A program made the position numbers and the translations under genes. A stretch of DNA of 64,000 nt from Utricularia gibba (lineage: Eukaryota > Streptophyta > Magnoliopsida > Lamiales > Lentibulariaceae): positions 2,542,001 to 2,606,000 of the forward strand of contig NEEC01000004.1 in NCBI GenBank assembly GCA_002189035.1. Direction: 5' to 3'. Within the stretch, counting starts at the first letter, position 1, and every line of letters begins with the position of its first letter. This document shows positions 1-64,000 of this stretch, in pieces. Under the pieces are notes generated by a model. The model made no database searches. It saw only the letters and a program-made list of their open reading frames with translations, and was not told where the DNA came from.

Positions 1-1420
1 CATCATTTAATCGAGTGTTGGTCTAACATTCGTGGCTCATCAGGCACATAATTTGACAAGTCTTGATTTCTCCTCAAATTGATCCAAAAATGCCCTAAAA
101 ATCCACAAAATATACTTTCTCCCCAAAAAGATCAAAGTAGTATGAAAAATACAAAATCAATTGATAATAATGAGAAAGTGAAATCTAAGGTAAATAAAAA
201 CAATACTCAAGAGTAATGAAAGAATATGTTTTTCAATGACTCAAACTCACTTATCAACTCCCTTACACTTAGATATTGTTTATTCTCAAGCAATTGTTCA
301 AAGTAGTTTCCTCCAAAGTAGTGACTTGCAAATAGAATTAAGGCTAGCAAACTGTTTGAATTATTCAATAGTATACTATCCACTTGCTCCCTTGCATGTT
401 GCTACTTCTCATAGGTGTCACTCATTACGCTCAACATAAGAAATTCATAAGAGGAAGGTGAAATGAAAAGAGGATTGCTCAATAGCTAAATGTAGGCGAG
501 TCATTAAATTTGCGCAAGTGATCCAATGGTTTTAACAAGCTTGCGCAATCATGAGGTCTTTTTCTCAGGTTGTAATGCGGTAGGAGCTTGGGATAGATGG
601 AAAATTTGGCTGGAGGCTCCATATTATCGGTAATAAGAGGTGAGCATCCATCAAACAATTCTTTCATGTTATCCTTTGATTTTCATACTCCAAGAAACTC
701 ATTCTCTTTCAATTTTGTGCTTTTTTCCAACCCGTCAACCCCTTATCTCTTTTCTTCTTCTCATCTTCTTTTTTTATTTTTTATTTTTTTTTCGAAATTG
801 ATCTCTCTCTTAGACGATGTGTCTGTTTAAAATCTCTTCATAATTTGTTGAGATAGAGTTTGATCATTGAATTGAAAATTGCTCTCAAGTTTTTTTCTTT
901 TGTAATAAAGCTCCTAGTTTTGCAACTTGCACAAGCAAACGAACAAAACTGTTCTCTAGATGCTCACTCCTTGGGTCAAGAGAAATTGGCTTCTGATGTG
1001 GTGATCCAAATAATAAGGTTTCAGGCCAAGTGGGGTTCACTAAGTGGATTCAAGGGTGAATATGGGGATAAAAAAAGACAAATCCTAATGTTTCAATCCT
1101 TTTACGCAAGACTTGTAGAATAACTCAGTAGCATGTATGAGAACAAGTAATATGATCATTCTGCATTCAGGTCACCTCCTCACTAAGAAACTAGAGCTAT
1201 GTAGCTTGGACAAAGGACATAAAATGAACAAGATGTTAAAAAACAACATAGCAACTAGCATACCAAAATTCTAATTCACAACAACTATCTCGAAAAAAAT
1301 AATACAAAAAACAGATGTTTAGGTTCTAGTAAAACACAAAATGCAAGGAGGTGATCATTGAAACATTTTCCAAATTTGAAAAAAAAGTTTTAAAAGGCAC
1401 AAAAACAATCTAAAAAGTCA
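1..1420. other. AT-rich spacer, probable 3' LTR side of the gypsy relic
   Basis: No coding region is supported; the open frames here are short and unlike any family I recognise. The stretch lies beyond the polypurine tract of the minus-strand gypsy relic, so part of it should be that element's 3' LTR, starting near 1424 and running to lower coordinates. The far LTR end could not be placed. Confidence 0.4.
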
Positions 1421-1423
1421 AGT

Positions 1424-2580
1424 ACTCCCCTCTCACACTTAAATGACATCTTGTCCTCAAGATGGGTAGAAACACTTAACTTTCATCATGTGCCCGTGAT
1501 GTATCTAATAGAGCGGAATTTTTCCTCAAAAATATCTGTTGCACCTGTGCTAGTTGAAGAGAAAGAAAACAATGCAAGAGAAAATAAAAAATAAACTAAA
1601 ATAACAAAAGAAAAATGGAAGAGAACTAGGTGCTTATTTTTTTTTATGGCAACAAGCAAACCATCGGAGCTTCCTGGTCAAGTGGGATGATGGGTGGTGA
1701 TATCCACCGGAACATGTAGTATATCAATGGAGGGTTTTACTTGCTCATGGAACCTTTTCAATTCTGAATATTTACCATAAATTCTCCATGATTGGGATCG
1801 GTGATGAACACTGTTCCACTAGGGTAGATATTCTTGATAGTATATAATCCACACCATTTGGACTTGAGTTTTCCTGGAAATAAGTGAAAACGAGAGTTAA
1901 ATAATAAAATTAGGTCACCTTCTATCAGGTTCGCAAGTGACTGTCATGCCAAGCCTTTGTTTCTTCATTGTACAGCTTTGCATTTTCATAAGCACTCATT
2001 CTTAGCTCATTCAGTTCTTGGAGTTGCAAGATCCTTTGTTCTCCAACAACTTTGACATTCAAATTTAATTCTTTGATCACTCAATATGCCTTGTGCTCTA
2101 ATTCTATAGGCAAGTGACAGGCTTCGCCATAAACCAAATGATAAGGGGATGTCTCCAAGGAAGTCATATACATTTTGCGATAAGCCCATAAAGCATCAAT
2201 CAATTTGGTTGCCCAATCCTTGCGAGTTTTGGCCACCATACGCTCTAGAATCCTCTTCAATTCCCTGTTCGTTACCTCTACTTGGTCGCAGGTTTGTAGG
2301 TGATATGGAGTTGATGCCCTGTGTCCTACTCTATATTTGCGTAAGAGCTTCCGGAACTCTCTCAATGAATTGTTTACCACCATCACTTATGATATATCTT
2401 GGGGAAACAAACCTAGGTAGAATAATCTATTTGAAGAGCTTAATGATAGCTCTTTCTTCAGCTACTAGAATCACAATAACTTCTGCTCATTTTGAGGCAT
2501 AATCCATTATCACAAGAATTTGGGTGTTGCTATAAGATGAATGAAAAGATTCCATAAAATCCAGCCCTCAAACATCAATT
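1424..2580 (-). mobile_element. Ty3/gypsy (Athila/Tat-like) retrotransposon relic, integrase end
   Basis: Read on the minus strand, this is the C-terminal half of a gypsy polyprotein. It shows an integrase core piece (IISDGGKQFI, then STPYHLQTCDQVEVTNRELK, then a stretch ending in SPYHLVYGEACHLPIELEHKAY), followed by [16 protein letters not shown] and a C-terminal module with LLFNSRFHLFPGKLKSKW and FITDPNHGEFMVN. The frame is broken by stops and shifts, so it is dead. Just past the coding end a purine-rich tract (about 1425-1436 on the complement, GTGAGAGGGGAG) looks like the polypurine tract that primes plus-strand DNA. The module order and the LLFNSR/FPGKL signature are typical of Athila/Tat elements. 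Gag, protease and reverse transcriptase are absent here. Confidence 0.85.
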
Positions 2581-4375
2581 CTTAAACCCCTAGTTTATAT
2601 TTTTTATAGAAATTTTCAATTCTTAGGAAAGACTTTCATCATCATTTATATAGATAAAAATTTGAGGTAAGCTATATAGATTCTTCAAATGATTTTTTTA
2701 AAATCAAATAAATATATGATTTAATAACTGACATTCTTATAAATTATTTATTCAAAACCTGAAATGTGCAAATATATAAAATTGATATTGTTATTCTAGC
2801 ATATGTATCTGTTCAAGTTTATTCTTGAAAATGCAAATTCAAAGAGAAATCAAATGAATGTATTGGCAATATTCAACCCAATATTGGATATATGCAATCT
2901 TATGTTGATTTGCTAAGTTTAAAAGAGACAATATAATATCATTCAAGTCAAATGTAGATTATTATTTGGATAATGATGCAATGTCATATTCTTCAAACTT
3001 TGATACTCTTGAATAATAAAAGTCTTAAAAAAATGAAATGTCCATCATTTTAAATACTTGTAAAAGATGTTTTTTTTCATTTTAATTACATCTATGACTT
3101 TAAGATCAGCTTTATATATATATATATATATATATATTCAAATTATAATTCCACATTGTAATAGATTGTATCTTACATTGATTGAAACTTTGATTTGTTT
3201 GTAAAGCTAATTATATACTGAAAATTTTTAGTTTATTTTTTTTATATCTATTAAGATTTATTTATTTATCATTTATGAACATTATTATACTTTATTGTAG
3301 ATCTAAAGGAAGTGATTCCATCATATATTGTTATATTTGTTGATGATAAATATGAAGAAAGTGAGGGATGAAATCAATGAAATTGGAGATATTTAAGTAT
3401 GCCATTTTTCATGTTATTGTGCTATTTCTACCTTTTATGTAGTGCAAATCTTATTTGGACAAATTGTAATAATTATAAATATGAATATTTATTGTATTAA
3501 TTTTTTAAAAATATTTTGTATAGTAAAAAATGAAAATGATAAAAAGTCAATTCAAAATCTATTTTTAGAAGTAAAAAAAATTTTATATTATTAAAAAAAT
3601 TATTACATGAGAATATTATCCATCATAGGGTAGATATCCATAAATATAAGATATAGATTTGAAAATTCATATTCATCGTAAATTTGGATCAGATATGGAT
3701 TTGAAATTTAAATTTGTGAATAAGATATGAATTTTGTAAAACTCTACCATAATTTGACATTCAATTTTGATGACAGGCAGCCCTTCTGCTGTCCTCCTTC
3801 CTACTCCTACCCAAAGCTTCAGCTCATGTGGCACGATCGATTGGATGATATTATTACCCGCGGTACCCTAATTTGATTGATTTATAGGGCAATTCAACAA
3901 ACAAACCCCAGCGATTTCTGGTTCATGTTTCTCCTTTTCAACAGCTTGACTTGTTACTGTGCCCCAGTATGTCTATGGGCGGGGGGGGGGGGGGCCGTGC
4001 CAAGCCATCTGCTTTGCCTATAATCTAGGTGAATTAGGGATTATGAAATATATGAATTAACATCGCCACCTTCTATTCTTGCTCTTCTACCTTAATCTCC
4101 ACTCTACTCCCCATTCCTGCTTCCTGTCACTTTGTGGTTCATTCTATGGAATTCCGGTGTCACCAGGAATGAAATGTATGGCTTTTCAGTTTCTGCTCAT
4201 CTTATTCAATGTTTTCTTCCTGGTGGCTAGAAAGATCAATTTGGGTCATTTTGACAATAGGGATTCCTTTATAGCTCTGCTTTGCTGGCAACCGCACCCC
4301 TTAATCTGTGAATTTTGTTTTTAAATGATCAGCTTATGGCTTCTGTAGTGTAATTTCTGGGAGAAATTGATTAGC
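2581..4375. other. AT-rich spacer and upstream region of the diflavin reductase gene
   Basis: About 1.2 kb of very AT-rich sequence without coding signal includes a (TA)n tract at 3113-3137. It is followed from about 3760 by a more balanced segment that should hold the promoter and 5' UTR of the gene starting at 4376. A 14-G run sits at 3981-3994. I did not identify a convincing TATA box. Confidence 0.5.
3981..3994. repeat. poly-G run (14 G)
   Basis: Fourteen consecutive G residues lie between a C and CCGTGC. Such runs are hard to call, and the true length may differ. Confidence 0.9.
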
Positions 4376-7300
4376 ATGGCAAAGGAGAAAATTGGCATGA
4401 GGCTGGTTATACTGTATGCTTCAGAAACAGGAAATGCAATAGATGCTGCTGAGCGTCTTGGCCGTGAAGCAGAGAGGCGTGGATGCCCATCAGTCTCTGT
4501 CCTCTCGATCAATGAAATTGAGCCTGTGTGTATTCAACCCTTTATTCACGTGTTAAACTATCTGGACCTTTATATTTAAATATGTCATACACATTACATG
4601 GTAAAAAAATATTTTTTATCTTGTTGATTCTTACAGAGTGACTTGCCAAATATGCGTGTGGTAATATTTGTGGTGTCAACCACGGGTCAGGGTGACAATC
4701 CTGACTCCATGAAGGTGACCGTTTTTCTCACCTTATCAGCTCATGATTCTCTTTAGGTAATGTTTCTACTTGCATCCATTCTACTCCTATTGGGCAGGGT
4801 TTTTGGAAGTTCTTATTGCAAAAGAACCTGAGAAGAAACTGGCTTGAAGGAGTTAAGTTTGCTGTGTTTGGATTAGGCGATTCCAGTTACCAGAAATACA
4901 ATGTGAGTTTAGAATGATATGGAGTAATGGATTTCTCCTAGGCCTTATTGTTTTCTGAAAGAAGCAATTGCTTAACCTCTTCGATTCTTGGTTTTTCATA
5001 GTTTTTATTTGAAAATATTATGTATTTTAAAACTACCAGTAGCAGTGATGCTTAATCACTTTTCATCTGAAAATCTGGAGAAGACTGATACGAAATTTTC
5101 TTGCTTCATGTTTTGTGCAGTATGTGGCAAAGAAGTTGGACAAACGGTTGTCAGATCTTGGTGCAACATTGATAATAGAAAAAGGACTTGGAGATGATCA
5201 GCATCCTTCAGGGTACAACTATATCCCCTGGACTCTTCAGTTAATGAAAATTGTGGGAATTTAAATAAATGGTGGCTGTAAAAATTAAAGCTGAGTCAAT
5301 TGTGAAAACTTAACAGGTATGAAGGGGCTCTAGACCCCTGGATGTCCCGCTTGTGGAATGCATTATATGAACTGAATAGCGAATTACTTCCAGGGGCCAT
5401 GAGTTTTGTTATTCCAGAAGTCATATTACTAGATAAGCCTAGAGTTCGAATCATATATCATGAGTCTAAAGAAAGGGTACCATTGGGTTCAAGTACATCA
5501 GGTTGGTTGCTTCTCAGGGTTTCCTTTTTTCGAAAAAGTAGCTTGAACTAACACTGATCTGGCCTCATGAAATTAGCGTTAGTTAGCCCCCGTTTTTTCC
5601 TATTTTCTGTTGATTTTTTTTTTTTTTTGTTTCCTGGCTTTATACTCCAACTGTGCACCATTTTGGTCATAGTTACTCTTGATTTCGCATTGCAGGTGTA
5701 AAAACTTTGGAGAATATTGAGAATGCCTATTCGATGGTTCAACAAAGGATCTCTGTCAAAAGCAGGCCTGATTGCTTCCTAAGAATGGTAGGCAGAGTTT
5801 CTCTTTCTTGCTTGATCAGCTATAATGCTATATCGTTTAATTTTTATTGAAATTCTAATTCAATAACCATATTCATTTTGCTAATCTGTTTTGTGGATTC
5901 AGTAGGAAAGTACTAACAACAGTGATTTTTTTCTGATTAGTTAACTTTGACGTGCTACATTTCTGAAACCCTGCAGAATGTTGTTAATCCATACCTTCGT
6001 TTATGTAGACTCAGAATATTCAATTATGTAGACCTGGTAGTACAAGGGACGTACGCCACTTGGAGTTTGAAGTTGCATCATCTGTAAGATGGCCAAATCA
6101 TTTTCCTAGACTGATTTTTTATTTAGTGTAATATTATGATTGTTAGTGCTACTATTATTAAGTGAATGACTGTATTACCATGTTTAATCCCCTCCAGGGA
6201 GTCAGTTATGAAGTTGGTGATGTTCTTTGGGTTCTTCCAAGTCAAGACGCTACAGCTGTGGATGCTTTCATTCAGCGTTGCAATTTGAATCCTGATTCAT
6301 ACATCACTGTAATAAGTTCTCTTGTATTAATACGTTGTGGTTCTTCCCAATTTTGTGATTACTTTGATGGACTTTTTACCTGTATTATTTTAAATGATTG
6401 TTATTTTATGTCTTTTTCAGGCTTGTCACAGAGGAAAACAAAACCATATTTCTACAGATACACAATTGGTGCACGTGAAATTAAAATCCTTTGTTGAGTT
6501 AACAATGGATGTGGCTTCTGCATCACCTAGACGATATTTTTTTGAGGTATTGTCTATGATGCGATTTCTTGCACCAGTGCTATATCTCACGTTATATTTT
6601 TGGGGAAATAAGCTCCTGCAATTTATTGGGTATCAGCCGTTTGGGTCGTGTTGGAAAAACAATTACATGCTGGTCATTTTCCTGTAAATTTAGGATCATT
6701 CCGTTGGACAATGTTCCAGTTTCTTGTTGTAGTTTCTTTGTACTGTTGAATGTCATCCTTGTAACCGCAATAGGTTTATTCATCAACAGTGGATCCTCCT
6801 TCATTCTGTTTGGATAGTACTTATTTCCTACTACTTTACTTTGGAAATGTTCTCCAGTGCCAGAATATGATTTTCAACTGCTGACAAGAACAAGCCCAAA
6901 ATTGAAAATATTTTCAATGAAATTGCATCATTAAGACATTCATCTGTTGACAATATGAAACATGGACTTCAGGTTATGAGTTTTTTTGCCACCGCAGCAC
7001 ATGAAAGAGAAAGGCTTCAGTATTTTACGTCAGCCGAAGGAAGAGATGATCTATACCAGTACAACCAGAAAGAGCGCAGGACAGTGTTGGAGGTCCGGAT
7101 GTTTTTTTCCTTTTTTTTGTATTAAGTAGATTTAGTTGTGCTGCGGAGCTCAAATTGAAAGGCTATTTTGGTTCCAAGTTCAACAAGTAGCTCCTTGTAT
7201 TCTATATGAAATGTCTTTTGTTGTTGAGGAAAGAACAATTTGTTATGCTATTACCGCAGTAGTGCATATGTTGTCTTCATCTTCACACTTCCCTGTTTGA

Positions 7301-8124
7301 TCTAGGTCCTAGAAGATTTTCCTTCGGTACAAATGCCATTCGAATGGTTGGTAGAGCTGGTTCCTGTGCTGAAGCCAAGGGCCTTTTCCATTGCTTCTTC
7401 TCATGCGGCCCATCCAAATCATGTACACTTAACTGTAAGTGTTGTCTCATGGATGACTCCATATAAGAGGAAACGCTCTGGTCTCTGCTCCTCTTGGCTT
7501 GCAAATATTGATCCTCGGGATGATAGTAAGTGAAATAATTCATTCTAGTGGCTACTGTCCCAACCTATTTTACAAGTTACATCTGACTGTGGACAGGAGT
7601 CCTTATACCAGCATGGTTCAGCAAAGGCTCTCTCCCATCCCCAGCACCATCACTTCCTCTCATTCTTGTTGGACCAGGGACAGGATGTGCTCCTTTCCAT
7701 GGGTTCGTAGAGGAGCGAGCGATGCAGAGCAGATCCATTCCCACTGCACCAATACTCTACTTTTTTGGGTGCCGAAGTGAGAACGATGACTTTCTATACA
7801 AAGCATTTTGGTTGACTCATTCACAGAAGGGGGAGTGCTTTCAGATGATAAGGGTGGGGGTTCCACGTAGCCTTCTCCAGGGATCAGCCGCAGAAAGTCT
7901 ATGTTCAGCACAAAATGAGAGAGCAAAGTGATAAAGTATGGAGCCTGCTGAGTCAGGGTGCTGCAGTATATGTTGCTGGGTCAGCAAATAAAATGCCGAG
8001 TGATGTCATGTCTGCGTTTGAAGAAATTGTCTCCACGAAAGCTGGCGTTTCCAAGGAAGATGCTTCACAATGGATCAGGGCACTGGAAAAATCTGGCAAC
8101 TATCATGTTGAAGCTTGGTGTTGA
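4376..8124 (+). CDS. ATR3: NADPH-dependent diflavin oxidoreductase 1 (ATR3/Tah18/NDOR1 type), 12 exons, two frameshifts in last exon
   Basis: This family passes electrons from NADPH through FAD and FMN to the Fe-S protein Dre2/anamorsin in cytosolic iron-sulfur assembly. Predicted exons are 4376-4525, 4637-4714, 4798-4902, 5121-5212, 5317-5501, 5696-5787, 6015-6083, 6198-6308, 6421-6546, 6973-7092, 7306-7525 and 7597-8124, about 625 aa, the family's usual length. An N-terminal flavodoxin module (LYASETGNA, VSTTGQGDNP, FGLGDSSY) is followed by the FAD part (RAFSIASS) and the NADPH part (VGPGTGCAPF, YFFGCRSENDDF). The C-terminus ends in VEAWC. The start is the ATG giving MAKEKIG, just before the first beta strand. 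As written, exon 12 shifts frame twice, at the 5-G runs 7829-7833 and 7856-7860. One extra G in each restores QKGGVLSDDKGGGF...AFSRDQ, which matches the family, so an assembly error is more likely than a dead gene. Confidence 0.92.
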
Positions 8125-8922
8125 ACCCACCGCACCGCACATCTACTCAGATGATTTCTGGTTGATCATCATGTTGAAGCTAGAGGGAGCCTTCATAGCA
8201 ATGTCACTAACGCCTTTTGGACTTCCATATTCATGTAGTAATGTTAAGCATGACAGGGTTGTGTTATTTGATTTTTTTTTTTTTCATCGAGCAGGTGAAT
8301 GTTTTTTAATTCAATTTTGTCATGATTAAATAAATAGGAAAACGATTTTTATTTATTTAAATAATATATTTGTTTTTATAATATAATAAAAAATTATTAA
8401 ACTCAATTCAATTTATTATAAAAATGATTCCATCTAAATCAATTTCGTTTAAGTTTCAAAACTGCGATCCATTGATCATTCAGAAATGATTAATTTTATT
8501 TACTATGTTTCTTGAAAGTGATTCCAAATTTAGAAACTATATGATAATTATATTAGTATAATAATATATATTATTATTAAATGAAATTATGTAATATTTT
8601 ATAATTTTTTAAATTTAATTTTTAATTGAATTAAATTAAAAATAAATATTCGCCATCATTTATTGAGAAATTAAATATTCCAAAACAAATTGTAATATAG
8701 AAATATTATTTTCTATGGGTGAAAAGTATTTGAAATGAATCGATGGAAAGTATGAAAGATTCAGAAGCCACATATTTATGAGTTATAAATAAATATAAAT
8801 AAAGTGCTTCAGTAGTGCACACAAATCACAAGCTATAAAATCATCCAAATTTCAACATTATTCATCGTATTCTACTGCTTTTAACAATCTTCTCTGCAGG
8901 CTGCGGGACTCCACTCCATGAC
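8125..8922. other. AT-rich spacer between convergent genes
   Basis: This holds the 3' UTRs of the diflavin reductase (plus) and the glycosyltransferase (minus). The middle is AT-rich with a run of about 16 T near 8271. No gene or mobile element is recognised. Confidence 0.5.
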
Positions 8923-10487
8923 TCAGGTTGCTCTTCCGGCAAGCAGCACTTCGTTTATCAGCCTGTTTAGATTCACCTCCGACGAACCACCCGGCGCCGC
9001 CGCGGCATCGGCCTTCCGCCTCCACTCAGCCGCCGTCTCCTTCATCTTGCGCCCTTTCTCTCCGGTCATAAGCTCCCTAACTTGCCTCTCCACCTCATCC
9101 CTCTTCACATTGCTATCGATCTCCATTCCGATCCCCCAATCCACACAACTGTACCTGCAATTCGTCTGCTGCTCTGCAAAAAACGGCCAGCAAATCATCG
9201 GGACGCCGCTGCTAATACTCTCCAACGTCGAATTCCATCCACAATGCGTCAGAAATCCTCCCACCGCCCTGTGCGTGAGCACCGCCTCCTGTGAGCACCA
9301 ACTTACCATTAAGCCCCTGTCCACCGTTTCCGCGGCAAACTCCTCCGGCAACAGCGCCGACTCACCAGAGACAATATCCGGTCGAATCACCCATAAAAAG
9401 GTATGCCCACTATTCGCCAACCCCCACGCGAACTCTGTTAGCTGCGCCGCCGTGACGACGGTGATGCTGCCGAAGTTAACATAAACAACCGATCCCGGTG
9501 CCTTGCCATCGAGCCATGAAATGCATTCCTGATCTTCCTTCCATAAACTAGACTCAATGGCGTTCACGGCATCATTTTCGGGAAGAGATTTCATCTTCGA
9601 ATTGAGCGGGCCAAGGGAATAAATCTTCGGCGGATAAAATTCCGACAACGCCCCCAGGCTTTCTTCCTCCAAGGCGTCAAATGTGTTGAAGATGATTGCG
9701 TTTGCACACCGAATTGCTTCGGTTTCTTGCAACACAAATTTTATCATGAACTCCTCGGGGTTCGTCGTTCGTAAGAACGTCGGCAAATCCCTTAGCCGGA
9801 GCAGTTTCTTGCTTCTCCACGCCGGAGCCAGCTCCACCTCCGTTTCCAGGTAACCATCGGTCACCTGTCCCATGTCTGCGACCACATTAATCACAAACAG
9901 TGACTGAGAACCAACATATTATGTAAAGAACAAATGGGTAAATTCTATGTAATACCTTTGAGAGGGATAACGCCGTTGTCGAGAAGGCGACGATATTGGA
10001 GGTACCCCAGCAACCCGCAAGCGCTAGCTGTCCATAGACATACCTCTGGCAACCGGAATCTCTCCGCCGCCTTGAGAGTAAAACTCATCACCGCATCGGA
10101 GACGATGCAGGTCACTGGCGGGACGCTCTTGTCGCTATTCAGGTCGAGGAGCAGAGCACAGAACGGCTCCAAGCAAGTTGTCGTCGTTGATTGGCACAGA
10201 GAAGGTACATCTTGGGTAACGTCAGCATCGGACGGTGGGAGCCCGTCCGGGATCGAAGCGAATCGGAAGTCCGGGAGGCCGGCGAGCGCGTCACTGCCGT
10301 GGGATTTGAGCAAGCGGCGGTGGTTGTATTCGGAGTTGACGAATGTGACGTGGAAGCCCCTGTGGTGAAGGAGCTTGGCGAGCTTCAACATGGGGTTTAT
10401 GTGCCCCTGCGCCGGGTACGGTACGCAGACGGCGTGCGGTTTCCCGCCGCCGGTGAGGACGGTGGCTGCAGGCGCGTAATGACCCAT
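8923..10487 (-). CDS. UDP-glycosyltransferase, UGT85A-like, two exons
   Basis: This is a family 1 glycosyltransferase that moves a sugar, usually glucose from UDP-glucose, onto small acceptors in the cytosol. Exons are 10487-9956 and 9875-8923, joined G|AC, giving 494 aa; the single intron at this place is typical of the UGT85 group. The N-terminal motif [11 protein letters not shown] carries the expected catalytic His (about residue 29), with an Asp partner in [10 protein letters not shown]. The 44-residue PSPG donor-binding box spans about 370-413 ([10 protein letters not shown], then [27 protein letters not shown]) and ends in Gln, which favours UDP-glucose. All key residues are present and the frame is open. 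The substrate cannot be read from sequence; UGT85 members include cytokinin, cyanohydrin and terpenoid glucosyltransferases. The coding region is much more GC-rich than its flanks. Confidence 0.93.
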
Positions 10488-12026
10488 AGTTATATAACCG
10501 ACAAACTAGAAGTGGTACCAAGAGAGTTGGATGTCTGTCTTATTCTGCCCTCAGGGAGCACAACTATAAATAAACACAGCCACAGGGATTTCAACAAGTT
10601 TATTTCACAAAATTCAACTCAAAGAAGAGGTCAGCGTTTTGCTACCGCCAAACCATGGTTGGAGTCGAGCGCCCTCTTTCTACTCTCCCCTGATATTCCA
10701 AGAATCAATAATAATCTAACCATGGTCAAGGAAGCTTAGCACGCAACCGTGACATGAACCTGAAATGGCAATATATTGTATTATTTTCATTGCGGCTCCG
10801 TCGTTTTTGGGTAGTGGTATAATATAAAGTAATTGATAAAAAGTATTTTCCTTTTTTCAACCCGGAAGTCAGCTTCCGCAGTGGAGTGATCAATTTGGAA
10901 AGGTAGAGGACCAATTTTGCAGGACGTAGCTAGCAACTGCTGCGCTGCTTCACCCAACCGACAGACACGTGGGTGAAGTCGGCATGGGTCCGGGTAGGCA
11001 AAGACTTAATGCAACAGCACACACCTCATCAATGAGCGGAGCGTGCATGCGGAGCGAAGAAATTGGGTGGGTACGTTGGATGGTTTGATCTCTGACGCCT
11101 GCCTGCTCCTGCTCCTGCTCCACCATATGATATGATTTGCCCAATCTAGGGTAGGGTAGGGTAGGGTCCTTATGTACGTACGCATCTTAAAGCAACACAA
11201 CACCAACCAAATTGACAAACCAAATTGATACTTGATTCTGCTTATTTTTATTCAATTGTAATATTAATGTTGCATTAAACATAATATTTTGGATTGTTAA
11301 AAGATGGAACCATCCGAAATATACAATCTTTACTAATGTTTAAGACATATTTAACCATTCTCATGGCATGTATAGCTGCTTCATAAGTTACACATGATTT
11401 TGAATTATCATTGTTGACCAAAGAATACAAAACATTACTTTACACGGGTGATTGGTTTTGTGTAATAATAATAAGAATGACAATGTCATAAACATATTTT
11501 GTTTCGAAATTGATAATGATTATTTTTTGTCATACATTTCATTAAAAACATATTTAACATTATTTAAATTTAAATTAAGTAAATTTACTATACATTTTTA
11601 ATTAATTTTAAATATATATGTTAATGATCATTCCTAAAAATTTATAAAATTTTTATTCAATTAATTTAAATAAAGTAATAAGAAACTTTTTCATTTGATG
11701 AAATCAAATGATGGAACATCAACACCAACGCACCTCATTGCGTATTGGGTTGTCAGCTGCCAAAGGTATTTCAGGATCTGATGTGATGTGCAAGGGAATG
11801 AATAGTTGAAGAACTACTATACAACTCATTCACTTCCAAATGAGTATGGCCGCTGAGGTTCTAGGACTCGGAGCGTGGAGATGACGCAACAGCATGAAAA
11901 GATGAGGACGCAAGCTGGGCAAGGGCCGGAAGCGAACCTCCTGCGTAGATGAACGAACATCAATAATCCAAAGATGACCACGCAAAGGTTAACTTAGACA
12001 AAGGTGCATGTCTAATCCATTTATAA
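10488..12026. other. Spacer: upstream of glycosyltransferase, then AT-rich DNA
   Basis: About 10.5-11.2 kb has balanced composition and should contain the glycosyltransferase promoter on the minus strand. A short GGGTA run (four units near 11147-11167) is present. From 11.2 to 11.7 kb it is AT-rich. 11.7-12.0 kb is the likely 3' UTR side of the small membrane protein gene. No further gene is recognised. Confidence 0.45.
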
Positions 12027-12851
12027 CTATAATGCCCTATCAGTGCATACGGTTGCATCAGAAGGGCAGCTCTCCACAGAGGACTTACCAGCTAAACCAG
12101 CACAGGCTGATGAGAACAGAATCACAGGCGGCCCCTGAATCAAGATAGTGATTGGAAGATGAAAGATAATTACATGCAGTTTTGCGGTTTCAAGCAACCG
12201 TGGCATACAAACCATCTTCCATTAGAAAAATGAGCACAAAATAACTTACACCAACGAACAAATGCATCCACATAGGCCCTGGAATCAACCTCCTAACCAC
12301 AGGCATTGCTGCACATTCATCAACAGAACAAGTAAAGAGATATGATTTGGGAGGCTTTTGCTTCAAATACAACTCAACGAAGGTTATGTGGACTATATGA
12401 CAAAATTTTGGCACTTAGTTGGAAGAGCGCCTTCAATTGAATTCAAATTCAGAAGATTTCCATGGGAAAACAGGGAAAAAAAAGCTAAATGCATGAAAAA
12501 AACAAAAGGAAACCGAGATCTACCGTAGTGGAAACCATAAAAACATCCCGCTGTACCACCAACAGCTGATCCTATCTGTGATTTCAATAAGACCAAACAA
12601 CATCTAAAGGATGCCAAAAAAAAAAAAAACGAGGATAAGTACCATAGAAAAGCTGTCTCTGATCAGTGGTGCAATAGTCCATCGGCTGGTCTCCTATAAC
12701 TGAAGAGGAATGAAGGAGAAAGAAAAAAAAAATTCCACTACGAAAACATCAGAAAAAATTATTCTTGTACCATCTCCTTTGCAAGGGGGCCGGCGCAGTG
12801 CGGACACCTTAAACACTGAAAATCAGCTCTCTCAGTCCTTGGGTCTTCCAT
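12027..12851 (-). CDS. Small Gly-rich membrane protein with N-terminal CxxCxxC, five exons, function unknown
   Basis: Five exons with clean GT-AG borders join in frame: 12851-12771, 12693-12643, 12575-12524, 12308-12250 and 12134-12027, giving 116 aa. Residues 13-19 contain CLRCPHC, a possible small metal site. There follow METSRWTIAPLIRDSFSM, a Gly-rich hydrophobic stretch (IGSAVGGTAGCFYGF), a charged link with PGPMWMHLFVG, and a second hydrophobic stretch (PPVILFSSACAGLAG). This suggests two short membrane segments packing through glycines. The consistent splicing phases and the amphipathic pattern argue for a real conserved gene, although no single open frame is longer than about 75 codons. 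I do not recognise the family, and location (organelle inner membrane or elsewhere) cannot be judged. Translation might instead start at the internal Met before ETSRW. Confidence 0.72.
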
Positions 12852-14338
12852 CAACTATCTAACACCAAAATTAACAAATTACACATCATTTTCCTGAAAA
12901 CCAACGGAAAGAGAACATGGCAACTCCACTACTCACGAAATAGACGAGATAAAGCGAGTTACAAAAAAGGATGATTCTCGTAAGCATACCCGCAAAATGC
13001 CGTCTGGAAATTGAATCGGGAAGTTATTATAAACCGCTTCGCTATGAATCTCCTCTCGATTCCCAAATCAAACACCGACCGTCGTCGGAGTAACGACGGT
13101 GCTGCTGGATAGCCGCAGCAAGGGTTTGGTTTTTGGAATAACCGGTAAGGTGGGTGTTCTACGCAAATGACACAAAAGCCCCTATAATCGACAAGGCCTT
13201 ATTTTAAGTGGTCCTTTCTATATAACTCAACCCATATAATGACTAAGTGACCTGGTTGGTTACAACTAAGGGGTTCACGGTCCTGGATATATGGATATGA
13301 ATACGAGTATTCGCGAAAGTTAAATGTAGAGTACATATGGTGTTATGTGGAAATTTAATGGCTCAATCAAGTAATATGGACACTACATATAAAGGCTTAT
13401 CTGAAAACAATTTAACTATAACAAGTGTTGAAACCAATTCACTAGTTCTTAATCCCACCTCCTATGCATCTATAACTCAAACAAGGTATAAAAAAGATTA
13501 GATGTTCTGAAACCTTAATTGTTTCATACATATTTGTTTAGGATTTTATGTTATCAGTAAATTTAGAAATTAAAGTATGATTTTGTGTAATTTGAGAATT
13601 ATTAGATGAGTTTAAGTCTGTTTTTCATAAAAAGTTAAGGTCAAATGTTGATGTTGATTATTTTTTTATAAAAAAATGTTGATATTGATCAAATGTAATT
13701 TCAATTGGAAAATCACGATAACACAATGTTCGAGCCAAGGGGTAAAAAAAAGAGTCTAGGATTATGAACAAGTAAAAGGGTTGGATCTATCTTTTTCAAG
13801 CAAAACGCGGAACAAAAAAAAAGGGAGGACACAACAATGAAGGACAACTCAAACCGCACCTAATCTACTAGACCATCTTAGATACAAAGCAAAACCTAGA
13901 TGACCCACCCATAAGGAAGGAAGAAAGTATCTAAAGAGGAAGAAGAGAGAATTGAAAGCAACTACTAACCATATTTTTGAACACACAGAATGAGAAAAAA
14001 AGGAAGGGGATTATTACTGGAGAATTAAATTAATTTTTTTCAGCTTAAGTTGGATTAGTTACGGAAAAGAAGGTGCATCCGAAATTACACCAACCAATAG
14101 AGTTACAAAAAACATGGATCAGGCGATGCGAATCCTTGGGATCATTAAGAGTTCGTCAAATTAACGCCTACCGATGAGTTGGAGATTAGTGCGGACAAAT
14201 TTCATCACTTGGGTTCGCCCGGTAAACCTGTTTCATCTGCAGCCTTCACTCCTTTTTCCTGGCGCAAGCCATCTGTTTGGCGGTGAGTAAACTGTAAACT
14301 CTTTCCACAAGGGGGTTATGCTTGTATTCAGCTGAAAA
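12852..14338. other. Spacer with divergent 5' regions
   Basis: 12.85-13.15 kb looks like 5' UTR/promoter of the small membrane protein gene (minus strand). 13.2-14.1 kb is AT-rich with no coding signal. 14.1-14.34 kb is the upstream region of the ANTH gene. No mobile element with clear ends was seen. Confidence 0.45.
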
Positions 14339-15307
14339 TTGAGCATGATAAGGAACGCGATTGGGGGGGTGAAGGATCAAGCATCAATTTGGAATGCAAA
14401 GATATGTAGCAAGTTGGAGCGGGGGCTAGAAATCAAAGTACTGAAAGCGACCAGCCATGAAGATACCCCCGCCCCAGAGAAATACTTGAGGGATATTCTC
14501 CGGATAACGTCACATTCCCATGACAATGTGACAACTTGTGTATCCTTGATATCCAAGAGGTTGAGGAAAACCCGTGACTGGATTGTGTCCCTCAAGTGTT
14601 TGATGCTCCTTCACCGGCTACTCAATGAGGGAGGTCACGTTCTCCGAGTGGAGATTCTATTTGCTTTTGGAAATGGAACCATGCCGCCGCTGAAATCTTC
14701 TGATGAAGCTCAGTCCAGCTCTTGGGACCATTCTACGTTTATCAAGACCTATGCAATGTACTTGCAAGAGAAGCTTGCATTCGCGGAAATAGAGCTTCGT
14801 AGGAATAATCGCAACTGCGGTGATGTGGGTGCCAAGTCAATGCAGGAGAATGCATCCATTTTGAAAAAGATGGAACATCTGCAAAGGCTTTTGGATAAGC
14901 TCTTGATATGTCGCCCTGCAGGATATGCAAAGAGCGAGCACATGATTTTGGTGGCAGTGTACACTATACTGAAGGAGAGCTTTCTTCTTTACACCGAAAC
15001 CAGGGCAACGCTGGGCCTTATCCTCGACAGGTTTTCTGATATGGACCATGTGTGCTGTGCTTTCGGCATTGAGTTGTATGTAATTGCTGAGAAACAGATG
15101 GAGGAGCTGGTTACGTTCCACAACTGGTGCAAGGATTTGGGTGTGGGCAGGTCTTGGGAGTATCCCAACGTAGAAAAGGTTGACAGAAATGCAATAACAA
15201 GGCTGCAACTCTTTCTCAAGGGTCGAGAGGTTAAGAGCAGCGAAGTTGAGGAGGAGGGAGATTTGGTTGAATTGAGGGAGGGGGAAGGTGCCCAATTGCA
15301 TTGTTAA
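14339..15307 (+). CDS. ANTH-domain clathrin assembly protein (AP180/CALM-like), intronless
   Basis: The 322-aa open frame is continuous. Plant AP180-like proteins bind PI(4,5)P2 through the ANTH domain and recruit clathrin, or retrieve SNAREs, during endocytosis. Residues about 25-150 form the first ANTH helices: KATSHEDTPAPEKYLRDIL contains the lipid-binding Lys cluster in reduced form, followed by LISKRLRKTRDWIVSLKCLMLLHRLLNEGG. The helical repeat continues to about residue 290 (FILKTYAMYLQEKL-like and LYVIAEKQMEELVTFHNWCKDLGVGRSWEYP). The tail is short, acidic and without NPF, DPF or clear clathrin-box motifs. This resembles the short single-exon group around At4g40080 rather than full AP180. 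The start at 14339 gives MSMIRNAIGGVKDQAS, the usual beginning of this group. Confidence 0.88.
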   Translation: MSMIRNAIGGVKDQASIWNAKICSKLERGLEIKVLKATSHEDTPAPEKYLRDILRITSHSHDNVTTCVSLISKRLRKTRDWIVSLKCLMLLHRLLNEGGHVLRVEILFAFGNGTMPPLKSSDEAQSSSWDHSTFIKTYAMYLQEKLAFAEIELRRNNRNCGDVGAKSMQENASILKKMEHLQRLLDKLLICRPAGYAKSEHMILVAVYTILKESFLLYTETRATLGLILDRFSDMDHVCCAFGIELYVIAEKQMEELVTFHNWCKDLGVGRSWEYPNVEKVDRNAITRLQLFLKGREVKSSEVEEEGDLVELREGEGAQLHC

Positions 15308-15425
15308 GGGAGATGTAGAAAACTAGAGCAAATAAAGTAGGCTGATGGGGAAGATGTGGAATGACCACCAAATGCAAAAAAACTCTGGCCTTTTTTTTTC
15401 AACATCGGAGATGATTGCGTTTTTA

Positions 15426-15477
15426 AAAGATACCAATCATGGGTGATTGCATTGAATCACCCATGATTGATATCTTT
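15426..15477. repeat. 23-bp near-perfect inverted repeat (hairpin) 3' of the ANTH gene
   Basis: The left arm 15426-15448 and right arm 15455-15477 are complementary at 22 of 23 positions around the six-base loop GCATTG. It lies about 120 bp past the ANTH stop codon, probably in its 3' UTR. Function is unknown; possibilities are an mRNA 3' hairpin, a small-RNA precursor or a tiny transposon footprint. Confidence 0.85.
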
Positions 15478-15757
15478 TTGATGTTTTCCAACTTACCTTT
15501 TGTCCGATATTGGAACAGTATTACATGCAAGATCATATTTTCTCCTCTCTGAATACCAGCCTCAATTTAAAACAGTCAGCCCAAGAGTTTTCTCTGACTG
15601 AGCACAGCTCCAGAAATGAGCATAAGTAAACAAACCGACTCCAAAACGCCCTCTGTCTCAAATCATGATTCATGAACCACTTGGGTGAAAACCGGTTGGT
15701 TTCTTGATTCATGCATGAGCCTTTTGGGTTCTCGTAGATACATGTAGGAGCCTAGTG

Positions 15758-15765
15758 TATAAATA
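15758..15765 (+). promoter_or_regulatory. TATA box upstream of small ORF
   Basis: TATAAATA stands about 95 bp before the ATG at 15853. Plant start sites fall 25-35 bp after the TATA box, so this would give a 5' UTR of about 60 bases. Assignment is by position only. Confidence 0.45.
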
Positions 15766-15852
15766 CTACTCTGATGTTTTGATCCCACTCACTCTACATA
15801 TACCTCTTCCTTGTGCTGCTTTTATCCGAAGCAAAAAATATCCCTTTCTGCC

Positions 15853-16062
15853 ATGGATAAACACTGCTGCACGGGATGCGCCGGAATCGACCAGAACTAT
15901 AGTTGTCGCAACCATTTGTTTGCCCACCACAGCAGCACCGTCCCTCCTGCCGCAACTGTGAAGAAGGAAGAGAAAGCTTCTGGTACAGTGGCTCTAGCGA
16001 CCGTGGCACCTGTTGCTGTTAAGCAGGAGGAGAGGGCGACAGTGAAGGCAAGCCCCTTCTAG
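15853..16062 (+). CDS. Small hypothetical protein, Cys-rich N-terminus, Ala/Val/Lys/Glu-rich tail (69 aa)
   Basis: The ATG stands in a good plant context (GCCATGG). The product starts MDKHCCTGCAG, has a fourth cysteine in NYSCRNH, a His-rich link (HLFAHHSS), then a low-complexity tail built from PPAATVKKEEKASG and TVAPVAVKQEERATVK. The tail contains two similar units (VKKEEKA and VKQEERA), suggesting internal duplication. Four Cys and four His near the N-terminus could bind metal, but it does not match metallothionein spacing I know. A TATA box lies at the right distance upstream. I do not recognise a family. It may be a young or lineage-specific gene, or a chance ORF. Confidence 0.4.
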   Translation: MDKHCCTGCAGIDQNYSCRNHLFAHHSSTVPPAATVKKEEKASGTVALATVAPVAVKQEERATVKASPF

Positions 16063-16506
16063 ATGGATCATATGTACCCAAAGAGTAATGGCCATTGTAG
16101 AGAGGTTCCCTCTCAATGATCTAATTCTAAATAAATGGGTCCTTCCCGTTGTTTGGCGGTTTTCATGAAACGCAATAGCTAAACTTTTTAACTGATTGTT
16201 TAAAAAAAACTGAATGGCTAAAAATGTTGAATACACTAATGTACCCATAAACAGCAAAAAGGTATCTTCAGTATGGGTACCTCTGTCATGTCATCTTATG
16301 CTGAGTGGGGATTCTCAGATTACTTACTTCGAAGCCCAGTATGCACAAGCTATTTTTCTGTGATAACCACAGGATGTATCTATGAGGTATGGCTCTTCCC
16401 CATGTGGATGAGCCACTGATCTCGCCCTTGGCAAGATGTTATGATCACAAGTGGCACCGATCATACCTCCACTTCAGGGGTTCTCAACACCTCTTCAGAA
16501 GAAAAA
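16063..16506. other. Spacer between convergent small ORF and PPR gene
   Basis: No coding or repeat structure recognised; it should carry the two 3' UTRs. Confidence 0.5.
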
Positions 16507-18728
16507 TCAATGGACAGCCTCAGATTTATGTGGTAAGGGGTTCAACTGCAGTCCCCTGTCTTTATATTTAAACAAAATATCTTGAGCTTCTTGATTTCTC
16601 TGAGCCTTGATAAACGAACCTATGAAATGACATGTTCGCACATCAGGCTTGCACCCATTAGCCTCCATAGAATAAAGCAACCGTAAAGCTTCAGCAAGCT
16701 TCCCAGATTCACAAAATGCGTTAATAAATGCAATATATGTGAAGTTATCTGGGCAAATTCCCATTGTTATCATGCATCTGAGAAGCCTCTGTGCCTCTGC
16801 AATCTTATGAACTTTGCAGTACATCTGTATTAGGGCATTGAAGGTGAAGACATCAGGCCTTATTCCATCAACTTGCATTTTTCTGAAGAGTTTAACTGCC
16901 TCAGAAACCTTCCTAGAAATGCATAATGCGCGGATCAAGGTATTATATATAACAGCATTCGGAGGTATTTCCCATGAAATCATTTCCAGAAAGCAGTCAA
17001 AAGCATCAGCAATCTGGTTTACTTGGGAAAGGACATCAATTATTGAACTGAAGGTGAACACATCTGGTTTAAAACCATGTTCTAATAGCATTAATAACAT
17101 CTCTCGCGCCTTAGTTGCATCCCTACAGTTGCAGTATCCCGAAATAAGGGTGTTAAAAGTCACAAGACTGGGCAAAAAATGACTTCCAGACATCATTTCT
17201 AAAGTTTTCATTGCTCTGTTCATCATTTTAGCTTTGCAGAAGCAATCAATCACCATGTTGTACGAGAACACACTTGCAATAAGCCCTTCCTTGAGAACCC
17301 AACTGAAATATAGATTTCCCTTTTCTTCTCTCCCTTCTCTGTACAAATTCTCAATAAGTGCTAGACGAGTACTCAAATTCAAATCTGCACCATGGCTAAT
17401 AAAAAATTCAAATATTTCACATTTTTCCTCCATATCTGACGCTTTCAGTAAGCATGTTATCACCATGTTAGATACTGAACTGTTAGGAACATACCCTAAG
17501 TTAAATGATGCCCTCAGAAACTTGATCAGGTGATCTGATGAAGAGTTGCAGCAAAGGCTATAAACAATGCTGTCATAGACTACTTTAGGAAGATTCTGCT
17601 CTTTATTCACCCATCCAAACAAGGACTCAAAGGCTTCACTGGAAGGCAGAGAATGAAAAACTCCATTGATTAATGATCGATACGTCGCATCATTTGGCCT
17701 TGCATCCCTTGCCTTCATTGTTTCCAGAATCCTGAAGGCTTCATCCACTCTCTTGGCACGGCAGTATCCATCTATCATAATGGTATAAGTGAAGACGTTA
17801 GGTGAGTAACCCAACCTTCCATTTGTTTGACAAGACGAGGAGCCTCATCAAGTACACTAGCCTTCAACACCCCATGAATCAAGATGTTGTATGTAAACCT
17901 ATCTCTGGCACAATTATCCACCTCCATTTGCTGAAACTTGAGGTAAGCCAAATCCAGTGAATTCGATTTTACAAGCCCATCTATCACGGCGTTGTAGAGT
18001 CTTGTGCTAGGTAGAATTCCCAAATAAGAAATTTGATCAAAAACTTCCGAACAATACTTAGCCAATCCCAGCCTTCCCCAACTACCTATCAAAATGCAGA
18101 GCAAGTCTTCGTTAAATCCGTATCCTGAACACCTGATATCTCTTACCAAGTCAGTAGACAACAAAACAGGCCCTTTCCTGAAAAGGACATCACTAAAAAC
18201 CCTTCTAATCGACTGATCCTTACAGAGTGACTCACTTACATTAAAAAGCCAAATGTAAAATCGTAAAACGGCTAACGCGTCCTCCTGCTTCTGCAAAATG
18301 CTAATCACAACTTGGGAATTCAAGCTGTGAACCCAAGACTTGAACTCATGGTTCAGCAGCAAATACCAATCTTTTTTTGACAGAATCTCGGTAATGCAAT
18401 GGTGGTCAATCGATTTTGACACAAACTTTTGCTGGGGAACAGAAAATCCTGCCTCACGCGTCGAAATTGATCCAAATTTCGAGCTTTTATTTTCAAGATT
18501 ACCTTTTGAAGCCCCAATACGATTCGGAAGAAGTTTTTCAGTGGATTTCGCCTTCAATAACCTCGAAATTTTCGGTCGCCTAGAACTCTGATCTATTCTC
18601 TGGAATTCAAATACCGTCTTTGAAGCCAAAGGTGAGAGCTTTCTCATGGGAGAAGGAAATACAGAGAAGAGTTCGCTGGCGCGCTGTCCGTGTTGGAAAG
18701 AGTCAGTCGAGCTTGGCATCCATCTCAC
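16507..18728 (-). CDS. PPR40: Pentatricopeptide repeat protein, PPR40 (At3g16890) orthologue, one frameshift
   Basis: This is a P-class PPR protein, about 740 aa if one frameshift is repaired. Arabidopsis PPR40 is mitochondrial, associates with complex III and affects ROS and stress responses. Two overlapping open frames (18728-17775 and 17814-16507) make one protein. The N-terminal half carries KKDWYLLLNHEFKSW, FRKGPVLLS, IGSWGRLGLAKYCSEVFDQI and STRLYNAVIDGLVKSNSLDL, closely matching my memory of PPR40. The second half begins GYSPNVFTYTIMIDGYCRAK and continues with about ten 35-residue repeats (e.g. IRPDVFTFNALIQMYCKVHK). The break falls at QMEG-GYSPN in the middle of a repeat. One additional G in the run at 17810-17812 restores the frame. 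The first ~80 residues are basic and Ser-rich, compatible with a mitochondrial presequence. No intron is needed, as usual for this family. Confidence 0.88.
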
Positions 18729-21208
18729 TCTGGAGAAGACATGAGGATGAACGCTGGAAACTGAAAGGTAACGCAGGCAGATGATAGTTGTATAATTGTC
18801 GCGTTTTATTTCGTTAGAAACTTTGATGAGTCATGTGCGAGTCACGTGATTGTGTAGTTTAAATACGTATTACACATAAACAAAGACGGTTGACAATCGT
18901 TCCATTGTTTGAATTCATGATGCACATTTGGTTAAGCGGAAATCCTTTTCATACATCTCTAATTGATACAATTAATGATAAATGATAGATATCAGTAAAG
19001 AATTATGCGCCCATTCATGAATTGATAGTTTCCATCAATCAATTTGTTCGATTTGCAGTCAATATAAAACTATAACCATGATCATGTATTACTTGGATGC
19101 TTTCATATTTGTTGGTTAATACTGTTAAGTACAGTATTTAAAAAATTATAATTGATCATTTGGAAGCACGAATCATTTATAATAAAATAAATATCAGATT
19201 CAATCACAGTTTGATGTTTTCCTAGGCATTTAAAACATTGGTTAAGTTTGATTGAAGGTTCTATCGTTCCATTGTTTCTATATAACGCACATGTCACCTT
19301 AACCGGTGATCAGGTCGAACGAACCTTGAAAGGAATTATTGCCATTGCAACCAATTATGCACACCTCACCACTCACAATTGAATATAAAATGTTTCTTAG
19401 TCTATTAATTAACTAACTATGCATCACATAGAGCACTATTTTGATGAAAAAAAACATCTAATCTGTAAAACTCAAATAATGTTCATATCAAAGTCGCTAT
19501 AAATTTCATAGAATAACAAATGGTGTTCTTTGGATGGAATCGCATTGGATTGAAACAGAAGAAACAGTGAGGAAGAAGCCTGGGGTTTCTGCGTATGTTT
19601 TTCTAGGTATTGTTTCTGTAAAACCCAAGGAAGATTGTATAAATTCACCGGTCATTGGATCTCCCCCTCCTTGGGATCCCGAGTGCACAAGGGAACTCCG
19701 ATATGGAATAAAGTCTGCTGCACCACCTGATACCTGTACCAGGAATCAAGGGATGATGCTGGTCCACTACTTGGACACTGTTTGGCCCATAGGGCTTCCT
19801 TGATCAGGTGTCGGATGTTCTTGTGACGCGTCGAGTTGCTTAATGTCCTACTTGGAGGCCATGTGTCTTTTTGCAGGCCCATAACATTGAACGCTGTCAG
19901 GCTCTCTCAGTTTGTGCGCACGGGCATGGTCAATGAGATAGGGGATAACTTATTTTAAAGTCCATGTGTGAGATAAAAAAAAATCTTGTTATTTCCGTCA
20001 TGAATGAATCAGAATAATGTTTGGAAAGCAAAGGTATTCTAGCAAGTTAGAATTTCGAAATAAACTTGGTGAAATCCTGAAATCGCCCAATCAGGAACAT
20101 ACTCCCAACAAGTATAAAACAATGAAGGCAATGCAAGAGCAGTGAGGCCTAGTTCCCCACGTTAAGGTGGCCACCGAGAATTCAACTTGATGAAGAGCTA
20201 AATCATTTCAGTGGCCTCTGCTAACACTAATCACAGAGATAGATATTCCTCCCAAAACCTTGTTTGAGTTGGGACTATCTATAACCTTAAGGAAGATCTG
20301 TCAATGCTCCCTCTAATCAAATGGATGCAGCTTTAGCAAGAGGGGCATAGCTTGTTAGAAATTCTGAGGGTATTTTGCATAGGGGAGTACCTCTAATGTT
20401 AGAAAGTATCATGCATCATCCAATAGAGTACTACAGGGAAGTACCTCTAACACGCTAAAGGGGAGTATATCTAACACGCTAATGGATGGAAAATTCTATA
20501 GATATGCAAAGTTTAAAGGTTATTTTCATTAAAATTAATTTGTAAACTGAAAAAAATAAACTATATTTTATTTACAAAGAAATTAATGTAGCAATAGTAA
20601 ATTTAAATTAATCACACATAGAGCAAACAATTTTCAGTTGTTGGTTTTATGTGTGAATTAGATTAAATGGGAGTTTTCTGAAAGTAGATTTTTATGCTAA
20701 ATTAAATCGATAAAAGACTTCTAATGGTTTTTAAAACTAATAGTAGATAACGAAGTACGTAAATTAGATGATAAAAGTATTTGAACACGTTGAAAATTGA
20801 AAACACTAAACGAAAATAATGTGCATGCTCACAAAATATGATGCGAGAAACAAGATTTGTGAGAAAAGTAAAATATTTGTTCGATTCTCCACTTATATGT
20901 TTTTCCTATCTTCTTCTTCTCAAAATGCAGGTTACTAGGTATTCTTGTATTTCATTCAAGTTTCATTGCACTTCTAACATCGGAGATTAGTTCCACTGTC
21001 ATGTCGGAATGCTCTCCTTCATCTTCTCTTCCACTCGAATTGCAAGAATGCTCTCTCTAGAGAAAAATCTCTCTGCAACATAAGAATTCTCTGGACAAAA
21101 AAGTCTCCAAAGCAGCCAACTTGTTTGATTGTTCTGGTATTTCAAATATTTTATAGAGAAAGGAATTATATAGGAAGTAGATCTTTTCCTACCCACAAGC
21201 ATGGGGGC
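18729..21208. other. Spacer, AT-rich, no gene recognised
   Basis: 18.73-18.9 kb should contain the PPR gene promoter (minus strand). 19.5-19.9 kb has higher GC and open frames of 60-90 codons on both strands that match no family I know; it may be old retroelement DNA. 20.35-20.5 kb holds three diverged copies of a unit like GGGGAGTACCTCTAACACGC, the last two about 28 bases apart. The rest is AT-rich. Confidence 0.4.
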
Positions 21209-21618
21209 AATGCATGATGTGTTTCACATCTCGCAACTAAGAAGGTAAATCCCCTCGTCAGATATGGAGATCAAGACAAATGGCTTCGTGCTAAGGGAGA
21301 ATTTGACGTACCAGAACAAGCCTCTAAGGATATTGGATTGAAAGGTCATTATGGTAAATAGGAAACCGGTATGGTGGGTAAAGGTACAATGGATGGGATG
21401 CGGCATAGAGGAGTCCACATGGGAGAAGAAGATCGTCATGCAGGCAGAGTTCTCGACGATCACGGATGGTTAAGTTTCAGAGATGAAACTTCTTTAAGTG
21501 GGGGAGTTTGTAACGATCTCGGAACAAGGTACTAACACTATCCTCAACCTTGCTTGATTTATGTGCATTTGGGATGGAATGGGAGTATTGGATCGAGAGA
21601 TGCTCGAGACAAGTCTAA
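21209..21618 (+). mobile_element. Ty3/gypsy relic: polyprotein C-terminus, polypurine tract and LTR start
   Basis: The plus-strand reading VFHISQLRR, then VLRENLTYQNKPLRILD, then NRKPVWWVKVQWMG and EESTWEKK is the C-terminal chromodomain-like end of a gypsy polyprotein (family pattern VFHVSxLRK, LREDLTYEEQPVxILD, VKVLWxNHxxEEATWE). Several stops interrupt it. A purine tract AAGTGGGGGAG (about 21496-21506) is followed at 21509 by TGTAACGATC, the expected polypurine tract and LTR start. The LTR is interrupted at 21619 by a DNA transposon. Confidence 0.8.
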
Positions 21619-22474
21619 GGGTGCGTTTGGTTGTTAGGTTTAGGTGGGTTGCGGCGTGGGTTTAGACATAAACCCACGTTTGGTTCATGGGTTTTAGGCA
21701 TGTAAAAATAAACCCGTCTATTGACTATATATCGGGCGGGAACCCGTCGAGCTGGGTTTAGCTAAACCCATGGGAGGAGGTCAGTTTAGCTAAACAAGGC
21801 TTGTTGCTTCCAATGTTACCCTCGCATCATCCAACTTTGAACGCAGATCTACAAACTAGAAGCTTTGTTCGTGAATTACCGGTGGCATCGCATGTAGTTT
21901 GGGCGCAAAGGGTGGGTCTTCCAGTAAGTGTAGTTTGTCCACGGCAACACTGCATAATGTGTTTTTATCTGTGATTTTCCAATTTCAGAATCAGTGTTGC
22001 TGTGTGTGTGGATTTATTTTGCTCGATTTTTGCGACTGTTGAGGGGCCATGGATTTTTCCACAGCCTAGGCTATGCTACACACACCGCAACACCGCATGC
22101 TGCCTAATGCAATGCTCTGTTTTCCAAAAAGAAATGAGATAAAATACTGCAGTTATCCAGCTACATGTAACACTGCACTTGTTCGTACGTAGTGCTTCCC
22201 CATAGGATGTCGTAACACTGTCTACCTTACGTAGTGTTCATACCAGTTACATGTAGTTATTATCGGGGAAGACTATATTGGTAATTTCATATGAAAATTA
22301 ATCACAAACCCAAATTTTTTACCCACGTACTAAACGTGTATTCATCTTAAACCCTAATAACTTAAACTCATCAACCAAACACGAATTACACCCTCTAAAC
22401 CTATAAAATCGGGTTATCTAAACACAAATAAACTAAACTTGGGTTTAGGTCAAACCCAGCAACCAAACACGTCC
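21619..22474. mobile_element. PIF/Harbinger-like MITE with TAA target duplication
   Basis: The left end GGGTGCGTTTGGTTGTTAGG and the complement of the right end (GGACGTGTTTGGTTGCTGGG) form an imperfect terminal inverted repeat. Direct TAA duplications flank both sides (21616-21618 and 22475-22477), as expected for PIF/Harbinger (TWA) insertion. About 856 bp long, no transposase frame inside; non-autonomous. It sits in the LTR of the gypsy relic. Confidence 0.8.
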
Positions 22475-22589
22475 TAAGGGAAGCCAATTGTGTTGAAAAG
22501 AGGCTATCAAATTGGCAAGCAAGCCTAGCATGGGATGTGCATGAATAGCATGACATGACTGGCGAGACAGCAAGGGGAACAGCATGTGC

Positions 22590-22765
22590 AGTGTGTAGAG
22601 GCTAGGAGACAGTATCGCATGTATAGAGGCTAGCGGCACGAGACATGGCGCACATATAGGTTAGCGGGCGAGTAGGGATGCATTAGTCACGTAGAGGATA
22701 GTAGACGCAGAGGTTAGCATGCATAGATGCATAGAGAATGATGTGCATAGAGGCTAGCACGTGCG
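22590..22765. repeat. Degenerate tandem repeat, unit like GCATAGAGGCTAGCA
   Basis: At least six imperfect copies (TGTAGAGGCTAGG, TATAGAGGCTAGC, ACGTAGAGGATAGT, GCAGAGGTTAGC, GCATAGAGGCTAGC and similar) recur at irregular spacing. It is probably part of the LTR interrupted by the MITE at 21619. Confidence 0.6.
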
Positions 22766-22929
22766 TGTGACGATCTGCTAGGACACCCTTGTCGAGCGGG
22801 CCATCACCACACGTGTGCGGGTAGCGTGATTGCGCAGCACACTCCGCCTGTTCGGGCATCTCGTGCTCTGCATCCTGCACGCATGCTTGACACTGCCTCG
22901 CCCGTGTGCGGTGTTCCATCTCGCCAGAT

Positions 22930-25146
22930 ACACAACTTAATAGTTAAAAATAAAATTTGCTGACTAAAACTCTCAAGTTACCCTATAATTCTAATTGTGT
23001 AAATCACCTATCATGGAACACACACACGCAACTCTTTACTCTAACATATCAGTTGTAATAATTACTTCTATTGTCAACTACAATTCAATTCTCATATCAA
23101 ATGAAATTTATAATTCTAATTATAAAACTATGATGTCTTAAGATAACTCAGGTGGTGTGTTGAACAAGTTTTCAATTTTAATCCAGAATTTTACACTCAC
23201 ACAACTCAATCTAGGTCTACTTGAGTCATTTCATGTATTTTTGGCTATGATTATTCTTTAGTTTTTATACCCATTTCACTTATAGGTCTACCAATTTATG
23301 AAATAAATAGAATTGGGTCTATTCGATTATATTGGTTTTACTTAGAGGTGGGTTTGGTTCGAACCGGAACCGCAGTTCCGGTTCCGGTTCAGTTCCAGGA
23401 GATGGATGTCCGTACGATTCCGGTTCCGGAACCGGAACCGTACGGTTTCGGTTCGGTTCGACAAATTTGGAACCGTGGAACCAACGGTTTCGACCCGTGT
23501 ATGAACCGTATTGTTCATGGTTCCGAACCGAAACTGTCGGTTCGGAACCCGAAAAAAATTATAAAAATTATAAAAATTAAAAATTAAAAAAATAAATAAA
23601 TGTATATGGTTTCAGATACCCATACGATGGAAGTGGGTGTCTGGAAAATCTTCTGAAACACCTCTTCCCAAACACACTGACAATAGATGTAGGTGCCTGG
23701 AAAATGATCTCAGAAACACCCTTTCCCAGACACCCACATCCTTAATAGACGTGAAATATGTGATTTTAATTTTGAAAATGCAATGTATTTAATCCTTCTA
23801 ATATTGTGTTTCCAAAATATATGAAATAGATGTTGTTTTATTTTAATTTGAAAAATACACAATACTTATAAAAGATTATATAAAACAACTATATAAACAT
23901 CTTCATTTTAAAAAAATAAATATATAAATAATAATTCTATTCATTTTATATGATTTGTAATATTGTTGTATTTGTTTTAAAAAATTTAATTTTATCAAAT
24001 ATATATTCAAATACTAATAATTTAATTATTTATTTCATTTATTTAAATCACAAATTATATTGATTTTAATTATATTTTATTGAGATAGTCTATCAAGTAA
24101 TTTAAGTTATAGTTTTTTATAAATTAATATAGTATATTACATAATATATCTAGTTAAATACAACAATTAATATTATTAAATATATTGTTTAATAATATTT
24201 AAATATAAAAAATAATAATTATTACAAATTTCACTACCAGACACCCACAATGATTCATATAGGTGACTGTAAAACACCAATAAACAGTAGCCGATCGGTT
24301 CCGGTTACAGTTCGGTTCCCGAATCTCGGTTCCGGTTCCGAACCAAAACCGTCCGTACGGTTCCGGTTTCGGTTCGGTTCAAGGTTTCGTCCGTACGGTT
24401 CCGAACCGAAATCGGAACCGTTGTCTATAATGAACCGAAACTGTACGGTTCGGAACCGAACCCACCTCTAGTTTTACTCCAGACTCCCACCTAATATACA
24501 TGTCCCAACACTTCAGTCTATCTTTGAATTGGGCTTCTAAGTTGCTATTAGTTATTCTACCCCTTAGGTCTATTTGAGACATACTGAAAAAAATAGCAAG
24601 CATACAATAATTAAGATCGAAATCAGAAACTTGATTCCACACCACATTCATACACCTTCATAATTATCGCATATTGGAAGTTAGAGTCATGCATATTAGA
24701 AGGTAGAGTCATGAATTCATAAAATGAAACTAAAGAGATATCCATAATCACAACTTCGAAGGTAGAAAAATAAATATAAAGAGGAATCAATTCATCATGT
24801 CCTCTTCTTGTATACTGTATTCCATTGACTTTGTGTATTCAAATTAATTTAATTTGCTAGCCTTAAAAAATATTAAAAATCATAATATGACTAAATCATC
24901 AATTAGTACATATTATACATAAAATATTAAAATTCATGATCAAAATATCTAATTTTATTATCAGATATTGATGTGGGTTAAAGGAGCCCAATACTTGCCC
25001 CATACGATAGCCCCAACAGACTAGGTTTTTTCTCTCAAATAATGGGTGATGTGGAGGAGCAGTTTCCGTCTTCCAGCACCTTGATCTACTATATCAAATA
25101 TCATAATTTTGTAACAAAAAATACTAATAAAATGTATGCTATCAAA
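22930..25146 (+). mobile_element. Diverged LTR of the TGATAAACG family, split by a hAT MITE
   Basis: Pieces on both sides of the 23343-24470 insertion resemble the LTR at 49651-50977. Examples are GGTCTA...TATTGGTT...ACT next to the insertion, TTCTAAGTTGC...TTATTCTACC after it, and the 3' part with AATCATAATATGACTAAATC and ACTAATAAAATGT near the end (CTATCA at about 25146). The 5' end is not clear. A small TG...CA segment (about 24967-25098) may be a further insertion. Confidence 0.6.
23343..24470. mobile_element. Non-autonomous hAT transposon (MITE) with 8-bp target duplication
   Basis: The left end TAGAGGTGGGTTTGGTTC and the complement of the right end TAGAGGTGGGTTCGGTTC form the terminal inverted repeat. 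Both sides carry the perfect 8-bp duplication GTTTTACT (23335-23342 and 24471-24478), diagnostic of hAT. Subterminal zones are packed with GGTTCCGG/CCGGAACC words in both orientations, typical of transposase-binding arrays. The interior is AT-rich with two copies of a GACACCCAC-type block. No transposase is encoded. Confidence 0.92.
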
Positions 25147-28100
25147 TAACATTTTCTCCTTTCACACACTCTTTTTACTTGTTATGCCACCTTCATGATT
25201 TTCTAATTTTTAATTTAAATTAATGAAAATAGAAGTAAAAATGCAATAACTAGAAGAATTACACTTAATGATTGAATATACATAAACATCTATTTTAGAC
25301 ATCTAATGAACTAGTGTAATCATATTTTAACATAGAAATTGGTGACATAAAATAATAAAAAATCAAACTTAATATATATGAATAAATCCAAAGAGCAATT
25401 TTAGTATTATCGTGATGCATTCGAAACCAAGTTAGATCCTTCTATTTGAATCATGTAGTAACAATTTTTTAAAATAGAGAATAATAGATAAATTAGGACC
25501 ATCTTCACCAGCCTCTAATGTTTCTTGGGAAAAAAATACAACTCACATTTTTTTTTTGGAAGCTTACTTATATCAAGTTTATGTTAAATAACACGCTTAG
25601 ATCATGTTACAATCCCCAAGGTTGGAAGAGGTTTTGGAGGACTTTGATGAAGGGATACATTGTCATTACGTGATGTAGCAATTATGTAATAATTTCATTA
25701 TAATGAAGAAAGATTGATCTCTATGGATAGGCTTCAAGAGACAACCGAAAGTTTTTGGATGTCACATTGGGAGTGATAACGTGAATCAATGAATGGTGGT
25801 CAAGGATGATCAAGATGAATTTTTTTTATACCTAAAAATGATTACTAGAAGATATAAGGTTGCAATAAATTTAAGACTTATTCAACTATCTACTCTGACT
25901 TTTGATATCTTCACACCAATGATTATAACAATTTGACAAGGTCTCTCCAAGAGGGTGATATGGGACATCGACCGAAATTGATAGTTCTACTAATGATGTT
26001 GAATATGTATCGACTTACGTAAATAGTATAAATAAAATCAATGAAAAGTTAACTTTATTATTCAATCCAAAAAGTATTAGTAGGGTTTTTAAGAAATGGC
26101 AATTTATTTGATATTTCTAAATAATATTAAATTTATATCTCATCTTCTTTATAAAATGGAAAAACATACTTGTTCTCTCTTTTTGAACCCACAATTTTTT
26201 TAATTTTTATTTACTATGAAAGAGAAAGTGTATAATTGATTTTCTAACAAAAATCATGATGGTACAAAATAATTGAAAAAGTAACCCATTACTTACATGA
26301 AAGCTACTAGAAAAAAAGAGTAAGTGGCTTAGTAGTGGTACCTCTTTCCCTTCATTTAAGCTCAAGATTCAAAAAAACATAGAATTAACTCCTTCATTCA
26401 TTGAAGAAAATGTAGTTATTAAAGTAAGTAAAAAAAAGCCAAATAAAATAATAAAATTTAAAATAAAAAGTAGGGTAAAATACAAATAAAATAATAAAAT
26501 GAAAATATTTTCATGGATTATGTTGATATAATGTATACTTCAATTGGGGTAAAATAAGAAAATGTGTGTTTCACTGATTATGTTGAGTAAAATCTCAATG
26601 TATACCTCAATTGGGGTAATATAAAAATTATTATAAAAAGTAAGGTAAATTGTTGATTTAATTCAATAATTATAGTAAAGTAATAATTAATTTTAAAATT
26701 AGGGTAATATGAAAATGTTTTAAATGGTTATATGGCTAGGCAGTATTTTATGCTTAAATTACTAGTATATTTTTAATAATTAATTTTACATTGTTTTCAT
26801 TTGTGTTTTTCACTTAACTTCTCGTTTATTTGATGTTTCTTTCATTTACTTTTCGTGTGCCAAAAATTATTGTGCTTTTTTTAAGGGGAGGTGCTGCACG
26901 AATTTGGAGATATGTTCGCGGTCAAAATCCAAAGCAAAAAATAGGGCAAAACTGTTGGAAGTCGAAGATGAGTTGAGATAGGTGGTTTGTGTAGGCTAGG
27001 GGCGAGGTTGAGGTGATTTCATCCATCTAATAAAAAAAGAAAAGAAATGGGTCATGTCTGGTTATCACCTCCGTGTGGTTGTTATGGCGACCATGGGGGC
27101 GGGCAGTGTCGGGGGGAGCCCACACTGGTTACATACTCAGTTAGACTACAGGCTAACTAGCCGGAAACTCCTCCGCCCGTGTGGTGGCTGCTTTGTGATG
27201 GCTGTTATGGTCTCATGATTTTCCTACACCAAAAGCGCTACAACTCGTTTTCGGCTTTTAGGTTTCTCATGTTTTCCTGTCGATCTCCTTCATGGAAGCA
27301 GCCCCAGTTGCCAGTATCATCATTCGGAGGCCGAGGCACCCAACCCAACTTGCTTCTGCGAGGCAAGAGGAGGATTAGCGAGCATCGATCATTTCATAGA
27401 ATAGAAAATCAGTTTTGTCTGCGTCAAGGAAACGCGTGAGACGATATTTCATCAAATATTTTTTTATGTTTACAAGTGGGAGGATGAAACAGATTTTGTG
27501 ATTATTTCTTCGAAATAGGAGGATTATCATCTTTGCCATTACAGCCCTCCAGCTTCATCTTCGATGTCAGCTGCCCCACACTGGGTTGACCATCCTACCT
27601 TGAGATCAGACAAACTCCATGAGCCAATCAAAAGTAGCGGACTGTGCATGGATGCTGGTATGAGCATCTTGTCTTCTCTAAGTCATCTAGTCAAGCGCTG
27701 TTGACTGTTGACCCAGTAAACGAGGTTTGAGGATTTGTATCCAACAGTTGAATGTTTCCTTCTTCTGTTCGGGGCCCGGACCAACTGTCTGTCTCCCCAT
27801 TGAATGATTGCTCCTACCAGCCCCCCGTCTCCTTTTCTTCTCTTGGGTTCTTACTTTTCTCGCCATCGATTGCCGGATTCCTAAAATTTTCTCCCACGTT
27901 TCTCCTGTTCTTCCTCTTCTGGGGTTCCGTTTCTCCACGCGCGAAGCTCCCCCCTCCCCTCCCAGTTCTCTTTGCTTTCTGACACCTGCGACCCTTTTAT
28001 ACCCAAGGAATTGCTTTAATGTTGAAGGTTCCACTACCTTGTCCATCTTGTCTTTACCACGAATAGTTTCCATTCGACCGTCCTAGGTTCCTTTTCTGGG

Positions 28101-28150
28101 TCTCATGTGCAGTTTTTATTGATTCAGGGTAGTGAGATTTATTACTTTTC
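25147..28150. other. AT-rich spacer, then upstream region of the receptor kinase
   Basis: 25.1-26.9 kb is AT-rich with no coding signal; a two-copy tandem repeat lies at 26508-26630. 26.9-28.15 kb is GC-balanced and pyrimidine-rich near 27.8-27.95 kb, fitting promoter and 5' UTR of the gene starting at 28151. The open frames there look like chance ORFs. Confidence 0.45.
26508..26630. repeat. Two-copy tandem repeat, about 65-bp period
   Basis: The blocks GATTATGTTGA...AATGTATAC(T/C)TCAATTGGGGTAA occur twice in direct order, separated by about 65 bases, with small indels. Confidence 0.7.
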
Positions 28151-30598
28151 ATGGGGCGAATTTGGTTTTTTCCCTACATTCTAATTCTGGGATTGCTTCT
28201 ATTCTGTCTAATCGAATTGGAACCGTGCTCTGCTAGTATTCAGCGTTATGGTAAATTGAATCCAGGATTCAATGCATCTGAGATGCTGTATGTTGACAAC
28301 AAAGGCATCTTCCTCTTATCCAATAGTTCTGCTTTTGGGTTTGGTTTCATACAAACTCCCAATGACGTTACCCAGTTTCTACTAAGTGTGATTCACCAAA
28401 GTACCTCAACTGTTGTTTGGACTGCTAATAGAGGCCGTCCAGTTCAAAATTCAGATATGCTTTTTTTTGATACCACTGGAAACCTTTACTTGCAGCAATC
28501 GGCGTCTCATATATGGGCGACAAACACATCCAACATGGGAGTTTCGTCCATGGAATTGCTAGATTCTGGAAACCTGGTTCTGGTTGGGAATGATGGCAGT
28601 GTACTTTGGCAAAGTTTTGCCCATCCCACTAATACCCTTTTGTCGAAGCAATCATTTTCAGAGGGAATGAGACTTGTTAGTGACGTTGGAGCCAATAACC
28701 TGAGCTATTCCCTTGAGATTAGATCTGGGAGTATAATTCTTTCCGCTGGTTTCCAGCCACCGCAGCAGTACTGGTCTACGGCAAATGATCCTCGAATTCT
28801 TAAAGATAAAGAAGGTGGCTCGATAACATCTGCTCAGATTGTTGCCAATTCCTGGAGATTCTTCGATTCCACCAACACGTTTCTCTCTCAGTTTGTCTTT
28901 TCATCTGATACTAATACGACAGCTACTTGGGTTGCTGCTTTAAATAATGATGGTTCGATAAGTTTCATTATGCTTGGAGGAAGTTCATCAAGTCCTTCCA
29001 CCGTAACTATACCACGAAATGCATGTAGTAAGCTGGCCGCTTGCGGTCCTGCCTCTGTATGTAGTTCTCAAACCCAATGCCAGTGTCCGCCAGCTCTCCC
29101 CTCATGCAGGAATATAAGTTTCCCTTCATGCCATAATAGAGAAGCTCATAAGCTTGTGATTGGTGCATATGATATTAGTTATTCACCTCTGTTATTTGTA
29201 GCCCCCATCAGCAAAACTACTTTGGAGGGTTGCAGATCCTCTTGCTTGAAGAACTGTTCTTGTGGTGCTATGTTTTTTCAAAACAGTTCAGGAAATTGCT
29301 ATTTTTTCAATGAGGTTGGAAGCATGGAGCAATCCAGCAGTAGTGATTCCTATGTGTCCTACATCAAGATCTCTGATAATGCAAGTATTAGAGGACGGAA
29401 GGCTACTAAAGGTCCCTTGGTTGTGATCATCGTAGTCGTTGTTGTGACGGTATTAGTTGTGATTGTGCTGCTTTTAGCGGGAATTCGTTTTTACAGGAAG
29501 AGTAGGATGGAGCCAGATACAGTAAATGATAGCTCAGAGGAGGATGGTTTCTTGGAAGGCATATCAGGGATGCCAATTCGCTTCAGTTACAAAGACCTTG
29601 AGGTTGCAACAAAAAACTTCAGCAAAATACTGGGACGAGGAGGCTTTGGCACAGTTTACCACGGTACGCTCCCCGATGAAACACAGGTGGCTGTGAAGAA
29701 ACTCGAAGGAATTGGTCAGGGGAGGAAACAATTTAGAGCCGAGGTGGGCACAATCGGTAGCATCCACCATTTTCATCTCGTGAAACTTAGAGGATTCTGT
29801 TCTGAGGGCAGTCATCGGCTTCTTGCCTATGAATACATGGCTAACGGTTCGTTAGACAACTGGCTTTTCAAGAAGGAACCAGGAGACTTCATCCTGGACT
29901 GGGAAACGAGGTACAACATTGCCCTCGGTACTGCAAAAGGCTTAGCTTATCTCCATGAAGACTGCGAAGCAAAGATAGTTCACTGTGATATAAAGCCCGA
30001 AAACGTTCTTCTTGATGATCGTTTCGTGGCAAAAGTTTCAGACTTTGGACTCGCTAAGCTTATGACCAAGGAGCAGAGCCATGTTTTTACTGACTTTAGA
30101 GGAACAAGGGGGTACCTTGCACCTGAGTGGATCACAAACTGTGCGATTTCAGAAAAGAGTGATGTTTATAGCTATGGGATGGTTCTGCTGGAACTGGTCG
30201 GTGGACGGAAGAACTATGAGGCCTTGGAAGTTTCAGAAAAATCTCATTTCCCATCGTATGCTTTCAAGATGATGGAAGAAGGGAAGATGAGGGAGATTCT
30301 TGATTATAAACTCAAGGTAAGTGAAGAAGATGAAAGGGTTGAAATAGCCATCAAGGTGGCCTTGTGGTGCATACAAGACGATATGTACCTCCGGCCAGCG
30401 ATGACAAAAGTAGTGCAAATGCTGGAAGGGTTGTGCCCGGTCCCTCAGCCACCAGGAAGCTCTCCTCTGGCATCCCGATTGTACTCCAGCTTTTTCAAGG
30501 TAAGCACAGATGGAGGAACAACTCCTTCAGGCGCCGTCCCCTCGGATTGTAACAGTCATACATACGTCTCTGCGTGTCGGCTTTCAGGTCCAAGGTAA
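28151..30598 (+). CDS. G-type lectin S-receptor-like Ser/Thr kinase, SD2-5 type, intronless
   Basis: This is an 815-aa plasma-membrane receptor kinase in one exon. A signal peptide covers about residues 1-29. The bulb-type mannose-binding lectin region (about 45-165) holds VVWTANRGRPV, LLDSGNLVLVG and LWQSFAHPTNTLL. An EGF-like Cys cluster (about 292-320) and a PAN/apple-like region (about 330-408; CRSSCLKNCSCGAMFF) follow. The membrane helix is at about 421-446. The kinase spans about 494-765 with GRGGFGTVYHG, catalytic Lys in VAVKK (516), HCDIKPENVLL (611-621), DFGLAKL and GTRGYLAPEW. Cys precedes the catalytic Asp (HCD), so it is a non-RD kinase, a class linked to immune-type signalling. 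Domain order and the lack of introns match Arabidopsis SD2-5 (At4g32300). Ligand unknown. The frame is intact. Confidence 0.93.
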   Translation: MGRIWFFPYILILGLLLFCLIELEPCSASIQRYGKLNPGFNASEMLYVDNKGIFLLSNSSAFGFGFIQTPNDVTQFLLSVIHQSTSTVVWTANRGRPVQNSDMLFFDTTGNLYLQQSASHIWATNTSNMGVSSMELLDSGNLVLVGNDGSVLWQSFAHPTNTLLSKQSFSEGMRLVSDVGANNLSYSLEIRSGSIILSAGFQPPQQYWSTANDPRILKDKEGGSITSAQIVANSWRFFDSTNTFLSQFVFSSDTNTTATWVAALNNDGSISFIMLGGSSSSPSTVTIPRNACSKLAACGPASVCSSQTQCQCPPALPSCRNISFPSCHNREAHKLVIGAYDISYSPLLFVAPISKTTLEGCRSSCLKNCSCGAMFFQNSSGNCYFFNEVGSMEQSSSSDSYVSYIKISDNASIRGRKATKGPLVVIIVVVVVTVLVVIVLLLAGIRFYRKSRMEPDTVNDSSEEDGFLEGISGMPIRFSYKDLEVATKNFSKILGRGGFGTVYHGTLPDETQVAVKKLEGIGQGRKQFRAEVGTIGSIHHFHLVKLRGFCSEGSHRLLAYEYMANGSLDNWLFKKEPGDFILDWETRYNIALGTAKGLAYLHEDCEAKIVHCDIKPENVLLDDRFVAKVSDFGLAKLMTKEQSHVFTDFRGTRGYLAPEWITNCAISEKSDVYSYGMVLLELVGGRKNYEALEVSEKSHFPSYAFKMMEEGKMREILDYKLKVSEEDERVEIAIKVALWCIQDDMYLRPAMTKVVQMLEGLCPVPQPPGSSPLASRLYSSFFKVSTDGGTTPSGAVPSDCNSHTYVSACRLSGPR

Positions 30599-31970
30599 GT
30601 GAGGGATGCTGCGTTCACAAATCTGTATTTATTGTGGTACCTACCTGTCTTCTTTGCGGTATTCAAGTGTGCTTAGATTTCACGATGTCCATTTGCAGGG
30701 GAGAATTTCAATCTTCAATTAATTGGAGGCACGAAATGCTTACCATTTCTTTCTTTCTTTTTTGTTGAACACACGTGTTTGTGGGAGAACCGAACATGTC
30801 AGTCACATGGGGCGCCTACACTGGATATCAATCAGACACCCAAACTGGATCGATCATATAAAGCATTTGAGTACCATATTGGGAATATTTAGTAACATCC
30901 GATCATATTCGACTATATTGAGGAATGGGGGCTCCTGGCGACCCTCATTAACACTCGATTACACCCATTACCCTCATACACAACACCTACACCTACAGAC
31001 CATTAAACAATGTATAACTCGTGAAAAGGATGTGAGAGAAACAGGAGATTTCAAGGAAAGATGTTATTGGGAGTTGAAAAGGTATGTGGATTTAGCATAT
31101 GATTATTTTATTCACTGGCACGTCGTCATTCACTACCTTCATTAGAAGCTGCACATTGAACATGAAAAAATTTGGAAAAGATCAATGATGCGTATTTTTT
31201 CTCAAATTTGGAGGCAAAGTACAACGTACTAGCGACATTTACCCAATACGTGCGGTGCAGCCTATTCCCCAATGGTCGACCATCCAAATCTGAAGCAAGC
31301 TTGTATAGGGATGGTTCACTTTCCACCATGAAACTGTGACAGACTTGACTCTATAGAGGCTAAACAACTTGCATTTTCATGGTCTGACGTCTCTATGTGC
31401 GCAAATTCTTTCTTGAGGCACCTACTTACTCCACCACCAAAAAACAGTAAGCCTCCCTCTATAGCAAATCATCTATCTTGGTCCATAAAAAATGGTGACC
31501 AAATGAAGGTGGGAGAAGGTTCCAGTGCCTATTACAATCACGACACCATCAAACACAAGTCATAGCCAATGAGGTCATAGAAGATGAATTGGAAGCTTGG
31601 GTAAAACATATTCTAGTTAATGAGTTGAAACCTCAGGTGCTTTGTAAAAGATTAATCCAATGGCTGTTGAATGTAGGAATCAAATTTCAAGAATTGCTAC
31701 CAATTGGAGGATATTATTAAGCATTAGTTGCTCAGGTAATTTTGACAAATAAAAAATATTTGAAGAATTAGAAATATAATTTTTTTGAAGAATTAGAAAC
31801 AAAAATAACATGTCTAGAAAAAATTGCAAAAATGAATCAAAAAATATTTTTCAATAGTATTCTGGAAGTTTTTAAACATAAAAAATAGTAATTAATAATA
31901 AAGTTCATAATGAAATAACCATACATAATTAGATAATGAAACTCAATTAAATACTCCTAGTATGATTTAT
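30599..31970. other. Spacer, no gene recognised
   Basis: The first ~200 bases are 3' UTR of the kinase gene. The remainder is of mixed composition without recognisable domains. At about 31760-31810 a 22-base unit (TTTGAAGAATTAGAAA) is duplicated. Part may be the flank of the Harbinger relic. Confidence 0.4.
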
Positions 31971-33290
31971 CTAGAGTTGACCAAATATACTATCTCTAAT
32001 TGTCATCATTGAACCAATTTCTTCTAATTCAATAACAGTTTCTTCAACATGATCATCACCATCACCCTCAATCAATGGATTAGGATCCTCATAGACACTC
32101 AACTCGGATCCATCTTCTTCGCCACTAACTTGGCGATGAAAATTATGAATGGCCATAATTGCTGCAACTAAATTGAACTTGATGTTGTAATTTCAAATTG
32201 CAAGGCATATCATTGAGTATGGGGATATGGAGCCATATAGGATGTAATTTCAAAATGTTTCTTCCTAACTCCGAATGTTCTTTCAATAATATAATGTAAT
32301 GCTGAATGTTTATGGTTAAATAACTCTTCTAGTCTATTGTAGCTATGCCTTACACGTTGCCATTAGGAAGGTGATATTGTGTACAGGGATATGGAGCCAT
32401 ATAATCATCAATATTGGCAAAACCAGCATCAACTAGATAATATTTCCCTACATATATTCGAATTTAAAAAAGAAATCATTGATAAATTCATCTATATACA
32501 AAATAAATTAGACAATCAAAGAAACCTCAAGCCGGTTTGGAAAAATTGTCTTCGTCATTTCGTAGACACTTCATCAATATTCTACTATCATGCTAAGTAC
32601 CTTCATAACCAGCAACAACAAGGTGAAACATAATTTGAAATCACATATTGTTAGAATATTTTGTGTAGAAACACCTTTTCATCAAATATAATGAACTCTC
32701 TAATCTGCATGCAAGCTTTTATATGGGTACCATCGATTGCACCAACACAACTCTCAAAATAAGGATAATATTGAGTTTTGTTCTAATGTAAGATGATACC
32801 TGTGTGTAATCCTTCATCAGCTCAATCCATGTATCTATCATTCAACAACAAGCTTTTAAGACATTATGCAATGAAGTGCTAATAATGTCTACACCATGTT
32901 GAAAAAACTCATATAAGCTTTGATTCCTCATTCGAGTTTCAATAATTTTAAATATAGAAAATTCTTATTCTATAGTAACTGACGTTGCTTTTTCGAGCCA
33001 TACTCATCAACTAGCACTGTAGAATCTAAGAAACACTGAGGGCTTCATGCATCTCATTTAACATTAACAATAATAATGCCTATTCCGACCCTGAATGATC
33101 ATAGATATATTGTCATACCAGATATTGTTGATGGTATCTACCCACAACATCAAAGAATTCTATTTCACTAGCAACCATTGACATCTTTAATTGAGATAAT
33201 GCATCATCACTTTCTTCTTTTGTGGAGGATGATGAGCAGCTTGTTAAGGATGATGATTGATTCATCACACTCGATCCCTTCAATTGAGGT
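31971..33290 (-). pseudogene. PIF/Harbinger transposase (HARBI1-like) relic
   Basis: On the minus strand the DDE nuclease blocks occur in the right order: CVGAIDGTHI with the first catalytic Asp (about 32750-32720), GYEGT-HDSRIL (about 32610-32575), GKYYLVDAGFAN with the second Asp and DDYMAPYPCTQYHL (about 32460-32390), and a C-terminal part starting MAIHNF at 32156. Stops and shifts interrupt every segment, so it is dead. The N-terminal part (33290-32760) is only weakly recognisable (Ser/Glu-rich, then VGRYHQQYLV). Insertion ends were not found. Its companion DNA-binding ORF relic lies 1.7 kb away on the same strand. Confidence 0.82.
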
Positions 33291-35042
33291 CAAGAATTCC
33301 ATTTAGATAGAGGGAAATAGAACTCTCTTGAGAATTATGGGAAGCAGATGATATGTAATCTAAAGATAAAGTACTTTACTCTAACATGAGAATGACATAA
33401 AAGTGTTGAAGGAAAAATTCCATTACTCTTATGCTACTAAAAAATCTCATACTCATTAATGAAAAAGTGAATCATCATAAAGGCTATTAATTCCATATCC
33501 CATCCTATCACCAGATGCAGGTGAAGCTTGATAACACTATTTTTATTGTATTTTTATGTGTGTTTCTATTGGTGTTTCGTATGGTTAACTTTTGATTCGC
33601 ATGTGAAATTGTTCCTTTTGTGTATCTTGTTGGTAAGAATGTGCTTATTGTAAAAATAAGCTCAATTGGTAATAATTAAGTCAAAAACTATAATGTTTCC
33701 CTTTAGATTTTGTCTAAGTCTTAATAGAGTAAGAGTTAGTATTGAAAGTGCACTCTATGTGAGTCAAAAAGAATAGAAAAACTAATTAAAAATAGCTTTT
33801 AACTGAATGTAACCGACTTCTAAAAAGAGAGGATATGAGATAAAAATTTTTCTTCTAGAACACCATAAAAAGATGAAGATGTCCTTCCTTTGAGCAGTAA
33901 AAGAAAAGAAAGAGAGAGAAGAGAGTATTGCAAGGAACAGAAAAGTAGGGAGAATGGTAGTTCTCCAGCGAACAGCTTCGTTAGTTTTTAGATCTACATT
34001 CCCAGACCATATTAACCATCCAAATTTTTCAGTTTCAGCAGATATACTCTTGATAGTAACTGTTGACATTTTATTTTTGTTTTTCGCACTTTCCTTTCTA
34101 ATATTGAATGTGTTCTTATATTTTCTATATTTTCTATGTTTTTCTTGTGATTATAGTGCTTAGTTGTGAACGAGACACCTCTTGTAGACATTATCTATGC
34201 TTATAAACTTATTTCTGTTTGAGTTCTTTGATCTTTAGTTTTTAAATTTAAAATGACAATTGTTCCACAACCTTTCATCTGTCTCTAGGCATGATAATTT
34301 TGGGTTTAAACCTAAGGACTCTCTCGAGTAACATGAGAGCTAGATCTTAGTATAAACTTCAACTAAATCACTTCCGCTTACTTTTTCTAAGCATTCTCCT
34401 TATTTTTTATGGTCATTCACCCTTGCAACTTGTTAATTTTATTTACTATTATTGTATGTCCTATGTTACAGACTACCATTAGAGACATAACATTCAGGTG
34501 CATACTCAATAATAGGATCAAATAACATTTGCAGTAGTTCTGCAAACATTGAAGATATGTCCTTGAATTTTGTGTTAATAATATTTTCCTACATGAAAAA
34601 AAAAGCCATGAATAACAATAAATAAACAAACAACCAAAGCAAAACAAAACACAACCACAATAATAACTAGAATCCATTTAAATGGAAAACAAAATACAAT
34701 CACAAAACTACCTATCTTTACAAAAAAATAGAAAATAAAGGAAGCCTCCAACATTTAAAAAATGGAAAACAAACAATAATAATTCTCAACTTCCAATTTA
34801 TAAGATATAAGACTTTATACAAGTTTATTGCTTCACTATTCTTTGAAAACCCAAAAAAAAAAAAAGAAAACAATGAAAATCGTATGCAAAATCAACAACA
34901 AAGAAAAAATACCAAGAAAAAAGTAAAATAAGGAAAACCATAAAAAGTTAGAGAAACTATATGCCATTAGAAACAAAACTCAGAGAAAGAAGTAATGATT
35001 AGTAACAAATCATAATAACTTGAATACAAAGATTCTATCACT
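33291..35042. other. AT-rich spacer within or beside the Harbinger relic
   Basis: No coding domain is recognised. 33.53-34.40 kb starts with TGATAACACT and looks LTR-like in composition, but no matching 3' end or target duplication was found. The remainder is AT-rich. Confidence 0.35.
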
Positions 35043-35340
35043 CATCATCTATTATCATAGTCCAACCGTCCCCATCTCAACCTATTCCAATCATTTTGAT
35101 CTTTCTTCTGTAGCAAGCTCAATATTTTCAAAGTGTATTTCACTTGTTCTTTCTTGATTTGAATCCAGTGACAATTTTATGATGCATTCATTTCTTTTTG
35201 AAGGTTCTCCCATCTTTCTTTATTAAATAATGTATTTTGCATATTTCCCTTTTCCACCTCCTCCAGTGCAAGTTTCAAATACATTTGTTTGATAGCATCA
35301 TGTCAATCAAATTTTCCTTTCTTGCCACAATGAGCACTTT
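35043..35340 (-). pseudogene. MYB/SANT-like DNA-binding ORF relic of a PIF/Harbinger element
   Basis: The minus-strand translation reads HDAIKQMYLKLALEEVEKG, FNKERWENLQKEMNAS, a stop, then a degraded KKEQVKYTLKILSLLQKK and a trailing WNRLRWGRLDYDNR. This is the pattern of the MYB/SANT-like domain (DUF-type helix-turn-helix; family pattern EEVRKGN, WxxIxxxFN, QLKNRWKxLKKxY) encoded next to HARBI1-type transposases. At least two stops make it non-functional. Confidence 0.7.
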
Positions 35341-35739
35341 TCTTTCTTTATTGATTGTTTGCATTTATGATATTTGCATTGTCATCATGAGAAGGAAAAC
35401 CTAAGAATTAATAATGAGAAAAAAGAAAAAAATAAGTAATACATCAGCCCCACAAATTCATCCGTAGGTATCACTATCATCAAAAGAATGAGTGACCAAT
35501 GGTAATCGACCACTATTTTCCCAATAACCATTCCAAAAAGAAACCTATGCAATAAAAGAGTTCGATCTTCAAAGAAAGGCGATTTACATCCCAAAATTTT
35601 AGAACAAATTTCTCGACTTACTTTGAAGATCCCAAAATTCTCACAGATTTCATAATATCTTGCAGAAGCAATAGGAAAACAAATGACCTCACAAAAAATA
35701 GCACTCACAAGCATTTACCTAATTTCTTTGTAAGGTGCA

Positions 35740-38700
35740 AGTGCATCTACCTAATGATCACTCTGTTATTGTTACTAGCATTGGAAGTGTTAATTTTTTG
35801 AATGTCTTCATGTCACATAACACTCTATTAGTTCCTCATTTCAAGTATAATCTCCTCTCGGTATAGAGACTAGTCAAGGATGCTTACGTCAATGTTCTTT
35901 CTAGATATTATTGCTTGTTGCAGGACTAGGGTACCAATAAGGTCTTTGTTATGGGACGAATAAAGGATGGCATGTACGTGCTTGACAAGAGATTATTCTC
36001 ACCAACCCTACTCACTGTGTTTTCTACCAGTTAGGAGGCTCCAAAATGCTGAAGGATAAATTGATTAATGTGCTACTACCACGACTCTGTTTCTTTGCTT
36101 ATCCTATTAATACCACACAGGATAACTTGTTGTGGCATTGCCACCTTAGGCATATCTATGAGTCTAAGGCTAAACATATGGTTGTTAATTTGAATGGTGC
36201 ACCTTGTGATGTTTGCCAATTTTGCTAAATTTCACACACTTCCTTTTCCACTGAGTCTCTCTAGAGCACTCTGGGGTCCTTACAACCATGCCACCATCAC
36301 TAGAAATCGTTACTTCCTCACCATAGTTGGTGACATCTCAAGAGTTGAACTTTTTTGTTGAAGTCTAAACGTGAGATTGATCAATATCTATGTGCTTTCC
36401 TTAACTATGGCTAAAATCATTTTTGTCACACTTGTAAGCACAGAGTTGCAATGTTTATGTGCTGATAGGGGAATTTATCATCAGTTTTCTTGTATCAAAC
36501 GTTGGCAGCAAAATGCATCGGTAGAGTGCAAACACAAGCATTTTTTTGAAGTCACTAGGGCCTTGATGTTTTAGGTTGGTCTACCACTCATGTTTTGAGG
36601 AGAAGTAATTCTCACAACGACGTATATCATTAATAGACCATCATCCTCTATTTTGGATTGGAAAATTCCTTTTCAAGTCTTGGTGAATGCTACTCCTCGT
36701 TTAGAACACATAAAGGTGTTTGGTTGACTTGCATATGCTGCGGTTGCCACTGATCATAGTAATAAATTGAGCCCTCGAGCTTGCAAATGTATATTTCTTG
36801 GCTACATTATGAACCACAAGGGGTATAAACTCTATGATCTACAAACCAAGGAATTTTTTATTTCACGTGATGTCAAGTTTTATTAATAAGTGTATTCCCT
36901 TTAGAATGACTCTATCAAAATTGATTCCTTGAATGTCTTATTACCTCTGTTCTAGTCTATAGAGAATTCAGACGATCTCAACCAAGTGGTTGACTTTGTA
37001 GCTTGCGATGCTCCTTCATCTACTCCTAATCAACATGATATCCTCACTAGGGAATCTAATGATGACATGTTCTCATGTCATGGAGACCCTTAGGGCTCCT
37101 CTAGTCTTGTTGATGTTCATCGCATAGGCAATGCAAGGTCCAAATTTTCAAAGCATCCTATTATTGATATATCCGACAGTCACACAGACAGTGCAAAGTC
37201 CAAATTTTTGGAGCATCCTACTACCGATGTATAGAGTAATAATGACAACTTGAGCTCCTTGTCACCCACTCTCCTAGATCTTGATCGTACCATTATATTA
37301 CATCATAGTGGGAGAACTACACATTCACCTACTTGGATGAATGATTATTACACCTATCAAGTGCACAAGAGCTGTCTTGAGAAATCTTATTTACTGCAGT
37401 AACCACATAGCTTTCTTATAGCTGTCATATGAGATGAAATTCAGGCCCTTGAAATGAATCAGACCTGAGAGATGGTTGGATTGCCTGTTGGTGAACATAT
37501 TGTTGGCTATAAATGAGGCTATGAGATTAAAAGATTACCTGATGAGAGACAATTGAACGCTATAAGACTCATCTTATTTCCAAGAGATACACACAGGTTG
37601 AGGGGGTATACTTTTATGAAAGCTTTGCACCTATAGCTAAGTCTACCACCATCCGAATACTATTAACCTTAGCAATCACATACCAGTGCCATATTGATAA
37701 ACGAAAAATTTACACGTCGTAAATGTAAATCTTCCTATCGAATAAATTTATAACCTAATACACGTTCAAGCATAAAACAATTATGAGCATAGTGATTAGG
37801 GTCGAACACGAAGAGCAGGTGCTTGCTATGTGAAGGTTAATGCATGAAATCAGTGTCACGTTGGTAAAATTGGTCTTAGTTAGGACTAAGGCAGAACTAA
37901 AACGAAATACAGTAAAGAAAAGTAACAAGTTCTGGAGCTTGATTGTTTCTGGAATGGAATGGGTGATGCCTTGGGACTCATAGGGAATGTATATTTATCA
38001 CTAAACAAGCTCACACAAACCACAAATCATACAACTAATTCACAAGATCTAGGTCTACCCGGATTCTTGTTTTTCCCCCTAATCTTTGGTCTACCTCTAA
38101 TTAGGGTTGTTAAGTTAGGTTTCACTACTTCCTCCTCCTGGATCTATCCTAGTTTGTTAAGGAAGTGGCGTGACTTATAGTTTATTAAGTCTAAGGATGG
38201 ATTAACATATTTCTCCCATTTTCACCCCAAGGCACCCCCCCTAAGTGCTTAGCCACTCATGCTTAAGACATCCATAATGCATTCATATCTCAGTCTACTA
38301 CTAGAAAATAAACAAGCAGGAAACTGAAATGTTCGACAGAAAGCTAGAAAACGTCGCTAGCTAATCTTAGCTAGGAGTAATAATCTTGGAAAACAGAAAA
38401 TAATTTTCAAGCATGAGCTTAGTTCCTCTTCGTCTTCATCCTTCTTCCTTCCCAGAAAACATTCTCCAGAAAATTGTTCGTGAGTCTCCAACGAGAGATC
38501 TACCTTCTCTCTCATCTCCCCCCCCCCCCCTTTTTGTCCAAAATCTCACTTTTTCACCTCCTTGGACTTTGTGTGTACTCTTTTTCAGACTTCTGCCACC
38601 TTCTCTGCCACTACACTGTTCATATTCGGCTCCTTGGGATTTGTGTTGCAACCTGTGCTGCATTACTCGAAGAACCAACTAAGACTAAATTGGCACTACT

Positions 38701-40320
38701 ATGTTACTTATGTGCAAAAATACAAAACTAGGCAATAAAGCTTAATTTTTGTAGCACAAAATGAGTAAAGTCTATTCCTTGAGCCACTCAAAAATATGTG
38801 TTATCACATATCAATTAGATGGACGTCAACAATGCATTTCTGCACAATCGTTTGGATGAAGAAATCTATATGGCCATTCTAGAAGGTGTTCCTTGGCAAG
38901 CATGAGACATATGTCTACTAAAAAAAGCTCTTTATCGGCTCAAACAAGTCTCAAGACAATCGAATGTGGAATTGACACATTATTTGCTGCAATTCAATAT
39001 ACTCAAGCTGCTTTTGATGCTTTCCTGTTTGTTTGTCGGATACCAGCTTCCTTTTGGTACTCTTAGTCTATGTGGATGATATTCTAATCGTAGGTTCTTC
39101 ACTACAAGCGATTGACGACTTAAAGGCAACACTACATTCTCAATTTACTATCTAAGGACCTTCACTCTGCTCATTATTTCTTAGGTATTGAGTTCAGTGA
39201 GTCTTCTGATAGTTTGTTCCTCTCTCAAAGGTAGTATCTTGCTTATATTTTGTCTAGCCATGATGCTTTTGTGTTACGGGAAGTTGTCACCCCTTGCCTC
39301 GTGGTTATAAGTTTTCTATTGACTACCCTGTTGTGTACTTTTCAGAGGAATATTGATTGTTGATTGGTAAACTGTTGTATCTTAGCTTCACTTGACCTGA
39401 TATTTCCTTCGTCATGCAACAATTATCCCAATTTGTCCATTCTCTCAGTACTCTACACTGGATTGCGCTGAAGCGTCTTATTAGTTACCTTAATATGACA
39501 TCTGCTTATGGCTTGTTCTACCCTTACAATGAAACCCATTCATGTTGAAGATTATTGTGATGCAGATTGGGATGCCTGTCCTCTTACTAACTGACCAGCT
39601 ATTGTGTCTTTCTAGGAAAGTGCTTCATATCCTGGAAAACTAAGAAGCTTGTCCTCTTACTCGCAGTTCTATCCATTCTCCCATTCTTCTATGGAAGCCG
39701 AATACCGTAGCCTAGCTCCCGCTACATCAGAGTTGCTATGGATCTCTTATGTCTTCTGTGATTTGGTGTAGCCTCTACGCCTTCTGATTCCTTTGTGGTG
39801 TGATAGCCAAACGGCTATTCACATCACTACTAACCTCATTATCCACAAGCGGACTAAGCACATCGACATCAATTGTTATTTGATCAAAGACCATTATAAA
39901 TCAAGTTTCTTAACACCTACTTTTGTGTCATCTAAATTGCAGTCGGATGACATTTTTACTAAGGCTCTAGACACTCTGCCGTTTCGGTCTATCGTTTGCA
40001 AGCCTAGCATCTGCTCTTCAGAGCCCCAACTTTAGGAGGGGGTAAAGATTATAGACTGCTAGGCACCCCTGGCTACTGGTGCAGGGCAAGCGTGTGGTTA
40101 CACTCAACGCTACTTTCCCACTTTCTTCACCATTATGTTTGTTAGTTGTGTATTGCTTTTTGCTTTGTTTCAGTGAGTATAAATGTTCAACTTACTGTTG
40201 TATTGAACTAATTTTTGAGTTGGAATTCTTTCACTCAATTAACAATTGTTACACCTCGTGTTCTAGAAGCTTCAAAGCCTCCAATCTAGATCACAAGCCT
40301 TAGACTACATCTTCCACTGT
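35740..40320 (+). mobile_element. Ty1/copia retrotransposon relic (protease end to RNase H and 3' LTR), interrupted
   Basis: The blocks follow copia order on the plus strand. Post-protease (SIGSVNFLNVFMSHNTLLVPH, MGRIKDGMYVLDK) and pre-integrase zinc region (LWHCHLRHIYESKAKHM) come first. A heavily decayed integrase (36.2-36.9 kb) follows, then reverse transcriptase (DEIQALEMNQT, LPVGEHIVGYK at about 37.4 kb; MDVNNAFLHNRLDEEIYM at 38.82 kb; YGLFYPYNETH) and RNase H ([46 protein letters not shown]) end the polyprotein. Many stops show it is old. Coding stops at 40035 beside a purine tract AGGAGGGGG; the downstream ~280 bp, with TATAAATG near 40178, should be the 3' LTR. A foreign LTR (37695-38806) is inserted inside the reverse transcriptase. 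The 5' LTR and gag are missing. Confidence 0.9.
37695..38806. mobile_element. Solo LTR nested in the copia reverse transcriptase, TSD CATAT
   Basis: A 1112-bp segment begins TGATAAACGAAAA and ends TGTGTTATCA (TG...CA with inverted TGATAA/TTATCA). It is flanked by the perfect 5-bp duplication CATAT (37690-37694 and 38807-38811). Removing insert plus one duplication rejoins the copia frame as CHIN-stop-MDVNNAF. A second, diverged family member lies at 49651-50977. A pyrimidine-rich zone with a C-run occurs at about 38518-38530. Confidence 0.9.
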
Positions 40321-41194
40321 CCGTAACATTCCACTACTTAAACCCAACGTGGCTCCCACTACTCCAACATCTCTATAAGTATTTAAAAATGTGTCATCTT
40401 TTGTTCTCACAAATTAGAATGTAAAACCTTTGGTGCCATACTACTCATTGGTGGTAGAGCAGTGTCTATACCAAAAGGGGTCCAGACCCCTAGTTAGCGA
40501 GGCTAGTGAAAGAACAATAGTGATATTCTTCGTACTAAATCCAGATTGATGCGGTGTATCTATATCTCAAACTCATGTTTCTACAATCTCAATATAAAAT
40601 AACAAATAATAAGAATAATAATAGTTATTAATATTTAAAAGAAATGATACAATTACCCCTTCCTTAGGTCTACACTATCTACTACTCATGTCCTCTGATG
40701 TCATCAACCATTCCAATGCTTGTCGTTCTCATTTCTACTTTAGTGTAAAACCAACTTTGTTTTCTCATATATTAAAAAATTAAATATATTAGTATATTTT
40801 GCTTTAATTTTGATTGAATTAAGAATTAGATTTGAAATAAAGAAAGTATTCATAAAAATATATATAGATAGTTATGTTTTTATTTGCTTCAGCTCTAAGT
40901 TCTCACGCCTGGATTTTAGGTAGCGTGTGCGTATCTACACAAAAGAGTACCAATAATAAGCAGCTGCAACCTCACGCATGTACGGGTGCGCCGCCACAGA
41001 GTAGCCAATTGACTTGTTGTAGATGGGGTCTCCTGAAAGGCGACGCCCGCCAAGGGCTTCAATCCATTTGTTACGACAATGGAGAACGTGAAATCTCAGT
41101 TGTATATCGTCCAGTCACTTATCATATTCAAATTAACAGGGGAAGAAGACCCCAACAGCTGAACCTGGATTCGGCATTTTTGTGATTCACTCCT
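40321..41194. other. Spacer
   Basis: AT-rich, no feature recognised. 40.87-41.19 kb has higher GC and an open frame that overlaps the 3' UTR side of the CCDC25 homologue; it matches no family and is not called. Confidence 0.45.
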
Positions 41195-41715
41195 TCACAT
41201 GAAATCGTCTTCAAGTTCCTGCAGGGACTTGTTGGTTGCCGCAATGTCTTTGTTTGATGTCATCTTATCCGCCACCATCAAATTTTTGTAGCTCCTCAAC
41301 TCCGCCTGTCTCTCTTTTTCAAGCCTATCCAGATCCTCGCGACGTTTCTGCACCATATTTGTCAGTCAGGTGACTTACAAGCTATGGCTCATTGGGAAAC
41401 ATATGAAGATGAATAAATACCATGAGCATTATTACGAAATAAACAACTGTGTTTACATTCTAAAACTCCGACTCGAAAAGCACTAGCGTTTCCAAACATC
41501 GATGCCGTTATTAAGCAATTCAACCTACTACTACGAAAGAGAGAGCTTGATGGGATAGTTGTAGCTAGCTAGCCAAGAGAAAGCATGACTCACTTTTTCT
41601 CTTAGTTGCTGCTTCCTCTCAGCTCTTTCCCCAGCATTAACTGCTTCACGTTCAGCTGCAAGTGTCACATGAAGAGTTACACCATCCTCAAGGGAAACAA
41701 CAAGTATTCCCAATG

Positions 41716-41747
<32 letters not shown>

Positions 41748-42619
41748 AAAAATGCAGCAGACCTTTGAGGTCTGGCTTTCTTTCCACCTTCGTTCGATTC
41801 AATCGATTCACTATCTCATTTACACGCTTTTCCACTTTAATGGTACGAACCTACACAATGAAAGAAAACATTAATTCCCATGATAATAAAATAAGCTGCA
41901 CATACAGAACCTGAAACCCAATGCTCACCATTTTTGGGTTGTGGAAACCAACTTGCCCCACATCCATTGAAGCAGTCTTCTTGAGATTTTGCCACGGAGT
42001 GTATACAACATCAACATTATTTATTTTGTTTCCTGCAAATTAGGCAGGGGCAAGGAGAGTTGCATTCAACTTACTGGACAGGTTAAACTGATGCTCAAAG
42101 GACTTGGAACGAACAGCACTTAGGCAATATGGTAACTTCTTATTGGTAAAAGCAGACTACTTAAAGGTGATGGGAACGTGCTATCGTCAAACAAGGGCAG
42201 AAAACGACAAAGAGCACTTGCCTTGAATAGAATTCGCCTTCACAAGTTGTACACAATCTTCAAGAACACCATCAGGCATATCATCAATAGTTTGAGCCTT
42301 AGGCAATCTCAAGTAAACATGGGCGGAGGACATCTTGTCCACATGGAACCTACGGAAATAAGTACAAATGTAAAAAGATAAACAAAAATCATTGTCCGAG
42401 AAAAATATAAGAATCACCCGGTGACACAACCGCATTAAATCGTCAGATTTCGTAACGCAAACTAGTCAACAGGAAATACAGAACGGAATCCGTGGGTGTT
42501 GTGTACCAGATGTCTTCAGGGAAGCCGTATTTGATGAGCTCCTCGTTCTCATACTTATCCAACCCCATAAAGATGGTGTAATCTCCAGCCTCCGGGCGGG
42601 CCTTGAAGTAGAAGACCAT
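41195..42619 (-). CDS. CCDC25 homologue (NFACT-R/DUF814 domain plus coiled coil), six exons
   Basis: The protein is 215 aa from exons 42619-42507, 42349-42222, 42032-41929, 41850-41763, 41655-41594 and 41347-41195. It begins [19 protein letters not shown], then [30 protein letters not shown] and [20 protein letters not shown], close to human CCDC25 (208 aa). The N-terminal ~115 residues are the NFACT-R domain, related to the RNA/DNA-binding part of Rqc2/NEMF. The rest is a charged coiled coil ([20 protein letters not shown], then [20 protein letters not shown]) ending in EDDFM. The animal protein has been reported as a DNA sensor at the cell surface; the plant role is unknown to me. Intron 2 begins with GC (AG|GCAAGT), and intron 4 contains an (AC)n repeat. 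The frame is intact. Confidence 0.92.
41717..41747. repeat. (AC)n microsatellite in an intron
   Basis: About 15 AC units with one G interruption near the start, in intron 4 of the CCDC25 homologue. Likely length-variable. Confidence 0.92.
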
Positions 42620-42757
42620 GGCTCCTCCGTCGTCGTTGGTAGGGTAAGTTTTCCCAATGCTGTGCTGATGGGCTTGTTACCACAGAATTGATTGTATTAT
42701 TTGGGTCGAATTTGTTTCTATATTCTTATATTAATTAGATAAAGCATAAAACAAATT

Positions 42758-42762
42758 GCGGG

Positions 42763-42805
<43 letters not shown>

Positions 42806-42830
42806 GCGTGTTCGATCCACGCTCACCGCA
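42758..42830 (+). tRNA. tRNA-Phe (GAA)
   Basis: The 73-nt gene folds as a full cloverleaf. The acceptor stem GCGGGGA pairs with TCACCGC, allowing one mismatch/wobble, and discriminator A follows. The D arm is AGCTCAGTTGGGAGAGC, the anticodon arm CAGACTGAAGATCTG has loop bases CTGAAGA (anticodon GAA), and the T arm carries GTTCGATC. A box and B box promoter elements are intact. CAA lies a few bases upstream and TTTT follows about 18 bases downstream, as usual for plant RNA polymerase III genes. CCA is not encoded. Confidence 0.97.
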
Positions 42831-43125
42831 AAGTAATTAATATTTATCCTTTTCGGTTTATTGGTGCATTTTCTTTTTCCGATCCTCAGTTTTTAATGGG
42901 TTTCTATATTTCATAATAAGTTTTTTAAATGCTCCTCTCGAATATGTGACATCTTATTGTTATGCGATATTGCAATTCCCCTTTCCCTTTTGAGGGTATA
43001 TTTGTTTATCATAATATTGTTATGTTTGTTAAAAATTTCGATATCCCTATATTTGTATGATTTGTTTGAGTTGAATATTTTATATAAATATTCTAAAGAT
43101 GATTGGAGCAAACATTACTTGAACT
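42831..43125. other. AT-rich spacer
   Basis: No feature recognised between the tRNA gene and the solo LTR at 43126. Confidence 0.5.
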
Positions 43126-44288
43126 TGATAAGTGATTTTGTGTCATTTATATTTATGCTTTTTAGGACTCCCTTAGATGAGTTTTGCATTCTTTTTATTT
43201 CATTTTTTTTATGTTTTTAAAAGAATTTTATATCTTTCATATCACTTTGATCTTTTTGGAGGTAAAGTGTGTTTTGTGATTTTTCAAGACGAATTTGGAA
43301 TAATTTGGAGGATTTTCAAACTACTTTGATGGAGGCTAAGATTTGATCTATCCAAAGATGAAGACTCGGTCAAAGATTCTCGGATAAGATAAGATTCGCA
43401 TCTTATCTTGGAAAACTTAGAAGATTCGGATAGAAGATTTGATGTGAGCCCATCAAGGAAACCCGACAAATCCCCACCATTATATAAAGATCCAAATGCG
43501 AAAACCCTAAGAGGGGGGGTCGAAGTGGTAGACGACTAGAGAGTCAAATTAGGGTTTAGAGTCGAGTCTAGCATGTTTTGGATGTCTTCCCTTTCGTTTT
43601 TCATCAACTTTTGTTGTTTAGAGTCAAACATGCACGTGTGAACGCTTGCGGTTGAAGATCTGCTGTGAAGCCTTGCTTGCGCAAGTTCTGCGCGTGTGAC
43701 TGTCTTACTATGTTTTCCAGTGTTTAATTTGAGGTCTGATTCTATTTTTCGCAATGTTTTCTTTATCAACGTGATCTTTAGTATCATATAGCCATAAGGG
43801 AATATGGGAGAATCAAAGGTTGGCCTCAAGTATCTAAGGAGAAGGATCAATCGAACATCGTTGGTAAGACACATTCTATCTAATCCGTTTGCGAGATGTG
43901 AGGTGTAGAGGTTAGATTTGGATGTGGGGAAAACATAGGTTATCACAAGAGATGAAATGGCTCTGTGGCGTGGTTGATTCCATAATCCCACAAAACAAGG
44001 GACAGTACTATAACGGTCATCGAGTAGCACTACTTTAGAATAACACCTCCAAAGTTTGCGAAAGTAGGTCAGTTCTCAAGGTTTGCACACACGTAAAGGC
44101 AAGTTTCAAATAGGATGGATCCTAAATCCAAGACCACTTTTCTTATTGTCTTCAAAACCCAATCTTTCTTTTGCTTTTAATCTTTCTAACTCTTTGTTTT
44201 GAAAAGAATATTCCAATAACAATTCCCCGTAGATACGATCTTATTTTATTATTTCGACGGTTTCTATACAATTGCAGAATTATCATCA
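43126..44288. mobile_element. Solo LTR, TGATAAGTG family, copy A
   Basis: A 1163-bp unit starts TGATAAGTGATTTTGTG and ends GCAGAATTATCATCA. It is flanked by GAACT (43121-43125) and GAACG (44289-44293), a 5-bp duplication with one change. It shares most of its length with 54749-55871 and contains an inner palindrome AAGATAAGAT-TCGC-ATCTTATCTT (about 43385-43410). A run of GGGGGGG at about 43514 and a CCCTAA telobox word precede what may be the transcribed R region. No internal coding region adjoins it. Confidence 0.88.
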
Positions 44289-44293
44289 GAACG

Positions 44294-44539
44294 AAACTCC
44301 AATAGGATTGAGGCATCTCAACCAACACCCGAGGTGCATGCATGGGGGGAATAGCAAGTTGAATGCGATTTTTTTAACGTAGAGAGATTTAACATAAATA
44401 AGTTATCTCAATCCTCATCTTCATAATTTTTAACTTAAAGAGATTTTAATTAAAATCAATTTACAACTTGAATTTCATAAAATCAAATCTTAAGATTAAG
44501 GAAACCCTCCCGGCTCAAAATGGGATTGTGTTATTTTGC
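44294..44539. other. AT-rich spacer
   Basis: No feature recognised between the solo LTR and the LINE fragment. Confidence 0.45.
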
Positions 44540-44555
44540 TTTGCCATTTTCTTTT

Positions 44556-44735
44556 TTTTTTAACAAGTAAACAGCCATTCATTAAACGAGAGAACAGATT
44601 ACATATTTTAGGCGCTGCCTCTCACTAGGAAGGGATTACAAAGTCATAAGAAAGCTGGGATGTGCTTCCGTCGTGTTCGCCCTTGTAACCATGACAATGC
44701 CAACACTTGTACTTCTCTCAAATTTACCCCCTGTT
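44556..44735 (-). mobile_element. 5'-truncated LINE 3' end with 16-bp target duplication
   Basis: A 180-bp insert ends, on the minus strand, in ...TTTAATGAATGGCTGTTTACTTGTTA plus poly-A, the usual tail of plant L1-like LINEs. It is bounded by a perfect 16-bp direct repeat TTTGCCATTTTCTTTT (44540-44555 and 44736-44751), the mark of target-primed reverse transcription. The few codons present are too short to place in a domain. A SINE is the alternative, but no tRNA-like head is present. Confidence 0.78.
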
Positions 44736-44751
44736 TTGCCATTTTCTTTTA

Positions 44752-45084
44752 CCTACACAACTAGCCATGGAAGGAACTTCACCATTTGAACGCGGGAACC
44801 ATATTTCACCAATACATTTTTCGGACAGAATTATTAGCCGAGTGACTACTGTCAATGCATTCGGTTTCACTTCTAAATGACAAGTACAAAAATCGTGAAC
44901 AAACGGACTGGGCCATAAAACTTGCTGGTGCGAACACTAATTTAAGCTACACTTTCAAAATGAAACAAGAGAAGCCATGTCCCATGGAATTCATTAGAAG
45001 AGCAGACAAACTGCAAAAAGGTAACTGTGAGTCAGAGCAATGGACTCACCAGCAAATTGCATTTGGATAAATATGTATAAGCCA
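44752..45084. other. Spacer, 3' side of eIF3l gene
   Basis: Open frame 44855-45070 matches nothing known. This is probably the eIF3l 3' UTR and flank. Confidence 0.45.
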
Positions 45085-47340
45085 CTACTCCAGCTTCACC
45101 CTGTCCACCTCGGTCATGATTCCTTCAAGCTGAAAGAAGACGAGGAATCAGGTATCATGAAACATGATGTAATAAAAAAGCCATCATACATACCTTGACG
45201 ATCTGGCGCAAAAAGAAGTCACCATATTGTTTTGCTGGTTTGGATTCAGCAACATGAATTATATCCTTTTGATATCCAGAAAAAAAACAAATGTATGAGG
45301 GGCTAAAAACGAGGGTGGCAGAACAAACCAAGCAGGAGACACGCAATACAAAAACTTACTTCATCAACATAGAAATCAATGTCTGCATTGGAGGTGATTT
45401 TTCCGTCTGAATCAATAGCATGCGTCTTGTGCTTGTATGTCAGCAAAATTGTTCTGTAGGGCATAAAACTGTTTTCAGGACCAGCAGTGCATGGTGGGGA
45501 AGGGAAAACAAGTCTGGAATGTGGTAGGAGAGAACCTCAATGTAGTCTCGTTGACTTCCAAGTACGAAGCAAGCTTTGCAAGAGAAATTGTAGAGTACAC
45601 TTTCAGAAAGGTTCTAACACCAGATAGCAGTTGTTGCTGTTTCACTTCATAAAGAAACAGCTTCAACTGTAGTCTATAAGCATCCTGACAGTTCACATTT
45701 TTAACAACCCATTAAACATTGAACAATTGAGTGTTACAAATGGAACGGCCAAAAGGGCCAATTCATGTAGCTTAACGTACCTGGTTGTAATTCACAAGTG
45801 GTTCCTCAAAGCTGGGTGCCGATGGAGTGATGAACTTAGGGCAAGCATAAGAGAACAGTTCATCGTACAAGGCAAATGCCTCCTCGTCAAATCTCTGCAT
45901 TCTTGTCATTTTCTCTCCATATTTCTCCCGAAGCTGTGAACTTACAATCTCATCGACAAGCTTCACTTGAGGACAGAGTGAAAGACAGATAGCAAGCAAG
46001 GCATACATCTGCTCATTCTTCTTTAATATATGTTCATACTGAGGGGACTTCTGATGATACTGTTTAATCTTGTAAACATAAAGAAGTATTTTATTGAATT
46101 CCCGGATTGCTTCTGCATACCTACAAAATGTTACAGAAACACAGAAATGCAACATGTCACCATATTCCAACTCCTGACAGAAAGAAAGTTTAAGACCAAC
46201 ATCAAAAGAAAACGGTGCATTACCTCCGCATCATAAGATTAGCGAATCCATAATGATACGTAGTAGTTATGTAGCTTCCAATCACAACAGTGTACACGCC
46301 TTGCTGACTAATATCAATGGGAAGTAAGCACTTCAGTCCAGTGTGATAATCACCCAACAAGCAGTGCACTCTGAGCAGCCCTATCATACTGTAGTAACCC
46401 AAGACCTTCAGTACATTACTTCCACCATCATAATCATATCCATCATTAGCAGTAAACTGTTCAAGCCCCTCCTTTTCCTGCTCCAAAATCTGAAGAATCA
46501 TCGACTTATCTACAAGTGCTTGCAAGTAACTGAGGACACCATAAACATTCCAGGCCTGAAACCAAAAGGGAACTTTTGATATGCTGCTCATCCCTCATTC
46601 CAAATATGAAATATGACCGAGTTATTAAGAATACCTGACTAAAGTCCCTCAGAAGTGCAATCTCCTGCTCTGTCTTGTTTTTCATCTTTGCACGGTACTG
46701 GCAGAACGACTGGAACTGGTATACAAACTCATCAACCATATCCCACAGCCACTGATTGGGCAATTGCATATTGACAACCCCATGAAGCACAACCTAAAAA
46801 ATTGGAGAGAAGATATCGATATTGCGAATTCAATCATCATCCAATCCAGACCCCGTTAATAAATAGGACATAGGATGTCGAAAAGGCGTGAAATGATTGA
46901 AGATTTCAAACTGACATTCACAAAAGAAAGCCCAGACTGACATTCAAAAAAGAAAAAAAACCCTGCAACAAAACTCTGACCTGAAAGAGATTGCAGTAAT
47001 TATCCCATGAATCTATACGCTGGTGCATTGTAGGAGAAAGCCTAGCATACAAGTGCCTGAACCACATCTCACGATACAACAAGCAGAAGACATGGTCGTT
47101 ATCGACGTAGGGTGCCACTGCTTCAACGGAAGGCCACGGTGTGTCCTTGAAAAACCTGTCACTGATGCTGTGAAAGGAGGTCTCGTACATCTGATAGATA
47201 TCGTACACGTTCTTATCCCGAATGTGGCGGTACATGTGAGCCACGAAGGACTTCACCGAATCCGGCACGTAGTTGGGGTCGTAACCAAGAGCACCGGAGT
47301 CGCCTGATAGAACCTGCTCTGAATCGTACGACGCCTCCAT
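45085..47340 (-). CDS. EIF3L: Eukaryotic translation initiation factor 3 subunit L (eIF3l), eight exons
   Basis: The predicted protein is 516 aa from exons 47340-46981, 46793-46635, 46555-46224, 46120-45781, 45684-45536, 45453-45360, 45265-45194 and 45129-45085, all with GT-AG borders and matching phases. eIF3l is a PCI-domain subunit of the eIF3 scaffold that loads the 40S ribosome. Typical stretches are VPDSVKSFVAHMYRHIRDKN, YEMSFHSIS-like YETSFHSISDRFFK, LPNQWLWDMVDEFVYQFQSF, FTANDGYDYDGGSNVLKVLG, YHYGFANLMMRRYAEAIREF and, in the PCI end, RTFLKVYSTISLAKLASYLE plus VAESKPAKQYGDFFLRQIVK. The start gives MEASYDSEQVL; an upstream in-frame Met would add 35 residues of non-conserved sequence. 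The frame is intact. Length and content match plant eIF3l. Confidence 0.96.
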
Positions 47341-48440
47341 TGCAACGATGAGGCTCTTCCCACCGCCGAGAATTGGGACTTTTTTTGTTCCCGGAGCCTC
47401 GTTGATTGCCCTAGACGGAGTGATGGAACTACAATTGGGCTTGGGCCGACATTGGATGACAATGGACAACCCAAGCTTTAAAAATTGTTTAAATTCATTT
47501 TCCTATTTAGTTATACATTTACATTATTTTTTTATAATAAATTATATCAAATTTGATAACTTTTAGTTATATCTTAAAACGTTTATAAAGGAAAAAATTA
47601 CTCTTTATACGTATTCAATCCTTTTTTTTAGTTATGTTTGGATTAAATCGAATAAATTGAGTATGATTCTAAGTTTAATCCATGATTTTAAAACATTAAT
47701 AATAAATTTTTTTTACAATTTCAAAAATGAGATGAATTTCATTGTAAGTGTACTAGTTTTTACTATATGGAAATTAGATATAAATGATTCAATACCAGCG
47801 ATTGTGGGAAGCGTTTTTGAAATCAGTCTTCACTATCAAATAAATCATCACCTATCATTGTCGTCAACGTAATCATCATCATCTCACCTTCATCAATTCA
47901 TTGCGGGTGAAGTATTTATTTAATAAGGAATGAAAGTAACTAGTAAACTGATGTACAAAAAATAAAATATAGAAACCTAGAAGATACTTCAAATAATCTT
48001 ATTTGTGCATAGATTAATTCAAATTATCATATGATTTTTTGATAAAATTTATATTCTCTAATGCATACAACTACAAATGCAAAGAAATGTTTAATGGTTT
48101 TGGGATTGAATTCATGTGCATGCACTTTTCCGTGTTTATGTATTTATTAGCATCAAATTTTTTGATATTAATTCTTAGCAGAAATTAGTAACAACATCAC
48201 AGTAAAATAAGAAATTAAAAGTTATAATATATCAAAATTTTAACTCTAAATTCATTCAACATACAATATTTATGCCTAGGGTATTCTTGAGAAGTTTGTT
48301 CACCTAGTCTATGATCTTAAAGTTTTAAAGTGTTAACTAACTTGACATATTGATCCTTAGGTCTATCACCTTTTTATTAGTTTTTTTGTTTTATTTTTTT
48401 AAGATATTCTATAGTAAGCCATTTGATTTTCAGAACTACC
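47341..48440. other. eIF3l promoter side, then AT-rich spacer
   Basis: The first ~130 bases are GC-balanced 5' region of eIF3l. The rest is AT-rich without coding signal. From the primer-binding site at 48441 it should be the remnant interior of a minus-strand retroelement. Confidence 0.4.
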
Positions 48441-48453
48441 ATCTCTGATACCA
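48441..48453 (-). other. Retrotransposon primer-binding site (initiator tRNA-Met)
   Basis: The minus strand reads TGGTATCAGAGAT, complementary over most of its length to the 3' end of plant initiator tRNA-Met, two bases after the LTR end ...CCCGACA. This sets the element's direction as minus. Confidence 0.75.
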
Positions 48454-48454
48454 C

Positions 48455-49017
48455 TGTCGGGTTATGCGCAGCGGAAGGTGGGAAAAACAAAAATTTCCCT
48501 TTTTGTAACCAGCGATATCTCATATCACTATAGCACCGAAACAACGACGCCTCTAGCTCGTCCACAAGAACTAGAAATAAATACGACTAGGTTAAACCAA
48601 CAAATGTATTACATACATTTTGCCCAAAATATATTTAAACCATCTCATGGAATAAACAACCATGTGATGCCAATATCTCATATTTGCACAAAGACTTGAT
48701 TCAACTCTTGAATCGGCATATTAGGAAAACACAGCCAATGCTAATATCTCATATTAACATTGACTATCAACACAGAACAAACACGTGGAATAAGCAGAGA
48801 AAAATTACCAAACTCGAAACCAGAGTCGAGTTCTCTTCTTCGTATCGCTATTCACTAGTCTCGTTTCTTCCTAAAGTGCTTTTCCTCTTTCGGAACTTGA
48901 ACACATCTTCCCAGAAGAAGAACACCAAAAACCTATGAAAGTGGACCAACTGCCTCCTATTTAGGTTTACATGATCATATTGATCTTATTCAATCTGACT
49001 TAATTATAAACAGACAT
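48455..49017 (-). mobile_element. LTR of a copia-like element (minus strand)
   Basis: The unit begins on the plus strand with TGTCGGGTTATGCGCAGCGG, the inverted LTR 3' end beside the primer-binding site. The outer end is uncertain; ACAGACA near 49017 is a candidate. No second LTR or coding part was found, so the element is truncated. Confidence 0.6.
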
Positions 49018-49650
49018 CCAATTCTTTCATCTATATTTATTTTGAATTTCCTATGTTAGATGTTATTCTTTTTTCTCATCTTTATAATTTGTTACAAGAA
49101 GGGCACACAAGATTTAAATAAGTTTTGAAATCTAAACCAAGGTAACACATACCCCCTTCTTCTCTATATCACCTTAGAAAGATCTAGCCATTAGTGCCAA
49201 AATGAAACATTCCAACTTCATCAAACAAGAGATCTATTATACAAAATGTGTTCTTTGAAAGAAGAATGTTAGGGAATCAATGCCATAGAGCACACAATAA
49301 ATTGAGGGTGGCATCAATAGTGCCACTATCCTTCAAAACATCCAAATTTGATATGCCTGAGTGGAAATGTATTAAATCAACACTTGATGCAACAAAATCG
49401 ATTGAAATAAATTCTCTTATCTCAACACCAACCTCAACTATAGGTTTAACAATAAATACATATTGATATATTTAACAACAAAAATTACCTCCAAGACCTT
49501 TAGAAGAAATTATGAAAAGTACATTGAAAGAAACCTGTAAAGAAAAAGAGGAAAATAAGAAGAAGAAGGAAACAATCCAAGTAACCATCAACAATCTTGA
49601 GAAAACTAGTCAGAAAATTGACAACTTAAGTTAGAGAAATTGAGAATATA
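49018..49650. other. Degenerate sequence before the solo LTR, possible gypsy gag region
   Basis: 49.25-49.63 kb carries a Lys/Glu-rich open reading (KETCKEKEENKKKKETIQ) that continues in kind after the inserted LTR. It probably belongs to the same old gypsy element as 51.06-53.4 kb, but no domain is clear. Confidence 0.35.
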
Positions 49651-50977
49651 TGATAAACGAAAATTTCCTAATATCGTTGCAATAAAACAAAATTTTCGTA
49701 TCAAATAAATTTATAAGCCCTAATCTACACAAAATACAAATTTAGAAAACTTGTCTAGTGGATTTCGGGGTCGATCACAAGGAGCTTTTGCTTACTAATT
49801 GTTTTAGTAGATGCATAATTCGGAATACATTAATCTTAGTCTAAGCTCAAACTAATAGTGGTATGCAAGTTCAGTAAACAAAATCGAGTCTCAACGCTAA
49901 AGGTAATAAGTATTGGTTCTAACTCAGAATAATACTAAGATGCCTTAAAAGTCTGCAGGTGATGAGGTGCTAAGATGCCTAATTTAATTTACCATGTTCC
50001 TATACTTACAACTCTAAATAACCTAAGTTTACCCAGATTATTCATTATATTTTTGGTTAAGCTAGTCCCTAATATCATCACCAACATTGCAATTAGGTCT
50101 ACCTACATACAAGGTGCATAGAACTAGGTCTACCTTATTCTATTGGTTCTACCATGGACTAATACCTACTACGCCCGCCTTAATTTGTTGGTCTACCTCT
50201 AAATCAAGCATCTAAGTTGCAAAGCTACTTGTTCTCCTTCTTAAGTCTATCCATTGAGTGATAGAAACAAGAACTAAGAAATAAACATAAATTATATCAT
50301 TAACCTTAGACCCACATCACCTACTTCACCTTAGGACATCCCTAAAGTTTTAGCTACTCATATATGAAAGATAAAGCATGATATTATTAAGATAAACTGA
50401 AGAGAATAGCAAAGACATTGTAAAACAACAGTCAAAGTAACGAAATATATAGCAAACTAAAGATAAATGAGAGTGTTTTGTTCGCAATTTGTTACTGTTT
50501 TCTTCAAGTCTTTGGTCTTTCGAGAAATCGCCTTCATCTTCCTTCTTTCGTGTTCTTCCTCCCCTCCTGGGGTCTGGTCGTCTTCTCCTCCTTCTCCCCC
50601 CTCCAAAAAATATCTTCACATCTTTTTTTCCATTTTTTAAAATCAGTCCACTGTTCCTAACATCTATACTGTTCCTGGTCTGAACCTGCAGACTATAGAC
50701 AGTTGAATATTAATCATGTCTCCTACTTGTATCTTGTGTCCCTTCGAATTGTACTCATAAATTAGCTAAATATAATCCACTGTACTGCTGCTAACACTTG
50801 GAAGAATATTAGAAATCATAATATAGACTAAATCATTAATTTACTCTATATTATGCATAAAAATACAAATAACACTACAATTAACAAAATATAAAAAATC
50901 ATAATTAAAATACATAATTTTATCATTAAACATCTAAATTTCATAAATTAAAAACACTAATAAAATGTGTTTTATCA
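49651..50977. mobile_element. Solo LTR, TGATAAACG family, TSD ATATA
   Basis: A 1327-bp unit begins TGATAAACGAAAATTTCC and ends AAAATGTGTTTTATCA, flanked by the perfect 5-bp duplication ATATA (49646-49650 and 50978-50982). It shares start, end and blocks such as AATAAATTTATAA and repeated GGTCTACC words with 37695-38806. It sits inside an older gypsy element. Confidence 0.85.
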
Positions 50978-51059
50978 ATATATTAGAAAAACAGCCCTCT
51001 CAACTTACCGTGAACCCTTCAAACAAACATTTAAACTATGAGTTGAAAAGTAAGAAGAA

Positions 51060-53420
51060 ATTATCTAATTGAGAGGTGGTTCAACCTTTAAGTTAGATTC
51101 ATGACAAATCAATTTTGGAGATGATTCAAATAGAGGATCTGGAGACAAATGGTGATGACGGACACTTAGTGGACCCAACTATAGAAAATAAATTAAAAAT
51201 CAAGGTTACTCAACCCTCATTTCTAAGGCAATTAGGAGATAATGAAGAGAATGTGGAAGCTCAAAGAATAATTTTGACTTTAAATTCAAAGATGATAACC
51301 ATGAAAGTTGTTGATTATTTGAAGCAAGTTTGAAAAGGATTAAAATTTTTGAAAGATATATATTCTGGTTCAAATAATTCTTTCAAGAGAAAGGAAAATT
51401 TGAAAATTAATATAAGTGTTTATACTTTTATTGATAACTGGCTCTCTTTAAGTATCACGATACATATACGTATTTTATATCTGCTAGAATTGGAGGAATA
51501 CAAATTACGTTATGTAACTAGATATTTATGAGTCTCTAAGACTCAAACCCTTGAGAAAGACCAACACCAAATTAAATTACTGAAGATGTACTTATTTAAG
51601 TATTCAAAACTTTATATCCAGATGATTTTTGTGGTTGTGAAGATATTGATTGCCAAAACTGATGATAGTACAATTATTCTTGAAAGACCATTCTTGATTA
51701 TAGGCTATGCACATATTAGATGCAAGAAAGGTGAAATAACTTTAGAATTTGAGGACGATTTTGTGACATTCAAACCCGAGGAACCCGAAGTTGGCATATG
51801 TGGAGTTGATATAATTATTGAAGAGGAGAAAACTGGAAGAAATTAATTTAATTAATCAAGTTGACATCATTAATGACTAGACAGAATAAGTTTTCATTAA
51901 GGAGTTAAATGGTGTTATCACTATGCTGAAAATTAATGAACAATCAAATGAGATAACTATGCTAGAATTTGAGATATCTTTGAATGAAGTAAAAACTGTT
52001 AAAGTTTATTACAAGAAGAAACTTGAGTTAAAACCTCTCCGTAAATATCTTTAAGTATATTTTCTTGAAAGAGGTAAATAGTTTGTCTATAGCTATCAAC
52101 TCTAATCTCATGCTAGAGCAAGACATGAGGCTTACAAAAATATTGAAGAAACTATCAAAAAGCAAATTGGTTAAACTTTGGCAGATATCCAAAAAAAATT
52201 TCATTCGATTTGTGTGTATAGAATACTCTTGGAAGATGATGCAAAACCAATGTGAGAGGTTCAAATGAGAGCAAATCTCATCCTCATGGAAGTTGTGAAA
52301 AAATAAGTGCAAAATTTGCTACCATTTATTCTATTTTGAACATTAAATAAGTTAGTTCAATTCATGTGGTGCTCAAAAGATATAGATAACAGTTGTTACA
52401 AATTTCGAAGGAAAGCTAGTGGCCACGAGATTGCACAATGAATGGAGAGTTGTATTGACTATAGAAACCTCAATGATGTGACAAAAAAGTATTAATACAC
52501 ACTTTCCCTTTTATAGAAGAATATATATAAAAGAATACAAACTTAGTAGTAAAATATATTAAGAGAAAACCGTATTTACTTACTCATTTAATGCATTTGA
52601 ATATAGAAGAATATTTTTCAATATGTAAAATGTTCCATCTAATTTTAAGAAAAGCATAAAAGTTTTCATTGATGATTTTACATTCTACAGATCAGATTTT
52701 GATAATTGTTTTGATATTTGAAAAGCATTTTTCCAGTTATGTTGAAAAAGATTTCATGTTTAATTCTATATCATTTCATGAGTAGATAATGAATAGTGTT
52801 TGAATATATTGGTTATATTGAAGAGTTACGATTTGATACTACTAAGGTTGACACATTAACTAATATTATTTCATCCTATAATTTAAAAGATTACAATTAT
52901 TTTTGAAGTATATGGATTATTGTTACAAGTTTATCAAAGATTTTTGAATAATAGCATTTATTTAAGCATGATGTTAAGTTTGAACTTTCAGATCAATGTA
53001 AAGAAGTTTTCAAGAAATTTCTAGAAGCAATCATAATAACACTAATGATTCGAACTTTGCTAAGCAGTATTGGGATACAAGCTTAATGGACTGAATTATG
53101 TAAAATTATGCCTCTATGACTTTGGATAATGCTCAAAAAGATTACACAACCATTGAAAAATAAATGTGGCTTTTATTTTTTCCTTTGAAAAATTTAGAAG
53201 TTATCTCACTGAAAGAAAGATTATTGTGCATATTGATCATGCAACTATTAGACATTTGATATCTAAGAGGGACACAAAGAAAAGTTCACTTCATTACGTG
53301 TAGCTATTCCAAGAATTTGATATTGAAATCAAAGATAAGCCAACTAATAAAAACTATGTAGACTACTATCTTCTGGTTGTTTCTATTCGCAAACTTGTTT
53401 CGATTGTTAAAATTAGCAAT
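51060..53420 (+). mobile_element. Ty3/gypsy (Athila-like) polyprotein relic: protease, RT and RNase H
   Basis: The order on the plus strand is as follows. A gag-protease link (51115-51333) comes first, then an aspartic-protease end (KTDDSTIILERPFLIIGYAH, CKKGEITLEF; 51586-51846) matching the ILGRPFLATxxAxIDxxxGxL pattern of Athila. A strongly decayed reverse transcriptase (51.9-53.0 kb; SIKVFIDDFTFY) follows, and an RNase H end (FRSYLTERKIIVHIDHATIR, LFQEFDIEIKDKPTNKNYVD; about 53190-53390) closes it. Stops occur throughout. It may be the other part of the element whose gag precedes the solo LTR at 49651. Confidence 0.82.
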
Positions 53421-53429
53421 GTTAAATTA

Positions 53430-54425
53430 GATACTTTAAAATGTTTGTGTAAACTTTATAATGTTGCTTTCACAATTTTAAATGATGATTCATCCACTCG
53501 ATGGAAGTTTACATTTTTTATGCTACGTTATTTACTTCCTTATAAGCATATAATTGAAATATTTTTGGGGATGTATCCTAATTTAGCCATAAACATAGTT
53601 TATTCATATTTTCAAAATTTGAAAGTTTTGATTCATTTTTTATCTATATTTCACAACTATACTAAATTGTTTAGCAGTGTTTATTATGCCACAACTCATT
53701 TGGTTCTATCTTATTTAATTAATATTGTGTTTGTGTTTAAAAGATATATTAACAATGTTGTTCTTGGCCCTATTGTTAATGCAATGATAATAAAAAAAAA
53801 AATTAAAATATTATGAGTGTATCTCTGAATTGTTTCTTAGAGCAAATGTTCAGGATCTAAGAGTTAAAAATTGTAGATTAGAAAATGATTTAAATATATA
53901 TTACAACTCTTATACTTCATTAACTCTTCTCAGTATTTCAATAAATGCTGCTAATCTTTTTAGTATACTAATGTTTTCAGACATTTATATGATTTGTATG
54001 AGATTAAGTTTGACATTTTTGAGATAGAGCAACATAGAGATGATAATGATACTGGGGTCACGTTCACCAATGATTATTAGTCTATATTACAAAAACAAAT
54101 GAGATTGCTTTGTTCAATGCAACTCCACAATTACTTGAGAATAATAGGGATACTTTCAATATCTTTGGTTTGTGGAAGAATCAATCTTCATTGTATTCTA
54201 TTTTGGCCTGAATTACATAAGGTATTTCTACACCTCCTAGTTCTTGTATTACTTCAAAAAATGCTTTTAGTGCAAGTGGTCAAGTTCTTACTGAGTCAAG
54301 ATCACTTTAACACTCACAACATTGGAGACATGCATTTGCTTGAAGGATTGAATGATGGTTGAAGAGCAATTAGAAGATATTTTAACTGATGAGGATGATG
54401 TAGTAAACCAAGATTCAGAAAGAGA
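53430..54425 (+). pseudogene. hAT transposase relic (C-terminal half)
   Basis: The reading LNDDSSTRWKFTFFMLRYLL is the hAT block (D.xTRWNSTYxML). It is followed by a linker with LIHFLSIFHNYTKLFSSVYY, and near 54220-54300 by ISTPPSSCITSKNAFSASGQ plus VLTESRSL, the C-terminal dimerisation motif (SSxxSExAFSxxGRVLxxxRSSL). Frames shift between blocks and stops occur, so it is dead. It is not related to the MITE at 23343 by any sequence I can compare. Confidence 0.75.
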
Positions 54426-54748
54426 GTGACAATTTATTTTTATTTTTTTGTATTTTTTAACTAGTGATTAGTTTTTCTTAAAAAAAATTTTTTAACTTTG
54501 CTTGTATTTATCAAAACTAATTCCAAACCTAGATAAAGGAGGAGGAAAAACTTTGTTACCATAACAAAGTGTTTAATAAATTACTTAAATAAATGTTCAT
54601 GTTGATTATGTGAGTGTGCATTTTTTCTTCATATTACTTTAGTGCTTTGTTTTTTTCCACTTTAATAGATGCCTTAACTTAGCTACTGATATTGAGAAGT
54701 AGAAGATTTGTTTTGTTGTGTGTTTAGATTGGAGGATTTGTTCAGTAT
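54426..54748. other. AT-rich spacer
   Basis: No feature recognised between the hAT relic and the solo LTR. Confidence 0.5.
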
Positions 54749-55871
54749 TGATAAGTGATTTTATGTCACTTATATTTGTGGTTTTAAGAACTCTCTTAAA
54801 TGAGTTTTGCATTCTTTTTATCCCACTTTTTTTATGTTTTTAGAAGAATTTTATATCTTTCATACCATTTTGATCTTTTTGGAGGGAAAGTATATTTTGT
54901 GATTTTTCATGACGAATTTGGAATAATTTGGAGGATTTTCGAATTACTTTGATGGAGTCTAAGATTTGATCTATCCGGAGATGAAGACTCGGTCAAAGAT
55001 TCTCGGATAAGATAAGATTTGCATCTTATCTTGGAAAACTTGGATCTCATCCTAGAAGATTTGTATCAAATCTTAGAAGATTCGGATAGAAGATTTGATG
55101 TGAGCCCATCAAGGAAACCCGACAAATCCCCACCATTATATAAAGATTCAAACGCGAAAACCCTAAGGGGGGGGGGGTCGAAGTGGTAGACGACTAGAGA
55201 GGCAAATTAGGGTTTAGAGTCGAGTCTAGCATGTTTTGGATTCCTTTCCTTTCGTTTTTCATCAACTTTTGCTATTTAGAGTCAAGCATGCGCGTGATAA
55301 CGTTTGCGGCTGAGGATCTGCTGTGAAGCCTTGTTTGCGCAAGTTCTGCGCGTGTGACTGTCTTACCATATAGCCTTAAGGGAATGTGGGAGAATCAAAG
55401 GTTGGCCTCAGGTACTTAAGGAGAAGGACTCAATCGGACATTATTGATAAGATACATTCTATCTAATCCGTCTGCGAGGTGTGAGGTGTAGGGGTTAGAT
55501 TTGGATGTGGGGAAAACATGGGTTATCACAAGAGGTGAAATGGCTCTGGTGGTGTGGTTGATTCCATAATCCCACAAAACAAGGGACAGTACTATAACGG
55601 TCACCGAGTAGCACTACTTTAGAATAACACCCCAAAGCTTGCGCAAGTAGGTCAGTTCTCAAGGTTTGCACACACGCAAGGGCAAGTTTCAAGTAAGGTA
55701 GATCTTAAATCCAAGGTCACTTTTATTATTGTCTTCAAAACCCAATTTTTCTTTTACTTTTAATCTTTATAACTCTTTGTTTTGAAAAGAATATTCCAAT
55801 AACAATTCTCTGTAGATACGATCCTATTTTATTATTTCGACGGTTTCTATGCACTTGCAGAATTACCATCA
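54749..55871. mobile_element. Solo LTR, TGATAAGTG family, copy B, TSD AGTAT
   Basis: A 1123-bp unit starts TGATAAGTGATTTTATG and ends GCAGAATTACCATCA with a perfect 5-bp duplication AGTAT (54744-54748 and 55872-55876). Compared with copy A it has about 37 extra bases (a duplicated AGAAGATTxxxATC block near 55040-55080) and lacks about 90 bases near 55365. An 11-G run is at 55167-55177. Confidence 0.92.
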
Positions 55872-55876
55872 AGTAT

Positions 55877-56740
55877 GTGAAGACTTTAAGCAACTGGTAT
55901 CATTTCTACAAAAGCTTTTTAGTTGTTTTGTTTTGTTACGTGTTTAGATTAAAAAATTAGATCTTTTTTTGATTTGGTTTGCAGGTGGCACAGCAGATGA
56001 GATTAAAATAGCAAATAATATTTTGAGGTAAAATGCTTTTATGTTGACCAGATCAACCCACATTAAACACGACTTGCCACATTAAACTGTCAAAGATTGA
56101 CCCATGATGATTCGTGGACCATTGACGTGGGTCGTACCTGTATCCATGCAGACCCTACCCCTGCCCAACTCTCTATTTATTTTATTCATAACAATGCTTT
56201 TTAATATGGTAAAATCCCGACAATAGTTTTCTATTCATTGCATTCATCCTTGATGCTTAAGCTGCTATGTTAATTCTCATTTTATACTTTCTCTCATTAA
56301 TAATCAATGTAAGATTCGTATAAGATGGTAATTTCACCATTCCTTGATAGAACCCTAGTTAACTATAGTAAATTTGACTCTTTTTTTACCACATTGCACA
56401 TTGACCAGCATCACAGAATGTGTCAAACGAAAAAAAAAACGAACTTATTTGAATGTGCAAGGAAACAAAACGAGTTCAAATATTGATGCTCTTGTTTGTT
56501 TATCATTAAAAAAAAAAAAAAGGTTCAAACCATCCGTGCCTATTATTAGTGACATCGGCTGCATATGGGCCACATTTCGTACATAAAAAGTTGTTTGAAA
56601 CGTGAATCTGCATATAAAGAGTTTCTAAAAGGTGGATGCTTTGTTTTAGTATGAAATTTCTGTTCAAAGCTCCAAATGTTTTATGAGCTCCTGAGGGGAA
56701 AAAGTGATTCTTCAAATTTGTGTTCCTTTTGGAAACGGAA
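55877..56740. other. Spacer, upstream of DnaJ gene
   Basis: AT-rich; contains two A-runs and presumably the DnaJ promoter. No coding or repeat feature is recognised. Confidence 0.45.
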
Positions 56741-58143
56741 ATGGGCGTGGATTATTATAATATTCTGAAGGTGGGAAGGGGGGCGACCGATGATGATCTA
56801 AAGAAATCATACAGAAAACTGGCAATGAAATGGCATCCTGATAAAAATCCCATCAACAAGAATGAAGCAGAGGCCAAATTTAAGCAGATTTCTGAAGCCT
56901 ATGAGGTATTTACCAACATCAACTAAATCAAAAATTCAAACATCCTTTTTACATTCCAACGTGGTTTGTCATGCCATTTTTAATCATACATGTGCTCATG
57001 TCCTCCTCCTGTGTGTACATCTATATATGTATCCACCTCTTCTATTGAGAAATGAAAACTGCGTTCGTTTTTTCGTATGGAGTTTTCCATTTCTCTCATT
57101 TTATTCTTGGATGTGCATCATATCTTTCCAGGTATTGAGTGATCCTGAGAAAAGGAAAATCTATGACCAACGCGGGGAAGAAGGCCTCAAAGAGATGCCA
57201 CCTCCCAGTTCCACAAATTGCTTCAATCCACGAAACGCGGAGGACATTTTCGCAGAGTTCTTTGGGAGTAGCCCTTTCGAGTTCAAACCGACAGGAGTTG
57301 GTCGATCGGCAAGGTTTCAGTCTGATAATGATGGAATCAATCTTCTAAAGAAGCCACCACCAGTGGAGACTAAATTGCTTTGCAGCCTTGAAGAGCTTTA
57401 CACAGGATGCATAAGAAAAATGCGAATATCTCGAAAAGTGGTTGATTCAAAGGGGTACGTGTATAAGTTTCTTCTTAATATGAATGAGAGTAAGAACTTA
57501 TGGAAGCCAAAATTTTGTCTTAACTTTCATGATACAATCAGGGTGATCCATGAAAGAAAAACCATGATTCCTTAGTGAAACATATAAAGTGTACATGTTT
57601 GAGATCCTACTGGTTGTGTTTGGACTTAGCTGAAGGGCATTGATCACTTGTAACTACGTATCATTCACTTCAACAGCTAATGAAGGTGTTCTTGTGTGAA
57701 GGCTACTAGTTACAGAGACCGAAGTGCTGACCATTGATGTAAAGCCTGGGTGGAAGAAGGGAACGAAGATAACGTTCCAAGACAAAGGAAACCAACAAAT
57801 GAATCAGCTTCCCCAAGATCTGGTGTTCATCGTCGATGAGAAGCCTCATAAAACATACCAAAGAGATGGAAATGACTTGATCATGAGCTATCAAATCAAA
57901 TTAGCAGAAGCCATCGGAGGCCTGAGTGTCAATGTCACCACACTCGACAAGCGCCAACTTTCAATACCAATCAAAGAAATTGTGAGATCCGGGCACCAGC
58001 TTGTTGTACCAGGAGAAGGAATGCCGATCGCTAAGGAGCCTGTAAATAAGGGTGATATTAGAGTTATTTTTGAGGTGAGGTTCCCGACGAGACTGACACA
58101 AGAGCAGCAAGAAGTAATAAAGAGAGTTATGGGAGGTGCTTGA
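56741..58143 (+). CDS. DnaJ homologue, subfamily B (type II Hsp40), three exons
   Basis: This is an Hsp70 co-chaperone of the cytosol/nucleus. Exons are 56741-56905, 57132-57454 and 57702-58143, about 309 aa. The J domain (1-67) carries [14 protein letters not shown] with the HPD motif at 32-34. A short Pro/Ser, Gly-poor linker holds [18 protein letters not shown]. The C-terminal client-binding region holds [60 protein letters not shown] and VPGEGMPI. There is no zinc finger, so type II, like DNAJB1/DNAJB13. Exon 2 ends GG^GTACGT; the acceptor for exon 3 that keeps frame is GTGAAG^GC at 57702, giving [12 protein letters not shown]. It has weak context, so this border is the least certain. Start chosen at MGVDYYNIL; an in-frame Met seven codons upstream (56720) is less typical. 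Confidence 0.9.
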
Positions 58144-58829
58144 ATGCTGTTGCTGATTCTGGATCCATGTTGATAGATGAACACTTGTTGTTTTACATGC
58201 TATATTTTATCATACAATATTGCTTTTTGAAAACCGTAAAAAACCTTTTGAAGAGGACAAACACTGTTGAAGCTAAAGATCGAAGTTAAGAGAATTTTTT
58301 AAGCTAGAACAAATATTGTTGTACTTAATGTGATTCTACTTCTTAAATAACAATTGTTGAGAAGCATTATCAATAAAGAAAAAAAATATACAGATGTATT
58401 TAAAGCAAATTTGTTCTTCTGAAGAAATATTTAGAATCAATTTTGTTCTAAAAAAGAAAATAACTTTGCCCAAAAAAGTAAAAATATAAATGTTTCTTAA
58501 TTTTAAAAAAATTACATGATTCCAATTTCTCTCTCTCTCTTTTTTTTTTTTAATAGCTCCAACTTTTGAAGTGAATGTGTACTTCCAAATAGAAGTGCTT
58601 CTAGATCAAAGTGGAGTCTTTTTTTTAAAAAAAAAGATGGAATAGAAATAAACAGACCTCAAAATACATTTCTTTGGTTTTCATGTTTTTTTATAACTTG
58701 GCATCTTTGATGAATTTGTCGTTTTAAATTAATCTTAGCGATTAAAAGTTAATTGTTTTACTAAAAAACAGCTTTTATTTTTCTAAAAATGATAATTATG
58801 TAAATATACACATTTATTAGAGGAATAAA
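58144..58829. other. 3' flank of DnaJ gene, AT-rich
   Basis: No gene recognised; contains (CT)n and poly-T at about 58530-58552. Confidence 0.5.
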
Positions 58830-59213
58830 GGGTGCGTTTGGTTCATGGAATAAAGAGGGATAATTAAATGGTATATTGTTATCCGATGTTTGGTTACGAA
58901 TAAGAAATTAATTATCCATTACTGTATGGATTTCTTATCACACTAAAATATAGAATAAAATAATTAAGGGTTATTAGGTGGTATTTTTTAATCCCATCCA
59001 ACAATACCATAAATGTCCTTTGTTTTTTTTTTATAGAAAACCCAATTCAGAAAAATAGATATATTTTCGTTATTTTAACTATACAAACAACTATCTTATC
59101 CCAATTATTACAACATAAACCAAACATATCAAAATACATTCTCATCTAATCCTAACTCACTATCTTACTTAATTTTATCTTGGAATAACTTATCCCACGA
59201 ACCAAACGCACCC
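58830..59213. mobile_element. PIF/Harbinger-like MITE
   Basis: The left end GGGTGCGTTTGGTTCATGG and complement of the right end GGGTGCGTTTGGTTCGTGG form a nearly perfect terminal inverted repeat, extended by TTATxCC-type words. The right flank is TAA; the left flank is TAAA, so the expected 3-bp duplication is present with one extra A. 384 bp, no coding capacity. It shares its first 14 bases with the MITE at 21619. Confidence 0.85.
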
Positions 59214-60292
59214 TAATCAATTCTTTGATATGCTAGTTTATAACAAGTGTGTTTACCAAATTTATGTATAAAGTTACATAAATACCATTGATGTCTATAT
59301 ATATTGTGTATAAAATCATATTGTTTTAAACCCATAAATTGATAATTTTTGCTTGTGGCTATGCTTACTAATCACATCTACTTCGAATTTATCTTACTTT
59401 GCATCAAAATATGTGAGTAGTGATCAATTGCTTATAGACTATAATTAAAAGATGTTTCATAAAAACTATAACATTACAAGTGGAAATATGTAAAATAACC
59501 AATGAATAACCAAGAATTTATGCTCAAGTTTTTGAAGTAAATTTTATCAATTTCAAGAAACTAAAAGCATCTAACCATGATGGCTATCACAAATATAACC
59601 AAAAATGGAAAAATAAAAATCTTCTTCCTTATTATAGCAGAGAAGAATAACAAAAGTTGCAATTCCAAGTTCAAGTTTGAAAAGGTTAAAAGATATCAAT
59701 TCTCTATTGAAAGTTTTATTTAATTTGTATCAATAAGTACATCTAATTTCTCTATTTCTATTTCTTCATTCTTTTTATCTTCTTTGTGCTTTTAGCTTCC
59801 TCATTATTGCAATCAATCTTTTTAATATCATCCATTGAGCGTTGAGAAATGTAAATTCTCTCGGCCCATATCATCATCTAATCGATCAGATAAAACAGCA
59901 AAATAATTGAGATGTTAGATCAAAATACAATGATTTCTTCCTTTTCTTATGTCATAAACCTTTCTTGAATAGCATAACTATTGACTACATTTCCTTCCAT
60001 TCTGATGTGTATATTTAAGCACTCCCACCAAAACCACATTTGACATGAAACTGCTTGCAGTTTCTTCATACTTTTGATTAATTTAAATTTGCCATTCCAT
60101 GAACTCCATTCACATCACCTTCACCTTCTACAACAAAACTGTAAACATAGTCCTCAACCTCAACCCTATAGCTGGAATCCCTCCCTGGTTTGAAGGTTTT
60201 CCAGGACTGGTGTTCCTTCGCATACAGAGTGAGGAGCGATGAACTAAGCCAGCAGAGACTCGCATCGGTTACCAGCTACTGGACTTTGAAAA
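59214..60292. other. AT-rich spacer, 3' flank of CSLD gene
   Basis: No coding signal. The last ~200 bases are the presumed CSLD 3' UTR (minus strand). Confidence 0.5.
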
Positions 60293-63200
60293 TCAGAACT
60301 GAATTTGGTCGCCGTCGGAGCCCCTAGCGCCGCCCTGAGGTGGACTGATGACAACCCAGAGCAATGAAACAGTTATGGAGATGAGCCCAGACCAGACGTA
60401 GATGATGGTAGGGACTCTTCCCCTTCTCCCCATCAGTCCTTTGGCAAAGGGATACATATGAGCAAGCACCCAAAGGCTGAAGAAAGAGCCACCAAACAGC
60501 TTGCTCCACTCGGGAATCACACTGTATATCGTCCTCGAGAATCCAATCACCAAAGCGACCAAGTTTGTCACGATGATGAACAGCGGCATGATGAATAGGC
60601 CCGTCCATTTCACGACATACAGGTCCGCGTAGATGTCATCCTCATCTTCGGCTGCGGATTTTGAGGTCAGGGTGAAGGAAATCTCAATTCCAGCGATGAC
60701 TTTCAGAAGCCCCTGGATAACGGCAACAAGGTGAGCGCTGGAGCCTCCAATTACCCAGAACTGCTCGTTTCTCCAGTGCTCTTCGAGTGCGATTCCGGAC
60801 CATTTCACCTCCAGAAGCGAGATGAAGATCAAGGTGACGGTGATGGTGAGAAGGTATAAGAGAAATTGGATGTCCAGGGATTGAACTATGAATTGGCCGG
60901 AGAAGAGAGATAGCGCCGGTAGAAAGCAGTAGACGACGAGGAAGATTGAGGTGAAGGGATAGATTCCGACGTTAAGATATGCCACTCGCTGCAAGAATTT
61001 GAGGCGGTTGGTGGCCAGCAGAGCATTGTTGCGGGAGAAGAAGATCTCAACGGAGCCGGTGGCCCATCGGAGAACCTGATGGAGACGATCTGTCAAGTTG
61101 ATTGGTGCCGTACCTCGAAATGCGTCACGCTTCGTTATGCAGTACACTGACCGCCACCCCCTGTTATGCATTCTATAACCCGTCACCACATCTTCTGTCA
61201 CAGACCCGTAAATCCAACCGATTCTATCTCCCCACTCTGTGTTATCCTCATACCTGATGGTTTCCAACGATTGGATAAGTACTAGCACTAGATTGTGTGT
61301 TCTATTTTCCAAGAAGAACGTACCAGCAAGAAATGACGGCGATGGCCTCGGCAGCGGTGGGGGCGTCGAGAGGAGCTCGAGGTGCCAAAAGAGCACCTGG
61401 AGGCCGGCCATTCTTGACTGAGAAATGATCGGCAAGTGGGCGGCCTTGGAACTCCGCCACAGCAATTGATTCATTGAACATGGTGGAATTACCAAACTTC
61501 TTAGGAAGGTTCAGGTCCGGGTGACCAGGGTTCAATGGTTCCTCTTCACCAGATCGCCGTTGCTGAAAATCCTTTGCCCGGGACTTGTATTGCCCGAATA
61601 CACCTAAATACTCATTCGCACGCGGTGGAAGAAAACCGTACAGTGCATATCGTCTAAACATGCAGCCAGTGCCGACGTAAACTGGTCCCTGAAGACCATC
61701 AAGAGCTCTCATATTCCCTGTTTGTGAAAAAAGATGAGTCACTCCCTGTTAGCGATGAGATGTATCTTGAACTTATGCTTCTTTTTCTGGTTCATACCAT
61801 CAAAAAACACGGTGTTATGGTTAGCATATCGATCCGAAGGATCAATACCCTCGAATCTCTGAGGGAACTGTATGTAGCAAATGCGATCTCCGCCTCTGTC
61901 CATCATGTAACAGATGCCTTCTCTGATGGCCATTGAGTTGTAGACATAGTGATCACAATCCAAGTTTAAAATGAAGGGTCCATTTGACAGGATAGCCGAA
62001 GCTCTAACCAAAGCATTCATCGCCCCTGCCTTCTTATTGTGGTCGTAAGACTTGCGTTTCTCACGCGAAACATAAGCGAACATGGGAATCCGAATATCTA
62101 TACCCGTGAAGTCGAGTCTACCTTCATCAGGTCCGCCCAAGACTGCTTCCATCTCCGGCACTTTGCTCATTATCTACTAACATCTTAGTGATCAGAAGGA
62201 TGATCTGATAGTCACAAACACACGCACTCAGAGAAATAGTATTTGGTACCTGTAAGATCCCAGCATGGTCGCCCTTGAAGTGATCAGGAATAGGAGTGAA
62301 CCAAGTCCCCGGCCAATGGGTTCCGTCGGCCATCCATGTAGCCTTGGGGGTCTCCATCTTATGATCCGGAGGTATAACACCGTTATTCTTCTCCTTAACA
62401 AGCCTCTTCTCCTGCATCTCTTCGTTCCTGTTATACATGTCGCATCGTTTCTTTATGACCTCCGGTAGACCGTTGATTCGAACCTTGAATTCGTCATACT
62501 CCCTCTTAATCCACCGTCGGTCCTTTACAAAGTCTGGCTTCTTCTTGTTCTTTGTTGGGTCGGTCTTCTGGTTGAAGTAGCTATCTGGATTCCTCGGCTC
62601 AATGTCATGCTTTCTACAGAATGGCACCCACACCTGTTTCCAGGCATGGTCTTCCATTGTTCATGAATTCATAAACAGAGAGACAGACATGCTTGGTTCG
62701 TAAAAAGTTACCTCAGCAAACTTGACGGCTTCAGCCATGGCCTCGAACGTGAGAATGGCGCCGCCGTCGTCGGAAATATAGACAGAGAGTTTCTCCACCG
62801 GATACTGCACTGCAAGAATAGATAAAATGGTGTTGGCCGTGACGAGAGGCGGCTCTTTTTCCGGATCCGCAGTCGATATGAACACATCCACTCCGGGAAG
62901 GTCTGATCTCCCGGTCGGATTCGACGGACTCGGGATCTCGAACTTTTCCTTGAGTGCAGACAAATCTGCTGACCGATTTATGGGATTGAATTTGGGGAGA
63001 ATGTCAAGCAGCCAGGAGAAGGCGAACCAGAGCTCGCATACAATAGACATTCCCCAAAGCCACATGGCTTCATGATTCGGATTCGTCACCCGCCATGTCA
63101 AGAACAGAGCCAGAGTTATCATTCGAATCATAATCAAGACTCTGTAGGGACTAATGACGCTGCCGGGGACTTGAACCTTTCTGGTGAGCGGTTTCCATGG

Positions 63201-63676
63201 CTTATCCATGAAATCCTGCATACTCATCCCGATTCATGATCGAAGGCATCACCGTCATCCTCCCAGTACGCGTTGCCGATTCCGTACCTGCCTTTCGTTT
63301 CGAAAAGATAGCGATTGTGATCGAAATCTTGGGTTTGGCTTCGTAGAAGCATCGATTTATTGTTATTGTTGTCGTTTTTCAATGTGGATGACGATGATGA
63401 TGATGATTCAGAGCGGGATCGACCAGGTCCTCGATACGTCGACGTTCCATCGGGTTGATTGTCGGGAGTGGGAGGCATCATGACGGTGTAGTTGATGTAA
63501 TCGTTGTGGGCAGAGGAAGAGTCCCCCGGAGCGTCGTGTTCCTCGTCACGAGAGAGGCTGACGATGCGGCCGCTGGAAGTTCTGCGGGAGAATTTGACGG
63601 ATTGAGCGGAAGGGCGGTCGTGTTCACCACCGGCCGTGGAAGCGGAAGGGCGGCGGGTGGTGGATGATGTTGCCAT
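60293..63676 (-). CDS. Cellulose synthase-like protein D (CSLD), five exons, lacks N-terminal zinc finger, one frameshift
   Basis: This is a family GT2 polysaccharide synthase of Golgi/plasma membrane; CSLDs make beta-1,4-glucan or mannan-type wall polymer in tip growth and cell plates. Exons are 63676-62712, 62633-62250, 62173-61798, 61717-61324 and 61253-60293, about 1026 aa. The N-terminus has [35 protein letters not shown] and [20 protein letters not shown]. Two membrane helices precede the catalytic core with [32 protein letters not shown] and QVLRW (D, DxD, D, QxxRW). About six helices follow. The RING-like Cys cluster that normally lies between PPTPDNQP and FDHNR in CSLDs is absent (linker is a Ser/Asn tract), making the N-terminus about 100 residues short. 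At 63228-63230 the frame breaks; one extra G joins [19 protein letters not shown]. The start gives [11 protein letters not shown]. Confidence 0.92.
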
Positions 63677-64000
63677 TGCGATGAGGGAGGGGTGCGGGGG
63701 GCAGAGGAATCTTCTTTTCAAGCGTTGGATCAGAAAAAGGGGAGTTCCAAAAATAGAAGCCTTAGGCCACCCACGCCTTGCATGACTCCTGGGGACTTGC
63801 TATTTTAGTGGGGAGCACAAAAGTCGCCTCATTCCTTGGCACTCCAATGACGTGATGTGGCTGGCTGGCTGCATTCGCTCTTCAAAATCTCCTGTAGGCT
63901 GCCTCTTCAACTCCATCCGGAGTGAGTCCTTCAGTGTCCCAATATTTCACAATTCAACAACTGGATGCCAAGTAGAAAAAACAAAAAGGGTAATATTTAC
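63677..64000. other. Upstream region of the CSLD gene
   Basis: Promoter/5' UTR side on the minus strand; no clear TATA box assigned. An in-frame ATG at 63721 would add 15 residues and is less likely as the start. Confidence 0.45.

Follow-up and report, generated by a model that had tools for sequence, protein, structure and literature searches.

The four frameshifts that interrupt three genes in the analysed stretch of Utricularia gibba DNA (64,000 nucleotides, hereafter the window) are almost certainly consensus errors of the assembly, arising from long-read under-calling of G/C runs, and not mutations of the plant. Frame breaks sampled across the assembly were nearly always losses of a single base, lay preferentially in runs of G or C, and became more frequent as these runs lengthened. 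They were spread over many contigs and six unrelated gene families, essential genes included. Under-calling of G/C homopolymers of the PacBio/Quiver type is an already known artefact, and the useful result is its extent in this assembly.

Frame breaks and intact genes in the window

Eight conserved genes were recognisable in the window, three with a frameshift and five without, and the gene content is that of a flowering plant. The first-pass annotation had reported four frameshifts in three genes on both strands, each a one-base loss in a G/C run, and three-frame translation, homology and stop codons confirmed them at the same positions and with the same run lengths. All four were net -1, two in a diflavin reductase gene and one each in a PPR (pentatricopeptide repeat) gene and a CSLD5-like gene, and all four sites were G/C runs, with lengths as read of 5, 5, 3, and 3.

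The ATR3/TAH18-like NADPH-dependent diflavin reductase gene, which contains introns, lies on the forward strand at 4378..8124 (the start was set by eye and is approximate), and was recognised by PF00175 and by matches to the P450-reductase family flanking both breaks. Both are within the last (3') exon. The first, at 7829..7833 (GGGGG as read, -1), was placed by three-frame translation and flanking homology, and the second, at 7856..7860 (GGGGG as read, GGTGGGGGTT, a further -1), by three-frame translation, with the C-terminal part in the third frame. Up to about 7832, one frame matches P450 reductases in their NADPH-binding domain (E 2e-14); a brief stretch between the breaks is readable in the second frame; and from 7861 to the natural stop, the third frame matches the C-terminus of P450 reductases (E 1e-17). 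These frames imply two successive -1 shifts, each at a run read as five G; if homology alone is used, the TT beside the second GGGGG would be an admissible alternative site.

The PPR gene occupies 16507..18728 on the reverse strand as two overlapping ORFs, each with PF13041 repeats. Its net -1 break, at 17810..17812 (minus-strand GGG, plus-strand CCC, as read), was recognised because the repeat motif crosses frames: the change of frame falls inside a PPR repeat, and repeats are present in the frames on either side. The cellulose-synthase-like gene of CSLD5 type (60293..63676, reverse strand) contains four introns of the GT-AG type and, close to its N-terminus, a single frame break; PF03552 was matched in five of its six ORF pieces. 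This break, also net -1, lies at 63228..63230 (minus-strand GGG, plus-strand CCC, as read). Stop codons in both frames suffice to place one -1 event between about 63224 and 63236, and the only run within these limits is 63228-63230. Four other interruptions of this gene, at 62.7, 62.2, 61.8, and 61.3 kb, were considered as frameshifts and rejected, as their GT...AG ends and restored frame identify them as introns. The exact base positions given for the four breaks are best estimates, and the second is the least certain.

No frameshift was found in the five other recognisable conserved genes of the window. A UGT85-type glycosyltransferase gene (8923..10487, reverse strand; PF00201) is intact with one intron, recognised by its GT...AG junction; the interruption at 9.9 kb was rejected as a frameshift on account of these ends and the restored frame. 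The ANTH-domain gene of the clathrin assembly type (14339..15307, forward strand; PF07651) and an SD-type lectin receptor kinase gene (28151..30598, forward strand; 815 aa) are each a single unbroken ORF. In the genes for eIF3 subunit L (44900..47340, ends approximate, reverse strand; PF10255) and a class-B DnaJ protein (56720..58143, start approximate, forward strand; PF01556), frames show that the exons join across introns. Run-length counts over the whole window did not reveal any clear shortage of long G/C runs, relative to an expectation that was crude. The window also carries a dispersed repeat of about 1.15 kb, with direct copies at 43125-44288 and 54748-55871 that are 91-96% identical in pieces, and a shorter inverted relative at 75-177.

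The presence of G/C runs at all four breaks of this single window is suggestive of a systematic pattern; together with the assembly-wide sample, the pattern is statistically firm.

Spectrum and run-length dependence across the assembly

The assembly examined (100,091,633 bases in 516 contigs) was sampled by gene family, with searches for GRAS, KCS, UGT, subtilase, BAHD, and HSP70 genes, and the excised loci were aligned to intact paralogues with a frameshift- and intron-aware aligner. For each break, the DNA interval in which the frame must switch was delimited, and its homopolymers were compared with those of all equal-width stretches of the same coding DNA. GRAS loci were sampled as found, both intact and broken, and so provide a usable rate; the other families were sampled via broken members, and inform the spectrum but not the rate. 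Calls of +1 that proved to be deletions in the reference copy were removed. Apparent breaks in L041, L045, L048, and several KCS and BAHD loci turned out to be introns and were not counted. The KCS search also revealed that, on the contig that holds the window, at least eight genes of KCS type (FAE1/CUT1) are clustered within 50 kb (C413:4947230-4997561), some of them with stops.

On the large contigs, 35 of 36 breaks from the six families were net -1 (binomial p 1e-9), a count that leaves out the pseudogene-like locus L052 as well as L017, in which an apparent break falls in an A-run at the very N-terminal edge and is probably in the 5' UTR. The sole exception, L036, can also be explained by two nearby -1 events. 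When 39 breaks were considered, L017 included, the switch interval held a G/C run of at least 3 in 29 (9.8 expected) and of at least 4 in 18 (2.8 expected), and none of 100,000 simulations attained the observed count for either threshold. A/T runs of at least 3 were not enriched in the switch intervals of these 39 breaks (10 observed, 12.5 expected). A few breaks were at runs of 1-2 or had no clear run (L047, L051, L067, L074). The frame 3' of each sampled break was conserved, and aligned nonsense codons were nearly absent outside L043 and L052.

These features bear directly on a rival explanation, in which the three window genes are true pseudogenes of recent origin and the plant's known loss of genes following whole-genome duplication provides the setting; we consider it very improbable. 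Many duplicate genes have been lost in U. gibba (PMC6982007), and a few of the sampled loci do look decayed, such as the GRAS locus L052 (C244:2104800-2106800), which has in-frame stops and +1 shifts and is likely a real pseudogene. Decay would, however, also yield insertions, nonsense changes and slips in A/T runs, and would require several HSP70 genes to be non-functional. What was found was neither a mixture of lesions nor relaxed constraint downstream, but a nearly uniform -1 sign with conserved frames past the breaks. The view of the first-pass annotation, that the breaks are too uniform for independent pseudogenization, is upheld by this larger sample.

The only family from which a rate could be derived was GRAS, for which 13 of all 38 loci sampled (57.7 kb of coding DNA, 50% G+C) were broken. 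Among runs of at least 3, 12 of 1,138 G/C runs were affected versus 1 of 1,629 A/T runs (p 2e-4). Taking the true length of an affected run as the observed length plus one, the rate of loss in G/C runs was 0.1% at length 3, 0.4% at length 4 (with three further ties), 8% at length 5, 20% at length 6, and 4 of 4 at length 7. The shape of this curve is that of a measurement error, though the counts are small, and it argues against pseudogenes. A tabulation of frameshifts by homopolymer base and length had been proposed earlier as a check, and when carried out on conserved families it gave an excess at G/C runs outside the window that rises with length.

It could also be supposed that the short runs are real alleles, with G/C runs slipping in the plant and the assembler picking the broken haplotype. 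Redundant contigs that differ by substitutions do indicate some heterozygosity, but slippage would lengthen runs as well as shorten them, and would affect A/T runs, neither of which was observed in coding DNA. A third of GRAS genes would, in addition, need a broken allele, and this explanation is extremely improbable. The probability that the plant makes use of the breaks as programmed frameshifts is smaller still, and close to nil. Homopolymer runs are typical sites of ribosomal slippage, but the positions of the breaks, like the families that carry them, are unrelated, and the breaks are missing from close paralogues and have no slippery motif in common.

Probable origin of the errors and consequences for annotation

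With consensus error as the preferred explanation, the proposed mechanism is that the long-read consensus would drop one base from a G or C run, with a frequency that increases with run length, and that a run shortened in this way inside a coding exon would shift the frame. PacBio continuous long reads, assembled with HGAP, are the probable source of the assembly, which would have been polished with Quiver from those reads alone, so that no independent data would have restored the missing bases. The real genes are presumably intact.

The first-pass annotation had attributed the pattern to either long-read or flow-based data. The long-read part fits better, and a flow-based origin is less likely. 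Data from 454 and Ion Torrent instruments resemble the present case in that miscalled run lengths create false frameshifts, but flow chemistry under-calls A/T runs as well, whereas in the present sample equally long A/T runs are spared. Long reads are preferred for this reason, and because the contigs are multi-megabase, reaching 8 Mb. A long-read assembly of U. gibba of about 101 Mb has been deposited as NEEC01000001-NEEC01000518 (PMC6982007), and a review lists the U. gibba assembly as produced with HGAP from 88x SMRT coverage, with a contig N50 of 3.4 Mb (PMC5793159).

Similar residual errors have been described in bacteria. After HGAP and Quiver, the indels remaining in Streptomyces albus SM254 fell 'nearly all' in homopolymers of G or C (PMC4832174), and, as proposed here, they were single-base indels that survived self-polishing and produced false frameshifts. 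They differ in having been revealed and fixed by Illumina data, whereas the present case concerns a plant genome for which the assembly sequence alone was used. In Enterococcus faecium ATCC 700221, single-base homopolymer deletions persisted after three rounds of Quiver, and were, like those reported here, deletions and not insertions; this genome is bacterial, and the available text of that report does not specify G/C versus A/T for its deletions (PMC4888979). The Quiver consensus likewise failed at a run of nine guanines in the tal genes of Xanthomonas, giving apparent frameshifts at G homopolymers (PMC4853030), although that run is longer than those affected here (about 4-7). The pattern in U. 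gibba matches these published residual errors of Quiver in sign, base, and context.

This assembly appears to serve widely as a reference in work on genome miniaturisation and gene loss. The warning of the first-pass annotation that many genes may be missed or split is borne out by the size of the problem, with 3 of 8 genes broken in the window and about a third in the only family fully surveyed. If a similar fraction of genes in families such as GRAS is falsely frameshifted, automatic annotation would break them up, cut them short or leave them out, and the numbers of gene losses and pseudogenes derived from this assembly would be inflated. The bias is non-random, as it affects genes with long G/C runs, and it can be corrected with short reads.

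HSP70 loci and redundant contigs

In three HSP70 loci that are otherwise well conserved, the frame breaks at a G/C run, and two of these loci align over their full length, with high scores, to intact HSP70s of the cytosolic type. The separately assembled loci L059 (C241) and L060 (C304) are 99.6% identical over 4.5 kb, and the HSP70 frame break is identical in the two contigs, at a GGGGG run. Such a shared break is expected either from a systematic error or from a real mutation. It is unlikely that a minority of the breaks is real, for example this one or those lacking a run; if it were so, the assembly would contain recent gene losses alongside errors, and filtering by run context would hide these losses.

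Several small contigs duplicate parts of large ones (L022/L023 in C316/C412; L031/L043/L054 in C422/C414/C416), and are probably allelic or redundant. Beside contig ends, the near-identical pair L022/L023 differs by 1 substitution versus 10 indels, and the near-identical pair L043/L054 by 0 substitutions versus 13 indels. A longer comparison of C316 with C412 gave 65 substitutions and mixed indels, including some in A/T runs of 8-11; it is in part allelic, and so does not isolate G/C errors. Because real allelic differences are present both there and between C241 and C304, redundant contig pairs are only partly informative as a measure of error. Outside genes, the errors may extend to long A/T runs. 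Ribosomal DNA could not be used as an internal standard because a search of the assembly for 5.8S rRNA gave no match; the rDNA may be unassembled or have been missed.

Two further features of the contigs were observed. In the duplicated stretches, indels cluster toward contig ends. The sizes of C1, C2, C505, C409, and C507 (8,500,000; 6,192,500; 3,452,500; 2,492,500; and 642,500 bases) are exact multiples of 2,500 bases, as if they had been cut in fixed bins.
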